Assembly: GCF_900108485.1 (NCBI RefSeq)
Contig: NZ_FNXF01000014.1
Coordinates: 1 to 64,000, forward strand
Length of the DNA stretch: 64,000 nucleotides
Origin: Rheinheimera pacifica
GTDB lineage: Bacteria; Pseudomonadota; Gammaproteobacteria; Enterobacterales; Alteromonadaceae
Reading direction: 5' to 3'
Below the pieces are notes generated by a model. It searched no databases. It saw nothing but the letters and a program-made list of their open reading frames with translations, and was not told the DNA's origin. Within the stretch, counting starts at the first letter, position 1; each line of letters opens with the position of its first letter. The translations under genes and the position numbers were made by a program. Positions 1-64,000 of the stretch are shown here, in pieces.

Positions 1-3000
1 ATCTTCCACCATGTAATTCAGGCGCGCCGTCGGATAATCCGGGTCCAGCGGCACATAGGCCCCTCCAGCTTTGAGGATACCCAGCAGTCCTACCACCATC
101 TGCAGAGAGCGCGGGACACACAGCCCCACCAGCGTATCAGGCCCTACGCCGTGTTCAGCACGCAGATAACGCGCTACCTGATTGGCCCGCGCGTTCAGGG
201 CTTCATAACTTAAGGACTGTCCTTCAAATACCAGGGCCGTGGCCTGTGGCTGCTGACGCACCTGCGCCTCAAACAGCTCATGCATGCACACATCCTGCGG
301 ATACGCCACTTCTGTGCGGTTCAGGTCGTGCACTAAATGCTGTACCTCTTGCGCACTTAACATGGTCACGTCAGAGAGACAACATGCTGTATCTGGTAAC
401 ACCTGTTTCATGACTTCTAACAGGTGATCAGAAAGGCGCTGAATTGTGGCTTCCTTGAAAAGGTTGGTGTTATAAGCCCATTGCAAGCTTATTCCATCGT
501 CTCTGACCACTGCATCCAACTGAATATCAAATTTTGCCATCACAAAATCCGTGTAGAAGCGCTCAAATTGGAGGCCTTCAATGGAAAAATGCTCGGCTTT
601 GTTGGTGTTCATGGACAGAACAATTTGAAACAGAGGATTATGTTGCGTGCTGCGCTCGACGTTGAGCTGATCCACCAATTGTTCGAATGGAATGTCCTGG
701 TGGGCCTGAGCAGTAAGGTTAACACTGCGGGTTTGTTCAAGTAGAGCAGAAAAACTTTCTACATTCTGAATATTGTTTCTCAGCACCAGTGTGTTAATGA
801 AAAAGCCCACCATACCTTCCGTGGCCTTATCAGTTCTGTTAGCAACTAAAGTGCCCAAAAGCACATCATCATTGTTACCATTGCGGGCTATCACTAAGGT
901 TAGCAAGGCGTGTAACACCATGAAATTAGTGTAGTTAAAAGCTTTTGCCACCTCATTAAACCTGGATGCCAATTCAGCATCTACCTCGCAAAAAACATAA
1001 GCACCATTGAAGGTATTGGTCTTAGGTCTGGGGTAATCCAGCGGTAAGCTATGAACAACTGGCGCTTCCACAAGTTGTTCCGCCCAATAATCCAACTGCT
1101 TTTGCAACACGTCACCCGTAAGATAATTACGTTGCCAAGCAGCGAAATCAGCGTATTGCAAAGTCATTGACGGTAAAACTACCTCTTCACCCGCTATGAA
1201 TGCTTGATATAAGGCAACAAACTCTTTGACCAATATGCTCATCGACCAGGCATCAGAGGCAATATGGTGTACGTTAAACAGCAATACCCCTTGCTCACTA
1301 TCCAGCTTCAGCCAGGTTATTCTAAGCATGACATCCTGTTTAATGTCGAAAGGTTGTTGTTCGTCCAGAGTAGCGAGGCGGATCACTTCTGCCTCCTTGT
1401 CTGCATCGTCGATAGTTGACAGATCCAGCATTCTTACATTGGGCTCTACATTATCTAAAATGATCTGTACGGCTTGCTCATTTTCATATCGATACACGGT
1501 ACGTAAAATTTCGTGCCGCTTAATGATATGAGATAGCGCCAAGTTAGCGACTTCGAGGTTAAACTGACCCTGGACCTTGAAGTAAATAGGCATGTTGTAA
1601 AGTGCCGAACTTCCCCTCTCCAATTGATCGATAAACCAGAGTCTCTGCTGAGCAAACGACAAAGGTATTGGTTGAGTTCTATCAATTTCAGAAATAGCTG
1701 GTCGCGTAGGGTCAGCCGCCACTTCAGAAGCATTAGCATTAATAAATTGCGCCAACGATTCGATAGTAGGGTTTTCAAATATTTCTACGACCGATATTTC
1801 ATATCCCAGTCTGTCTCTGAGCGCCGACACCAGACGAACTGTTAATAAAGAGTGACCACCTAAAGAGAAGAAGTTGTCAAGTACACTTATCACGTCTTCC
1901 GCTACGTTGAGAAGCTCAGACCAGATATCTACAAGGTCTTTTTCTAACTGGTCTCTGGGAGCGACGAATTCCTTGTTACTACCGAAGACTATTGGCTCAG
2001 GAAGCGTGCTTTTATCAATTTTACCACTGGGAGTCAGCGGCCATTTATCAATGAGGACAAACGCCGACGGGATCATATGTTCAGGTAAAACTCTGGCTAA
2101 GCCCATTTTCAACTGACTAATCAAGTCTTCCATGGATACTTTAATGGTTTTGGCTGCTTCGAGATAACCCACCAGTTGCAGGCTTCCTGTGCCAAAATCT
2201 TTGGCCACTACCACGCAGTTTTTCACATCGGGTAATACCAACAGCTGCTGTTCGATTTCACCCAGCTCGATTCTGTGACCTCTAATTTTCACCTGATCAT
2301 CTGCGCGCCCAAGATAATCAATAAAACCGCCTTCGGATACACGCGCCAGATCCCCTGTTCGGTACAATCGGCGACGCTGACCATCACCCAAATCAACGTA
2401 GATGAAACGCTCTGACGTCAGCTTTTCATTATTGAGGTAACCTCTTGCCAAACTATTTCCACCAATATACAGCTCACCAATGCTGTCCTGAGGCAATAAT
2501 TGATGTTGATCGTTGAGTACAAAGTGCTGATAGTTAGCCAGTCCATGGCCCAGGGAAAGTTTGTAATTGTTAGCCAGTTTGCGAGTGACGTGATTGGTCA
2601 AGGACCAGACAGTTGCTTCCGTAGGGCCATAGCAGTTAAGAGGTTCAATTTTTAATTGTTTGAACTTTTTCAACAGTTCTTTAGAAAGGGCTTCACCACC
2701 CGTTAAGGCATTAAAACTGTAAGCTGGTTTTAAACCAGCCTCAATCAGTTGAGTCCAGCGTGATGGCGTTGTCTGTATAACGCTGAAAGGCTTCTCATTA
2801 ATGTAGCGTGCCAGGGCAATAGGATCATCAGACATCTCATTGCTGGCGATCACGCAGGTGCCGCCAGTTGTCAGGCATCCCAGCCATTCAAATAATGAAA
2901 TATCAAATGAAATAGTAGTGAGTAACAGCCACGGAGCTGGAATGTCTATTTGTGGTAAAGCGCCCGTCATGCCCTGTATAAAATTAACAGCCGCTTTGTG

Positions 3001-5097
3001 TTCTATCATGACGCCTTTAGGCTTTCCGGTAGAACCAGAAGTATAAATCACATAAGCAAGGTGGCTTGGAGTTAAATCTGGGATTTGAAATTCTTCACAA
3101 TCATATTGACTCAAGCTTTCATGCAAATTATCAACAGCAAAAATTTGGACGCCGGGTCTGGAAAACTGACTGTGTAAAGCAGACTGAGTCAGAATCATGG
3201 CCAGACCGCTGTCGGCAATCATATGCTCAAGTCTTGAAGCAGGATAATTTGGATCCAGCGGGACATAAGCGGCGCCGGCCTTTAATGTCGCCAGCAAAGA
3301 CACCACCACATCGATACTGCGCTGCATTGCAATACCTACCATGGTACCGGTTTGCACGCCTTTGTCCCTTAGAAGACAGGCTAGTTGATTAGTGCGCTGA
3401 TGCAGCTCGAGATAAGTTATGGAGTGACCACCAAATTGCAAAGCTGTCGCTGATGGGTTTTGTTTAACTTGTTTAGCCACTAAATCTTGGATGAGCTGGC
3501 CCTCTGGCAGGGCTAATGCGGTTTCATTTACTTCGTTTAGCAGATAGTTTTGCTCAGCCGAACTCAGCATCGGTAGTTCATAAAGGCAGGCTTCAGGCGT
3601 AGCGACAATACTTTCAATTAGATTGCTAAGATGCTGCGCATACGCTTCGATTTTCTGTTTTTTAAACAAGGCAACATCATATATCCACTCGGCTTTGATA
3701 CCTTTATCTGACACGCTCAGGCACACTTCTAAATCAAACTTCGCCGTCGCGATTCCGGTACCTGTGGGTTGCAGCCTTACCCCAGGTAAATGGATAACCG
3801 GTTCTTCATTAGTGTTCATATTGAGCAGAATTTGGAACAGCGGCGCGTATTGTGTTGAACGCTCAACCTTTAGCTGATCCACAATGGTGTCAAATGGCAG
3901 GCTCTGATGAGCTTGGGCATCCAGATTCACTTGTTTGATTTTTGCTAGAAAATCCAAAAAGCTTTGACGCTGGTCAACCTGACACCTCAAAGGCAGATTA
4001 TTGAGGAAAAAACCAATTAACGGGTCTAGCTCGCTTTGTAATCGATTGGCCACAGGCGTACCAATGACGATATCTTCGCTATTACTGTGCTTATTGATCA
4101 ATATGGCTAACGCCGCGTGCATAAACATAAACGGCGTGACGCCATAGCGTTTGGCCAGCGCAATCACCTTTTGGGCTACATCAGCAGACTGCGTGAGGCT
4201 TACCACTTCACCAGCATGCTGCATCATCATGGGACGCTTATTGCTCATGGGCAAGCTGTGTACTTTGGGTGCGCCGTCCAGCTGCTGGATCCAGTAGTTA
4301 AGCTCCTCTTCTAACGCTTCACTACTAAGGTATTCGCGCTGCCAATGTGCATAATCGGCGTACTGAATGCCCAGCTCAGGCAAGGGGTTGGGCAAGCCGA
4401 CATTGTACGCTTTATATAGGGTCAGAAACTCCTGGATCAGAACCGCGATACTCCAGCCATCGGAGGCAATATGGTGCATATTAAACAGCAATATGCCTTG
4501 CTTCGCGTCCTTGTCAGTATTTAACCAAGTGACGCGCAGCATGACATCCGTCGCCAAATCAAAGGTGCCTACAGCATCTTGTGTCACAGCCCATTTGATT
4601 TCCATTTCCAGTTCATCGCCCTCGTATTGATTTAAGTCATGTCGGGCTATTTTCCAGTGTACATCGGATCTAATGCGCTGCATGGGGGACTGGTCTGATT
4701 GCTCATAAACGGTGCGCAATATTTCATGACGTTGGATTATGGTTAAAAAAGCGCGCTCAGCTACATCAACATCGAAGTCACCATTGACATTCAACGCCGT
4801 TGGCATGTTGTAAAAAGCGGTATTTGCTCTGCCGAACAAATCTATAAACCACAATCGTTGCTGAGAGTAAGACAACGGCATCAGGTCTTGTCTTACTACT
4901 GGCACAATTGAGCCAATACCGCTACGCTGCTCTTGAGCCATTAAATAAGAGAGTATATCCTCTTTGTTTTCTTTAACTTTCTGTTTAAGCTCGTCAGGAA
5001 ACGCTCCGGCTTCGGCCACAAAGTTGAGTTTATTGTTTTTAACATACAGGGCGATGCCGAGTTGTTTTGTTTGTTCAACAAGTTCTTTTACTGACAT
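1..5097 (-). CDS. NRPS, TubC dock-C-A(Gly-like)-T-C-A..., C-terminus beyond window
   Basis: Nonribosomal peptide synthetase whose reading frame stays open to base 1, so at least 1,699 residues are present and the 3' end is missing. Residues 1-55 (MSVKELVEQT...) match a TubC-type N-terminal docking domain. A condensation domain follows with HHIASDG near residue 210, then an adenylation domain with YTSGSTG near 689, GELYIGG and a GKIDK lysine. A carrier domain carries GGHSL near 1080. The second condensation domain has HHIASDA near 1280 (last Gly replaced by Ala), and a second adenylation domain starts near 1590 and is cut. The specificity code of the first A domain reads about DIFQLGCVWK, closest to the glycine code DILQLGLIWK (manual alignment). 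The start ATG lies 2 nt after the stop of the upstream synthetase gene, so the two are co-transcribed. The product extends the chain leaving the upstream PKS module. No thioesterase is visible. Confidence 0.93.
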   Translation of the reverse strand, partial: MSVKELVEQTKQLGIALYVKNNKLNFVAEAGAFPDELKQKVKENKEDILSYLMAQEQRSGIGSIVPVVRQDLMPLSYSQQRLWFIDLFGRANTAFYNMPTALNVNGDFDVDVAERAFLTIIQRHEILRTVYEQSDQSPMQRIRSDVHWKIARHDLNQYEGDELEMEIKWAVTQDAVGTFDLATDVMLRVTWLNTDKDAKQGILLFNMHHIASDGWSIAVLIQEFLTLYKAYNVGLPNPLPELGIQYADYAHWQREYLSSEALEEELNYWIQQLDGAPKVHSLPMSNKRPMMMQHAGEVVSLTQSADVAQKVIALAKRYGVTPFMFMHAALAILINKHSNSEDIVIGTPVANRLQSELDPLIGFFLNNLPLRCQVDQRQSFLDFLAKIKQVNLDAQAHQSLPFDTIVDQLKVERSTQYAPLFQILLNMNTNEEPVIHLPGVRLQPTGTGIATAKFDLEVCLSVSDKGIKAEWIYDVALFKKQKIEAYAQHLSNLIESIVATPEACLYELPMLSSAEQNYLLNEVNETALALPEGQLIQDLVAKQVKQNPSATALQFGGHSITYLELHQRTNQLACLLRDKGVQTGTMVGIAMQRSIDVVVSLLATLKAGAAYVPLDPNYPASRLEHMIADSGLAMILTQSALHSQFSRPGVQIFAVDNLHESLSQYDCEEFQIPDLTPSHLAYVIYTSGSTGKPKGVMIEHKAAVNFIQGMTGALPQIDIPAPWLLLTTISFDISLFEWLGCLTTGGTCVIASNEMSDDPIALARYINEKPFSVIQTTPSRWTQLIEAGLKPAYSFNALTGGEALSKELLKKFKQLKIEPLNCYGPTEATVWSLTNHVTRKLANNYKLSLGHGLANYQHFVLNDQHQLLPQDSIGELYIGGNSLARGYLNNEKLTSERFIYVDLGDGQRRRLYRTGDLARVSEGGFIDYLGRADDQVKIRGHRIELGEIEQQLLVLPDVKNCVVVAKDFGTGSLQLVGYLEAAKTIKVSMEDLISQLKMGLARVLPEHMIPSAFVLIDKWPLTPSGKIDKSTLPEPIVFGSNKEFVAPRDQLEKDLVDIWSELLNVAEDVISVLDNFFSLGGHSLLTVRLVSALRDRLGYEISVVEIFENPTIESLAQFINANASEVAADPTRPAISEIDRTQPIPLSFAQQRLWFIDQLERGSSALYNMPIYFKVQGQFNLEVANLALSHIIKRHEILRTVYRYENEQAVQIILDNVEPNVRMLDLSTIDDADKEAEVIRLATLDEQQPFDIKQDVMLRITWLKLDSEQGVLLFNVHHIASDAWSMSILVKEFVALYQAFIAGEEVVLPSMTLQYADFAAWQRNYLTGDVLQKQLDYWAEQLVEAPVVHSLPLDYPRPKTNTFNGAYVFCEVDAELASRFNEVAKAFNYTNFMVLHALLTLVIARNGNNDDVLLGTLVANRTDKATEGMVGFFINTLVLRNNIQNVESFSALLEQTRSVNLTAQAHQDIPFEQLVDQLNVERSTQHNPLFQIVLSMNTNKAEHFSIEGLQFERFYTDFVMAKFDIQLDAVVRDDGISLQWAYNTNLFKEATIQRLSDHLLEVMKQVLPDTACCLSDVTMLSAQEVQHLVHDLNRTEVAYPQDVCMHELFEAQVRQQPQATALVFEGQSLSYEALNARANQVARYLRAEHGVGPDTLVGLCVPRSLQMVVGLLGILKAGGAYVPLDPDYPTARLNYMVED

Positions 5098-5099
5098 GA

Positions 5100-8000
5100 T
5101 TAAAGCTCTCCCTCTTCGATCTCTTTCCCTGCTTCACTAAGCTCCTTGTGCCTGATTTGAGCAAGTGAGTGATGCGTCACAATATGGCTGGCCAACATTT
5201 TAATAGTGGGGTTAGCGAAGAACTCATGAATTGACAGGTTTTTATCCGGGACTTTGAATTCGTGACGGATCGCGGCAATAACACGAGTAATAAGCAGAGA
5301 ATCCCCACCTAACTCGAAAAAACTGTCCAAAACACCGATTTGATTAATACCCAGCAACTGCTGCCAGATTTCCACGAGTCGCAACTCTACAGGCCCCTTA
5401 GGTGCTACATAGTCATTGATGACATCAGGACGGTCCGACGTTTGTACCTGCTTACCTATTTCAATATCTGAATTTACCCACTTGCTGATGCGGCTGTCTA
5501 AATTGCCGCATGAGTGCACAATCTGTGGTGCATCTGCCGTGCATAGAGCATGCAATAGCGCTTTGATACCCTGCTTTGGAGTTACAGCAAAGTACCCTGA
5601 ACTCTGACTCGGTTGTTGTTCGAAATCCCATCCATCCCAGTTGATGGACAGCCAATTGTCTTCCCCAGACAGGTGTTTTGCTGCCACAAAACTATCCATG
5701 TAGGCGTTTGCTGCGGCATAGGCAGTAAATCCAAGACCACCCAATATGGCGGCAAGCGACGACATTAAAACAATGAAGTCGGGTTCCCGACTTGAAATCA
5801 CCTTGTCCAGCACCAACAATCCTTTGATTTTGGCACTGTATTGCTGCTCAAAGTGCTCAGCGTTCAACAAGCTCAGAGGAACTGCAGAATTGTGTACCTG
5901 GCCAGCGGCGTGGATTACACCATTTACCGTACCGTAAGTGTGCTCAGCGAACGAAAATGCGCTCTCCAGAGATTGCTCGTCACTCACATCAGCCTGGACT
6001 AGCCTCACCTTTGCACCTTGGGCAAGCAGTTGCTGAACTTGTAAGAGTTTCACGGCCAGTTCATCACCTTGTTCCGCACCATCAATGTACCTTTGCCATT
6101 GATCGTCGGAAGGAAATTGACGACGGCTCACCAACACCACGTTGGCCTTGTATTGCTCTGTAAGTTCAGCAGCAATTGTCAAACCGATTTTGCCAAGACC
6201 ACCTGTAATGAGGTATACCCCGTTTTTACGAATCTGGTTGCTGGCACCTTTTGCAGCCTGCACGCCTTTGCGGTAGTGACTTATCCATCTTTGCTGGTAC
6301 CTTAACGCTACCTGAAAAGGCTTGTCTTTGAGTAGTGATTCTTTAACGATGGCCTTCGCATAATTTTCTGTGACCTGAGAGGAGGTTTCTGTAGTCAGAG
6401 ACAGATCGATAAGTTGACAGTGCACTCCGGGGTATTCTTGAGGAGCAACCAAAGCTACGCCAGAGGTGGTGGCTGCTGCAGGGTTAATCTGCTCACAGCC
6501 ATTTACCTGTATGCTATTGGCAGTCACAAAGCTTACCTGTAATTTGCCCAGCTCCGGATTGGCTGTAAACGCCTGTAAAGCCAGCACTGCACTGCGGTTT
6601 CCGACTCTCTCACAAACATCGAAATCTACCGATGATGCCCCCCCCAAAGACGAACTCACACCTGCACAGTGGATCATTCGATGCGGAAACAATGACTGTG
6701 ACTGCAGTACTTCAGTTAAACGTTCAAAGTCAGTTTTACTTTGAGAGTTGACGGTGAAGCTATTGGCTGAATTTTGTGCGAACTGCGCAGCCAAACGCAC
6801 CTGAACGACCAACTGATTTTGTTTTTCCAGGGTCGCAATCAAATCGTTAGTCAGCTGAGAATCCTCGCCGAGCACCATCCACACATCGCTTTGCGCTGGT
6901 TGCTCTGATGCGAGTTTTTTAACGGATTGCAGCTGCCAGCACCTGCGATAGAAAGTGTTTTCAACATCTTCGGGGTTGGCGACGTGCTCATTGCCGACAT
7001 CGTTCGTTTCGGCGGCGTCAATCCAGTATTCTTTGCGTTGAAATGGATATGAAGGTAGCGAAACCCGATAATTGATTGCTGACGATGTAATAGATTCTCG
7101 ATCAACTTGTCCACCGAATTTCCAAAACTCCCCAAGGGTTTTAAGCCAGAATGTGTAATCATCTGTGTTATCCCTTACGTGAGGCAAACAAGAAAGGACT
7201 CTTACATCGCCCTTGCCTTTTTGCTTATGGGCAAGCATGGAAAGGCTGGTACCAGGTCCAACTTCCAACAAAATTACGGTATCATTTGCATGAGCATCAA
7301 GCAGACATTTCAGACCGTCACCAAAGCGTACCGGTTCGCGCAAATGTCGCCCCCAGTATTCCGCCGTTGACACCGACTCGTTTGCTTGCATACCAGTCAA
7401 ATTGGAAATAAACGGCAATTCAGGGGCTTTGAGAGAAGTCGCATCTATGCTCTCTACCAAAGGTTCAACCGCAGCCTGCATCATTGACGAATGGAAAGCG
7501 TGTGAGGTTTGCAGGATTCTGAAATCCGCATTCAGGTTTTTCAGTTTGTCTTGTAATGGCGATAATTGCCGTTCAGAGACCGAGATAACACAAGCCCTTG
7601 GTCCGTTAATTATTGCCAGTTCAGTCCCAGTTTCAGCCAGTACAGATTGCAAGTCTTGCTCACCAAGTGCCACTGAAACCATGTACCCGGGTTCCATGGA
7701 ATTCATCAAGATACCGCGGCGCGCGACAATTCTAATTGCCTGCTCCACCGACATAACACCAGCCAGTGACGCTGCCGTATATTCCCCAATACTATGACCT
7801 ATCATGCCATTAGGCTTGATTCCCATATCCATTAGCAACCGGCCAAGGCTCCATGAATAAGTAAACAGCAAAGCCTGAGCGTAGTGAGTTTGATTGACCA
7901 GCTCCGATATCTCATTACTTCGCTCATCCTCTAAAGCCAGAAACTGACGCAAATCTACATCCAGTTCGTGTGCGAATAAATCTGCACAGAAATCAAAGTA

Positions 8001-11000
8001 ACTGGCAAAATGCGCAGATTCTTTATAAAGAGAACTTGCGGCTCCGTAATATTGACTGCCTTGCCCCGGAAACATAAATATAACTGCGACATCTTCAACA
8101 GCAGGTCTGCTTGTTACTGGGTCACGCCAAGCGGCTTCCAACTCTGCAACGCTGCTAACAACCTGTGTATCACGCCAAGCAAATGCCGTTCTGCCCATTC
8201 TTAGGGTATGTGCAACATCTGAAATGGATAATTCAGGATGTTGCTTTAAATGACTAACTAACCGCTTGCGCGTCTCGTCCAACGCCCCCTTGGTACGTGC
8301 CGATACCATCACTAGCGAGCTAAACTGTTGTCCATCAGCATGCTTTGGTTGTTCAGGCGGTTGCTCCAGAATAAGATGGGCATTGGTGCCACCGATGCCA
8401 AATGAACTAACCCCTGCCCGGCGAGGCGTTTTCGATTCTGGCCAGTCCATCAGCTCACTGTTCACCGTGAACGGACCATTGCTAAACTCAATTGAAGGAT
8501 TCGCTCGCTCAAAGTTGATAGATGGTGGTATTTGGCCATACTTTAAAACCTGAAGCGTTTTGACCACGCTGGCCACTCCGGCAGCGGCATCAAGGTGACC
8601 AATGTTGGGCTTTACAGCACCAAGATAAGCGCCTTGTCGCCCCTGTTTGCCATATGCACGGTTTAGCGCTTTAACTTCAATAGGATCGCCCAATGAAGTC
8701 CCGGTTCCGTGGGCTTCAACGTACCCCACAGATTCTGGATCTACATGCGCATTTTCAAGGGCTTTACGGATCACATCAGCCTGACCGGTAACACTTGGTG
8801 CTGTATAACCTGCTTTGTATTTACCATCATTATTCAAGGCTGATCCTTTGATAACACCATGAATATTGTCTTTGTCTCTGATGGCATCTGACAGCCGTTT
8901 TAACACCAGCAAAGCGCCGCCATCACCACTTCGGGTGCCCGTCGCGTCTGCGTCGAAAGTGCGGCAGTGGCCGTCTTTTGCCAATATACCACCCTCCTGA
9001 TAGGTATAGCCTTCAGATCCAAATTGCCCTACTTTTGCGCCGCCAGTGATTGCCATGCGACACTCGTTACGCAAAATACTCGTCATCGCCAGATGAATAG
9101 CTACCAGTGAAGTGGAGCACGCCGTGGATACGGTCAATGCTGGTCCATCGAGGTTGAGTTTGTGGGATAAACGCGTAGCGGCAAAATCACGACCGTTACC
9201 GAACTGCACCTCCATACCCAAGGTTTTTACCATCTCTTTGTGAGTTATCAGGTTATTAATGAAGTAGAAGCTCTCGCCCACCCCCACAAATACACCTACA
9301 TTGCGTTTTTTAGCTGCATTCCCATAACCTGCATCGTCGAGAGCTTCAACAGCTACCTCAAGCAACAAGCGTTGCTGAGGATCCATTAGCTGTGTTTCAC
9401 GCGGTGTGTAGCCGAAATAATCCGCATCAAAAGTTCGAATATTGTCTATTGCTGCGCCTGCACTAATGTAATTTTCATTATTGAATAATTCTTCAGGAAC
9501 ACCAGCTTCAGCCAGTTCCTTTTCAGAGTACCAATGCAGCGATTCGTGACCTACTTTCAGGTTTTCCCAGAAAGTACTGACATCTCCGGCATCTGGAAAG
9601 CGGCCGGCCATACCAATAACGGCGATGGGTTCAACACTAAGCTGAGTTTCGATGTCGTGATGTTCATCGATTGCTGAATCTTCTTCGAGGCCTGTGATAA
9701 AAGCTGCCATTGAACGAATAGTGGGATATTCAAATATGTCTGTCACTGTTACATCAAAACTACCCATGTCCTTCATTTTTACAACTAATTGGAAGCTTAA
9801 AAGTGAGTTACCACCGATATCAAAAAAGTTATCCAGAACGCTGATTGGATCTCGCTTCAACAAATCTTGCCAAATGGTTAGCAGGGACTTTTCTACAACA
9901 GATTTAGGTTTGCTAAATGCTGCTCCCCGGACCTCATATCCCCAATGTTGCCGTAAGGCATCGCGGTCAATTTTACCATTTTCGGTGAGAGGGAATGCCG
10001 GCATGAACGCGTAATGATTAGGCAGCATGTATTTGGGGACACGCTGCTTAAGATATGTTTTGATTTCATCAATTAGTGCCTGACGCTGGGTCACATCAGA
10101 CAAATCGACAGCTTCTGTCGGGATGACATGAGCCGCTAATTGTTGTTCCCCATTGATGTCACGCACCAGCACAATTACATTGGAAACTCTACTCAACTGA
10201 CTAATATATGACTCAATCTCACCCAGTTCAATCCGATAACCATTGAGTTTAGTTTGATTGTCTTTGCGAGCGATGAAGCTGATATTTCCATCATTGCCCC
10301 GTCGCGCAAGGTCACCGGTTTTATACATTTTTTGGCCCGGGTAAAAGGGATCATTCACAAAAGCAGTTGTAGTTGCGAGACTGTCATTTAAGTATTCGGT
10401 AGCAAGGCCCGCTCCACCTATGTAAATCTCTCCCTTGATACCTTCCAATACAGGATGTAGTCGTTCGTCCAGAACGTAAATGCGGGTATTGTCGATAGGC
10501 TTGCCAATGGGCACTGCTGCAGAGACGTCTGTCGCGGCATCAAATTGGTAAATCATACAGCCCACCGTTGCTTCTGTGGGTCCGTATTCATTATAGATTT
10601 TTGCACCTGGTGGCAGTTTCGATAAGACTCCGGCAGCCAATGAGGAGGACAATTGCTCGCCACCAAGAATAAACCTGTTCAGAGCAGATTGGCTGATATC
10701 CATTTCGCTAATCAGGCTCAGGTGTGCCGGAGTCAATTTAACTAAAGACATTTGCTGATCTGCCACCAGTTTCGCCAGTGTTTTAACAATATCACTTTCG
10801 GCAAAAACCCGAATGCCAGCGCCACATACAAGAGGGGCAAACAGCGTTGTTACTGTCAGATCAAAGCCGAGCGAAGTGAATAATGGCATCTTATCACCAA
10901 CTGATATGCCATAGCTTTTCACAGCCCAGTTAATGTAGTTGCTAACCCCTTTATGCGGTACTACAACCCCTTTGGGTTTGCCCGTGGTACCCGAGGTGAA

Positions 11001-12974
11001 CAGCACATAGCAGGGTGAATCTTGTGCAACCTCAATATCGGGATTGTCAAATCTCAGACTGCTATGGGCTATCGTGGTTATATCCAGAGATTGACCTTCA
11101 TAGCCCTTTGGCTCAGTTCCTTTGTAAATCAGAAGTTTGGTATCACTGTCTGTCGTTATCTGATTCACCCTAGCGACGGGTAAACTGAGATCCAGTGGAA
11201 TATAGGCCGCGCCGGATTTCATGATGCCAAGAATCGCTGCCACCACATCAGTGCAGGCTGGCATAAAAACTGAAACCTTATCACCCACGCCAATTTTCAT
11301 TTCGCCTAGTTGAGCAGCCAGTTGATTAGCTTTGTTATTTAATTCGTTGTAGCTTAAGGCGTCATTGCCGGAAGTATCGTCAATAGCAATGGCATCAGGG
11401 GTTTCCAATACCTGTTGTTCAAACCATTTAAAAATTGGCAGCAATGCCTGAGACTCGCTATCGGTCTCCTGATCAAATTGGATGAGCTTCTGGCGTTTTT
11501 CCTGTGTTAGGAAGTCTAACCGGTTTGGATCCGCGTCAGGATTGCTCCCGATGTCTTGAAGAATAAGCCCGTAAAATGCGTAAAACTCCTTCAATTGCGA
11601 TGGTGCAAAACGATCAAGATTGGCATCGTGTTTGTGCTCCAATAAGGTACTATCTGTAGGATGCAGATTGAAAACTGAGTTAAAATCAAAGTTTGTTTTT
11701 GAGTAGTCAATAACCTCTTCGCATTCAATTTTACCGCTTCGTCCCAGGCCGGCACTGGCAATAGAATGAAAATGTAGAAAGTTAAAAGCAGTGTCAAAAA
11801 GGTTTCGCGTGCCGTACTCTGCCTGCAAAACACCCAGTGGGTAATTTCTGTGTGGAAGTACTGCAACTTCAGCCTTATAGGCCTGTTTTGCCAATTCAAT
11901 CCAGCTCGCTACACCTTCAAGAGTTAAGGTAACAGGCAAAATATTGAGGAACATACCACGGGTATTAATGCCACCTTTAGCTTCGAGACGGCCGTTGAAG
12001 TTTAGCCCTGTCGTAATACGACTTTGACCTGTCATAAGGGAAACCAGACGAGCGTGAGCCGCAAGCAGTACTGATTTTAATGGCACTTCGGCTTTCTCCA
12101 CCACTTTGTTCAAGCCTTCGAGAATTTCAGGCGGCAGGTATTCGTCATGACGGTGCTGTCCCAAAACGGCCATTTCAGCGTCGTCGGCTTTTGTTGGAAG
12201 TTCTGATACGGCACAGTTTTTCATGACTTCCTGCCAATACGCCTTGGCCTCAGGAGAAGCAATGGTCTTTCGTTCCTTTTGAATAAATTCCGCGTATGTC
12301 ACGGGGCTTTTTTCTAATGTGTGTTCGCTCCCAGACTTAAAGGCAAAGTAAAGGTTACAAATGTCGATTAAATTAAGATGGGTACTCCAACCATCAGAAA
12401 TTGAGTGAGGTTCAATAATGGAAAAGGCAAAACGTACATCTGAAAACAGGTGAATATATAGTTTGATTAACGAAGGTTTTTTGATGTCAATCAGTTTGAA
12501 GTTTTCTCGATCGATCCACTCGTGCATAATTGCTTTTTGTTGGGTTTCGTCTATGTGACGCAGATCTTCATAGCCTACATTTAATTCAGCGTGTTTATGC
12601 ACCAATTGCAAAGGTTGGCTAAAAGCGTTCAGATCAAACGAGGTGCGCAGCATGGGCTCTTGGGCCAAAAGGGTGTCTACCGCTTTTTGCATCACGGCAA
12701 GATCGAAGGCTTCTTCAACCTTGAATATAAAAGTTGCCACGTTGTGGTAATCAGGTGGCGTATCAGACTTGCGCCGCTTGTTCATGTGATAAAGCATACC
12801 CAGTTGCACTGTTCCCAGTGGAAAAGCATCTTCAATATCAGTTGGCAGCCGCTCTTTGTCCTGTTCCGACAGGAGGGAAAAAGGTTGGTATTGCTTCTTC
12901 TTCTTAAGCATCAGTTCAAAAAGTTTACGTTTTTCAGGACTAAGTGATACGAGGCGTACATCTTGTTGAGTCAT
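5100..12974 (-). CDS. Hybrid NRPS-PKS, C-A(Asn)-T-KS-AT-KR-T
   Basis: A 2,624-residue megasynthase. A helical N-terminal linker leads into a condensation domain whose motif is PHSISDG near residue 190; the first His is Pro but the catalytic second His is kept. The adenylation domain (FTSGTTG near 665) has a code of about DLTKIGEVGK, matching asparagine (DLTKLGEVGK). A carrier (GGNSL near 1055) is followed by a ketosynthase (STACSTS near 1286, EAHGTGT, NIGH), an acyltransferase (GHSIGE near 1728, HAFHS, the malonyl-type signature), a ketoreductase (LITGGLG near 2258, MSSLAA, AYAAANAY) without an LDD motif, and a final carrier (GGDSL near 2555). No dehydratase or enoylreductase is seen. Inference: Asn is condensed, extended with malonate and reduced, giving a statine-like gamma-amino-beta-hydroxy unit. 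It starts 2 nt after the upstream I-A-T gene and ends 2 nt before the next NRPS. Confidence 0.95.
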   Translation of the reverse strand: MTQQDVRLVSLSPEKRKLFELMLKKKKQYQPFSLLSEQDKERLPTDIEDAFPLGTVQLGMLYHMNKRRKSDTPPDYHNVATFIFKVEEAFDLAVMQKAVDTLLAQEPMLRTSFDLNAFSQPLQLVHKHAELNVGYEDLRHIDETQQKAIMHEWIDRENFKLIDIKKPSLIKLYIHLFSDVRFAFSIIEPHSISDGWSTHLNLIDICNLYFAFKSGSEHTLEKSPVTYAEFIQKERKTIASPEAKAYWQEVMKNCAVSELPTKADDAEMAVLGQHRHDEYLPPEILEGLNKVVEKAEVPLKSVLLAAHARLVSLMTGQSRITTGLNFNGRLEAKGGINTRGMFLNILPVTLTLEGVASWIELAKQAYKAEVAVLPHRNYPLGVLQAEYGTRNLFDTAFNFLHFHSIASAGLGRSGKIECEEVIDYSKTNFDFNSVFNLHPTDSTLLEHKHDANLDRFAPSQLKEFYAFYGLILQDIGSNPDADPNRLDFLTQEKRQKLIQFDQETDSESQALLPIFKWFEQQVLETPDAIAIDDTSGNDALSYNELNNKANQLAAQLGEMKIGVGDKVSVFMPACTDVVAAILGIMKSGAAYIPLDLSLPVARVNQITTDSDTKLLIYKGTEPKGYEGQSLDITTIAHSSLRFDNPDIEVAQDSPCYVLFTSGTTGKPKGVVVPHKGVSNYINWAVKSYGISVGDKMPLFTSLGFDLTVTTLFAPLVCGAGIRVFAESDIVKTLAKLVADQQMSLVKLTPAHLSLISEMDISQSALNRFILGGEQLSSSLAAGVLSKLPPGAKIYNEYGPTEATVGCMIYQFDAATDVSAAVPIGKPIDNTRIYVLDERLHPVLEGIKGEIYIGGAGLATEYLNDSLATTTAFVNDPFYPGQKMYKTGDLARRGNDGNISFIARKDNQTKLNGYRIELGEIESYISQLSRVSNVIVLVRDINGEQQLAAHVIPTEAVDLSDVTQRQALIDEIKTYLKQRVPKYMLPNHYAFMPAFPLTENGKIDRDALRQHWGYEVRGAAFSKPKSVVEKSLLTIWQDLLKRDPISVLDNFFDIGGNSLLSFQLVVKMKDMGSFDVTVTDIFEYPTIRSMAAFITGLEEDSAIDEHHDIETQLSVEPIAVIGMAGRFPDAGDVSTFWENLKVGHESLHWYSEKELAEAGVPEELFNNENYISAGAAIDNIRTFDADYFGYTPRETQLMDPQQRLLLEVAVEALDDAGYGNAAKKRNVGVFVGVGESFYFINNLITHKEMVKTLGMEVQFGNGRDFAATRLSHKLNLDGPALTVSTACSTSLVAIHLAMTSILRNECRMAITGGAKVGQFGSEGYTYQEGGILAKDGHCRTFDADATGTRSGDGGALLVLKRLSDAIRDKDNIHGVIKGSALNNDGKYKAGYTAPSVTGQADVIRKALENAHVDPESVGYVEAHGTGTSLGDPIEVKALNRAYGKQGRQGAYLGAVKPNIGHLDAAAGVASVVKTLQVLKYGQIPPSINFERANPSIEFSNGPFTVNSELMDWPESKTPRRAGVSSFGIGGTNAHLILEQPPEQPKHADGQQFSSLVMVSARTKGALDETRKRLVSHLKQHPELSISDVAHTLRMGRTAFAWRDTQVVSSVAELEAAWRDPVTSRPAVEDVAVIFMFPGQGSQYYGAASSLYKESAHFASYFDFCADLFAHELDVDLRQFLALEDERSNEISELVNQTHYAQALLFTYSWSLGRLLMDMGIKPNGMIGHSIGEYTAASLAGVMSVEQAIRIVARRGILMNSMEPGYMVSVALGEQDLQSVLAETGTELAIINGPRACVISVSERQLSPLQDKLKNLNADFRILQTSHAFHSSMMQAAVEPLVESIDATSLKAPELPFISNLTGMQANESVSTAEYWGRHLREPVRFGDGLKCLLDAHANDTVILLEVGPGTSLSMLAHKQKGKGDVRVLSCLPHVRDNTDDYTFWLKTLGEFWKFGGQVDRESITSSAINYRVSLPSYPFQRKEYWIDAAETNDVGNEHVANPEDVENTFYRRCWQLQSVKKLASEQPAQSDVWMVLGEDSQLTNDLIATLEKQNQLVVQVRLAAQFAQNSANSFTVNSQSKTDFERLTEVLQSQSLFPHRMIHCAGVSSSLGGASSVDFDVCERVGNRSAVLALQAFTANPELGKLQVSFVTANSIQVNGCEQINPAAATTSGVALVAPQEYPGVHCQLIDLSLTTETSSQVTENYAKAIVKESLLKDKPFQVALRYQQRWISHYRKGVQAAKGASNQIRKNGVYLITGGLGKIGLTIAAELTEQYKANVVLVSRRQFPSDDQWQRYIDGAEQGDELAVKLLQVQQLLAQGAKVRLVQADVSDEQSLESAFSFAEHTYGTVNGVIHAAGQVHNSAVPLSLLNAEHFEQQYSAKIKGLLVLDKVISSREPDFIVLMSSLAAILGGLGFTAYAAANAYMDSFVAAKHLSGEDNWLSINWDGWDFEQQPSQSSGYFAVTPKQGIKALLHALCTADAPQIVHSCGNLDSRISKWVNSDIEIGKQVQTSDRPDVINDYVAPKGPVELRLVEIWQQLLGINQIGVLDSFFELGGDSLLITRVIAAIRHEFKVPDKNLSIHEFFANPTIKMLASHIVTHHSLAQIRHKELSEAGKEIEEGEL

Positions 12975-12976
12975 GC

Positions 12977-15900
12977 TTATAGCTCCTCTTCCAACTCGGC
13001 TAGCTTAAGGGCCACTTCTTCTTCACTGAGATCATTTAGTTCATTCAACAGAGCCTCTACAGTGCATGCATCTTCGGAGTTAACCTGAACTTTATTTTCT
13101 AATGCGAATTGCGCCAGCGCTTCGATATTAGGCAGATTAAACAAGTCTTCTACCGACAGTTCGTAGCCAGACTCGTTAATGCTGGAAACCAACTGTACGG
13201 CGCGAATAGAATCACCCCCCATGACAAAAAAGTTGTCTTTAATACCCACATTTTCCAACTTGAGCACTGCCCGGAATGCGTCCGAAAAACTCTTTTCTAC
13301 GTCGTTTCTTGGGGCTACATATTCCACCTTAGAATTAATTAAATCTGCTACATCAGGTAAAATAATCATGTCTACTTTGCCATTTTGAGTGAGCGGAAAC
13401 TCCTCCAGACAAATGATATGTGCGGGTAACATGTACGCTGGCAGAGTATCTGAAACCGTCTTGTGCAAGTCTTCCAAAGTAAGGTGCTGTGTAGTTTTCA
13501 CATAAGCGATTAATTCAACTTCATCGAACTGGTTGTGACCGGCTTTGACCACGACATCGTCAACCGGAAGCGCCTTTTTGAGCACTGCTTCGACTTCACC
13601 AACCTCCACGCGATGACCACGAATTTTCACCTGACTATCATTGCGTCCAAGGTACACAAAACCATCGGCTTCTAGCCTCACCAGATCACCAGTTTTGTAG
13701 AGTCGCTTGTGAGTACCATCCGGCAAGGCGAGCTCAATAAACCGTGACGCAGTGAGTTGTGGCTGTTTTAGATAACCTTCGGCTAACCCTAAGCCACCTA
13801 TGTACAGCTCCCCTGTGCAATAACGAGGTAGAATTTTCATATTATTATCGAGAACATAAAGTTCTGTGCCGCTGATGGGATGACCTATGGGGATCATCTG
13901 GGCTGCCGGCTGCTCACTGCGGCACTTGTATAAACAACAACCTACAGTGGCTTCAGTTGGACCATATTCATTGAAAATATTGAGGCTCGGGAAATCTCGC
14001 TGTAGCATTGCAATATCTGACTTATACAAAGCTTCACCACCCACAACCAAAGTGTCTATGGGGAAATCCTCTGCCGTTGTGTTTTCCAGCCAGGTAGCAA
14101 GGACTTTCAGGTGTGAAGGTGTCAGTTTTAACATGACCTTTTCAGATTGCTTCGCAAGAGTAGCTTGCAAGGCATCCACGCCTACTGCATCAGCTACCAT
14201 CACGACTTTTTTGCCAATCGTCAGTGGTGCAAGCAAGCCAGTGATGGTCAAATCAAAACCTATTGATGTGTGAACCACTGCTCCGCTGCTGTTGGTGAGA
14301 TATGTGTGAGTACTGTGCTGAATATAATTGCTAAGAGCGGCGTTGGAAATCACGACCCCCTTTGGCTTACCTGTAGATCCCGAAGTATATAGGATGTACG
14401 CGGGGCTGCTGCTGTGAATAGCAACTTCTGGATTCTCCGTGGACAACTGGAGTTGTTCAGAGCCATCTTTGTCAACGCATATAGTCGTACCCTGCCACAC
14501 CTTCAGCGCATCATAACTACCAGACTTCTTATCGGTTAGAACAATATCCGCATTTTCCAAAATCACAGTGGCACGCTGTGGCGGCGTTTTGGGGTCGATG
14601 GCAATAAATGCTGCGCCAGTTTTGAGTACTGCTAACATAGCGATACTCAATTCAAAACTTCTTTCGAAACAAATTCCCACCAGTTTTTGGACGCCAATAC
14701 CACCTGCTAAAAGTTGATGGCTTAATTGATTAGCTTTTTGATTTAACTCCTGGTAAGTCAGGTTGTCATCATATGACTCCACTGCGATATTCTGAGGGTA
14801 GATAGCCGCTGTTTGCTGAATCATGTCAACGACTTTTAACTCATGATTATATTCTGTAGCTCTACGTAAGTGAGCTGCGTCATCTGTCGTCGTGACGAGG
14901 TGCTGCGCATCGAGACTCTTAGAAGTATCCCAGTTGGCCTGCAAAGCTACCAGAGACTTACGCAAAACGTCTATAAACTCCTGACTATAGCGGGTAGCAT
15001 TATATAAAATCCGAGCTTGCAAGTTGCCATCTGCAAAGCGACAGCTGAGCTTAAGAACACACTGGTCGTTAACCAATGAGCTGCTGAGTAAACAAACCTC
15101 GCCTGAGAATTTGTCGGAAAAAACAGTATTTTGCAGACATTCAAAACCGATGCTGCCCGCCAGCTCTGTGTTAGGTATCACTGGCATACTCATCTGATTG
15201 CTATTCAGCTGACCAATATTACGTTTAATCTGGCCCTGTAACTGCTCACCGGTCATTTCTGACTTTACTGCCATTACAAGTGGCAACATACGTGAATAGG
15301 GCCCTATACCCAGAGTAAAATCTTCCGATATCCTGCCATCAAAATGAACCAGAACAGCTAACTGTTCGGCACCAGAGAAGCGTGCCAGAATTGTCATCCA
15401 CAGAGACAATAGCCATGAGCTATCAGCTTGCCCGGGAGCCGTGTTTGACAGTGCAAACTCACTGCTTGATCGCTGCTCATAACCCTTGGTATTGGATTCG
15501 CCAGGCAATTTGGCGAAGGGTAATTGTTTATTGGCGTTCTTCTGCCAGAATGCTCTGGCAGGTTCGTCTTCCTGCACCACATCATCCTGCCACTGGGAAA
15601 AGTCCACATATTGAACCGACTCGTCAGTTTCGTCAGATTGAGCCAGTTCAAAGCAAATCTGTTCAAGACTATGATGATCACAAACTAAAGATGAAATATT
15701 CAAATGCAGTGTCTGTAAGCCAGAGTCTGAAACATATAATGTGGCCTCAATTAGATTATCAAGGCTCAACGAGACATTACCGTCAATGGTATCTGGTTCC
15801 TCTTGGCTGACTGCCCATCTCATATCTGTAGCTTCTTCAGAGATCTGCTGTACAGGTTCTTTCATGCCAAGTTCCTGGACAAATCGGGTGCGAAAGATTT

Positions 15901-16072
15901 CGTGGCGATTGACCAGACTTTCAAATTTTGCCTTCTGTTGCTGCGGTTCCAGACTAGAGTCTAATTGTATAACTGCCCGATAATAAGGCAGCTGGGAACC
16001 CACAGATGCTGAATTTAATACTTGTCGTTGCTGATGTGATATCAGGAAATTGAGTTCTTCGTTTAACGCCAT
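12977..16072 (-). CDS. NRPS half-module, interface-like domain-A(Asn)-T
   Basis: 1,031 residues. The first ~420 are a condensation-superfamily domain in which the HHxxxDG motif reads SSLVCDH (near residue 129), so it lacks the catalytic His and should not form peptide bonds. It resembles the interface domains described in siderophore synthetases, which partner SyrP-type beta-hydroxylases; assignment to that clade is inference. The adenylation domain (YTSGSTG near 566) gives a code of about DLTKVGEVGK, asparagine-like (Asp would usually have H and I at positions 7 and 8). The carrier has GGDSI near 952, followed by an acidic C-terminal tail. The condensation domain needed for this module is found at the C-terminus of the 3,107-residue NRPS, so the module is split over two proteins with the hydroxylase gene between them. 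85 nt separate it from the dioxygenase gene upstream. Confidence 0.92.
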   Translation of the reverse strand: MALNEELNFLISHQQRQVLNSASVGSQLPYYRAVIQLDSSLEPQQQKAKFESLVNRHEIFRTRFVQELGMKEPVQQISEEATDMRWAVSQEEPDTIDGNVSLSLDNLIEATLYVSDSGLQTLHLNISSLVCDHHSLEQICFELAQSDETDESVQYVDFSQWQDDVVQEDEPARAFWQKNANKQLPFAKLPGESNTKGYEQRSSSEFALSNTAPGQADSSWLLSLWMTILARFSGAEQLAVLVHFDGRISEDFTLGIGPYSRMLPLVMAVKSEMTGEQLQGQIKRNIGQLNSNQMSMPVIPNTELAGSIGFECLQNTVFSDKFSGEVCLLSSSLVNDQCVLKLSCRFADGNLQARILYNATRYSQEFIDVLRKSLVALQANWDTSKSLDAQHLVTTTDDAAHLRRATEYNHELKVVDMIQQTAAIYPQNIAVESYDDNLTYQELNQKANQLSHQLLAGGIGVQKLVGICFERSFELSIAMLAVLKTGAAFIAIDPKTPPQRATVILENADIVLTDKKSGSYDALKVWQGTTICVDKDGSEQLQLSTENPEVAIHSSSPAYILYTSGSTGKPKGVVISNAALSNYIQHSTHTYLTNSSGAVVHTSIGFDLTITGLLAPLTIGKKVVMVADAVGVDALQATLAKQSEKVMLKLTPSHLKVLATWLENTTAEDFPIDTLVVGGEALYKSDIAMLQRDFPSLNIFNEYGPTEATVGCCLYKCRSEQPAAQMIPIGHPISGTELYVLDNNMKILPRYCTGELYIGGLGLAEGYLKQPQLTASRFIELALPDGTHKRLYKTGDLVRLEADGFVYLGRNDSQVKIRGHRVEVGEVEAVLKKALPVDDVVVKAGHNQFDEVELIAYVKTTQHLTLEDLHKTVSDTLPAYMLPAHIICLEEFPLTQNGKVDMIILPDVADLINSKVEYVAPRNDVEKSFSDAFRAVLKLENVGIKDNFFVMGGDSIRAVQLVSSINESGYELSVEDLFNLPNIEALAQFALENKVQVNSEDACTVEALLNELNDLSEEEVALKLAELEEEL

Positions 16073-16157
16073 AATAGCATCCCTAGCATTAATAAGTGCG
16101 GCGCCCCACCTTTTGAAACGTGAAGCACTTTGATGTTGTTTTTTTAGTTATTAAGTG

Positions 16158-17237
16158 TTAAAAACTGCCCATATCTCCGAAACACACCAGGATTTTACGC
16201 TCTCCTTCAAACGGGTTTCGAGCATGCGCTTTTAAGATGTTGTCTACCAACAACAAGTCACCCTGTTGCCAGTCAAATTCAATGTGGTTTTTGCGATACA
16301 GATCCAAAATCTCGCTCATGATGTCGTCTCCAATTGGACTTCCGTCACCAAAATAGCAATTGCGGGGGTAGTCTTTTTCGTCACTGTATAGTCGCTGAAG
16401 TGCCGCTCGGGTGTTATTATCCAGACAAGAAAAGTGCCAGTGCTGAGCCTGATTGAACCAGCTCCACTCACCGCTGACCGGGTGCTGCCAAACCGCTGGT
16501 CTGACGGAAAAAGTGGACAATCGATCTCCACCACGCCATTCGAAGTCCATTTTTTGTTCTTTGCACAGTGCTTCCACTTTGGCTTTGTTGTCGGTGCCGA
16601 AGATAGTCTTCCAACCCAATCCAATTCTGTTGTCGGGCCCATAAGTCCTGACGTACATGACTTGCTTATCGACAAACTCTTGCCTGATATCAGGATCCAT
16701 CTGTTGGTAAACAGAACGACTATCCACAACAGGTGTCTGCCCCCCTGTAACGGCAGGCTGCGCACAAGCAAAAATGGCTTTTCTCGGCCATCGAAGATTG
16801 AAGGTGTTTTCGTTGTGCCAAAGCAGGAATTCACTTTTGGTGTATTCAACCGGGATCTGAACTTCACCAGCCTCATCAATTCGCTGGTGCTCAGTATTCT
16901 CTTTAAACACTGAGTCCATCACCAGCTTTGAAAAGTCGGAAACGCCTTTTACGGTTGCCAGTGAAAAGCCTCTGAACAACAGAGCTCCATGCTCCACGAG
17001 CAACTTATCAATAACCGAGCGGTTGGCGCTGGCCCAGACATGGGCATCAATATGACTCGCTGCAGGCTTGATAACCAGCGGTGAATCGGGCGTATCATAA
17101 AGACTTTCCCACACAACCAGATTGAGAGCGCTCTTGTCAATAGATAACCTGACGGCGCCACGCTTAAACTCTTTACGCACGGGAGTGGTAGCTGCTGATG
17201 CGTCTTGTGAAATAATTTGAGATTGATTTTCCGACAT
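16158..17237 (-). CDS. SyrP-like Fe(II)/2-oxoglutarate dioxygenase (putative amino-acid beta-hydroxylase)
   Basis: TauD/TfdA-family non-heme iron dioxygenase of 359 residues. The facial triad is visible as HNE near residue 140 (WHNENTF, the H-x-E form typical of SyrP relatives) and a distal His near 336 in AHARNPF, followed by the 2-oxoglutarate-binding Arg in GERK. SyrP-type enzymes hydroxylate the beta-carbon of carrier-bound Asp in syringomycin and related pathways. The gene lies between two NRPS genes that each carry a catalytically dead condensation-like domain, so it probably hydroxylates the Asn and/or the first residue. The start chosen is the ATG at 17,237, preceded by GAGGG at about 9 nt. 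An in-frame TTG at 17,252 that overlaps the upstream stop is less likely. Confidence 0.92.
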   Translation of the reverse strand: MSENQSQIISQDASAATTPVRKEFKRGAVRLSIDKSALNLVVWESLYDTPDSPLVIKPAASHIDAHVWASANRSVIDKLLVEHGALLFRGFSLATVKGVSDFSKLVMDSVFKENTEHQRIDEAGEVQIPVEYTKSEFLLWHNENTFNLRWPRKAIFACAQPAVTGGQTPVVDSRSVYQQMDPDIRQEFVDKQVMYVRTYGPDNRIGLGWKTIFGTDNKAKVEALCKEQKMDFEWRGGDRLSTFSVRPAVWQHPVSGEWSWFNQAQHWHFSCLDNNTRAALQRLYSDEKDYPRNCYFGDGSPIGDDIMSEILDLYRKNHIEFDWQQGDLLLVDNILKAHARNPFEGERKILVCFGDMGSF

Positions 17238-17248
17238 TGTCACAGCCC

Positions 17249-20200
17249 TCAATTCAATTCGCTTCTTCTGCGAGGTTTAGACTTGAATGGCTTGAGCTTC
17301 GCTTCCCGCAAAGACTGACGTGCCAGATCTTGCAGCTCCAGCTCTCCATCCAGCACTTCGTCACAAATAGACTGAACAGACATCGCCGGAGCTTTTGTCA
17401 GTTGAGTTAATAATGTGTGATAACGCGTTAGCATCCTTTCCACTGTGGTATGTTTAAACCGATTTGTGTCATATACCAGCTTGCCTGTGATACCTTCTCC
17501 GGTGTCCGTCAACGAGAAGTTGAGGGGTAACCTGGCAGCTTCCTGCTCAATAGCCATGGGAATAATTTTGAAGCTTTCCGTCACCAGTAAGTCATTTGCC
17601 AAGTGATCCATAAAGAACTTACTCTGGAACAGTGGAGCCACGCCATTTTGGCGCTCTATACCCAGCGCGCTTACCAGTTGTTCAAACGGCACCTCCTGAT
17701 TAGCAAAAGCGTCAATACAGGTTTGACTCACACTCTTCACAAGTTGCTCAATAGACTGAAATGGCTTCACCTGAGTGCGCAGCGGTACCTGATTCATGAA
17801 TAAACCGATCACCGATTCCGTTTCTGGCATAGTCCGGTTTGCTACGTCCGTGCCAATTTGAATGTCAGTTTCACCGGTTTCCAGATACAGAAGCACATTC
17901 CAACCACTGAGCATCACGGTAAAAAGTGTTGTGTCTAAACGGGAAGCAAGTTCTTGAAGCGGTTGTAACTCGGACACAGTGAAGCTGGCATCCAGTGCCA
18001 CACCATTGAAGTTGTTTTTCTCAGTAAAAGGACTGTCGAATGGCAAGGCCGATTGCTTAGGACAATTAGCCATTTTCGCTTTCCAATACTTAAATTGTTC
18101 TGCGAATCGATTGTCGTTGACTGCTTGTCGTTGCCAGTGCGAGAAATCTGCATAGGAAACTGGTAGCGTTGGCAACTGCAGCGGCTTGTCATTGAGTAAG
18201 GATTCATAACAAGCCATTATTTCATTCAGCAACAAGCGTACAGACCAACCATCCATTGTGATGTGGTGTAAGTTGAGTACAACAATGTATTCCGCTGTGT
18301 CGCATTTGAACATCCTCAGACGGAATAATGTATCCTCCTTGAGGTTAAACACATGGCTGAATTCTATGTCTACGTACGTGTTGATAACCGTTTGTTGTTT
18401 AAAACTTTCTATTTTTGACAGGTCAGTGACAGTCAGAGATTGCAACACCTCATCGCGTACTTTTTGGATAACCTGGCCTTTGACAATTTCGAAGTAGGTT
18501 CTCAACGAAAGCTGGCGTTTTTGTACCATCTGCCAGGCAACCAGTAAAAGATCAGGTCTAACATGCCCTTCAAGTTTGAAACTGCAAATGATGTTGTACG
18601 CACTGGTGCCCCCAGCCATATTATCAACCAGCCATAAGCCTTGTTGGTTAAAAGACAAACCAACATTTTCAGGCGTTTCCGCGGGCTTAATTCTCGATTC
18701 TCTATCCACCGCCGCGTGCTGAATCATTTCGGCCATTTGCCGCAGAACCGGCGCCTTGAATAAGGATGCGAGTGTTAGATTGACGTCGTACTTCTTCTGT
18801 AGCTGATTCTGCAGCTGTATAAGTAATAGCGAATGACCACCCAATGCAAAGAAGTTGTCAGTTACAGCAATTTGTTGTGAACTGAACAACTGCTGCCAAA
18901 TCGCCAGTAGCTCTCTCTCTTTTTCTGTGACGGGTGAAACATCTGAGATCTTGGCAGAACTCTCCAATACAACGGGCAGATTCTTGAGATGCTTTTTGTC
19001 CAACTTGTTACTTGCGGTCATGGGCATCTCGTCGAGGAACTCAATATAGCTAGGCACCATGTAGCCAGGTAGCAGCGCGCTAAGTTGTGTTCTGATGTCT
19101 GCTTTGTCTGGTTTATCCTGTGCTTTCTTAGGCAGTGCATAAGCGACTAACTGTTCACCGGTGGGTGTCGTTTTCAACACCACAGCAACACTGTCAAACA
19201 AGTTTTGACTATCAAGAGCAGCTTCTATTTCACCCAGTTCTATGCGGTAACCGCGCAATTTAACCTGCTGGTCAATACGGCTGATGTATTCGATTTCCAT
19301 TTCGCCATCTTGCTCAATCCAGCGCGTAAGGTCCCCAGTTCTGTAGATTTTCTCTCCCGCAGAAAATGGATTATCCAAAAATACTTTGTTGGTGAGGTCT
19401 GGCTTGTTATGATACCCAAGACCAACGGCCGGGCCACCGATATGCAGTTCCCCTGGCACCCCTGTCGGTACCGGCTTGAGCTGCTCATTGAGGATGTACA
19501 CTTTGTAGTTGCCAATGGCTCTACCAATGCTGATCTGACAACCGGGCACCAGCTCTTTTGCTGTAGCATAAATAGTGGTTTCAGTAGGCCCATAGCCATT
19601 CCATACACGACAATTATGCTGTTCAAAACTTCTCTGCAATTTTGCAGTTACAGGTTCTCCAATGGATAGCAGTTGCACTTTGGTATGGTTAGTCCAACCC
19701 ACGCTAAACATCATTTCAAAAGTGGTAGGAGTGGCTTGCATGTAAGTTACTTTATGCTCAACCAACAAATTAGCCATCGCTTGGGGATCTTTTACTGACT
19801 CATCATCAGCGATAAGCAGTTCTCCTCCAACACTAAGAGGCATAAGTAAATCTAGCACCGAGATATCAAAACTTGTTGTGGCTACAGCTAGGGTTTTATC
19901 CTTACTGCCGAAACCGGTTAATTTTGCCATGGCATGTATACAGTGAGTCACCGACGCCAGATTAATGATCACGCCTTTAGGCTTACCTGACGAACCAGAG
20001 GTGTAAATCACATAGGCAGGTTTTTCGGCATCAAGTTTTTCATACTCAACATCTAAAACACTGATCGCATCTTCGTGTTGACCATCTTGTAGTATCCACT
20101 GCACACCTTGAGGTACTGCGTTTTGCAAAGCAGCTATACTGTACTCATCAGTAAGCACGACTTCCGTATTGCTATCTTTGAAAATGTAGTCGATTCGCTT

Positions 20201-23200
20201 TGCTGGTAACGTAGGATCCACCGGCACATAAACGGCACCAAGTCGCATCACTGCGATCATATTTAAAGATGTATACAGCCCGCGTCGTACCGAAACCCCA
20301 ACAAAATCTCCAGCCTTAACACCATGAGACGTCAACCTTGCAGCAATTTTTGCCACTTTATTGGCGAATTCACCGTAGCTTAACGAGCAATTACCACATG
20401 TTAGTGCGGGAGCATGCGGTCGCATTTTGGTCTGCTGGAGTATTAGATCTATAACGTTCGATTCCTGCGGATTAACTTCCGGAAGCTTTTCACCAAGCCC
20501 CCATAGGATTTGTTCCTGTGCTTGTTGAGGCGCGAGGAATTCAAGACTTTGAACAACAGTATTCCGTATAGTAGACAACTGTTCCAGCAACCATGTCAGA
20601 TTGTCCAGCATCTGAGAAATAAAGTTATCAGTAAACAACTCAGTGCTGTACTCAAGGTCCAAATTCAGACCTCTGATCCCCCCCAAAAAATCGAATGCCA
20701 AATCAAAGCGAGACTGATTCCCCTGAGCTGACTCAAATACCACTTCTTCGCCAGCAAATTCCAATACGCTGTCAAATTGCATGAAACTGAAAAATACCTG
20801 GAACAGAGGATTGCGGCTTGCATCACGAATTGGGTTCAGGGATTCCACAAGTTTTTCAAATGGGATCTCTTGATGTGCCATGCCGTTTTTAATCACATCA
20901 TTTGTGTGCTTCAGCAATTGGTGGGTGCTGGTGTCAGAATCAATTTCACCTAGTCTCACCACTAAAATATTGACTAACATACCCACCATACTTTCCAGCT
21001 CAGCTCGATTTCTGTTCGCGGTGGGCATGCCAATACAAAAGTCTTTATTTTGTGAGTAGCTGCTCAATAACAAATGAACTGCCGTCACTAGAAACGATGC
21101 TTTACTGATACCCAGATGCCCGGTCAATGCTGAAATACGCTTATCAAGCTCGGGAGCAAAGGTATGGCTTATTCTGCGTCCTTCCCCGGATAGTTCCTGC
21201 GGGCGACTCTGACGAGGCATAACATCCATATTCTGATACCCCGCCAGGTTCAACTTCCAGTATTCCAAGTCGTCCTTGAAGCTCGACTCATCAAAGGCTT
21301 TACGTTGCCAGGCAGCAAAATCAGGATATTGTATGGTTAGCGCGGGTAATTCTAATGTTTCACCTTTGGCCAAACCATCATATAAGCTGGCTACTTCCCT
21401 TAGCAGAATCCCGACAGATAAACCATCACTGATAATGTGATGCAAGCTTACGCCAAGACGGTCACCTCCATACTCACTACGGATCAAGATCACTCGCATC
21501 AAAGGAGCCTGAGTGAGATCCATTTCATATTGTCTCCAGTGATCCAAGATAGCCTGTTGATCATCTGGCTTAGTATTTTCAACAATATCAAACGGGATGC
21601 AGACACTATCCACCACTTCCTGAATAGCCCCCTGCTCTGTCTGAACAAATCGCGTACGCAGCACTTCGTGTCTGTTCGCAATCACTGCCATACACTGCTT
21701 GAGCGAATCAACATTCAGGGCCTTGCTAAATTTCATCACGCCGGCCATTTGATAGGACATACCATGCCCTAGTTGGCTCAGTAACCACATAGATTCTTGT
21801 GCAAAAGAAAGCGGCAATGGCTGTGAACGATCAGCGGGAACAAGTGGCAACTGTTGGAGTGTTTCATCTTCTCCAGCCATGCCGTTGTCGATTAGCTCTG
21901 CCAGCTTAGACAGTTCATTGGCTTCAAACACATCTTTAAGTTTGAGGTTGATACCAAACTGCTCGCCGATAATAGACAACAGTTTCAGATAAAGTAGTGA
22001 ATGACCACCAAGTAGAGTGAAACTGTCCTGACGATTAATTTGTTCAATATTGAGAATGCTTCGCCAGATTTCAGCCAAGGCGATTTCCGTCTTGCTGGCT
22101 GGCGGATCCAGGGCATCCTGAGTCGCCTGCTTATCTATGGCAACTTTGGCAAGCTGCTTGCGGTCGATTTTACCTGATGGGTTCAATGGCATTTGTTCAA
22201 GCTGAACATAACCGTGAGGCATCATGAAAACAGGCATTTTTTTGGCGAGATACTCTGAAATATTAGTTGCCATGGTGTTAGAGCTTCGGGCAACAAAGCA
22301 GACTACTATTTGTTTGTTGTCGGCGTCTTCAGACGACTGTGTCACTATCACTGCAGCATCTTGTACAGCTTCAAGCTGTAAGACGGTGCGCTCGATTTCC
22401 ATTAACTCGATGCGATAACCACTAATCTTAACCTGGCTATCCTGACGACCTACGAAATAAAACTCGCCGTTGTCATCAAAATATGCGCGGTCTCCGGTTC
22501 TGTACAATTTACTGGTTTCGCACGTGTCAAAAGGATCTGTTAAAAATACTTTTTCAGTCAAATCTGGGCGATTCAGGTAGCCGTTAGCCAAACTTTTTCC
22601 GCCAATGTATAGCTCTCCTAAAGCCCCTACGGGCAGACGTTTACCAGCAGCGTCCAAAATGTATAGTTTTCTATTATTCAGAGGTGTCCCGATTGTCAAC
22701 TGACCGTAATCAAGCTCTCTCTTGTGGGACAAGTCAGCGGTAGTAGTAGTAATTGTGGCCTCAGTAGGACCATATGCGTTTAACAACCTCACCTGACTAA
22801 TATCCAGTCGCCACCAACGATTAAGAATCTCAGGTTGTAGTTTATCACCACCTACAATTACCATTTTCAGGGTAGCAATATCCTGACGGTCCAGTTGACG
22901 TTGCCATTCTCCCACTAATAGGTGCCAGAATGCCGTTGGGAAGTTTACAATCGTCAGACCATAGTCTCTGACTTTTTCCGCGATCTCCGAGGGCTGCCAC
23001 AAACCTGGCTCTTTGACGTGTACTGTAGCGCCCACCATCAGCGGCACTAGGACTTGTTCGATTGACGGATCAAAGTTAAGAGGAGCAAACAACAACATAA
23101 TATCGTCAGCTTTCGTATTAAAACGCAAAGCAATACTGGCACAGTGATCTGCCAACGCAGCATGAGAGACCAGTGTCCCTTTCGGCTGGCCAGTAGATCC

Positions 23201-26200
23201 AGAGGTATAAATAAGATAGGCGATATCGTCCTTCGAAATCTCCACCAATGGGTAGTCTACCGGTGTAGTTTTTGCAACTTTCTGGTGTGCCTGTGAGGCA
23301 TTTAATGTGATTGTTTCGACACCATCAGAAAAAACAACATTATCATTTTCGGCTGCCACTAAGACAATTTTCAGGGCACAATCTTCTATTATGTAGGCCA
23401 ATCTATCAGCCGGATATTCAGGATCCAACGGCACATAAATAGCTCCCGCGTTCAAAATTGCCAGCATAGCAACTACTGACTCATTACTATGCCGCACGTA
23501 CACACCCACAAAGTCTCCGGGCTTCACGCCTGCTTCTACTAGTTTGTTAGCATAAAACACGGTGATCTGGTTGAGCTGCGAATAAGTGTATTGTTCATCC
23601 TGACACCGAATTGCAGGTTTATTGGCATACTGAGCTGCGGCTTCTCTGATGCGCTGATGAATTAACTTAATATCATAGGAGACAGTCTGGTCGGACTGCG
23701 CATTGGTATGTAGCTTTTCTTCCTTTGATAATAGTTCCAGATGCAACACAGACTGCTCTGGATTGTTCAGCATTTGCGCAAGTACGTGACTAAACTGGCC
23801 TAACATCACTTCAGCCACTGATGCGTCGAATGCCTTACTATTAAAAAACAAAGTCAGATCAAGAGCGTTGTTGCGTGAGTCGTAGGAACAGCTCAGCTTC
23901 AGGTTGAACGGTTCACTATGGACAGCAAACGGCATCAATTTGGCATGGAAGCCGGATTTCTGCCATTGGCTTTCATTCTCATCAAATTCAAATAAATAAG
24001 GCAGAGCATTTAATCGACTGCTATGTTCTTCACTTTTTGGCCACTGAAAGCACTCCTGCCAAGTTTCTGCTTCGCCAAGGAAACTATTTGTTGCGTCCAG
24101 TACTTGCCAGATATTCTGGTCGTTTTCAATATGAGACGGGATAGGTAAAAAACGTGCCAACGGTCCAACGACAGTGGCAATATCATCGTCAGGACGACCA
24201 TCAAAACGCTTACCGATCAGATGAATAGCGTTTTCCACCAGGCGGTTTAAATAAATCTGCCATGCCGTAAACAGCCATGCTTCCGGTGTCACTCCATCAG
24301 ACCTTTGCAGGAGTTGGCGCAAGACCTGAGTGTCCATTTTTTGACTGGCAGCAACTGCCGGTTCAAACTGGATTATGTCCAGACCAAGCTTATCCAAACA
24401 CAGCGGCTGTATTTGATCTTTACTCAACTCAAGTTGCTGCCAGAATGCTTTGCCGTCCCTCGCATCATCTGAGCTGAAGAATTCCGATGCCCATTCTGCT
24501 ATATCAATGTATTGCACAGGATTTTCTCCAATATCACTGCTATTGGAACTTAATAATTCGTAGGCCTTCAGAATTTGAGCGGGTAAATTAGAGGCTATAG
24601 TGGCATCGATCAGCATTGGCGGCACACTGATGAGTAATAAATGACTGTAGTCGCTGCAGTTGACAATGCCCAGGTAGATTTCATAACGTGGCAATGCACT
24701 GTCATATTTAGGTTGATTGTTAAGCGCCTGCTTCCAGGCCTCTGAAACGGTTAAGCTACCTTCTTTGTCTACCCATTTGCTCCCGGGCCGCCAGCGCAGG
24801 TTCTCATTCTCTATGGTCTGCAGTAAGTTTTTGAAAAGAGGGTGATTGGCAAATCGTGTACTAAATATCTCATGCTGTTCCAGCACAGTTTCAGTAGCAG
24901 ATTTTAAAACAGCTTTGTCGATGACTCCCTGCAACTCAAGACCTAGCAATATATCTTGATTTAATACCTGGTCTTTGTGCTGCCAAATCCTGGTTTGTTG
25001 TGAAGATAGCGCGTAACCGTCACTAACGGATTCCGCTTGTTTGACCAGCGACTGCCCCGTCAAATTAAGCTCAGTGATTACCTGATCCGGGTCTCGCATT
25101 ACCTCATCCAGCATGATGAGATAATCCTTCCCCATGGTTTCAATTAGGTCTTTATCATACTTTTCGGCATTGAACTTAAACTTGCCGATAAGTTGCTTAT
25201 TATTGTCTTCAAATAGCATGACCAAATCAAAATTGGCGTCTTGACCACCGATATCCAACGGCTCCATTAGAAGTCCAGAGTCCATGGCCGACTTATCTCT
25301 AAGCTTTTGATTTGATTCATTGAACTGCCAATACTTACTGAGATTAAACATTGCCTGGAAGAAGGGGGTGCTGTCAGGGTGACGTACTGGATTCAGCGTT
25401 TTCAGCAAATGGGTAAATAGATAATCCTGGTTATCTATTGCGCCAAGCGTCGTATTTGAAGTTTGCGCCAAAAGCTCACTGAACGTTTGCCCGGATGACA
25501 TTTTGGCGCGCAACACGACGGTATTGAGGAAGAAGCCGACTACCTCAGCGAATTTATGATTTGTTCTGCCCAACAAAGGAGAGCCAATCAGTAAATCATC
25601 CTGAGCGCTGTGGTGGTATATCAAAGCCTGGAATGTGGACAACAAAATAGCATATTTTGTGTAGCCAGATTGCTTCGAGAAAGCACTAAGACGAGTGTAC
25701 AAAGTTTCACTTAAGTCAACAGATACCCATGCCTGACTGACGTCGCAAGGAGGTTTGCTTTTATCTCGTATAGGAAGCATTAACCTAGTAGGCGCACCCT
25801 TGAGGTTGTCGGTCCAATATTCCTCCATTTGCTGCCACTTATTGCTGCCAATCAACTGCTTTTGCCAGTGCACAAAATCACTAAAAGTAACATCGAGCGG
25901 CGCTGTATTGACAGACTTACCCCTACATAAGTTTTCGTAATTGTCAATGAACTCCTGCAATACTATAGAGTGTGACAAGCCATCAATGATGATGTGATGA
26001 ATGGATAAGGTAAGCACATGTTCCCTGTCACTCAGGGTATAAAGGTTCATTCTTAGGGCAGGATTCTCGTCCAGTTGAAACGTTGCTTTTAAGTCAAACG
26101 AAATACGCTCCATTAACTGAGCTTCGCTTTGGTTTTCCACATAGATGTGCTCAAAAGGCACAATGGCGCCTTGAGGAGGCAGGGTTTGCTGAATCAGTTC

Positions 26201-26572
26201 GCCGTTTTCAAACATAAATATTGATCTCAGCGATTCATGGCGAGCCATCACGGCATTAATAGCGTGTTGTACCTTTTTCACATCCACCTTAGAGCGCAGC
26301 CTCACGCTGTATGGAAGGATAACACTGGCGTCGTTAGGGTTTGTTTGCCACTGGAACCAATATGACTGTTGAGCGTCGGAAACCGGTCCCACCGCAAGTA
26401 TCTCAGGTCGCGCCTGTAAAATACTTAGCAGTTCGCTTTTGTAATCTTTTAATTGACCTAAAATTTTAGGGGTGTCATCACTTTTAACAGCTCTGTAAGC
26501 AAGCTGCCCGTCTTTGGACCAAAATTTCCAGCCTTTAATAACTAGTGAACGAACGAATATTTCTACACTCAC
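17249..26572 (-). CDS. NRPS, TubC dock-C-interface-like-A-T-C-A-T-C
   Basis: 3,107 residues. It opens with a TubC-like docking domain (residues 1-55), then a canonical condensation domain (HHIIIDG near 193). Next is a second condensation-like domain with VPPMLIDA near 650 in place of HHxxxDG, so catalytically dead and interface-like. Adenylation domain 1 (YTSGSTG near 1124; code about DPEVIGAITK, no confident substrate) and carrier 1 (GGHSL near 1522) follow. Module 2 is C (HHIISDG near 1711), A (YTSGSSG near 2192; code about DILQLIGIYK, first half Gly-like) and T (GGHSL near 2579). A final condensation domain (HHITMDG near 2771) ends in a short basic tail with no A-T; it should serve the I-A-T protein encoded two genes downstream. 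The GTG start overlaps the stop of the FAAL-PKS gene by 4 nt. It accepts the acyl chain made by the FAAL-PKS. Confidence 0.95.
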   Translation of the reverse strand: MSVEIFVRSLVIKGWKFWSKDGQLAYRAVKSDDTPKILGQLKDYKSELLSILQARPEILAVGPVSDAQQSYWFQWQTNPNDASVILPYSVRLRSKVDVKKVQHAINAVMARHESLRSIFMFENGELIQQTLPPQGAIVPFEHIYVENQSEAQLMERISFDLKATFQLDENPALRMNLYTLSDREHVLTLSIHHIIIDGLSHSIVLQEFIDNYENLCRGKSVNTAPLDVTFSDFVHWQKQLIGSNKWQQMEEYWTDNLKGAPTRLMLPIRDKSKPPCDVSQAWVSVDLSETLYTRLSAFSKQSGYTKYAILLSTFQALIYHHSAQDDLLIGSPLLGRTNHKFAEVVGFFLNTVVLRAKMSSGQTFSELLAQTSNTTLGAIDNQDYLFTHLLKTLNPVRHPDSTPFFQAMFNLSKYWQFNESNQKLRDKSAMDSGLLMEPLDIGGQDANFDLVMLFEDNNKQLIGKFKFNAEKYDKDLIETMGKDYLIMLDEVMRDPDQVITELNLTGQSLVKQAESVSDGYALSSQQTRIWQHKDQVLNQDILLGLELQGVIDKAVLKSATETVLEQHEIFSTRFANHPLFKNLLQTIENENLRWRPGSKWVDKEGSLTVSEAWKQALNNQPKYDSALPRYEIYLGIVNCSDYSHLLLISVPPMLIDATIASNLPAQILKAYELLSSNSSDIGENPVQYIDIAEWASEFFSSDDARDGKAFWQQLELSKDQIQPLCLDKLGLDIIQFEPAVAASQKMDTQVLRQLLQRSDGVTPEAWLFTAWQIYLNRLVENAIHLIGKRFDGRPDDDIATVVGPLARFLPIPSHIENDQNIWQVLDATNSFLGEAETWQECFQWPKSEEHSSRLNALPYLFEFDENESQWQKSGFHAKLMPFAVHSEPFNLKLSCSYDSRNNALDLTLFFNSKAFDASVAEVMLGQFSHVLAQMLNNPEQSVLHLELLSKEEKLHTNAQSDQTVSYDIKLIHQRIREAAAQYANKPAIRCQDEQYTYSQLNQITVFYANKLVEAGVKPGDFVGVYVRHSNESVVAMLAILNAGAIYVPLDPEYPADRLAYIIEDCALKIVLVAAENDNVVFSDGVETITLNASQAHQKVAKTTPVDYPLVEISKDDIAYLIYTSGSTGQPKGTLVSHAALADHCASIALRFNTKADDIMLLFAPLNFDPSIEQVLVPLMVGATVHVKEPGLWQPSEIAEKVRDYGLTIVNFPTAFWHLLVGEWQRQLDRQDIATLKMVIVGGDKLQPEILNRWWRLDISQVRLLNAYGPTEATITTTTADLSHKRELDYGQLTIGTPLNNRKLYILDAAGKRLPVGALGELYIGGKSLANGYLNRPDLTEKVFLTDPFDTCETSKLYRTGDRAYFDDNGEFYFVGRQDSQVKISGYRIELMEIERTVLQLEAVQDAAVIVTQSSEDADNKQIVVCFVARSSNTMATNISEYLAKKMPVFMMPHGYVQLEQMPLNPSGKIDRKQLAKVAIDKQATQDALDPPASKTEIALAEIWRSILNIEQINRQDSFTLLGGHSLLYLKLLSIIGEQFGINLKLKDVFEANELSKLAELIDNGMAGEDETLQQLPLVPADRSQPLPLSFAQESMWLLSQLGHGMSYQMAGVMKFSKALNVDSLKQCMAVIANRHEVLRTRFVQTEQGAIQEVVDSVCIPFDIVENTKPDDQQAILDHWRQYEMDLTQAPLMRVILIRSEYGGDRLGVSLHHIISDGLSVGILLREVASLYDGLAKGETLELPALTIQYPDFAAWQRKAFDESSFKDDLEYWKLNLAGYQNMDVMPRQSRPQELSGEGRRISHTFAPELDKRISALTGHLGISKASFLVTAVHLLLSSYSQNKDFCIGMPTANRNRAELESMVGMLVNILVVRLGEIDSDTSTHQLLKHTNDVIKNGMAHQEIPFEKLVESLNPIRDASRNPLFQVFFSFMQFDSVLEFAGEEVVFESAQGNQSRFDLAFDFLGGIRGLNLDLEYSTELFTDNFISQMLDNLTWLLEQLSTIRNTVVQSLEFLAPQQAQEQILWGLGEKLPEVNPQESNVIDLILQQTKMRPHAPALTCGNCSLSYGEFANKVAKIAARLTSHGVKAGDFVGVSVRRGLYTSLNMIAVMRLGAVYVPVDPTLPAKRIDYIFKDSNTEVVLTDEYSIAALQNAVPQGVQWILQDGQHEDAISVLDVEYEKLDAEKPAYVIYTSGSSGKPKGVIINLASVTHCIHAMAKLTGFGSKDKTLAVATTSFDISVLDLLMPLSVGGELLIADDESVKDPQAMANLLVEHKVTYMQATPTTFEMMFSVGWTNHTKVQLLSIGEPVTAKLQRSFEQHNCRVWNGYGPTETTIYATAKELVPGCQISIGRAIGNYKVYILNEQLKPVPTGVPGELHIGGPAVGLGYHNKPDLTNKVFLDNPFSAGEKIYRTGDLTRWIEQDGEMEIEYISRIDQQVKLRGYRIELGEIEAALDSQNLFDSVAVVLKTTPTGEQLVAYALPKKAQDKPDKADIRTQLSALLPGYMVPSYIEFLDEMPMTASNKLDKKHLKNLPVVLESSAKISDVSPVTEKERELLAIWQQLFSSQQIAVTDNFFALGGHSLLLIQLQNQLQKKYDVNLTLASLFKAPVLRQMAEMIQHAAVDRESRIKPAETPENVGLSFNQQGLWLVDNMAGGTSAYNIICSFKLEGHVRPDLLLVAWQMVQKRQLSLRTYFEIVKGQVIQKVRDEVLQSLTVTDLSKIESFKQQTVINTYVDIEFSHVFNLKEDTLFRLRMFKCDTAEYIVVLNLHHITMDGWSVRLLLNEIMACYESLLNDKPLQLPTLPVSYADFSHWQRQAVNDNRFAEQFKYWKAKMANCPKQSALPFDSPFTEKNNFNGVALDASFTVSELQPLQELASRLDTTLFTVMLSGWNVLLYLETGETDIQIGTDVANRTMPETESVIGLFMNQVPLRTQVKPFQSIEQLVKSVSQTCIDAFANQEVPFEQLVSALGIERQNGVAPLFQSKFFMDHLANDLLVTESFKIIPMAIEQEAARLPLNFSLTDTGEGITGKLVYDTNRFKHTTVERMLTRYHTLLTQLTKAPAMSVQSICDEVLDGELELQDLARQSLREAKLKPFKSKPRRRSELN

Positions 26573-29500
26573 AGCATGCCTTCCTCGTAAAATTCTTCAT
26601 CTTCTGCAGATTTACCTTCTGAAATGTCGTGAAGCTGTCTGATTAACTCCCCTGATAACTGTTCCAGAGATTCACTTTTAAACATCAATGCAATCGGAAC
26701 TGTTAATTCAAAATCAGTTTTCAATTGTTTCTGGAGTTCCACAACCAGAAGAGAATCAAGTCCAAGGGACGTGAGAGAAACCGTTGTCTCCACCATGTTC
26801 GGCGCGGTCTCACTGACCGTGCCAATCAGTTGCTGTAAGTACTTCACCATAAGCTTTTGCGCCTTACCCGCTTTGTCAGCCTTAATATCTGCCACTAACT
26901 CGGGATCCAGCATGACCGAAGAATTCGCCTGCGACGCGCTTTGGGCATCAGCATCACTAAAGTCTTCCAAAAACATCCATTGAGTGGCATATAACTGCCA
27001 TTTATCCCAATCTATAGGTACCAATCCAATCTGGGGGTATTGACTGCTTAGGTTTAATTCCAGTGCTTCCAGATATTCAGCAGGGGTAATGCGACGGATT
27101 TCCTGATTGTTTAGAGATTTTTCGCGCTCAGGTTGCGCAGCCATACCAATCTCATCCACCATACCCAGCTGTAATGCCAGCGCTGGTAGTCCTTTCGAGT
27201 GACGATAGTTAGCCAGCCCGTCCAGGAAGGAGTTTGCGGCCGCATAGTTGGCCTGGCCTGGAGAACCAAACAAGGAGGCGGCAGAAGAAAGCATGACAAA
27301 AAATTCAAGTTCAATAGCATGGCAGGCTTTGTGCAAGTGCCATGCACCTCTGACTTTAGGTGACATAACCCTGGCAAACGATTCAGTGGTTTGATTCTGC
27401 ACACTCTTGTCATCCAGAACACCCGCAGTGTGAACAATGCCTACCAGAGGGTTGGCCGACTGTTGGATTCTGTCGATGATGCTTTTTACATCAGCCTCAA
27501 TGCTAACATCACCAATGGCAACCTGCACCGAGGCTCCTGTCAGGTTCATTTTGTTGATACTATTTTTCTCGTCTGCACTGGGTTGTCTGCGCGCCATTAA
27601 AGTGATGTGTTTGGCACCACGCTCTAACATCCATCTTGCAGTTTTCAGTGCCAGCGCGCCCAGGCCACCGGTAATAAGGTACTGTCTGTTGGCGTTGAAG
27701 CGCGGTTTGCGGGAAGCCAACTCGGATTTAACCACTTTTGTCAGGCGAGCCACCTTGCGCTCTCCGTTTAGATAAGCTACCTGAGTTTCCATATCGTCAG
27801 AGCAGACTTCATGAATGATTCGCTGTGCCTGCAGCGTTTTTGCTTCGTTAGCCTGCAAATCAATATTTTTGCAACGCAATTCCGGATATTCCTGAGCGAC
27901 AACTTTGCTCAGCCCCCAGGAAGTGCTGTGCACGATACCCATAGCAGGCTGGTCTGGAGCAAATAATTGAGCCTGCTGCGTTACCATGAAATAGCGAGGA
28001 AGGCTCTCTAAGTCACCGTCTAGGTGAGCCTGCATCAACCCCTGAATCAGAGTTAAAGACGAATAACAACCGGGCACAAGCCTGTCGTACATCGCATCAA
28101 TACAAGTGTCTTCATCAATATTGGCTCCAACGCTGGAGCAGTCTATTAACGCTTGAGGTTGACCCCAGTTTAAAGTCAGTGCCGTCAAAGCCTTTTTGAA
28201 ATCAGCCGCTTCAAGGCCGTTTACCTGATAGTGCTTGGTACTGTGAATGCGATAAGCATCAGCGAGTTCTATTGTAGCGCAAGCCATACCTTCTTTTTCG
28301 ATAGCGGCTTTCAACTGACCGGCCAGTTCCATATTTTCCGCGTTGTGTTTATCAGTAACCATCAACCAGTTGCGAGGTTTCTTACTCTCTCTTTGCGCTA
28401 TACTATTTTGTAGATCCCGCCACTCAACCCGATATAAGTGGTCAGCGGCTGTGCCGGCGGTTATTGTTGCTACCCTGCCTGCACTCTCGCTGTTGCCGCT
28501 TAAATTAGGATCCAGGGTGATCCAGAAACGCTTTCTCTGAAATGGATAATTAGGCAGTGGCAGTCGAGGTGCTTCAACACAAGGGTTGACTTTATCCCAA
28601 CGCACATGTGTACCTTGCATGTACACCCAGGCAAGAGCGTGCAAAATGTGCTCAGATGCGCTCAGCCCTTTGTCGAGAGACCAGTGACATTGCGCTTCAG
28701 AGTCTTTTGTCTGTGAGCGAGCAATTTTAGCCAGTACTGCTGATGGACCAATCTCCAGTAAAGTGTTGGCTCCCTGCCCCAGCGCTGTTTGTAATGCAGC
28801 TTCAAACAACACAGGCTGTTCAATGTGATTCACCCAATAATCAGCGCGTGTAAACTGCGCTGTCTCCAGCTCTCCAGTCACACATGATACAAATGGGATC
28901 TTAGGTTTTTGCAGAGTAACGCTGGCCACCAAACAACGAAACTCTTCGAGGATTGGTTGCATCAGTTTGGAATGAAATGCATGGGATACATTGAGTAAAG
29001 TAGATGCAATTCCTTGTTGATCCAGTTGCGCTTTAACGATTTTCAGATGCTCAGTAAGTCCGGACAACACCAATGCTTCCGGGCCATTAATGGCGGCAAA
29101 ATTCACAGAGTTAACTTCTTCAGTCAGTAACTCGGCTACGTCTGCTCGCACCGCTCTGACCGCAAGCATTGAACTTCCCACTGGCAAGCTCTGAATAAGT
29201 CTGCCTCGTTCAGCCACCAATTTGACGGCATCGTCAAGACTCATTACTCCAGCTACAACAGCAGCAGCAAATTCGCCAATACTGTGGCCCATAACCAGAG
29301 CGGGAGCGACCCCCCAGGATGACCACAGTTGTGACAGTGCATATTCAATGGCAAATATGGCAGGTTGCGTGTAAGCCGTCTGGTTGAGTAACTCGCCATC
29401 CAGTGAATCTGTATAAATCACATCCATCAGAGAATGCGCCAGATAACCAGAAAAGAGTTGGTCGCAACGTTCCATTGCCTTTTTAAATACGGGTTGGCTG

Positions 29501-32500
29501 TCCAGTAACTCGATTGCCATTGCATGGTATTGGCTGCCCTGCCCAGTGAACATAAAAGCCAAGCTGGCTTCTTCCTGTCCTTTGTTTTCAACCTTGTGGC
29601 TATTTAGCTTGCTTATCATTTTGCTAACGCTATTTGCCACTAATGCAACGCGATAAGTGTCGTTACTCTGTCCCTGGTTGAGTCTCCAGCAAAGTTGCTC
29701 AAACGGCAGATGTTGCCATTTATTTAAATGCTCTGCGTAGTTCGCCAGCATGGGCTTTATTGCTGCGGCCTGACGAGCACTCAATGCCAGTAAATGCGGG
29801 CTGGTTTCAACTGATTCAGTGCGCTCAGGCACTTGAATTTTGTCTCCCTGCTTCAACACTATATGGGAATTGCTGCCGCCAAACCCGAAGGAGCTGACCC
29901 CAACGTGTAATGGGCGACTTGCGGTACTATTAAGTTTGGTTTGCTCTACAGGCACCTTGATAGCAATGTTATTCCATGGAATGTGCCTGTTAGGGGTATT
30001 AAAATTAATTTGTGAGGGTACTTGTTCGTGGCGTAAACACTGTACTGCCTTCAATAAACCAACCATGCCAGCCGCATGTTCTAGGTGACCAACATTCGCT
30101 TTCACAGAACCAATCAACAAGGAGTTAGTCTTTTCGCGCCCGATACCATAAATATTAGACAGGGCGCCGACTTCGATAGGATCTCCAAGCGCAGTTCCTG
30201 TTCCATGCGCCTCTACAAAATCCACCTGCTCTGGCAGGATATTGCCATCTTTTAACGCTTTGTGGATAACCCGTTGCTGAGCCAGGCCGTTAGGCGCTGA
30301 AATACCGTTGCTCTTTCCATCCTGGTTGCTCGCAGTACCTTTGATAATCGCAAGCACGTTATCACCGTCAGCGCGGGCTTTGTTTAGGGGCTTCAACATC
30401 ACCATTCCGGCGCCTTCTCCGCGTACGTAACCATTGGCTTTATCGTCGAATGAGAAACAATGTCCATCAGGCGAAAGCATTTGAGCATTTCTCAGAATGG
30501 TGTGCGCTTGGCTGAACATTATGAGTTTGACCGCTCCCACCAGAGCGGACTCACACTCGCCAGTTCGAATACTTTTCACCGCTTCATGAACAGCAACCAG
30601 AGCGGCAGAGCAGGCGGTATCAATAGCCATACTGGGGCCTGTAAAGTCATAAAAATAAGACACGCGGTTGGCAGCCATACACATTGCGGTACCCGCACCT
30701 GAATAAGGATTGTGATGCTCTTCCGATGCCAGCCCCATAAGCATATAATCGTTCTGACCGATCCCCACGAACACACCAATATCTCTGCCTTTCAGTTCAG
30801 ACGGGTGATAACCTGCATGACGCATAACCTCTTCACTCAATTCTAAAATTAGGCGATGTTGCGGATCGATTAGAGGTGCTTCTTTGCCTGTGATAGAGAA
30901 AAATTCGTTGTCAAAATGTTCTATATCATCCAAAAACCCTCCAGAATACACTGCACTATCTACGTCAGCGCCATAGGCGCGTGATTGTGGATAGGCACTA
31001 ACATGGCAGAGCCCGTCTAATAGGTTTTTCCAAAATTCTTCCGGCTCGTCGGAACCCGGTAAACGACAAGACATTCCGATAATGGCGATATCCCTGTCAA
31101 CAACAATGCTTTTGCTTTGTTGTTGCTGGTTTTCTGAGCTGCAAAGTATATAGTCCACTAGTTTGCGGATAGTGGGATAGTCATAAATCAGAATGGGAGA
31201 TAATTCGCGATTAATACGCTCACTTAGTTCAGCCATAAAAGACACAGATACAGCAGAGTTCAGACCCAAAGAAAAGAAGTTTGAATCAATATCGATTTGA
31301 CTCGCAGACTTGTCCAGGGCTTCGGCAATATTGTCACAAATCCATTGAATCAACTTGTCAGCGTCAACATTGATAGCAGGTATTGATTCGCTTAATTGTT
31401 GTGAATTTTCATTGTTCGCAATTGCAGACTTTTCAGTAAGTTCTAGCATGGAAGCGACACGTTCGAACTGGCCGTCCAAATACATTTGGCGATTTACAGC
31501 TCGTTGAATTTTGCCGCTGGACGTCTTCGCGACTGTAGCAGGTTTCACCAGCACGATGTCGTGCAGAGGTAGCTCCATTTCCTCTGCCACTGATTGAGAA
31601 CAGGCATGTATTGCCTCGCTGGCATTGATATTTTTGAGCTCGGTGCGTTTGACTTCTTGCACCACAACGATACCTTCACCGTCTTTGGTGGGCACAGTGA
31701 ACGCGGCGGCACAGTGTTCTGAGAATGCAGGTACACTGTTAAAAACAGTATACTCAATATCCTGAGGATAGTAGTTACGACCTCTTATGATAATCAGGTC
31801 TTTTTGTCTGCCAGTGATAAAAACGTCCCTACCCTGAACAAAGCCAAGGTCTCCAGTTCTGAGATAGGGCCCCTCCCCGGTGCTGGCTATTTTGGCGTTA
31901 AAGATTTCTTCGTTTAGCTCGTCTTTTTTCCAGTAACCCTGACCAACACACGGCGAGCGCAGCCAGATTTCGCCCACCTGACCTTCGGCCTTCTGCTCAC
32001 GCATTTCAGGATCTACTATAATAAGTTGGTCATCAAACCAGGTATGTCCTGAAGACACCAGAGAATAAGATTCTTCGTTCGATTTAGCTGGCGTTGCTAT
32101 ATTTTCTGAAAGCTTGATCTTTTCTGCTTCGAAAACGGTGGGTTCATCTTTGCAATTAACCGTTGTGATCATCAGTGTGGCCTCGGCCATTCCATAACAA
32201 GGTAAATGTGCATTAGATTTGAAGCCGTATGGTGCAAATCTCTTGGTAAACTCATTCAGTGTTTGCGCGTTGATCGGTTCGGAGCCATTAAACGCAACTC
32301 GCCAATTGCTCAGATCTATCCCTTCAAGCTCTTCATCAGTAATCTTGTCTACGCACAGCTTCCACGCAAAGTTAGGTCCACCAGATGTTGTTCCTCCAAA
32401 ATCTGAAATAGCTTTTAGCCAACGTATTGGTTTTTGTAGAAACCAGGTTGGTGACATCAAATACACAGGAAAGCCTACAAACAAGGGCTGTAAGATACCG

Positions 32501-33174
32501 CCGATAAGGCCCATATCATGGAAATAAGGCAGCCAGCTCACTACCTTAGAATTCTGATCATGTTCAAAGGCTGCGGTAATACGTAATTGGTTTTGAACGA
32601 TATTGTCATGACTGATCATGACGCCCTTTGGCGCGCCAGTTGAGCCAGAAGAATACTGTAGAAAGGCCAAATCGGTTGGTAGAATTTCTGGTAATTTAGG
32701 GGCTTGTGAGGCTGCGGGTAGGTTATCCGTCACCAATACGGCAATATGTTTTAATACCTCATCTGCCTGAAGTTGAGACTCCGAAATCACAGCAATTTTA
32801 GCGGAAGTCAAAATCAGTGACGCATCCGCATCGATTACCACGTTTTTCAACCTTTCCATATTACGATTTTTGCGCGGTGGATAAGCCGGTACTGCAACGA
32901 TGCCCGACATTAAACACGCAAAAAACGCTACAATTAGCTCTGCGCCGTTTTCGAACAATAGTAAGGCTCGATCGCCTTTTTTTACTCTCGTCAACAAATG
33001 CAGAGCCAGCTCTTGTGCCTCATCGCGAAGTTGTCGGTAAGTAAGGGTAGCTTTAGTGTCTTGTGCGGCATCTAAAAATGTGTAGACGATTTTATCGCCT
33101 TGTTGGGCAACGTGCTTTTGAAGTACACTAATCAAAGTGCCGTGCGACGAGCCATCAGATTTGCTGTATGTCAT
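26569..33174 (-). CDS. Loading protein, FAAL-ACP-KS-AT-KR-ACP
   Basis: 2,201 residues. Residues ~1-580 are a fatty acyl-AMP ligase of the FadD32/FAAL type (SSGSTGAPKG near 175) that adenylates a free fatty acid and passes it to the following ACP (GLNSA near 637). A ketosynthase (DTACSAAL near 851, EAHGTGT, NVGH) and an acyltransferase (GHSIGE near 1296; HAFHS, malonyl signature) follow. A ketoreductase (LITGGLG near 1832; LDD near 1920, a B-type signature) and a final ACP (GLDSL near 2139) complete it. No DH or ER is seen, so one malonyl extension followed by ketoreduction is expected, giving a beta-hydroxy acyl starter for the NRPS. The starter chain length cannot be read. AAGGA about 10 nt before the ATG serves as ribosome binding site. 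Its position just ahead of the NRPS genes agrees with colinear assembly. Confidence 0.95.
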   Translation of the reverse strand: MTYSKSDGSSHGTLISVLQKHVAQQGDKIVYTFLDAAQDTKATLTYRQLRDEAQELALHLLTRVKKGDRALLLFENGAELIVAFFACLMSGIVAVPAYPPRKNRNMERLKNVVIDADASLILTSAKIAVISESQLQADEVLKHIAVLVTDNLPAASQAPKLPEILPTDLAFLQYSSGSTGAPKGVMISHDNIVQNQLRITAAFEHDQNSKVVSWLPYFHDMGLIGGILQPLFVGFPVYLMSPTWFLQKPIRWLKAISDFGGTTSGGPNFAWKLCVDKITDEELEGIDLSNWRVAFNGSEPINAQTLNEFTKRFAPYGFKSNAHLPCYGMAEATLMITTVNCKDEPTVFEAEKIKLSENIATPAKSNEESYSLVSSGHTWFDDQLIIVDPEMREQKAEGQVGEIWLRSPCVGQGYWKKDELNEEIFNAKIASTGEGPYLRTGDLGFVQGRDVFITGRQKDLIIIRGRNYYPQDIEYTVFNSVPAFSEHCAAAFTVPTKDGEGIVVVQEVKRTELKNINASEAIHACSQSVAEEMELPLHDIVLVKPATVAKTSSGKIQRAVNRQMYLDGQFERVASMLELTEKSAIANNENSQQLSESIPAINVDADKLIQWICDNIAEALDKSASQIDIDSNFFSLGLNSAVSVSFMAELSERINRELSPILIYDYPTIRKLVDYILCSSENQQQQSKSIVVDRDIAIIGMSCRLPGSDEPEEFWKNLLDGLCHVSAYPQSRAYGADVDSAVYSGGFLDDIEHFDNEFFSITGKEAPLIDPQHRLILELSEEVMRHAGYHPSELKGRDIGVFVGIGQNDYMLMGLASEEHHNPYSGAGTAMCMAANRVSYFYDFTGPSMAIDTACSAALVAVHEAVKSIRTGECESALVGAVKLIMFSQAHTILRNAQMLSPDGHCFSFDDKANGYVRGEGAGMVMLKPLNKARADGDNVLAIIKGTASNQDGKSNGISAPNGLAQQRVIHKALKDGNILPEQVDFVEAHGTGTALGDPIEVGALSNIYGIGREKTNSLLIGSVKANVGHLEHAAGMVGLLKAVQCLRHEQVPSQINFNTPNRHIPWNNIAIKVPVEQTKLNSTASRPLHVGVSSFGFGGSNSHIVLKQGDKIQVPERTESVETSPHLLALSARQAAAIKPMLANYAEHLNKWQHLPFEQLCWRLNQGQSNDTYRVALVANSVSKMISKLNSHKVENKGQEEASLAFMFTGQGSQYHAMAIELLDSQPVFKKAMERCDQLFSGYLAHSLMDVIYTDSLDGELLNQTAYTQPAIFAIEYALSQLWSSWGVAPALVMGHSIGEFAAAVVAGVMSLDDAVKLVAERGRLIQSLPVGSSMLAVRAVRADVAELLTEEVNSVNFAAINGPEALVLSGLTEHLKIVKAQLDQQGIASTLLNVSHAFHSKLMQPILEEFRCLVASVTLQKPKIPFVSCVTGELETAQFTRADYWVNHIEQPVLFEAALQTALGQGANTLLEIGPSAVLAKIARSQTKDSEAQCHWSLDKGLSASEHILHALAWVYMQGTHVRWDKVNPCVEAPRLPLPNYPFQRKRFWITLDPNLSGNSESAGRVATITAGTAADHLYRVEWRDLQNSIAQRESKKPRNWLMVTDKHNAENMELAGQLKAAIEKEGMACATIELADAYRIHSTKHYQVNGLEAADFKKALTALTLNWGQPQALIDCSSVGANIDEDTCIDAMYDRLVPGCYSSLTLIQGLMQAHLDGDLESLPRYFMVTQQAQLFAPDQPAMGIVHSTSWGLSKVVAQEYPELRCKNIDLQANEAKTLQAQRIIHEVCSDDMETQVAYLNGERKVARLTKVVKSELASRKPRFNANRQYLITGGLGALALKTARWMLERGAKHITLMARRQPSADEKNSINKMNLTGASVQVAIGDVSIEADVKSIIDRIQQSANPLVGIVHTAGVLDDKSVQNQTTESFARVMSPKVRGAWHLHKACHAIELEFFVMLSSAASLFGSPGQANYAAANSFLDGLANYRHSKGLPALALQLGMVDEIGMAAQPEREKSLNNQEIRRITPAEYLEALELNLSSQYPQIGLVPIDWDKWQLYATQWMFLEDFSDADAQSASQANSSVMLDPELVADIKADKAGKAQKLMVKYLQQLIGTVSETAPNMVETTVSLTSLGLDSLLVVELQKQLKTDFELTVPIALMFKSESLEQLSGELIRQLHDISEGKSAEDEEFYEEGML

Positions 33175-33245
33175 AACTGAATCTTCCTTTACTCTATCTT
33201 TTTACTCAGCTCGATGGCAGAGCAGTACATAATGCTTGCGGGCCT

Positions 33246-34967
33246 CTATGCGGTTCCCAGTTTTTCGTCTTCAGAACGATATTTGTCGGTTTTAATTACA
33301 TCGGACATTGATATACGCGACACGTTACCGGACTCCATCCAAACAACTTTGTCTGCCAGATCGAAATATCGGTCGTCGTGTGTGATTACAACAACCGCTT
33401 TACCCTGGTCTCTCAACTGAGGTAAGTAGTGTTTATAAAAGGTGTCTTTGAAGCTCGGATCCTGATCTGCCGCCCACTCATCAAAAACATAAAGTTCGCG
33501 GTCTTCTAATAGTGCGACAAGCAAAGCAAGGCGACGTTTCTGACCATCAGATAATGAGATGGTAGAGAAGTGGCCGTTTTGTACAGTAACTTTTTCAGCC
33601 AGCCCCAACTCCAAGAGATAATCAGACACAATTGTGTCTACTTCAGAATCCTTGTAACCAAGAATGCGATTAAACAGGTAGTAGTCTGAATAAATTGAAG
33701 TAATTGTGTGTCGATAGCTTGCACGGTTGGCATCATCAACCGGAACATTATCGAAATAGATTGCACCAGCTGATGGCAAATAATGCTGTGTTATCATCTT
33801 TGACAGGGTGGATTTACCGGAGCCATTGCCGCCAACGATAAAGGTCACTTCACCCTTAGACAAGGTTAGATTGACCGGCCCAAGCTGGAACTTATCCTTG
33901 CCTTTGGCGCCCAGATTGTAGTCATAGCATACATTTTTTAAATGTATTTTTTGCCACTCAGGCGCTTTTTCTTGGGTTGATTGTAGTGTCTCTTCCTGAA
34001 GATTACTCAACAACCAGTTGAGGCGTCCCATCGAAACATTGCCAACTGAGATCAAGGGTAAACACTGTAAAATGGAATGGATTGGACTAATCATATAGAT
34101 GAGCGCCATCACCACACCAACCAGCTGAGCATGACTCAATGTGATGTAGTTGCTGATGATAAAAGTCACCACTCCAACCGCCAGAAAACTTATCAGATCG
34201 CCATAATTATTGGCTCCCTGCATCAAAATAAAACCTGATTTCTCTTTTTTGCGGATTTGCAGCTCCAGAGATTCAAGGTCTTCCTTGTAAAAAGTTTCGC
34301 GTTTTTCTTCGTTGAGCTTCAGCTCTTTTGCACCAAAGATGATGCCGCGAATTGACTCGTGAAGTTTATCGTAAATTGGTCTGGCTCTAGCGTAATGGCG
34401 TTGACCTATAATCAATGGCACCTGGTAGGTAACCAACCCGAAAAAGATCGTCGCCAGTATAAATAAGAATGTTTCAAAGCTGATGAACGCCATAAAAGCG
34501 AGTACCCCTAGCACCGACATCAAACTGATAATCAGATCGGGAATGGCAGAAACGCCAGCAATAATTCTGGGTATATCGCCTGTAACAATCGACACAAGTT
34601 TGGACTGACCAACTGATTCAATTTGCGCTATAGGTGCGCTGTTGATTCTGCGGTAGATGCTAAGTCGCAAGTTAGAAGCCGCGTTCAGGGCAACACTAGC
34701 CATCAGGGACTGAGAGAAGGTTTTAAGAACAATAATGAATGTACAGGTAGCGAAAAAGACTACCGCCAGCACTGGATTAGTCACTTCAAGCCTCAACCAG
34801 TTGATGGTTTCAGGAACGACTTCCTGAAGTTCTGCGTCTGGAGCATCCAGGGCTATCAGGACCAATGGTATCAACAAAGAAAAGGTTATACCGGTTATAA
34901 CTCCTGTCACCAGGCCAATAAAAACCTTATTTGCTGACTCTTTCACAAACACATCGAACAACTTCAT
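33246..34967 (-). CDS. Cyclic-peptide ABC exporter, PvdE/SyrD-like (TM-NBD fusion)
   Basis: 573 residues with six predicted membrane segments in the first ~330, fused to a nucleotide-binding domain. Walker A GGNGSGKST lies near residue 384, the signature variant LSDGQ near 470, and Walker B YVFDEW near 495 with H-loop VVITHDD downstream. Length and domain order fit the cyclic-peptide transporter family (PvdE, SyrD), which moves acylated peptide precursors across the inner membrane. It lies between the acylase-like gene and the FAAL-PKS gene in the same orientation, so it is the likely exporter of the lipopeptide. PvdE with the acylase PvdQ in pyoverdine assembly is the closest known parallel. 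Confidence 0.93.
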   Translation of the reverse strand: MKLFDVFVKESANKVFIGLVTGVITGITFSLLIPLVLIALDAPDAELQEVVPETINWLRLEVTNPVLAVVFFATCTFIIVLKTFSQSLMASVALNAASNLRLSIYRRINSAPIAQIESVGQSKLVSIVTGDIPRIIAGVSAIPDLIISLMSVLGVLAFMAFISFETFLFILATIFFGLVTYQVPLIIGQRHYARARPIYDKLHESIRGIIFGAKELKLNEEKRETFYKEDLESLELQIRKKEKSGFILMQGANNYGDLISFLAVGVVTFIISNYITLSHAQLVGVVMALIYMISPIHSILQCLPLISVGNVSMGRLNWLLSNLQEETLQSTQEKAPEWQKIHLKNVCYDYNLGAKGKDKFQLGPVNLTLSKGEVTFIVGGNGSGKSTLSKMITQHYLPSAGAIYFDNVPVDDANRASYRHTITSIYSDYYLFNRILGYKDSEVDTIVSDYLLELGLAEKVTVQNGHFSTISLSDGQKRRLALLVALLEDRELYVFDEWAADQDPSFKDTFYKHYLPQLRDQGKAVVVITHDDRYFDLADKVVWMESGNVSRISMSDVIKTDKYRSEDEKLGTA

Positions 34968-35029
34968 TTGCCGCTACTTCCTTATTGTGAAATCAGAAAA
35001 ACGGAGGGTGTTTTTAGACAAAGAATTCA

Positions 35030-37396
35030 TCACCTGTTTACCCAGTCATCTGCTAAGGGGGACTGATGTTCATACCAGGGACTGAACATGTTGCTTGACT
35101 GCCCCCTTAACAAAAGCAAGCTGGTGGATATATTTTCCTCTCCGTGATGAATGACTTTCATTGCAGGAGTCTGTTTAGTGACAATACCTTTACCGAATTT
35201 ATACTGATTTAATTCAGGTTTTAAAACTGTAATGGAAGGTTCAAGCTGAATTGGTTGATTCAACACACTTTTAAGTATGTTAGTTTGACCAAAGATGCTA
35301 TGAGCAAACTCCCCATGCTGTAAATTGTCCAGAGTCCAGTTGTTTATGTCTCGACCTGCAAGCAGAGAGATTTCTCCTATGGCACTGTCCAAGGCCTGCT
35401 CAACTATTGACGCACACTGAGTGCCAGTTTCACTTGCATCAGCTCGGCAACGGGATGCTGTTGCTTCAAGTTTTTGCTGCAGGTAATCAACGGACAAGGC
35501 AGCCCCCCACTGAGAAGCATGCTGATCAGACACTCGAAGAATTTTGTTATCTTCAAAAGCATCGAGCACCAACAGTTTTCGGTAGTGGGTGAGCCATGCT
35601 GCATAGATAACCTGCGGAACCGTACTGCTTTGTTGTGAGGACATTTCATCACGCAAACGAGCAAGCACAGTTTTTCTTTCGCTGTTTTCAGTCACTAAGT
35701 CCAACAGCAATGGAAGTAGTGTCTTATTATCGTTCCTTCCGACTTCTGACAAAATTGAGTGCAGTTCATTTAAAGACAATGCATCTAGAGACAATGCATA
35801 GCTTTGCTTAGAGGCAACCCGTGCAACCGAATTAGATTTACCTGATGTAAACGTTAACCAGCCTTTTTCGGGGTTAATCAATGATGTCATGTTTTGCGGT
35901 GCCACAAATGATGTCCAACTTGAATTCGTGCTACCAGCCTGTATCGGCAGCTTACCTTCTCCTGAATGGCGTACAGGAACTTTTCCACTGGCCTGCATAC
36001 CAATATTACCTTCTGAATCAATATACAAAAAATTCATTGCGGGAGCGACGACACCAGCAGACGCTTCCACAAAAGCGCTCCAGTTTTCAGCGTGGCTAAG
36101 TTTTAAGATGGACTCGTAGCTCGTGTCAGCATCATTAAAACCTGTCCACACTAAACTGACAGGCAAATCGGTATCTAGTAGTTCGGATAACAATGGGCCA
36201 TTGTTGGTTGATTTCACTGTGAGCTGAACATCTTGAATGGGGTTGCGTAAAAAGCTTGGAAAATTGGCCCTGACCTTGATGGCTTCTACCCTGTAATCGA
36301 CGGTCAACCATTTACCACCGTAAAGATATTCGCCCTGCTTCGCGGGATTGAACTGCTCAACAATTAAGTCCTGAGTGTCTGCCAATGCCGGACTACCCAC
36401 CCACGATATGCTGCCATTTTCGCCAAACATTACTGCAGGGACTCCAGGTAAAGTCACGCCAGCCAATTTATGTGACTCTGCGTTTAGCCTTGCATAATAT
36501 GGCGTCGCCGAGTATTCCGTAGCTGAAAGCAAGGTATATGCAAGATACGCCTTATCTTTTTGCAGCAGTTGAGGAGACGTAACGATTCCTTCTATGGCAG
36601 TAAACGCACCACCAAAATTGAAATCTTTTTGTAGCTCTGTTACAGAAGCCAAAGACTTGCTTTTGAGTGGTGTGAAAAGCAGCTGACTGGAGAAATCAAT
36701 ATCAATTTCGCTATTTCCTGCAAATAGACTGCTCTGGTAGTCAATGCCAAACAATTGCAACAGCTGTAAACGCTCGTAGTCTTTGTGGAAGCTGGCATTT
36801 AGCTCAAACGCATATACTTTGAAAATGGCTAATGTGTCCAGGGGACTCCACGGTTGAGGCTTGATTGCGGAAACAGAAAACTCCAATGGGAGTTGTTGAG
36901 CGTGCGCTAACCAATAATTAACGCCGTTGCTGTAGGCGTTTAAAATAGCCAATGTCGAATCAGACATCGCCGCAAGATCTTTCGTGGCCTGATTATAAAA
37001 ACCCATGGTTCGGGCGAATTTATCTATATGTAACTTCTGCGCGCCATACACTTCGCTCAGGCGCCCGGCAGCCTTTCGTCTTAGTAGCTCCATTTGCCAC
37101 AGTCTGTCCTGGGCATGCGCAACACCTAAACCGTAATAAATGCCTATCAATTCATCACCTGAGATAAGAGGCACACCTTGTGCATCGCGTTGAATTGATA
37201 GTTCAGGATAAGCCTTAAATTCGCCTTTATAATAATCACTTTGGGGCAAAGACGTGCCCAGATAAAGCCTGACTAAAACTAACATCACAGCTACAGGAAT
37301 AATAATCAGCGACACCAACCTCCATAAGATTGGCCGCCTCCTAATTACTGAATTGAACGGAACAAAACGAGTGATTTTATTATTATATATTGTCAC
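35030..37396 (-). CDS. Membrane-anchored penicillin-acylase-like (S45) protein, probable pseudoenzyme
   Basis: 788 residues starting with GTG. A basic N-terminus and one transmembrane segment (about 25-48) place the rest in the periplasm. Clear S45/Ntn-hydrolase landmarks are present: YGLGVAHAQDRLWQMELLRR, VTLPGVPAVMFGENG, KVPVRHSGEGKLP and a C-terminal GQSSNMFSPWYEHQ. Where active enzymes have the autoproteolysis/nucleophile site (GSNxW), this one reads FGGAF near residue 262. The DPHL region and the ATANN-type catalytic Asn region (here TFTSGKS) are also not recognisable. Family acylases such as PvdQ deacylate lipopeptide precursors in the periplasm, but this protein appears unable to self-cleave or catalyse. 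It is the first gene of the biosynthetic operon. Possible roles are a scaffold, a chaperone or a substrate-binding partner. Confidence 0.85.
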   Translation of the reverse strand: MTIYNNKITRFVPFNSVIRRRPILWRLVSLIIIPVAVMLVLVRLYLGTSLPQSDYYKGEFKAYPELSIQRDAQGVPLISGDELIGIYYGLGVAHAQDRLWQMELLRRKAAGRLSEVYGAQKLHIDKFARTMGFYNQATKDLAAMSDSTLAILNAYSNGVNYWLAHAQQLPLEFSVSAIKPQPWSPLDTLAIFKVYAFELNASFHKDYERLQLLQLFGIDYQSSLFAGNSEIDIDFSSQLLFTPLKSKSLASVTELQKDFNFGGAFTAIEGIVTSPQLLQKDKAYLAYTLLSATEYSATPYYARLNAESHKLAGVTLPGVPAVMFGENGSISWVGSPALADTQDLIVEQFNPAKQGEYLYGGKWLTVDYRVEAIKVRANFPSFLRNPIQDVQLTVKSTNNGPLLSELLDTDLPVSLVWTGFNDADTSYESILKLSHAENWSAFVEASAGVVAPAMNFLYIDSEGNIGMQASGKVPVRHSGEGKLPIQAGSTNSSWTSFVAPQNMTSLINPEKGWLTFTSGKSNSVARVASKQSYALSLDALSLNELHSILSEVGRNDNKTLLPLLLDLVTENSERKTVLARLRDEMSSQQSSTVPQVIYAAWLTHYRKLLVLDAFEDNKILRVSDQHASQWGAALSVDYLQQKLEATASRCRADASETGTQCASIVEQALDSAIGEISLLAGRDINNWTLDNLQHGEFAHSIFGQTNILKSVLNQPIQLEPSITVLKPELNQYKFGKGIVTKQTPAMKVIHHGEENISTSLLLLRGQSSNMFSPWYEHQSPLADDWVNR

Positions 37397-37972
37397 TTTT
37401 CTTCTTACTTAAAAAAGCTTTTACAAACGATTAAATCACATATTTTTAGATAGATAAATAAGTAATTAACAGATAAAAGCTTTTTTCTTTCTTTTGCGAG
37501 TACACTACTAACCAAAACAGTTTACATACCCCTCACTTCCTTAGAGAATACCAGCTTGGGCAGCCGACACTATACGCACACATTTTTAATTTTTCGTGAT
37601 TAAAAGGCACTTATATTTTACACAATACCTACAATATTATTTGCAATATTGTAAACCCACTGTTTGCAAAATGTAATGACCGCATTCAACACAGTGCCTC
37701 TCCACTCGGTAGTGTGGTTGGCATGGCAACTGTTGGGTTCTAAAAATTTAGAAGCTGAGGTATTGCGTTAATTTCGTTGCTCTTCTCGTCTGTTTTAACT
37801 TGTTCCATTACCACACAATTGGCGCTGGCAAATGCACTAATCATATGAATAGATGAGCAATAGTATTCACGTAAGCTCTGAACGCATTTGCATCCAGCCG
37901 GCCAAATTTAGTACAAGTGGGTCATTGTGGCATAGATTAACAGTGCTTCAGCCTTAAGCGCCGCATTACTGA
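37397..37972. other. Intergenic region upstream of the biosynthetic operon
   Basis: About 575 nt with no convincing gene. The part next to the acylase-like gene is very AT-rich and must hold the promoter of the minus-strand biosynthetic operon. A perfect inverted repeat sits at 37,630-37,653. The stretch from about 37,690 to 37,970 is unremarkable and leads into truncated insertion-sequence DNA. Confidence 0.6.
37630..37653. promoter_or_regulatory. Perfect inverted repeat, candidate operator
   Basis: TACAATATT and AATATTGTA form 9-bp perfect arms around a 6-nt spacer (ATTTGC), about 235 nt upstream of the first gene of the biosynthetic operon. No T-run follows, so a terminator is unlikely. 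A dimeric regulator site is plausible, but no regulator gene is visible in the window. Confidence 0.4.
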
Positions 37973-38106
37973 GGGGTGGAAGCTAAACGGCAGCGCCAGG
38001 CCGACCATAAAGAAATCAAACAGTTAAAAAGCGAACTGAGGCGCAAAGAAAAAGCTTTAGCTGAAACCGCAGCATTGTTGGTGCTCAGAAAAAAGTTAAA
38101 TGCGCT

Positions 38107-38134
<28 letters not shown>
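37973..38134 (+). pseudogene. IS3-family transposase OrfA, C-terminal remnant
   Basis: After an in-frame TGA the frame encodes about 53 residues ending ELRRKEKALAETAALLVLRK and then NALWENDNEDD. This is the typical coiled-coil C-terminus of an IS3-family OrfA. The N-terminal helix-turn-helix half is absent. It overlaps the start of the orfB remnant in another frame, as in intact IS3 elements where OrfAB is made by frameshifting. Confidence 0.75.
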
Positions 38135-38864
<730 letters not shown>

Positions 38865-38893
38865 CTAATCAGGTGGCCAAATTCTGTTTGCCA

Positions 38894-41800
38894 CTACACT
38901 ACGAATTCTTTAGATTCCTCACTATTTGTATTGTGAGCTTCTTTATTTTTATCACCCAATGACATGTATAGCAATGGAACTAGAATCAAAGATGCAAAAG
39001 TCGATATCAATAATGCAAATGCAAGTGAAATGGCCATAGGTGCTACATATTGGCCCTGTAAACTGGACTCAAACATAATTGGGATTAAGCCTACAAATGT
39101 AGTAACAGAAGTCAGCAAAATTGGACGGAATCTAGTCTTTACTGCGGCAAAAACAGCGTCAATTCTTTTAAAACCTTGTTCAGTTAAGGTATTAATTGCG
39201 CAGACTAATACAAGCGAGTCATTTATCATGACACCAATTGCGGCAATTACACCAAACAAGCTAAACAAGCTAAAATTATAACCGAATAGTAAATGGCCCC
39301 ACACCGCGCCAATTATACCGAAAGGCACTACTGATAGAACTAAGAGCGGTTGCACATAACTTTTTAATGGAATTGCTAAAAGCGTAAATACAAGGATCAG
39401 TGCCACGATTGAAAATTGCATCATCTGACTTTGTTGCGCAGCCCGTTCTTTAAAAGAGCCAGCTAACGAAGTCTTAACTGTTTTGTGTTTACTGAGAATG
39501 CTTGGCAGAATATTGTCACTGATATGCCCTGTTACCTGTGTTGCGGTAGTGATAGTGGTGTCAACATCAGCGAGTACTAATACAGAACGAAATCCATCTT
39601 CACGTCTAATAGAGCGCATTGCCACATCTTCATTAATCACTGCAATATCACCAAGCCGCACTTCGTGTCCCGCAGGCGTGAAAATAAGGGTCTCTCTCAG
39701 AGCAGAACGTTGTGAACGAACATTGTCAGGATACCTCACCATAACACGGATATCCCTGCCATCGCGATTCATCCTTTGCGCCTCAAACCCGTGAAAACCG
39801 GCATTGATTTGCTGCGCAACTATTACCGGTGTTAATCCCATGCTATAGGCAATAGGTTTCAAATCAAAAGTCAGTTTTTTAACCGCAGGGTTAATCGTCG
39901 AGGTGACATTATAAACCCCCTCCAGTTCGCTAACCTTTTCCACTAATTCTAACGCAGCATTGCTGAGCTGCTCAAAATCATTGCCGAAGAAGCGATAGCC
40001 AATAGCGCCCCCCTCAGTGTTAGCAATCGCCTCATCTTGGATCTTAATCGAATATACTCCCGGAATCACAGACATTCTACCGTACCATAAACGTGAAAGC
40101 TCAAAGGCATCTATAGAACGAGCATTTTCGCCCACCAACTCAACAAGTAATTCTCCTCTTCCCCTGCGGCTTACGTACGTGAGAATGTTTGCCACGACAT
40201 TTTGCCCTGTTAAAACTTCTGCAGACTTGTTCGTTTCCCAGACGATATTCTCTATCTCTCGCATGATGTGTTGGGTTTGTTCTTCTGTCACAAGGTTGTT
40301 CATAACTACAGAGATTTTGGGAGTATCGGCCGCCACTTTAGGTAGGTGAACTGGTTTGATGACCTGACTGGTAAGCATACTGACTGAAATTATTAGCGCC
40401 CCAAGAAATAAACTCATGGTGAGAGCTTTTGCATTTATACAACGACGCAACATAGGTAAATAGCGGTTTTCAATAAACCTCATGAGACCGGAATCCACTT
40501 TTTGACGCCAGTGATTAGCTGGTAAAGGGTCTAATTGAGTGTGGGCAAGGTGGCTCGGAAGAATAAGTCTGGATTCCAGTAAACTAAACAGCAAACAAAT
40601 AATTACGACGGCTGCCAGATCAATAAACTGCCCTGAATCGTTGCCATCTGCAAATAGCATTGGCATGAATACCGCAATAGTTGTCAAAATACCAAAGGTT
40701 ACAGGCGTAGAGACTCTCTTAACACCCGCCACAATACTTTCGACGCTGTGCCCTTTTTCTGAAGACTCTTTATAAGCGCTCTCCGCAATAACGACAGCAT
40801 CGTCAACGACAATTCCCAGAACCATAATAAAGGCAAATAACGTAGTCACGTTTATCAAAATACCAAAGGTATACATCAACATAACCGTTCCGAGCAGCAC
40901 CACCGGCAAACCTAACATAACCCATCCAGCGACCCGGAATCGCAAAAATATGGCTAAAACCAAAAATACCAATACGGCGCCCTGAACAAGATTTTTCAAC
41001 ATCATATCAATTCGTTGGTCAAGGTAAGTCGTGGTGTCATCGAGCATCACCAGCTCTACTCCTGCCGGAAGTTTTGCCGACTTGTCGGCGACATAAAGTT
41101 TCAAGCTCTCTGCCACCAGAGGCATGGAGTCTTTTTCCGTGGCATAGATTTCTAAAGAAGTTGCGGGTTTTGAGTTGAACTGACTGTAACGAATTCCTTC
41201 GGCAAAAGTATCGCTGATATTAGCAATATCTGACAGCACGACTCGCTGACCTGACTCCCCGACTATAATAGGAATATTGCCAAATTCTTCGGCACTGTAG
41301 GCCTGGCCTTCGTGGCGGATAAATAATTCAGAACCTTTTGTACGAATTTTTCCCGCCGAGACATTTTGCGAAAAACGGACAATTTGATTGGCGATAAACT
41401 CTAATGTAATTCCGAACTTACGCAACATAAGAGGATCGATTTCGATCGCAACCTCATTTTCAGGTAAGGTAAGGAAATCAACAACATGAACATTATCCAA
41501 TTGTAACAGTTCAGTACGAATTTCACTGCCAAGCTTTTTGAATACCAGCGGACTTAGAGGACCAGTCAATACCAAACGCATGACGGGCTGATGCCAATGA
41601 AAGCGATCAATGATTAGAGGCTCCATGTTTACCGGGAAGGTCGGAATAGCATCAAGTTTGCGCTGGATATCTTGTACAACCGAATCTACCGACACATCCT
41701 TTTTCACCTCCAGAATGAAAACGGCCGAACCTTCACCAGAGCCAGAAATAACTTTCGTAATTTCAGGAATGTTCTTTAAAGATTCCTCTATTTTTACCGT

Positions 41801-42001
41801 TATGCCTTCTTCAACTTCTTCCGGACCTGCGCCAGGCCATTTAACGTTAATAGAAATTTTAGCAATTTCGGAAGTAGAGAAAAGTTGCCGTTTTATATTA
41901 TTCCAACTTACTAGTCCCATGATGATGATGAAAATCATCAACAAGTTTGCGGCTACAGAATTGTTGGCAAAATACCCTGTTATTCCGCTTCTTTGCATCA
42001 C
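38894..42001 (-). CDS. RND (HAE1/AcrB-type) inner-membrane efflux pump
   Basis: 1,035 residues, full length for the AcrB/HAE1 family. It has an N-terminal transmembrane helix, two large periplasmic loops and twelve predicted helices, including GIVVDDAVVIAE, the family motif with the proton-relay Asp pair in TM4. It is a proton-driven exporter pairing with the adaptor encoded just upstream (4-nt ATGA overlap); a TolC-type channel is not in the window. Its position in the accessory region suggests export of, or self-protection from, the lipopeptide, but this is inference. The stop TAG falls exactly at the terminal sequence of the adjoining IS3 remnant, so the last residues may have been set by the insertion. 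Confidence 0.93.
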   Translation of the reverse strand: MMQRSGITGYFANNSVAANLLMIFIIIMGLVSWNNIKRQLFSTSEIAKISINVKWPGAGPEEVEEGITVKIEESLKNIPEITKVISGSGEGSAVFILEVKKDVSVDSVVQDIQRKLDAIPTFPVNMEPLIIDRFHWHQPVMRLVLTGPLSPLVFKKLGSEIRTELLQLDNVHVVDFLTLPENEVAIEIDPLMLRKFGITLEFIANQIVRFSQNVSAGKIRTKGSELFIRHEGQAYSAEEFGNIPIIVGESGQRVVLSDIANISDTFAEGIRYSQFNSKPATSLEIYATEKDSMPLVAESLKLYVADKSAKLPAGVELVMLDDTTTYLDQRIDMMLKNLVQGAVLVFLVLAIFLRFRVAGWVMLGLPVVLLGTVMLMYTFGILINVTTLFAFIMVLGIVVDDAVVIAESAYKESSEKGHSVESIVAGVKRVSTPVTFGILTTIAVFMPMLFADGNDSGQFIDLAAVVIICLLFSLLESRLILPSHLAHTQLDPLPANHWRQKVDSGLMRFIENRYLPMLRRCINAKALTMSLFLGALIISVSMLTSQVIKPVHLPKVAADTPKISVVMNNLVTEEQTQHIMREIENIVWETNKSAEVLTGQNVVANILTYVSRRGRGELLVELVGENARSIDAFELSRLWYGRMSVIPGVYSIKIQDEAIANTEGGAIGYRFFGNDFEQLSNAALELVEKVSELEGVYNVTSTINPAVKKLTFDLKPIAYSMGLTPVIVAQQINAGFHGFEAQRMNRDGRDIRVMVRYPDNVRSQRSALRETLIFTPAGHEVRLGDIAVINEDVAMRSIRREDGFRSVLVLADVDTTITTATQVTGHISDNILPSILSKHKTVKTSLAGSFKERAAQQSQMMQFSIVALILVFTLLAIPLKSYVQPLLVLSVVPFGIIGAVWGHLLFGYNFSLFSLFGVIAAIGVMINDSLVLVCAINTLTEQGFKRIDAVFAAVKTRFRPILLTSVTTFVGLIPIMFESSLQGQYVAPMAISLAFALLISTFASLILVPLLYMSLGDKNKEAHNTNSEESKEFVV

Positions 42002-43164
42002 AAATCTCCGCTGGCACTGTGCGTAGAAACAATAGATTTAACAGCTTTAACACGAGTTCCATTGGTTGGATAGTCAGGTAGAGTTTTGGCAAGTCTTTCG
42101 CCGTCATTAATTTTTCCTCGAACGTATACCAGTTCCTGTTCTTCTCTCAGCACTTCCACTTCTCGTGACTGCAATTGATCTTCTTCATTGATTAACCAAA
42201 TTTTATTGTCGTCGAGTAAATGCTGAGGAATTGCGTAAACGTTTTGTAGCAATGGCCCCTGCAGTTCGGCTTCAACAAATGACCCGAATTTTAATCTTGC
42301 CTCCGAGAATCCGTTGTCGGTTTCAACCAAATACGGATCTTCAATTATAGCCACTACCTGCTGCATGCGTGTTCGCTGTTCGACGTAGGCTAGCACACCT
42401 TCAAAGCGCGCGGTTCTTACTACATTTCGATTTGATGTGTCTGTGACCCGGATTTCACTGGATGAGTATTTCATAGTATTTGCAATAAAAGGAGCGTCGT
42501 ACATAGCAACAGGTAATATCACCCGAGCTTTAGTTGCATTGAAAAGTGTTGCAACAGATTCACCTGATGCAATGACCTGACCGACACCAACATTCAACTC
42601 TCTAATTACCGCAGTATAGGGTGCAACTACATTGGTCCGAGCCAGGTCACGTTTTGCAATTTGAAGTGCAGCGTTTGCCGAGTCCACTCTGGCTTTAGCT
42701 GCGGCAAGTTGAGGTACGCGCAGGGCAAGTGGTGAGGCAGTATCCAATCTGTCACGCAATTGCACTCGTGCTACATCGGCCGTTGCCATTGCCTCCAGAT
42801 ACTGAGCTTCAGCTAACGCCAACTCTGCCGCTGCAGCCGCCACCGGCGGTTCGTAATCTGCTGGATCGAGTTTAAGTATTATGGTTCCCGCCTGAACCAC
42901 TTTGCCAATTTCAAAGTCGGGGTGAACGTATTCCACTCTGCCTGCAACCTGACTAGCAAGTGAAGTTTGTTGCCACGGTTCCAATTGCCCCCAGGCTTTA
43001 ACGATGACTTGGTGGTCAACGGCATTTAGGGTTTCAAAAGTGACTTGCTGAACGAATTTATCTTTGGCGGTTACCGTAGCGTTGGAATTGCTGCTATGCA
43101 ACCAAACGGACACTAAGACAGACATTATTATTGGTATTGCTGACTTGAAATAATACAGTTTCAT
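41998..43164 (-). CDS. RND efflux periplasmic adaptor (membrane fusion protein)
   Basis: 388 residues. An N-terminal hydrophobic segment (about 8-24) anchors or exports the protein. The order is then a lipoyl-like half (VAGRVEYVHPDFEIGKVVQAG), an alpha-helical hairpin (about 110-170, Ala/Leu/Gln-rich), the second lipoyl-like half (APYTAVIRELNVGVGQVIASG) and beta-barrel and membrane-proximal regions. This is the HlyD/AcrA-type adaptor that links the RND pump to an outer-membrane channel. The stop overlaps the pump's ATG by 4 nt, so the pair is translationally coupled. No regulator is adjacent; a palindrome at 43,369-43,388 lies about 205 nt upstream. Confidence 0.92.
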   Translation of the reverse strand: MKLYYFKSAIPIIMSVLVSVWLHSSNSNATVTAKDKFVQQVTFETLNAVDHQVIVKAWGQLEPWQQTSLASQVAGRVEYVHPDFEIGKVVQAGTIILKLDPADYEPPVAAAAAELALAEAQYLEAMATADVARVQLRDRLDTASPLALRVPQLAAAKARVDSANAALQIAKRDLARTNVVAPYTAVIRELNVGVGQVIASGESVATLFNATKARVILPVAMYDAPFIANTMKYSSSEIRVTDTSNRNVVRTARFEGVLAYVEQRTRMQQVVAIIEDPYLVETDNGFSEARLKFGSFVEAELQGPLLQNVYAIPQHLLDDNKIWLINEEDQLQSREVEVLREEQELVYVRGKINDGERLAKTLPDYPTNGTRVKAVKSIVSTHSASGDL

Positions 43165-43368
43165 GAACGTCTCTACTTCAATTTTAACAATTTAATTGTT
43201 CCGAATAAACCTTACTAAGTCAAATATAAGCAGGTAACGTCCTCAACATAGCAATTTTACCAAAATTTTTTAACTGATTTAGGTCAACATGGTCAATTAA
43301 GATCACCCCACCTTGATAACATCCAACCAAAGCCTCTGAAAGTTAGCCGGTTATAGGATGTTATTACT

Positions 43369-43388
43369 AATGGGATACTAATCCCATT
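43369..43388. promoter_or_regulatory. Perfect inverted repeat upstream of the efflux pair
   Basis: AATGGGAT and ATCCCATT are 8-bp perfect arms around ACTA, between the phosphopantetheinyl transferase stop and the adaptor start. No T-run follows on the minus strand, so a regulator site is as likely as a weak terminator of the transferase gene. Confidence 0.35.
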
Positions 43389-43451
43389 GAATTTAAAAGT
43401 AAACGCTTTGCGGAAACCAGTTAAAAAAGAAAATTATTTGAAATATTGTTT

Positions 43452-44474
43452 TTAAATAACTGCTCCCGCGCGCAATCTCGCTCCGCGTAATTCTAGTAAA
43501 AATGTAAACAACACCCCCTCAAGATAATCCCATTGACAGGTAAACTCTCTACCTTTGACTAACCCTGGAGACAAATTTTCTGTTAGTGTCATAAACAATG
43601 TTCGCGTTGAAACAGAGAGCTGAGTTATTCGAACTGCCTCAAATCCAAAATAATGACCGACGTCTTTGTGAATCGCTTTGAATAAAGTTTCTTTGGCAGA
43701 AAAAGCCAAGGAAACCACAAATTCGAACGTTAAACCACAATTAAGCGCAATGGGAATTTCATCTTTCCTTAAGACCTGTTGACTAACAGAGTAGGCAGTA
43801 GACCGGCATAGCGGTAATTCGATATCAATACCAATGTACCTTGTCGATTCAGAGTTTGAAATAGCACACATCACCATGTCCGACGTATGCGAGATGGAAC
43901 CAGAGATACCACTTGGCCAAACAGGGCTTCGATTTCGCCCTATACCGATATCTGCAAAAGACAGACCGAAATCCTTCAGGATCGTTTTCGCGAGATACCG
44001 ACCAATAAGGTATTCAGCTTTACGAGAATCCACTGCTTTTGACAACGTAGACGGAAAATTCACATTCAAAGCTGGGTAATACTCATCAACGTATTTTGAC
44101 TTGTCAAAATGGCAATATAGAATTTTTACACTGTTATCCAGGAAATCCATCTCATCCAGTTTGTATTCCAGCACATTAAAGATAAATCCATTCATAACTA
44201 CCGCCACATCTACTCTTCCTTTTATACGAAAATACTGTTCAGTTGTACAAACTTCCATTACCCGACAAATCAGCCTGACCGTATACTGCCCTACATATTC
44301 GCTTATCAGAGCGTACTTTACTCCTGCTGCTTGGCAAAGTGATCTGGACCGAATATCAGACCAGATGTGCGTTTGATAAGCACCGCAAAAAAACCTGCCG
44401 GCTATTAATACGTTTGATTGCAGCTTGCATGTTTCGGATGAGTACGAATACTCATTCTTGCCCAATCCAATCAT
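43452..44474 (-). CDS. 4'-phosphopantetheinyl transferase, Sfp/EntD type
   Basis: Transfers phosphopantetheine from CoA to the Ser of carrier domains, required to activate the roughly eight T/ACP domains encoded in this window. The Mg-binding motif GIDIE lies near residue 215 and the catalytic FSAKETLFKA near 256. EntD-like sequence (CHFDKSKY, RKAEYLIGRY) begins about 115 residues in. The start is uncertain. The frame is open to a TTG at 44,531; the first ATG is 44,474 (used here); ATGs at 44,195 and 44,150 would give a protein of normal EntD length. The ~110-residue N-terminal extension has no recognisable domain. The gene sits at the right end of the accessory region, beside the tRNA fragment. 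Confidence 0.85.
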   Translation of the reverse strand: MIGLGKNEYSYSSETCKLQSNVLIAGRFFCGAYQTHIWSDIRSRSLCQAAGVKYALISEYVGQYTVRLICRVMEVCTTEQYFRIKGRVDVAVVMNGFIFNVLEYKLDEMDFLDNSVKILYCHFDKSKYVDEYYPALNVNFPSTLSKAVDSRKAEYLIGRYLAKTILKDFGLSFADIGIGRNRSPVWPSGISGSISHTSDMVMCAISNSESTRYIGIDIELPLCRSTAYSVSQQVLRKDEIPIALNCGLTFEFVVSLAFSAKETLFKAIHKDVGHYFGFEAVRITQLSVSTRTLFMTLTENLSPGLVKGREFTCQWDYLEGVLFTFLLELRGARLRAGAVI

Positions 44475-45079
44475 TTTTAGCCATGTTCCCAAATCGCTGT
44501 CCGGTTTAATTATTACTGGCAAGACTGTCAATCAACACTAATTCACCAATCCAAAAGCAGTGCCAATATCCTGATTCAAAAAATTATCTCAGCCTTTGCA
44601 ACGCGACAACTTTATTAGTTTTCGATGTAAAATATTTTGTCATTACGCTGCGCACATGAAAACCCTCTTTTTAGGGTGCCAAACGCATTTGCGATTTTGT
44701 TGCTGAAAAATTCAGGGTCTATTTTGGCGAAAATAAAGGCTGTTTTATGCCGGCACTTTTTCAATAATACCTTCGGAAAACTAGCGCCGGTAACACTTGC
44801 CCGCTGTCATGAATTTGACTATAGTCGACTGCAGCGCAAAAAAGCGCAAAACGTTACTAAACCCAAGCAAACATTTTTGCACCACAGATAGCACCACAGC
44901 AAAAAATATTGGCTCTAAGGCCTGATATACCTAAAGGTTCGATTCCTGCTGGGGCAGCCATATAAAACTTCATTGCAAACTTTAATCGACCTGCCGGCAA
45001 ACTTGATTTTAAAGCCTTTAATGTCCATTCTGGGCTAAGTAATCTTTTACTTAAGATTGGCAACTAAAGGGCATTGCAG
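44475..45079. other. Intergenic region at island/core border
   Basis: About 600 nt between the phosphopantetheinyl transferase and the pirin gene. Short open frames here have no recognisable protein features. The only identifiable element is the tRNA 3' fragment at 44,935-44,960. The pirin promoter should lie in the last ~110 nt. Confidence 0.55.
44935..44960 (+). other. tRNA 3'-end fragment, putative island attachment site (att)
   Basis: The 26 nt comprise GGTTCGATTCC (T-arm with its loop), the T-stem 3' strand CCTGC, a 7-nt acceptor strand TGGGGCA, discriminator G and CCA. Immediately upstream the T-stem 5' strand is already mismatched (AAAGG where GCAGG is expected), and no 5' acceptor TGCCCCA lies within 100 nt, so it is a fragment and not a tRNA gene. 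Such fragments mark the distal end of elements integrated into a tRNA 3' end. The G discriminator would fit tRNA-Asn, Asp, Gln or Ser; identity is not resolved. Confidence 0.7.
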
Positions 45080-45994
45080 ATGAGCGTTGAAACAGAAAAT
45101 ACTGAACTTGAATGCGATATTAATCAGGGTTGTGACGCTATTGAGCTGATCATACAACCACATGAAACCGATTTAGGTGAGTTTAAGGTTAAGCGCACTT
45201 TACCTACCCGGCAGCGTAAAATGGTGGGGCCCTGGATATTCTTTGATCATATAGGGCCAGCTGATTTTGCACCAGACTCCGGCATTAATATAAGGCCGCA
45301 CCCACATATTAACCTGGCAACCGTTACCTACCTGCTTGAAGGGGAAATACTGCACCGCGATTCGCTGGGCAGTTACCAGACTATTACACCCGGTGATATT
45401 AATTTAATGGTGGCAGGCCGCGGTATTGCGCACTCAGAGCGCGAGCGGCCAGAAGTGCGCAGCAGCGCGCACCGGCTGCACGGTTTTCAGCTTTGGCTGG
45501 CTCTGCCGATACAAGATGAAGAAATTGCACCGGCGTTTTATCACTACCCTAAGCGCGATATTCCGGCGAAAACCGTTGATGGTGTAGCGCTGCGGGTGCT
45601 TATGGGCGAAGCCTATGGTATAAAATCGCCGGTAAAAACCTATGCCCACACTTTGTATATTGAGGCACACCTGCAACCCGGCCAGTCGCTCACTCTGCCC
45701 GATTGCGAAGAGCGTGCGGTGTATGTGGCTAAAGGCCAGTTGCAGGTAAAAGACACGTTGGTGCCAGAGTTTAGTATGGTGGTGTTTTCTGCCGCTAAGG
45801 GCGTCACTATTACCGCCAATCAGGATAGCCGAATTGCTATTATTGGCGGCGAAAATATTGGCCCGCGTTTTATCAACTGGAATTTTATTTCCAGCCGTAA
45901 AGAGCGCATAGAGCAAGCAAGGCAAGACTGGGCTGCTGGCCGCTTTGCTAAAGTAGTGGGTGATGAGGAAGAATTTATCCCGTTACCGGAATAA
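45080..45994 (+). CDS. Pirin-family cupin protein
   Basis: 304 residues of the pirin bicupin family. The N-terminal cupin holds the metal-site pattern in RPHPHINLATVTYLLEGE and the conserved GRGIAHSERE. The second cupin half contains ERAVYVAKGQLQV. Some bacterial pirins (YhhW) oxidise quercetin and others bind partner enzymes; the function here is not determined. The start is the ATG at 45,080, with AAAGG about 9 nt upstream; a TTG two codons earlier is less likely. It is the first core gene right of the putative attachment site and is followed by a strong hairpin terminator. Confidence 0.88.
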   Translation: MSVETENTELECDINQGCDAIELIIQPHETDLGEFKVKRTLPTRQRKMVGPWIFFDHIGPADFAPDSGINIRPHPHINLATVTYLLEGEILHRDSLGSYQTITPGDINLMVAGRGIAHSERERPEVRSSAHRLHGFQLWLALPIQDEEIAPAFYHYPKRDIPAKTVDGVALRVLMGEAYGIKSPVKTYAHTLYIEAHLQPGQSLTLPDCEERAVYVAKGQLQVKDTLVPEFSMVVFSAAKGVTITANQDSRIAIIGGENIGPRFINWNFISSRKERIEQARQDWAAGRFAKVVGDEEEFIPLPE

Positions 45995-46021
45995 CTACGG
46001 CCCGGAATCAAGCCGTTATAG

Positions 46022-46053
46022 CCGCCAGACGAAAATGCGTCTGGCGGGGTTTT
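46022..46053 (+). terminator. Rho-independent terminator after the pirin gene
   Basis: CCGCCAGACG pairs perfectly with CGTCTGGCGG around AAAATG and is followed by GGTTTT. It also lies just beyond the stop of the convergent Gcr gene, so it may act in both directions. Confidence 0.85.
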
Positions 46054-46056
46054 ATA

Positions 46057-48087
46057 TTAGTGCTTATTTGCTGCTTTGCTATCGGTTCTGTCAGCTTCAG
46101 CCAGCGTTTGCCGTATCATATCAACCGGAAAAAACACCTGCAGAGGCTGCTGTTTTGCTTGCTCCCAAATACTTTTAAGCAGTAAACGAAACCGGCTTAT
46201 TTTAGTACCACGCGCCCGCAGGGCGATAGTTAGCGCCAGCGTAAAGCTAACCCATAAATTAACAAAGCCAATCAGCAATACAAACACCAGGTGCAGCAAA
46301 AAATTCAGTATACCGATTTCCCCACTTACGGCGCTGTAACCTAAATTAGCCGATGAAAACGCCACATGGCGGATATCCAGTGGTAAACCGGTTAAATACC
46401 CCAGATAGCCAGTCATGCCCAGTAGCACACCAAAGAAAAAATTTCCGGCCAGCGCGCCATAGTTATCATGCAGGTAATCGGCAAAACGCTGCCGGCAATT
46501 GTCTGACAGCAGGCGTTTTAACAGTGGATGGTGGTACAAACGCAATCTCAGCTCAAGGCAGTTGGCGCGGTTATCAAAAAAACCGGCAATAATACCGGCG
46601 CAAAATAGCCAGACACCGGCAATAGCGGCATAAAACAATGCCAGCCCGCTAACCGGTGACAACGATTTAAGCTGGTATGCCACCATCTCAGTATTCAATA
46701 GTGGTATGCCGGTTATCACTACTGTAAGCAAAGCAATACTGCTAGCCAGCAATACCGCACTACTGACGTTACCCCATACCGCAGCCCACTGCGAGCGGTT
46801 TACGTCGATCAGCAAGCCAGCCAGTTTTCGGTTTACTGCCCTGCCGTTTTCGCCGCGCTCTACTTCCTGCGCAAAGCTGGCGGCCGTCATCGCGGGCTGT
46901 TTGGTGGCGATGGTAAAGTGCAGCATATGCACCAGCACAAAACCCAGGCCATAGTTAAGGCTAACCAGTAACGATTTATGTAACGGACTAAAGCCCTGAC
47001 CTTCAACATAAATTTTAATCAGCGCCATCAGCGCAATAATAACGCCGGCACCTGCTGCTGAGCGCATCAGGGTGAAAAACTCTGCCCTGGAGCGGGTAAT
47101 GTAATGCTCACCATGGCCACTTTTATTAATGGTGATACTTTTTGACAGCATCTGGGTACTGCTGCGCCACAATGCTGAAATACTGTTGTGCTCGCCGCTG
47201 GCTTCAACCAGTACCATTAGCATCACCTGCACTTTAACCGGCTGAGTGTCAGCATCGCTGGTAAGAACATCCAGCAGCATGTCGATGCGATCGAGCGTTT
47301 GCTCCAGCCGCTCCAGCAAATGCGCTACCGACACTGAACTGCCTACACCGGCACCACGACGCCGTAAGCGTTCTACCTGCTCACGTGATTGCTGCATCAT
47401 TACCTGTAAATGTGCGGTGTCGTGCAATGCTACATCCGGCTCAATCAACCGGCGCCGGCCACTTTCCACAAACAGATTCATCTCGCGGCTTAGCGCGATA
47501 AAAGGTGAGTCAATACTGCTAAGGCGCCGGTCCAGCCGCATCAGATCAGGTTCAATTTCTTCAGCCGCAACCCAGATAGCCAGCATTTCCAGTGCGTATA
47601 AACTTTCTTCACGAAAATGCGCGGTCATTTTCTGCAATGCACCGGCGCTGCAATGCTGAGCAATTAAACTAAAGCAGGCCAGCACATCATCTTTATTGAG
47701 CTTATGCAGCCAGCGGGCGTCACTTTTACCGTCGCACATTTGCACCAGCACATCAGCAAAATCATTCTGATCCCGCGGGGCCGGATTAAAACGTTCGTAT
47801 AGCCGCGAGCCCATTTCGCGCAAAAAGCCAGAGCGGGAAAATAAGCCTAAGTTAACCAGTGCCGGGTAAATATTTACTTCGCCCAGCCAGTTAAACAGCA
47901 CATCGCCTATCTCTGCACTGTGGCGCGGGTTATTTTGCAATGCTTCACGTAATTTTGCTGCCCGTTGCGCCGGCTCAGTACCAAACTCACTGTAACTGAG
48001 CCAGTCGATCAAGGTGCTGAGTAAAGTAACAGGACACGGCTGCGCCGACAGGCTTCTTACCAGCGCCACTGCGCTCAGTGTATCCAT
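46057..48087 (-). CDS. Gcr-family membrane protein (annotated as site-specific recombinase)
   Basis: 676 residues matching the family usually named site-specific recombinase Gcr (Pfam SpecificRecomb). The N-terminal ~320 residues are soluble and helix-rich. The C-terminal half has about six to seven hydrophobic segments, for example FFTLMRSAAGAGVIIALMAL and two pairs near the C-terminus. No serine- or tyrosine-recombinase catalytic motif can be seen, and the multi-helix membrane topology argues against DNA recombinase activity; the name is historical. It stands alone on the minus strand with GGAG before the ATG. Confidence 0.82.
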   Translation of the reverse strand: MDTLSAVALVRSLSAQPCPVTLLSTLIDWLSYSEFGTEPAQRAAKLREALQNNPRHSAEIGDVLFNWLGEVNIYPALVNLGLFSRSGFLREMGSRLYERFNPAPRDQNDFADVLVQMCDGKSDARWLHKLNKDDVLACFSLIAQHCSAGALQKMTAHFREESLYALEMLAIWVAAEEIEPDLMRLDRRLSSIDSPFIALSREMNLFVESGRRRLIEPDVALHDTAHLQVMMQQSREQVERLRRRGAGVGSSVSVAHLLERLEQTLDRIDMLLDVLTSDADTQPVKVQVMLMVLVEASGEHNSISALWRSSTQMLSKSITINKSGHGEHYITRSRAEFFTLMRSAAGAGVIIALMALIKIYVEGQGFSPLHKSLLVSLNYGLGFVLVHMLHFTIATKQPAMTAASFAQEVERGENGRAVNRKLAGLLIDVNRSQWAAVWGNVSSAVLLASSIALLTVVITGIPLLNTEMVAYQLKSLSPVSGLALFYAAIAGVWLFCAGIIAGFFDNRANCLELRLRLYHHPLLKRLLSDNCRQRFADYLHDNYGALAGNFFFGVLLGMTGYLGYLTGLPLDIRHVAFSSANLGYSAVSGEIGILNFLLHLVFVLLIGFVNLWVSFTLALTIALRARGTKISRFRLLLKSIWEQAKQQPLQVFFPVDMIRQTLAEADRTDSKAANKH

Positions 48088-48170
48088 GCATGTTCTCCGC
48101 AGCTTAAAGATCCGGCGCTGATAATACCCGTATCAGGGGGCCAAATGCCAGTTTAGCAACGGATGAGTGG

Positions 48171-48794
48171 CTATGGCGAGGCAATATACTGCACGTTAGC
48201 ACCAGTCTGGCTAAGCACAGCGTCAGGAATATGCACCTGGCCGGTGGCAATAACGGTTTTATGCTGCACATGCACAACGCGTACATTTACCACAGTGCCG
48301 CCGGCATCTTGCAATAAGGTGCCTGTCAGGACGTAGCGTACATCCTGCGCCGGGTCCAGGTAGCGGCCCCTGCTTAAGGCAAAATCGCCCTGCGGGGTGA
48401 CACGGATCTGACGGCCCACTTTAATATCGGCAACCGGTACGCCCAGGCGTTGTAAGTGCACATAAAGGTGCTCAGCTAACTGGTTGCCCAGCGCATTGCT
48501 GTTAGTAAGCTGATGATCAAACCAAACCAGAGAACTTATTGCTACCGCCTGCTGAGGTGGCGTGTAGTGCATTGACATCATCAGCTGTAACGCCAGATCT
48601 GCGGCATAATCGGTTAACGGTTTGGTATTTGCCCGTACGGTAGCAGCAGGTAAATAATTGCCGCTATTACCTGGCAATATAACATGCTCTGGCAATGGTT
48701 CTGCCGGGGGAGATGTTTGGCTGACCATGTCAGCCGATTGGAATTGACAACCTGATAGCAGAACGACTGCACTACATACAACCGCTAATTTCAT
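48171..48794 (-). CDS. FlgO-domain outer-membrane lipoprotein (third of three)
   Basis: 207 residues. A lipoprotein signal peptide with lipobox LLSGC (Cys16) is followed by a FlgO-like domain: YAADLALQLMM, NQLAEHLYVHLQRLG, VTPQGDFALSRGR, RYVLTGTLL and VVNVRVVHVQHKTVIA. In Vibrio, FlgO and FlgP are outer-membrane lipoproteins affecting motility; no flagellar genes flank this locus, so the role here is open. It shares the order of motifs with the two genes upstream and is probably co-transcribed with them. Confidence 0.82.
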   Translation of the reverse strand: MKLAVVCSAVVLLSGCQFQSADMVSQTSPPAEPLPEHVILPGNSGNYLPAATVRANTKPLTDYAADLALQLMMSMHYTPPQQAVAISSLVWFDHQLTNSNALGNQLAEHLYVHLQRLGVPVADIKVGRQIRVTPQGDFALSRGRYLDPAQDVRYVLTGTLLQDAGGTVVNVRVVHVQHKTVIATGQVHIPDAVLSQTGANVQYIASP

Positions 48795-48865
48795 TCTAAC
48801 CCCGGCCTGATAAACTATTGATTAAACAGGTATCGGCCGTGGTATGGGTTTTCTTTAATATTAAC

Positions 48866-49504
48866 TTAGCCTTGTTTTAGCTGCAGCTTGTCGTTACCAC
48901 TGCGCCTGATAATGGCTTGCACTACCGGCTGCGGCATAAAAGTACGGGCGGCAGAAATAACCTGCTTAGTGCCAATGTGGATTAAGCGGGCATTTACCAG
49001 CACGCCTTGCTTGTGGGCCGTCATAGTACCGGTTATCACATAACGAATAGGCAGCTCACCGCTTAGCTCAGTAAAATCACGACTCAGGGCAAAATCACCG
49101 CTGGGTGTTACCCGGATAAAATCAGTAGCTTTGTAATCCAGTACTACTACACCAAATTTATGCAGATCATAAATCATGGCTTCGCTCATGTGGTTACTCA
49201 GCACGCTGCCCTGATCCAGGCCGGTATCTACAAAGGCAAAGTCAGTAACGCCTACTATACCGCCCTCTTCCATCTGGCGCTGGCTTGACATCAGCTCGTG
49301 CACCAGCGCACGGGAATACTCGTTCGCTGTCAGCATTGGCTGGTTTTCTGCAGGCGAAGCCACCACAGCTGCCAGCTGGTAATCTGCTGCTGTATTTAAC
49401 CGTGCGCCACGCTCAGAGGTTGCAACCACACTGCTTGTTTGCTCTGGTTGTCTGGCACAGCCAGCCAGCAGTATCAGGCTAACAATAATTAATAAGGCTT
49501 TCAT
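48866..49504 (-). CDS. FlgO-domain outer-membrane lipoprotein (second of three)
   Basis: 212 residues with lipobox LLAGC (Cys16). The FlgO-like core contains YSRALVHELMSS, NHMSEAMIYDLHKFG, VTPSGDFALSRDF, RYVITGTMT and VNARLIHIGTKQVISAA. The ATG overlaps the stop of the preceding paralogue by 4 nt, and AGGAG lies about 8 nt upstream of it. Clearly paralogous to its two neighbours. Confidence 0.83.
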   Translation of the reverse strand: MKALLIIVSLILLAGCARQPEQTSSVVATSERGARLNTAADYQLAAVVASPAENQPMLTANEYSRALVHELMSSQRQMEEGGIVGVTDFAFVDTGLDQGSVLSNHMSEAMIYDLHKFGVVVLDYKATDFIRVTPSGDFALSRDFTELSGELPIRYVITGTMTAHKQGVLVNARLIHIGTKQVISAARTFMPQPVVQAIIRRSGNDKLQLKQG

Positions 49505-50112
49505 TTCTGCACTCCTGTAAGGTCCTGCCGGTAGAGTTTGTCACCGCGTTTGCCTACCCGCTGCTGGCTCCACAATACGTTATGGGGCACATAGCCGCTG
49601 GCTGCGGCCAGTACCTGTTTATCCGCTATACTGATCAATCTGGCATTAACCAGATAACCATCTTCCATGGCGCTGTAAGTACCCACCAACAAGGTATCGG
49701 CATCGCTGACACTTTCTATATCACTAAGCTGGCGCGACAATGCCTGCTCATGATCACCGCCCAGCAATACCTGGGCGCGTAAATGGTAGTCATACACTTT
49801 AAGGCCGCGCTGACGGGCATGTGCCAGCATGCTTTCGCTAAGCTGATTGGCTAGCTGTTTTTCACCCGCATCAGCATCCGACAATGACAGCGTATTAACC
49901 GGTAGAAAAGACGCCACAGCAATTTGCGGTGCCACGTAGAAAATACCCTGTTGTTTTGGCAACTGGGCAAATAAGTTGTCGGCCAGTTGCTGTGTGTAGT
50001 AATGCAACGGATATTCGCTCAGCGCTGGCTGATTTCTGGATTTAGCAACCGGCACAGCACTGCTGCAACTTAGCAGCAGGCAGGCCAGCACAGGATAAAA
50101 TATCGCTTTCAT
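49501..50112 (-). CDS. FlgO-domain outer-membrane lipoprotein (first of three)
   Basis: 203 residues from the ATG at 50,112, which has GAGG at about 6 nt. An in-frame start 24 codons earlier would bury the signal peptide. The lipobox is LLLSC, followed by SS. The FlgO-like core includes YYTQQLADNLFAQL, NQLSESMLAHARQRG and DTLLVGTYSAMEDGYLVNARLISIADKQVLAAA; the VTP-GDFALSR segment of the paralogues is altered to LLGGDHEQALSRQ. It heads the three-gene set, about 70 nt after thyA. Confidence 0.82.
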   Translation of the reverse strand: MKAIFYPVLACLLLSCSSAVPVAKSRNQPALSEYPLHYYTQQLADNLFAQLPKQQGIFYVAPQIAVASFLPVNTLSLSDADAGEKQLANQLSESMLAHARQRGLKVYDYHLRAQVLLGGDHEQALSRQLSDIESVSDADTLLVGTYSAMEDGYLVNARLISIADKQVLAAASGYVPHNVLWSQQRVGKRGDKLYRQDLTGVQK

Positions 50113-50184
50113 AAGCAACCTCGGCAGAATGTCTGCAGAAGTTAAGCAAAATACGCGCCATAAAAAATGGCAACCTTTTGGCAC

Positions 50185-51018
50185 TCAGATAGCAACGGGC
50201 GCTTTAATATGCGGATGCGCCTGATAATTCTGCAGCGTAAAATCAGCAATAGTAAAAGCAAAAATATCTTTTACCGCCGGGTTCAGCTGCATTTGCGGTA
50301 ACGGATAAGGCTGGCGCGCCAGCTGCGTATTCACTTGCTCTAAATGGTTCAGGTACAGATGGGCATCGCCAAAGGTATGCACAAAGTCTCCCGGCTGCAA
50401 ATTACACACCTGTGCCACCATCAGCGTTAACAGCGCATAACTGGCAATATTAAACGGCACCCCGAGGAAGATATCGGCACTGCGCTGGTACAGCTGGCAT
50501 GACAGCTTGCCGTCGTTAACATAAAACTGAAACAACGTATGGCAAGGCGGTAACGCCTGTTTGCCCATGGCGGCATTTTCTTTTGGCGATACCGAGGTGT
50601 CAGGCAGCAGTGCCGGGTTCCAGGCGCTGACAATCAGGCGGCGTGAGTCCGGTGTGCGTTTAATATCTGCAATAAGCTGGCTGATCTGGTCAATTACCCG
50701 GCCATCGGCGGCTTGCCAGCTACGCCACTGCGCACCATACACCGGCCCCAGCTCACCGTCTGCCGTGGCCCATTCATCCCATATCGACACACCATTGGCT
50801 TTGAGGTATTCGATATTGGTTTCACCTTTTAAAAACCATAGCAACTCGTGAACAATAGAGCGCAGATGGCATTTTTTAGTGGTCACCAGCGGAAACCCCT
50901 GCTGCAGGTCAAACCGCATCTGATAACCAAATACACTGATAGTGCCGGTGCCGGTGCGATCAGTTTTTTTATGGCCTTGTTCCAGTACATGGCGCATTAA
51001 ATCAAGGTACTGTTTCAT
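50185..51018 (-). CDS. thyA: Thymidylate synthase
   Basis: Converts dUMP and methylene-tetrahydrofolate to dTMP and dihydrofolate. 277 residues with the dUMP-binding Arg region (DRTGTGT), [10 protein letters not shown], the nucleophilic Cys in [13 protein letters not shown], and [18 protein letters not shown]. An insertion of about 15 residues ([15 protein letters not shown]) precedes the catalytic Cys compared with the 264-residue E. coli enzyme. The ATG overlaps the lgt stop by 4 nt, the conserved lgt-thyA arrangement of gammaproteobacteria. Confidence 0.97.
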
Positions 51019-51833
51019 ACTTTTACTACCCGTTTAGCCGCTTTGTTGTTATGTACGTAAGCAAAAATAATCAGCCCTATACCGGCAATAATCATCGGTA
51101 ACGACAGCCACTGCCCCATCGACATGCCTGCCGACAGCACACCCAGATGTGCATCGGGTTCACGGTAAAACTCCACGTAAAACCGCGCGCTACCATAACC
51201 GGCAAGAAATAACCCGCCCAGTGCGCCTACCGGCGGGGAAAAACGCCGGTACAGTATAATCAGTACAAACAGCACCAAACCTTCGAGCGCAAACTCGTAC
51301 AACTGTGACGGATGGCGCGGTGCAGGCCCTGCGCCCGGGAACAATACGCCCCAGGGCACGTCGGTAGTGCGGCCCCATAACTCGGCATTAATAAAATTAC
51401 CTAAGCGGCCAGCCGCCAGGCCAAGTGGAATAAGCGGAGCAACAAAATCGCCCAGTTGCAGATAAGGCTTGTTATTCTTGCGGGCAAACCAGGCCATTGC
51501 TACCAGTACACCCAGCAGGCCGCCGTGAAATGACATACCGCCGGTCCATATTTTAAATAAATATAACGGCTCCTGCATAAACAGCTCGAACTGATAAAAC
51601 AGCACATAGCCAATACGCCCGCCGAGGATCACGCCTAAAAAGCCAATAAATAATAAATCGCTGACCTGTTGCTCCGTCCAGCCAGAGCCCGGCTTTTTAG
51701 CGGCCCGGTTAGCCAGCCACCAGGCAATGGCAAAAGCAATAAGGTACATTAAACCGTACCAGCGCAGGCTTACCGGGCCAACAGAAAATATCACCGGATC
51801 AATTTGTGGAAATGTAATATAACTTGCAGACAT
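51015..51833 (-). CDS. lgt: Prolipoprotein diacylglyceryl transferase
   Basis: Transfers diacylglycerol from phosphatidylglycerol to the lipobox Cys of prolipoproteins in the inner membrane. 272 residues with seven predicted membrane helices and the Lgt signature [14 protein letters not shown], plus [11 protein letters not shown] and RHPSQLYE. It is followed by thyA with a 4-nt overlap and preceded by the TauE/SafE permease gene. Confidence 0.97.
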
Positions 51834-51841
51834 AGCTACCC

Positions 51842-52636
51842 TTAACTCAGAATCATTTTTGCGGATACCAACAGCAGAAACACACCAAATACCCGCTTCA
51901 TTGCCAGTACCGGCAAGCGTTGTGTCAAACGTGCACCAACAGGCGCGGTAAATACCGATGTCAGTACTATGCCAAATAGCACCGGCAGGTAAATATAACC
52001 AATAAAGCCTTGCGACAATTCATAATGCTGCCAGCCGGCGATAACATAGCCCAGAGTACCAAAAACCGCGATGGCAATACCGCTGGCAGCAGCGCAACCT
52101 ATGGCACGGCGCATATCGACCGAAAAGTAATTCAGTACCGGTACAAACAAGGCTCCGCCGCCAATGCCCAGCAAACTGGCAATGCCGCCCAAAGCCGATG
52201 AAATCAGCGCCACGATGCTATTATGCGGCAGTGCTCTTTTACCCACGGCCGAACGCGAGCCCAACATACGTAACGCCAGCAATAACACCGCGCCACCGAA
52301 AATAAGCTGCAATACATCGCCACTGATATTGTGCGCCATATAGCCAACAAGCCAGGCCCCCAGAGCTGCCCCCAGCATGATGGTACCAGCCAGTGACCAG
52401 GGTACATTGCCCCAGCGATGGTGCTCGTACACAGAGGAACTGGCGGTAACAATAATGGAGGCAAGCGAAGTTGCCACAGCGACCAGCATGGCATGCTGTG
52501 GTGTAACGATATCAAAAGCCGGAAGCAACATAACCAGCACGGGTACAACAATAAGGCCGCCACCAATACCCAGTAAACCGGCAAAAAAGCCAACCACAGC
52601 TCCCAGCACAATTGAGATCAGAACAACAGTTAGCAC
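51842..52636 (-). CDS. TauE/SafE (TSUP) family permease
   Basis: 264 residues with about eight predicted hydrophobic segments and the glycine-rich paired repeats of the family ([19 protein letters not shown] and [20 protein letters not shown]). Members export or import sulfite, sulfoacetate or other organosulfur anions; the substrate is not predictable. It sits between ptsP and lgt, 8 nt before lgt. Confidence 0.9.
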
Positions 52637-52699
52637 AAGCTTCTCTTCATGTTTAATAACGCAGCAGTATAACAGCCTGGCCGGATAAAAAGGTGGATA

Positions 52700-54958
52700 T
52701 CAGGCACGTAGCTGGCTTAGTAATTGTTTTTGATCTAAAAAGCGTTGTACCTGCAACCGCACCTGCTTGGCAGACTGACAGGCAAGCACCTGTGGCAGTA
52801 ACAATGCCAGTTCAGATAACTCTACCCGGCGCAGCAGCCATTTAATTTTTGCCAGGTTACTACTGTTCATACTAAAGCTATTGTATCCCATCGCAGCCAG
52901 CAGCAGGATACCAGCCGGTTCACCCGCCAGCTCGCCACAGACGCTGGTAGGAAACTGCAGGCCCTGCGCCTGAAGACTAAACTGATGCAAAGCCCTGAGT
53001 ACCGCCGGGTGCATGGCATCGTAAAGGCTGGCAACACGTGGATTGTTGCGATCTACCGCCAGCAGATACTGGGTTAAATCGTTGGTGCCAATAGAGCAGA
53101 AGTCCACTTTACGGGCTAACTCTGGTAACTGATACATAATCGACGGCACTTCAATCATCACGCCGATTTTAGGTTTAGGCAGCTCAATGGCAAGCTCATC
53201 ACTCACTTCAAAGCTGGCTTGCTTGATTAGCCGCACAGATTCATCAACCTCGGCCAAGTCAGAAATCATCGGCAATAATATATGCAGATTATCCAACGCC
53301 AGATTGGCTTTTAACATGGCGCGGATTTGCACCAGGAAAATTTCCGGGTGATCCAGCGTCAGGCGGATACCGCGCCAGCCCAAAAATGGGTTTTCTTCAA
53401 CAATACTAAAATAAGGTAAAGCTTTGTCGCCACCAACATCGAGCGTGCGCATGACAACCGGTTTAGTAGGATAGTTCTCCAGTACTTTACGGTACAGCTC
53501 TATCTGCTCCTGCTCGGTGGGAAAACGGTTACGCATAATAAACGGAAATTCAGTACGGTACAGGCCAACACCGTCGGTATACACCGGGTTAGTGGTTTCC
53601 AGTTCAATCGCCAGCCCGGAGTTCACCATCAGGTTAAACTGCTTGCCGCATAATGATTGGGACGGCTGCGCTATTTCAGCCAGATACCGGGCGTTTAATG
53701 CCACATCTTCGCTGATTAAGCGTTGATACTCCGCACAAATGGCTTCTACCGGCGACAATAAAATATGGCCCTGATAACCATCTACAATCAGCCGCTGCCC
53801 TTGCCAGTGCAGCAAAGGTAACTCGTCAACCCCCATTACCGCAGGTATGCCCAATGCCCGCGCCATAATAGCCGCATGTGAGTTTACCGAGCCTTTTAGC
53901 GACACTATGGCCACCAGTTGCTCGCGTGGCACTTCTGCCAGCATAGTGGCCGTAACATTATCGGCCACCAACACAACTTTTTCCGGCAGTTTAATTTTGC
54001 GCTGCTCAGTATCGAGCAAATTGTTCAGTACCCGCTGTCCCAGATCGCGTATATCTGTGCCGCGTTCGCGTAAATAAGCATCGTCCATATCATCAAACTG
54101 GCGGGCAAACTTTTCTACCACCCGCTTAAGTGCACTTTTAGCACACCAGCCCTCTGCAATTTGCAGCTCTATTTCATTACCCAAACTGGCCGCATCCAGC
54201 AGTTGATGATAAACATCAAAAATAGCCAGGGCGTCAGCCGGTAAATGGCCACTCATTCGCTCCGCCAGACGGTTAAATTCTGCTTTGGTAATTTTTACTG
54301 CCCGATAAAAGTGCGCCAGCTCTTTTTCCGGATCATCTGCGCGCTTTAACGAAATAGCGTTAAAGTCATTCGCCGGTTCCAGTACAAAAGCCTCGCCGAT
54401 AGCAATGCCGGGCGCACCGGGTAAACCTTTTAGCTGGCCGGTCTGTGTCTGGCTGGGGCTGCTTTCACTGGCTGCCTGGCGCATCTCGGCATTGGCCAGC
54501 ACTGACGCTAACTGCGCGCCCAGTGTAACCAGAAAAGACTCTTCATCTTCGTTAAATACCCGCTCTGCCGCTTGTTGAATAGTCAGCACGCCAAGCACTT
54601 TGCGATGATGAATAATAGGGCAACCAAGAAAGGCAGAGAAACGGTCTTCGCTTACTTCAGGGGTAACTTTAAAACGGGGATGCAAATGGGCTTTGGCCAG
54701 GTTAATGGGCTCTTCGCGCTGGCCTACCCAGCCAATTAAACCTTCAGAGAAACCGATAGCAATATTGCCGATAGCATCCGGGTTTAAACCGTCAGTTGCC
54801 ATCAGCATAAAATGTTGCTGTTCATAATCGGCAAGGTACACTGAGCAACATTCCGTTGTCAGTGCCTGTTTTACGCTCGTCACTAAGCCAGCTAATGCAT
54901 TTTGAAGCACTGGCTCTTGTGCTACATCCTGAACAATTCGCCGTAACTGGCCTAACAT
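52700..54958 (-). CDS. ptsP: Phosphoenolpyruvate-protein phosphotransferase EI-Ntr
   Basis: First enzyme of the nitrogen-related PTS, phosphorylated by PEP and passing phosphate to NPr. 752 residues. An N-terminal GAF domain (about 1-165) is followed by the EI N-terminal and phosphohistidine domains (active His in SHAAIMARALGIPAVMG) and the PEP-binding TIM barrel (TLDVGGDKALPYF, GTNDLTQYLLAVDR, CGELAG). It is 35 nt downstream of rppH, as in many gammaproteobacteria. Confidence 0.97.
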   Translation of the reverse strand: MLGQLRRIVQDVAQEPVLQNALAGLVTSVKQALTTECCSVYLADYEQQHFMLMATDGLNPDAIGNIAIGFSEGLIGWVGQREEPINLAKAHLHPRFKVTPEVSEDRFSAFLGCPIIHHRKVLGVLTIQQAAERVFNEDEESFLVTLGAQLASVLANAEMRQAASESSPSQTQTGQLKGLPGAPGIAIGEAFVLEPANDFNAISLKRADDPEKELAHFYRAVKITKAEFNRLAERMSGHLPADALAIFDVYHQLLDAASLGNEIELQIAEGWCAKSALKRVVEKFARQFDDMDDAYLRERGTDIRDLGQRVLNNLLDTEQRKIKLPEKVVLVADNVTATMLAEVPREQLVAIVSLKGSVNSHAAIMARALGIPAVMGVDELPLLHWQGQRLIVDGYQGHILLSPVEAICAEYQRLISEDVALNARYLAEIAQPSQSLCGKQFNLMVNSGLAIELETTNPVYTDGVGLYRTEFPFIMRNRFPTEQEQIELYRKVLENYPTKPVVMRTLDVGGDKALPYFSIVEENPFLGWRGIRLTLDHPEIFLVQIRAMLKANLALDNLHILLPMISDLAEVDESVRLIKQASFEVSDELAIELPKPKIGVMIEVPSIMYQLPELARKVDFCSIGTNDLTQYLLAVDRNNPRVASLYDAMHPAVLRALHQFSLQAQGLQFPTSVCGELAGEPAGILLLAAMGYNSFSMNSSNLAKIKWLLRRVELSELALLLPQVLACQSAKQVRLQVQRFLDQKQLLSQLRA

Positions 54959-54993
54959 AAGAGCCTCGTCGTCACAGGTGCTATCCTGTTGAA

Positions 54994-55497
54994 TTAACTT
55001 TTTTTCTTACCTTCGCGGCGTATAAACGGCAAAGCGACCGGAGCAAACTCTTTCATGACTTTTCGGTAAACTTCACGCTTAAACGCCACTACCTGCCGCA
55101 CCGGGTACCAGTAACTGACCCAGCGCCAGCTATCAAACTCCGGATGAGTGGTTTTAAGTAAGTTTACATCTTCGTCAGCGCAGGTCAGGCGTAGCAAAAA
55201 CCATTTTTGCTTCTGGCCAATACACACCGGATTACTGTCTTTGCGAATTAAGCGTTTGGGTAGTTTGTATCTTAACCAGTGCTTGGTTGTGGCAATAATT
55301 TCCACATCATCAGCGCTAAGACCTACTTCTTCATTTAATTCGCGAAACATGGCTTGTTCCGGCGTTTCACCGTCATCAATACCACCCTGTGGATACTGCC
55401 AGGAATGCTGACCATACCGTTTTGCCCAAAACACCTGTCCCTGGTGGTTACAAATCACTATGCCGACATTGGCCCGAAAACCTTCGGCATCGATCAC
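54994..55497 (-). CDS. rppH: RNA pyrophosphohydrolase
   Basis: Removes pyrophosphate from the 5' end of triphosphorylated RNA and so starts mRNA decay. 167 residues with the Nudix box in [20 protein letters not shown] and conserved [19 protein letters not shown] and [14 protein letters not shown]. The start chosen is the GTG at 55,497, with AGAGG 5 nt upstream. It gives the family N-terminus (M/V)[14 protein letters not shown] second in-frame GTG at 55,524 would add nine residues that belong to a small local duplication. Confidence 0.96.
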
Positions 55498-55877
55498 ACA
55501 AACCTCTGGCGGATCACAAATCACTATGCCAAAGATTCTTTCATAAAGTCGCTACTTCGGCAAACGGTATTTTTGCCACACCTTTTACAGAGTTATCCAC
55601 AGTTACGTTATTATGGCACCAGCGAATGTGCACTTTTTCACAGGTACTGTTGATAAAACTGTGCATAGCCGCTAGTTAGCCGTTGCATAACTTGATATAG
55701 CAAAAAAATGCCAGACAGAACCACTAAGCATTAATTAATAAATTCAATTAGTTAATCATTTCCCGACACTAATAATTTTATACTGCCGCTGTGCGTAAGT
55801 TGGTTTGCTGTGTTTTTAAGCAGCCAAAAGCTGTAAAAAATGCTAGCGTTATCCGGTATTTGCTAAAGGCGATGATA
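55498..55877. other. Divergent intergenic region rppH/mutH
   Basis: About 380 nt carrying the promoters of rppH-ptsP (minus) and mutH (plus). It contains a perfect DnaA-box 9-mer and, near 55,730-55,780, a very AT-rich stretch likely to hold the mutH promoter. No gene or RNA is recognised. Confidence 0.55.
55593..55601 (+). promoter_or_regulatory. DnaA-box consensus (single)
   Basis: TTATCCACA, an exact DnaA binding 9-mer, lies about 96 nt upstream of the rppH start. It is single, so no origin is implied. A chance match is possible. Confidence 0.35.
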
Positions 55878-56561
55878 ATGTTTACACCACCGGCCTCATT
55901 AGAAGAATTACTGGCACGCTGCCAGGCACTGGCAGGGCTGACTCTGGGACAAATTGCCGCACAGGCACAGTTGCAGGTTCCGGCTAACCTGAAAAAAGAT
56001 AAAGGCTGGGTTGGTCAGTTGCTGGAACATGTACTGGGTGCCAGCGCAGGTTCTAAAGCTGAGCCAGACTTCCCGCAATTAGGGGTTGAATTAAAAACCC
56101 TGCCGATAGACCGTAACGGCAAACCGCTGGAAAGTACCTATGTTTGCGTAGCACCGTTAACCGGTGTGGCCGGGCAGCAATGGCATGAATCCTGGGTTTG
56201 TCAGAAACTGCAAAAAGTATTGTGGTTGCCGGTGCTGGCAGAGCGGCAAATTCCCTTACCAGACAGAATGGCTGGCAGCGCGTTTTTATGGCAGCCAGAC
56301 CCACGCCAGCAACAGGCCTTGCAGCAGGACTGGGAAGAACTGATGGAGCTTATCAGCCTTGGCGGTATACATAACATCAAAGGCGCCACCGGCAAAGTAC
56401 TGCAACTGCGCCCTAAAGCTGCTAACAGCAAAGCACTGACCGATGCCATAGGGGCAGATGGCGAGCCAATCCGCACCCTACCCCGCGGCTTTTATCTTAA
56501 AGCCAGCTTTACTGCCAGCTTGCTGCAACAGCAGTTTGCCCTGCCGCTTAGCGAGTTTTAA
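55878..56561 (+). CDS. mutH: DNA mismatch repair endonuclease MutH
   Basis: Nicks the unmethylated strand at hemimethylated GATC in Dam-directed mismatch repair. 227 residues, close to the 229 of E. coli. The restriction-fold catalytic residues are seen in [13 protein letters not shown] (D...ExK), with [19 protein letters not shown] and [14 protein letters not shown]. The start is the second of two close ATGs, with AAAGG 8 nt upstream; the frame is open further upstream but nothing there resembles MutH. Its stop abuts the stop of the convergent binding-protein gene with no spacer. Confidence 0.96.
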
Positions 56562-57371
56562 TTAGTTACGGTATTTGTCGACAATCTGGTTGTACCGGCC
56601 ATTCTCACGCAGTTTAGCCAAGCCGGTATTAAACTGCGCAACCTGATCTGCAGATACCGAGACCTGACTGAACATAACATAGACATCAGAACTGCCAAGG
56701 CTGATATTGTGTGGCTGAATGTACTTATCCAGGCCCTTACGCCGTAAAATTGCCGCGCCGACGAAACTGTCTTCCAGCAGGCCATCAATTTCTTCATCGA
56801 GTAACCGCGCCATGTTCAGCTCACTAATAATGGCGCCAACAAACAATGGCCGTAACTTATCATCAGCATAGAGTTCTGCTACTTCGTCGCCATAATAATA
56901 TTCGTTTACTACGCCGACCTTATGCCCGGCAGCAACAAATTCTTTTAACCCGGAGTAAGGCAAACCGACTTGCTCTTTGCGGACATACAACTGAAAACGC
57001 TCCTGACGGTATGGCTCGGAGAAAAAAGCAAACCCTTCGCGCTCTGCTGTTTTAGATGCTCCCAATACAAAGTCTACATCACCATTTTTCAGCAGTGTTA
57101 AAAGTTCAAGCCAGCTGCCCTGCACTACATCCAACGTGCAGCCCATATCTGCAACCACCTGTTGCACCAGTTCAACATCAAGCCCGGTAACGGTATTACC
57201 TACGGTCATATATTGGTACGGCTCCCAGGCGTCTAACCCCATAGTAAAGTTGCATGATGTAAGTTGGGCGGGAGCTTCAGTGGCAGCAACAGGCATGCTT
57301 TGCTCTGGGACAGGCTTGCAGCCAGGTAACAGTAAAAATACGGCAACGACCAACAGCATGTAAGTTTTCAT
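56562..57371 (-). CDS. Periplasmic/lipoprotein solute-binding protein, family 3
   Basis: 269 residues from the ATG at 57,371 (GAGGTG about 6 nt upstream). The signal peptide ends in a lipobox-like LLPGC. The body is a bacterial family-3 extracellular solute-binding domain of the amino-acid-binding type: TMGLDAWEPYQYM, GLDVELVQQVVADMG, NGDVDFVLGASKTAEREGFAFFSEPY and a terminal hinge with NTGLAKLRENGRYNQIVDKY. No ABC permease genes are adjacent. Such orphan proteins may serve a distant transporter or a signalling system. Confidence 0.86.
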   Translation of the reverse strand: MKTYMLLVVAVFLLLPGCKPVPEQSMPVAATEAPAQLTSCNFTMGLDAWEPYQYMTVGNTVTGLDVELVQQVVADMGCTLDVVQGSWLELLTLLKNGDVDFVLGASKTAEREGFAFFSEPYRQERFQLYVRKEQVGLPYSGLKEFVAAGHKVGVVNEYYYGDEVAELYADDKLRPLFVGAIISELNMARLLDEEIDGLLEDSFVGAAILRRKGLDKYIQPHNISLGSSDVYVMFSQVSVSADQVAQFNTGLAKLRENGRYNQIVDKYRN

Positions 57372-57513
57372 ATTACACCTCAAGGCGTTATGTGACGCCC
57401 TAAGCGTAGTGTATAAGCCAGACTTATGCACACCTGTTCAAAGGATGTTATTGCTAAGATTTAACGTATTACTGATATTAATACGGGCAGGACGCGACCG
57501 CGCCGGACAAAAC

Positions 57514-57526
57514 TCAGCAATGCTGA
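57514..57526 (-). terminator. Weak candidate terminator after cysB
   Basis: On the minus strand TCAGC and GCTGA form a 5-bp stem with a 3-nt loop, followed by GTTTT, 32 nt past the cysB stop. The stem is short, so support is weak. Confidence 0.3.
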
Positions 57527-57557
57527 TTAATGTCAGGGCGCGAGCGATAACAGTAAA

Positions 57558-58538
<981 letters not shown>

Positions 58539-58684
58539 TCACTGGTCCGGTAATGGCATATCATTGCTCAATATACATATATGGCAGGATATTCCAACTA
58601 ATTTTTATTTATCTACTTACTATAACTAATGGTAGCTAAAACAGGCGGCGCACCTGCATTGCCAGCGCCTTTATCGGAGGTTAC

Positions 58685-59377
58685 ATGACATCAGATGTTC
58701 AGGCCATAGACTTTGCTTCTGTATTGGCCTCTACCGTGCATGATATGAAAAATTCACTTTGCATGCTGATACAGTCTACAGAATTTATTCAACAGGAAAG
58801 TGAGCAATTGTCTGAGCCGGCAAAAGACGAACTGGCCCGGCTAAATTATGAAGCAAACCGGCTGAATTCTAATCTGTTGCAGTTGCTGTCGCTGTACCGC
58901 TTAGAGCGTAACCAACTGCCGGTACAAATTGATCAGCATTACATTGCTGATCTAGTTGAAGAGATTTTACTAAAAAATCAGTTTTATACTGAACAGCGTG
59001 GTTTTTCCATTCAAGTAGAACAAGCCGCTGACCTGCACTGGTTTTTTGACTACGATCTGATGTCGAACCTGCTGAACGATGCCGTTGCCAATGCGATGCG
59101 TTATGGCAACAAACACATATTGCTCAGGTTCGGACAACTGGCAGGCAAATTACAGATAGAAGTGCATGATGATGGCCCCGGTTTTCCGGAGTTTATGCTA
59201 AATACCGACACTCTTGATATGAATACGCCCGATTTAACCAATAACCACACCGGCCTTGGAATATTTTTTGCTAAGCTTATTGCCAAAGCCCACGGCAATA
59301 AAGGCCAGTATGGCGCGGTTGAATTGTTCAACGGCGGTATCTATCACGGTGGCGTATTCCGGGTTACTTTGCCCTGA
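58685..59377 (+). CDS. Small sensorless histidine kinase
   Basis: 230 residues, soluble. An H-box-like segment (HDMKNSL, His near residue 19) starts a dimerisation helix pair. A HATPase domain follows with N-box NDAVANAMRYG, G1 DDGPGF and G2 GLGIFFAKLIAKAHG. There is no input domain or membrane segment before the H-box, so sensing must come from a partner or the role is phosphotransfer. GGAGG 4 nt before the ATG is a strong ribosome binding site. No response regulator is adjacent. The next gene lies 75 nt downstream. Confidence 0.85.
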   Translation: MTSDVQAIDFASVLASTVHDMKNSLCMLIQSTEFIQQESEQLSEPAKDELARLNYEANRLNSNLLQLLSLYRLERNQLPVQIDQHYIADLVEEILLKNQFYTEQRGFSIQVEQAADLHWFFDYDLMSNLLNDAVANAMRYGNKHILLRFGQLAGKLQIEVHDDGPGFPEFMLNTDTLDMNTPDLTNNHTGLGIFFAKLIAKAHGNKGQYGAVELFNGGIYHGGVFRVTLP

Positions 59378-59452
59378 GTAATACAGATAGCTGTTATTTC
59401 AGTTGTTTTGTGATTAATATGAGTTGTTGAACCTGTCCATAATGAGGTTGGA

Positions 59453-60217
59453 ATGCTGGTAACCTTGATCATTACACTGATAATTGCATTGGTAATTATT
59501 GCCGTTATTGTCAGTGCTATTCAGCAGCATAAGGAACGGCTGGCAACGTTAAAACGGGCAGAGTACAGCAAGTTACGTGCTGTACTGGAAGACAGTGAAG
59601 AATTATTAGTAAATTCTGCCAATGTGCCGTTATCGCCCGCTGTCAACCAGATGCTGTTAAAACGTGTCGCTTTTACGCTACGCGCAATGGTAGAGCTTGA
59701 ACCTGGCGCACGCGATCTTAAACAACGCCTGCAAGAAACTGAAAACCAGTTAACTGACACTAATACCGATAACAATGCCTCTGCTGAGTCAGTCACGCTG
59801 CCAGACAACGACCAGCAACTGATAGGGATGATTAAAGGCATAAAGCGCCTGCGTACTGTGCTGCGTGGTGAGCACGCCAGGGGCAATGTTGATACCCAGA
59901 TGGTTATTCAGGAAGATCGCCGGCTGGAAGTACTGCAGCTTCGCATTAATGTTGAAAGCCAGATTAAGCGCGGTAATCAGGCCCGTACCAATAATATGCT
60001 GGGCTCTGCCCGGCAGTACTTTGAAAAAGCCTTAACGGCACTGACTAATACCCCTCATCAGGACGACTACACCAACACCCGTAAATCTGAAGTGCTGCAA
60101 GCACTGGAAGACATTGCCACTCAGTTAAAAGAGGGCAATGTGCGCGACCGTGAGAAGAAAGAAGAAAAAGAAAACAAAGATTTAGACGAGCTGTTTGCAC
60201 CCAAACGCAAATGGTAA
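59453..60217 (+). CDS. Conserved membrane-anchored helical protein, function unknown
   Basis: 254 residues, no enzyme motif recognised. One hydrophobic helix (about residues 2-22) anchors it, followed by a mostly alpha-helical, charged region. A low-complexity Asp/Asn/Thr linker lies near 100-120, and a TPR-like helix pair (NNMLGSARQYFEKALTAL) near 185. The C-terminal tail is Lys/Glu-rich (NVRDREKKEEKENKDLDEL). The start is supported by GAGG 5 nt upstream. It may be co-transcribed with the histidine kinase gene and ends at a strong terminator before topA. Confidence 0.75.
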   Translation: MLVTLIITLIIALVIIAVIVSAIQQHKERLATLKRAEYSKLRAVLEDSEELLVNSANVPLSPAVNQMLLKRVAFTLRAMVELEPGARDLKQRLQETENQLTDTNTDNNASAESVTLPDNDQQLIGMIKGIKRLRTVLRGEHARGNVDTQMVIQEDRRLEVLQLRINVESQIKRGNQARTNNMLGSARQYFEKALTALTNTPHQDDYTNTRKSEVLQALEDIATQLKEGNVRDREKKEEKENKDLDELFAPKRKW

Positions 60218-60236
60218 CACTTATAGTGTTATACGA

Positions 60237-60265
60237 AACAGGCCGCATTAGCGGCCTGTTTTTTT
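60237..60265. terminator. Rho-independent terminator between the helical protein gene and topA
   Basis: AACAGGCCGC and GCGGCCTGTT form a perfect 10-bp stem around ATTA, followed by a run of T. It lies between two convergent genes and, with A residues on the other side, could serve topA too. Confidence 0.92.
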
Positions 60266-60281
60266 ACTGTTGGCAATGCCT

Positions 60282-62864
60282 TTATTTAGCCACCACCCAT
60301 TTGCCATTTTCATACCAGGCAGCCCAACCGGTCGCTTTGCCGTCTTTTTCCGACATCACATATTGCTGCTTGGTTTTACGGCTCCAGCGTACTATAGCCG
60401 GGTTACCATCAGGATCTTTTACCGGCGCATCGGCCAGATAATAGAACTTCGGCGATAGCTGAGCACGGTATTTAGCTAACTCTGCCACTAACGGTGCCCG
60501 GGTTTCACGTGATTTCGGGAAGGTAGATGCCGCCATAAACAAGCCGGCAGCGCCATCACGCAGTACAAAGTAAGCATCTGACTTTTCGCATTTCAGCTCT
60601 GGCAAATGTACAGGATCTTCTTTTGGCGGCGCGGCCTCGCCATTGCGCAGCAGCTTACGGGTGTTTTTACAGTCACTGTTAGTGCAGCCAAAATACTTAC
60701 CAAACCGGCCTGATTTTAACTGCATATCACTGCCACACTTATCACACTCAATCAGTGGGCCATCGTAACCTTTAATTTTAAAACTGCCCTGCTCTACCTG
60801 ATAACCATCACAAGCCGGGTTATTACCACAAACGTGTAATTTACGCTGCTCGTCAATCAGATAGCTGTCCATGGCCGTACCGCACTTAGTACAGCGTTTT
60901 TTCTGCCGCAGCGCTTCGGTTTCCATTTCATCTTCGTCGCTGACATTCACTGCCACATCACCCGAAACCAGGTTCATCGTAGTAGTACAGCGCTCTTTGG
61001 GCGGCAGGTTGTAACCTGAGCAGCCTAAAAATACCCCGGTAGAAGCCGTACGAATACCCATAGGCCGGCCACAGGTTGGGCAGGCAATATCGGTTAGCAC
61101 AAACTGATTAACCCGCATGCCGCCCTGCTCAGGGTCGTTTTCGGCAGTTTTCAGTTTTTGATAAAAATCACCGTAGAAGCTATCCAGCTCTTTACGCCAC
61201 TGCGCCTGGCCATTGGCGATATCATCCAGCTTTAACTCCATATTGGCAGTAAAATCGTAATTCATCAGGTCGTTAAAGTTTTCTACCAGCCGATCGGTAA
61301 CAATTTCACCCATTTTCTCAGCGTAGAAGCGCTTATTTTCAACGCGCACGTAACCGCGCTCCTGAATAGTCGAAATAATGGCGGCATAAGTAGATGGCCG
61401 GCCAATGCCACGTTTTTCCAGCTCTTTTACCAAGCTTGCTTCACTAAAGCGGGCCGCAGGCTTGGTAAAGTGCTGCGCACTTATCAGCTCTTCAAGGCTC
61501 AGCACTTCGCCGGGTTTAACGTCAGGTAATACGTTGTCTTCTTCATCTTTACGTTTCACTGCCGGTTGTACTTTAGTCCAGCCGTCAAAACGCAACACCC
61601 GGCCTTTAGCTTTCAGTTCAAAATCGCCGGCCTGTACAATAATGTTGCTTACATCGTAAAGCGCTGGCGGCATCTGGCAGGCCACAAACTGACGCCAGAT
61701 CAGCTCATATAATTTACGCGCATCAGCTTCCATATCGGCCAGGCTGGATGCCAGTACGTTAACATCGGATGGCCGGATAGCTTCGTGCGCCTCCTGAGCA
61801 TTGGCTTTACTACCATAGCTTAATGGCTGCTCCGGCAGATATTTTTTGCCAAACTGCTCAGCAATATAATCGCGGCAAGCGGCAACCGCATCGGCACTTA
61901 AATTGGTAGAGTCGGTACGCATATAAGTGATATGACCAGCTTCGTATAAGCGCTGCGCCAGCATCATGGTTTTCTTTACACCATAGCCCAGCCGTGTGCT
62001 GGCAGCCTGTTGCAGAGTTGAGGTAATAAAAGGCGCCTGCGGCTTACTGCTGCTGGGTTTATCTTCACGCTCCTGCACGGTATAGCTGGCTTTGTTTAAC
62101 AAGGCCAGGGCCGCATCAGCCTGGGTTTTGTTTACCGGCTTAAAGGCTTTGCCTTGCTGTTTAATAACATCCAGTTGTAAGGCCTGCTTTGCTGCCGTTT
62201 GCGTATCGGCAGCTATGGTCCAGTATTCTTCCGGCACAAAGGCTTTAATTTCGCGTTCACGCTCTACTACCAGGCGCACTGCAACCGACTGTACCCGCCC
62301 GGCTGATAACCCCCTGGCGACTTTTTTCCATAGTAAAGGCGACACCATAAAGCCCACAACGCGGTCTAAAAAGCGGCGGGCTTGCTGTGCATTTACCCGG
62401 TCGACATTCACTTCGCCAGGTTCTTTAAAAGCATTTTGAATGGCATTTTTGGTAATTTCGTTAAATACTACCCGCTTAAACTTTTGCTCATCACCACCGA
62501 TAATTTGCTGCAAATGCCAGGCAATAGCTTCTCCTTCACGGTCTAAGTCCGTTGCCAGATAAACGGTGTCAGCTTTTTCTGCCAGCGCTTTTAGCTCTTT
62601 CACCACTTTTTCTTTACCGGGCAAAATTTCATAGCGGGCTTTCCAGCCATGCGCCGGATCTATACCCATGCGATCAACCAGTGCCTGGTATTCTTTTTCT
62701 TCTTTACTCAGTGATTTACTCGCCGCAGACTTTTCTTTGCTGCTGCTGGTGGGTAAATCACGAATATGACCTACGCTGGACTTTACAACAAAGTCATTAC
62801 CGAGGTATTTGTTAATTGTTTTCGCTTTTGCCGGTGATTCGACTATAACCAGTGATTTCGCCAT
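60282..62864 (-). CDS. topA: DNA topoisomerase I
   Basis: Relaxes negative supercoils by single-strand passage. 860 residues (E. coli 865). Toprim domain: [14 protein letters not shown] at the N-terminus and [12 protein letters not shown] with the metal-binding acids. The active-site Tyr is in [13 protein letters not shown]. The C-terminus holds three Cys4 zinc ribbons ([27 protein letters not shown]) and a final DNA-binding tail with [11 protein letters not shown]. It is convergent with the helical protein gene and divergent from astB. Confidence 0.97.
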
Positions 62865-63088
62865 CTTAATCCCGAGATCCCTAACATTTTGTGCATGCCA
62901 ACTATGCTGCTTTTTTAACGTATATCCGTAAACCGCAGTTGTGACAAGTGAATAAACTCATTATTATGCAAACCAGCTCATTTTCAGAGCTGCCTGGCGA
63001 AACCTTCGCCAATCCAAATGAAGCATCCTCAAGCGGCCGCAAAAATAATAAAAACAGTGCCCTTTCCAAACAAGGATATAAAGCAAAA

Positions 63089-64000
63089 ATGAAATACTTC
63101 GAAGCAAACTTTGATGGGCTGGTAGGCCCAACCCATAACTATGCCGGTTTATCTATCGGCAATGTTGCCTCATTATCTAACGCTAAAAACAGTTCCAGCC
63201 CGCGTCAGGCGGCCAAACAGGGCTTAAGTAAAATGAAGGCCCTGCATGACCTGGGTTTAGTACAAGGTGTGCTGGCACCACAAGAGCGACCCGATGTATA
63301 CACCCTGCGCCGTCTTGGTTTTACCGGCACTGATGCACAGGTAATAGAAAAAGCTGCCAAACAAGCACCTGCTGTGTTTAAAGCCGTTTGTTCGGCCTCC
63401 AGCATGTGGACAGCCAACGCCGCCACCATATCACCCTCTGCTGATACTGCTGATGGCAAAGTGCATTTTACCCCTGCAAATCTTACCAACAAATTTCACC
63501 GCTCACTTGAGCCTGTAACTACAGGCAAGATTTTGCAGGCAATGTTCCGTGATCCTCAACATTTTGCGCATCATACACATTTACCGGACAATGATCACTT
63601 TGGCGATGAAGGCGCCGCGAATCATACCAGACTTTGCAGCGCTTATGGTAAACGGGGGATTGAACTCTTTGTATTTGGCCGTTATGCATTCGATAGCAGC
63701 CAACCGGCGCCAAAGCGTTTTCCGGCCCGCCATACACTGGAAGCCTGCGAAGCGGTAGCCCGGTTACATGGGTTAAGTGCAGAGCACGTGGTATATATGC
63801 AGCAAAACCCCGATGTGATTGATCAGGGTGTATTTCACAATGATGTTATAGCTGTGGGTAACCAGAATGTGCTGTTTTACCATCAGCAAGCCTTTATCGA
63901 CAGCCAGCAAAAGCTAACCGAGTTACAGCGTAAGTTTGGTAATGCCCCCCAGCTGCACCTGATTGAAGTAAAAGACAGCGAGGTTTCTGTAGCAGAAGCG
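63089..64000 (+). CDS. astB: N-succinylarginine dihydrolase, 3' end beyond window
   Basis: Second step of the arginine succinyltransferase pathway: succinylarginine to succinylornithine, ammonia and CO2. About 304 residues are in the window. [20 protein letters not shown] matches the family N-terminus, followed by [27 protein letters not shown] and the guanidino-modifying-enzyme fold landmarks are present. The start chosen is the ATG at 63,089, with AAGGA about 12 nt upstream. The frame stays open to another ATG at 62,966, which would add 41 low-complexity residues unlike the family. Confidence 0.95.

Follow-up and report, generated by a model that had tools for sequence, protein, structure and literature searches.

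A predicted lipopeptide assembly line of Rheinheimera pacifica with interface-type modules and a putatively linked AstB paralogue

Assembly line of the window

The window analysed here comprises bases 1–64000 of a contig of 132,882 bp (C18) in the 4.46 Mb genome of Rheinheimera pacifica, which is assembled in 46 contigs. Its megasynthase genes lie on the minus strand (Table 1), and in transcription order the full domain string reads FAAL-T-KS-AT-KR-T / C-I-A-T-C-A-T-C / TauD / I-A-T / C-A-T-KS-AT-KR-T / docking-C-A-T-C-A, with the last A domain cut. A sequence-only reading had described a FAAL-primed PKS–NRPS lipopeptide line with colinear domains. This order was recovered by Pfam and by profiles built from the window's own domains, with a carrier domain between FAAL and KS. 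A check for frame breaks, suggested in the same reading, found all megasynthase ORFs, as well as those of the ABC exporter and the acylase-like protein, open at the coordinates given there. These coordinates stand; the extent assigned to the cluster does not, as the island reaches to about 44,930 rather than 37,396 (see below) and includes the TauD gene at 16158–17252.

Table 1. Predicted features of the 64,000-nt window, in order of position
Feature	Position	Strand	Basis
Docking-C-A(DIFQLGCVW)-T-C-A, truncated at the contig end	1..5097	-	Pfam, A code, profiles
NRPS–PKS C*-A(DLTKIGEVG, Asn)-T-KS-AT-KR-T	5100..12974	-	Pfam, A code, profiles, motifs
C* domain, motif EPHSISDGWS	11481..12836	-	Sequence comparison
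NRPS I-A(DLTKVGEVG, Asn)-T	12977..16072	-	Pfam, A code, profiles, alignment
TauD-family oxygenase of the class paired with the Asn module (WHNENTFN)	16158..17252	-	Pfam PF02668; 40–47% to counterparts in related clusters
NRPS C-I-A(DPENIGAIT)-T-C-A(DILQLIGIY)-T-C	17249..26572	-	Pfam, A codes, domain profiles
First I domain (interface type), C-like; neither catalytic His retained	23723..25027	-	Pfam, domain profiles, alignment
FAAL-T-KS-AT-KR-T; predicted fatty acid activation and one malonyl extension to hydroxyl	26569..33174	-	Pfam, NCBIfam FAAL models below cut-off, motifs, domain coordinates
ABC exporter, cyclic-peptide type	33246..34967	-	TIGR01194, 377.6 bits vs cut-off 286.2; 44% to the exporter of the MAG cluster
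Penicillin-amidase-like protein without Ntn nucleophile	35030..37396	-	Pfam 397.6 bits; motif comparison
RND efflux pump and periplasmic adaptor, within the island	38894..43164	-	Profile matches
Phosphopantetheinyl transferase, within the island	43452..44531	-	Profile matches

The FAAL region consists of a Pfam AMP-binding and a DIP2-like domain, and the NCBIfam FAAL models fit best there, albeit below their strict cut-offs. Both AT domains carry HAFH, the malonyl type, and both KR domains carry the S...YxxxN residues, in agreement with the earlier view that the malonyl units are reduced to hydroxyl. Carrier, AT and KR motifs were all recovered by pattern; the KS motif was missed in one protein but is visible in its translation.

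The A codes were read against a GrsA fragment. The two codes assigned to Asn before, at residues 3 and 4, were again read as Asn; the second of these, as DLTKIGEVGK, stands in the Asp/Asn section of PMC12283262, and a cyanoalanine-type residue is also compatible with it. The codes of residues 2 and 5 are Gly-like. The former differs from the Gly code listed in PMC12283262 (DILQLGMIWK), while its counterparts in the related clusters read DILQLGMIW. Neither a product matching the cluster nor a match to its A-code strings was found in the literature searched, most subscription papers lying outside its reach.

The code of residue 1 (X1) was placed by phylogeny. In a FastTree analysis the X1 A domains of the window and of two related clusters (from a metagenome-assembled genome, MAG, and from Pseudoalteromonas peptidolytica, see below) form one clade with support of 1.0, nested in an 11-member clade (0.98) in which all 11 codes have Glu at position 239. 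Several of the Orn and Lys codes quoted in PMC12283262 share this Glu. Together the codes support a basic residue as X1, with Arg, Orn and Lys being indistinguishable.

Island limits and a probable continuation on a second contig

In blastn comparisons with four close relatives from the same genus, in which the flanking protein is 96–98% identical, alignment is confined to the part of the window right of 44,932–45,061, and the next ~17 kb in each of the four match neither the window nor the fetched end of contig C43 (see below). On this comparison the cluster is taken to be an acquired island ending near window base 44,930. An edge at this position places the RND pump and the phosphopantetheinyl transferase inside the island. 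The export, efflux and phosphopantetheinyl transferase genes that had been noted nearby are all present, matched by Pfam or NCBIfam. G+C content, calculated in 2-kb steps, is 0.43–0.48 over 1–44 kb vs 0.46–0.51 over 46–64 kb, and neither the window nor the C43 stretch contains a tRNA. The island contains a transposase fragment at 38107–38763. To the right of it, window positions 54994–55524 match the PADLOC candidate defence model PDC-S07 (E = 2.3e-11). Three other genomes of the genus (G014:C3, G013:C51 and G024:C1; loci L016, L017 and L019) encode an NRPS as a single open frame, of 10,047, 10,026 and 10,014 aa, respectively.

The window begins at base 1 of C18, so that the contig end interrupts the cluster within an A domain. 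Condensation-family matches in the genome are confined to C18 (nine) and C43 (one). At its end C43 encodes T-C-A(DAKNLGCIN)-T-TE, preceded by the C-terminal piece of an A domain, and then a paralogue of AstB whose gene overlaps the end of the TE gene. Beyond AstB lie a second TauD gene, transposase genes, a PF05118 hydroxylase gene on the opposite strand and a type II thioesterase gene. The two A-domain pieces match a full domain at approximately positions 1–94 (C18) and from ~440 onward (C43), so that a single module comprising both would have a gap of about 1 kb. The C43 end probably carries the rest of the cluster, on an inferred linkage between two contigs that are not physically joined. 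The thioesterase release domain was found on C43, and its place at the end of the window's line hangs on this linkage. An Orn-like assignment of the last residue (DAKNLGCIN) was discarded, as its A domain falls outside the basic clade in the FastTree analysis.

The PF05118 Asp/Arg hydroxylase gene (L013:7016-7522, plus strand) adjoins the cluster end, and related genes also occur near two other NRPS clusters (L086, L094). IS3-type transposase ORFs occupy L013:7653-8815, between the second TauD gene and the PF05118 gene. Of the 15 AMP-binding matches in the genome, seven are on contigs other than C18 and C43; their open frames, 453–661 aa long, look like free-standing ligases.

A core shared with otherwise different clusters

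Related clusters were identified in P. peptidolytica DSM 14001, in a second Pseudoalteromonas (G754) and in the Alteromonadaceae MAG DT_5, where the cluster contig (JABSOJ010000012.1) measures 68,896 bp. What these clusters have in common is a colinear core: an I-A(DPENIGA[IV]T)-T stretch with its basic-type code comes first, then a Gly-type module, the TauD, the Asn-coded I-A-T and an unusual C domain (C*); the remaining modules differ. Comparison of window and MAG gave reciprocal best hits, with conserved order, for all nine core domains; with P. peptidolytica it did so for 7 of 9, all but the Gly A domain and the second I domain. The C* domain is 39% identical to those of the MAG and P. peptidolytica (346–354 bits, next best 80 bits). 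When genome contigs were scanned with a C* alignment, three loci were retrieved, from the DT_5 MAG, from P. peptidolytica DSM 14001 and, at 30%, from a Herpetosiphonaceae MAG. A scan of genome contigs with the 3107-aa NRPS as query returned no relative.

The individual components are more widely distributed. When the I-A-T protein was searched against 60 relatives, 16 genomes including the window's own gave matches, those outside it at ≤39% identity, and the TauD search of 246 genomes of the family gave 21 genomes with a match at 1e-60 or better, own included. In the P. peptidolytica genus group (108 genomes), C* matches at 1e-60 occur in ten, of which two exceed 700 bits; the second of these two is G754, whose P. 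peptidolytica-type cluster contains frame breaks. The G754 cluster (L172-L177) is split into more ORFs, with one TauD in two pieces, through either sequencing error or decay. In the class as a whole C* was found in five of 369 genomes including the window's own, the other four scoring 146–291 bits. In two of these four the match follows a Thr module; we considered a dehydrating role for the domain.

The likeness to the P. peptidolytica cluster (contig00014) extends over I-A(DPENIGAVT)-T-C-A(Gly)-T-C-TauD, I-A(Asn)-T and C* and includes AstB, FAAL, a second TauD and a KS-AT-KR module. Unlike the window, that cluster starts with FAAL-C-A(DVWSVGMVH)-T, has E-type C domains and lacks a PKS before X1; it goes on with Phe-PKS, Ser, Gly and Ser, and its end lies beyond the contig. 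No described product of it was found in the literature searched. The MAG cluster has the same core together with AstB, an acylase, an ABC exporter and a type II thioesterase, but differs from the window in its additional modules, its E-type C domains and an acylase with GSNAW. Overall, the relatives have another residue before X1, use E-type C domains and continue with Phe-PKS, Ser, Gly, Ser and more. The conserved core appears transferable between otherwise different lipopeptide lines.

Interface domains are partners of TauD β-hydroxylases in NRPS lines. In the five C-like domains aligned here (two each from window and MAG, one from P. peptidolytica) both His of HHxxxDG are lost and the Asp is kept. 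The two TauDs represent two classes, each with a counterpart in the relatives, and both show the HxD/E and distal His motifs; a PDB sequence search with both gave three matches each, with no NRPS hydroxylase among them. The partnership is named in PMC12230676, and TauD enzymes of NRPS lines that β-hydroxylate Asp and His (IBH_Asp and IBH_His) have been described in siderophores (PMC12971057). An I domain without HH before an A domain, plus a TauD enzyme, is common to these systems and the window. Conversely, the siderophore enzymes described there act on Asp and His, whereas the A codes adjacent to the I domains of the window are Asn (DLTKVGEVG) and basic-type (DPENIGAIT).

The acylase-like protein reported nearby is homologous to acylases and has a full-length frame, yet its catalytic nucleophile is absent. 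TAIEG replaces GSNAW, so that the N-terminal Ser nucleophile of GSN is gone, and a shifted frame is not the cause as both other frames contain stops at this position. GSN is kept in 24 of 24 other fetched homologues, the best from 135 matching genomes among 246; the cluster acylases of the MAG and G754 keep it. The protein is probably non-catalytic. A PvdQ-like maturation model was rejected on account of the missing nucleophile; the PvdQ model NF051460 scores 22.7 bits against this protein, with a cut-off of 950.

AstB paralogue and proposed product

AstB is known as an arginine-degrading enzyme, and its usual substrate is N-acyl-arginine. A single AstB is present in every one of 30 other genomes of the genus, against two in the window's genome. 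The clusters of the MAG, P. peptidolytica and G754 each have an AstB gene immediately upstream of FAAL. The cluster copy on C43, a member of the succinylarginine dihydrolase family, is 35–39% identical to the other AstBs compared and fails both model cut-offs (383.8 vs 538.3 bits for TIGR03241, 435.9 vs 452 for NF009789); the copies of the MAG and P. peptidolytica clusters pass the AstB equivalog cut-off. E174, H245 and C360, the catalytic Glu, His and Cys, are invariant across seven AstBs including the C43 copy, in which the substrate loop is changed. Phylogenetic analysis of 34 AstBs paired the cluster copies of the MAG and P. peptidolytica (99/81), at a point where long branches meet. The C43 copy sits on a very long branch, and the grouping of all three reaches 68/76 only. 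Ser, Lys and Asn are common to these three at positions where the other 31, assumed to be housekeeping copies, have Ala (31/31), Ala (29/31) and Gly (30/31); the cluster-specific residues occur in none of the 31.

Four other clusters with FAAL and two TauDs, from other members of the family (G067, G071, G093 and G667), have no AstB within the 80 kb fetched around each, and none was found in the fetched stretches of five further genomes with TauD near NRPS modules. Anywhere in the genome, AstB is absent from G067 and G093 and present once, elsewhere, in G071; of the four genomes, these three were covered by that search. Because the P. peptidolytica and G754 clusters are nearly identical, the four AstB-positive cases count as about three. 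It should also be noted that G067, without AstB, has the basic-clade code DIESIGTVT; a basic residue alone therefore does not call for AstB. A class-wide search of 369 genomes at 1e-96 gave the own copy only and, as it misses the P. peptidolytica (4.7e-91) and MAG (4.2e-88) copies, is no guide to frequency. No paper naming both AstB and an NRPS was found in the literature searched, nor did any of the 10 titles listed, out of 466 papers matching related terms, concern the pairing.

The core, the occurrence of AstB in each cluster, the domain order, the codes and the acylase loss are sequence evidence, and from them we infer every chemical step of the following proposal. FAAL would activate a fatty acid that is extended once to a 3-hydroxyacyl chain. 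The peptide would then be built in the order basic X1, Gly-like, β-hydroxy-Asn, Asn plus malonyl (a statine-like unit) and Gly-like, followed by the residue coded in the assembly gap and the last residue (DAKNLGCIN), before thioesterase release. Each TauD would dock on an interface domain and hydroxylate the residue on the neighbouring carrier. AstB would strip the guanidine part of the arginine-derived X1, free or N-acylated, to give ornithine; as X1 would be directly acylated by the 3-hydroxyacyl chain, a step from N-acyl-Arg to N-acyl-Orn is attractive. The acyl chain would stay on because the acylase appears dead, and export would proceed via the ABC and RND systems. We put forward such a lipopeptide, with two interface-dependent β-hydroxylated residues (basic and Asn) and an arginine-derived residue converted into ornithine by AstB, as a tentative reading with somewhat less than an even chance of being correct. 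The more general claim is rather unlikely as it stands, i.e. that an AstB-family enzyme serves as NRPS tailoring enzyme, turning an N-acylated, β-hydroxylated arginyl residue into ornithine on the growing or finished lipopeptide, together with an interface hydroxylase for the basic residue, in a core carried between different lines of marine gammaproteobacteria.

If the AstB of the cluster only fed the pool of free ornithine, or of another arginine product, the peptide would be untouched and the cluster would make an ordinary new lipopeptide. The family is an arginine-degrading one and the MAG and P. peptidolytica copies pass the equivalog cut-off, both in keeping with a supply role, which is thinkable in the MAG since its genus mate G093 has no AstB. 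In the window's genome and in P. peptidolytica, however, a second, housekeeping AstB is present, ornithine is a normal metabolite, and the substrate loop of the window genome's cluster copy is altered; we regard mere supply as unlikely. The same loop changes, together with the long branch, could instead indicate a changed reaction, which leaves citrulline or acts on another group and makes X1 a different arginine derivative. Retention in this copy of the residues invariant in seven AstBs, catalytic ones included, speaks against it, though this holds by definition; a changed reaction appears improbable.

Interface domains with TauD β-hydroxylases are best known from siderophores (PMC12971057), and hydroxylated residues of the lipopeptide might accordingly bind iron. 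The codes of the hydroxylated modules are Asn and basic-type, not Asp or His, no TonB-dependent receptor was found among the island ORFs scanned with Pfam, and the island contains efflux genes, so that an iron-binding role appears very improbable. Scarcely more probable is decay of the cluster to a point where its product is no longer made: the acylase has lost its nucleophile, and the cluster has transposase genes and a fragment of a transposase next to it, but all megasynthase ORFs are open, the carrier, AT, KR and KS motifs are present, and the acylase itself retains a full-length frame. If the AstB-modified lipopeptide is right, interface domains would serve residues other than Asp and His, and a catabolic enzyme for N-acyl-arginine would have a second life in making ornithine for lipopeptides. 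The core, i.e. the I module with DPENIGA[IV]T, C* and AstB, offers a genomic marker for a lipopeptide family with no described product in the literature searched.

Among known marine lipopeptides, the flavipulchrins of Pseudoalteromonas flavipulchra (Pfl cluster) resemble the predicted product, as they combine a single PKS extension with β-OH-Asn, for which a free TauD (PflD) is proposed (PMC12819058). They differ in a Cs start, a PKS with aminotransferase and the order Gly-Asp-OHAsn-Asn-Thr-Leu-Arg, and AstB is not mentioned in the main text of that paper. The turnercyclamycins of Teredinibacter turnerae are said to contain β-OH-Asp (PMC12971057); their lipid ions, given as 325.28 and 351.30 (PMC9692312), fit acyl-ornithine by arithmetic, which is a lead only. 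Lastly, the clusters of G067, G071, G093 and G667 (L100-L115) represent a second conserved type spread over several genera, with FAAL, an ABC exporter and two TauDs, one free and the other fused behind a C domain. A codes were read in G067 alone of these four, where three of six are Asp-type, and this second cluster perhaps makes a β-OH-Asp lipopeptide siderophore.
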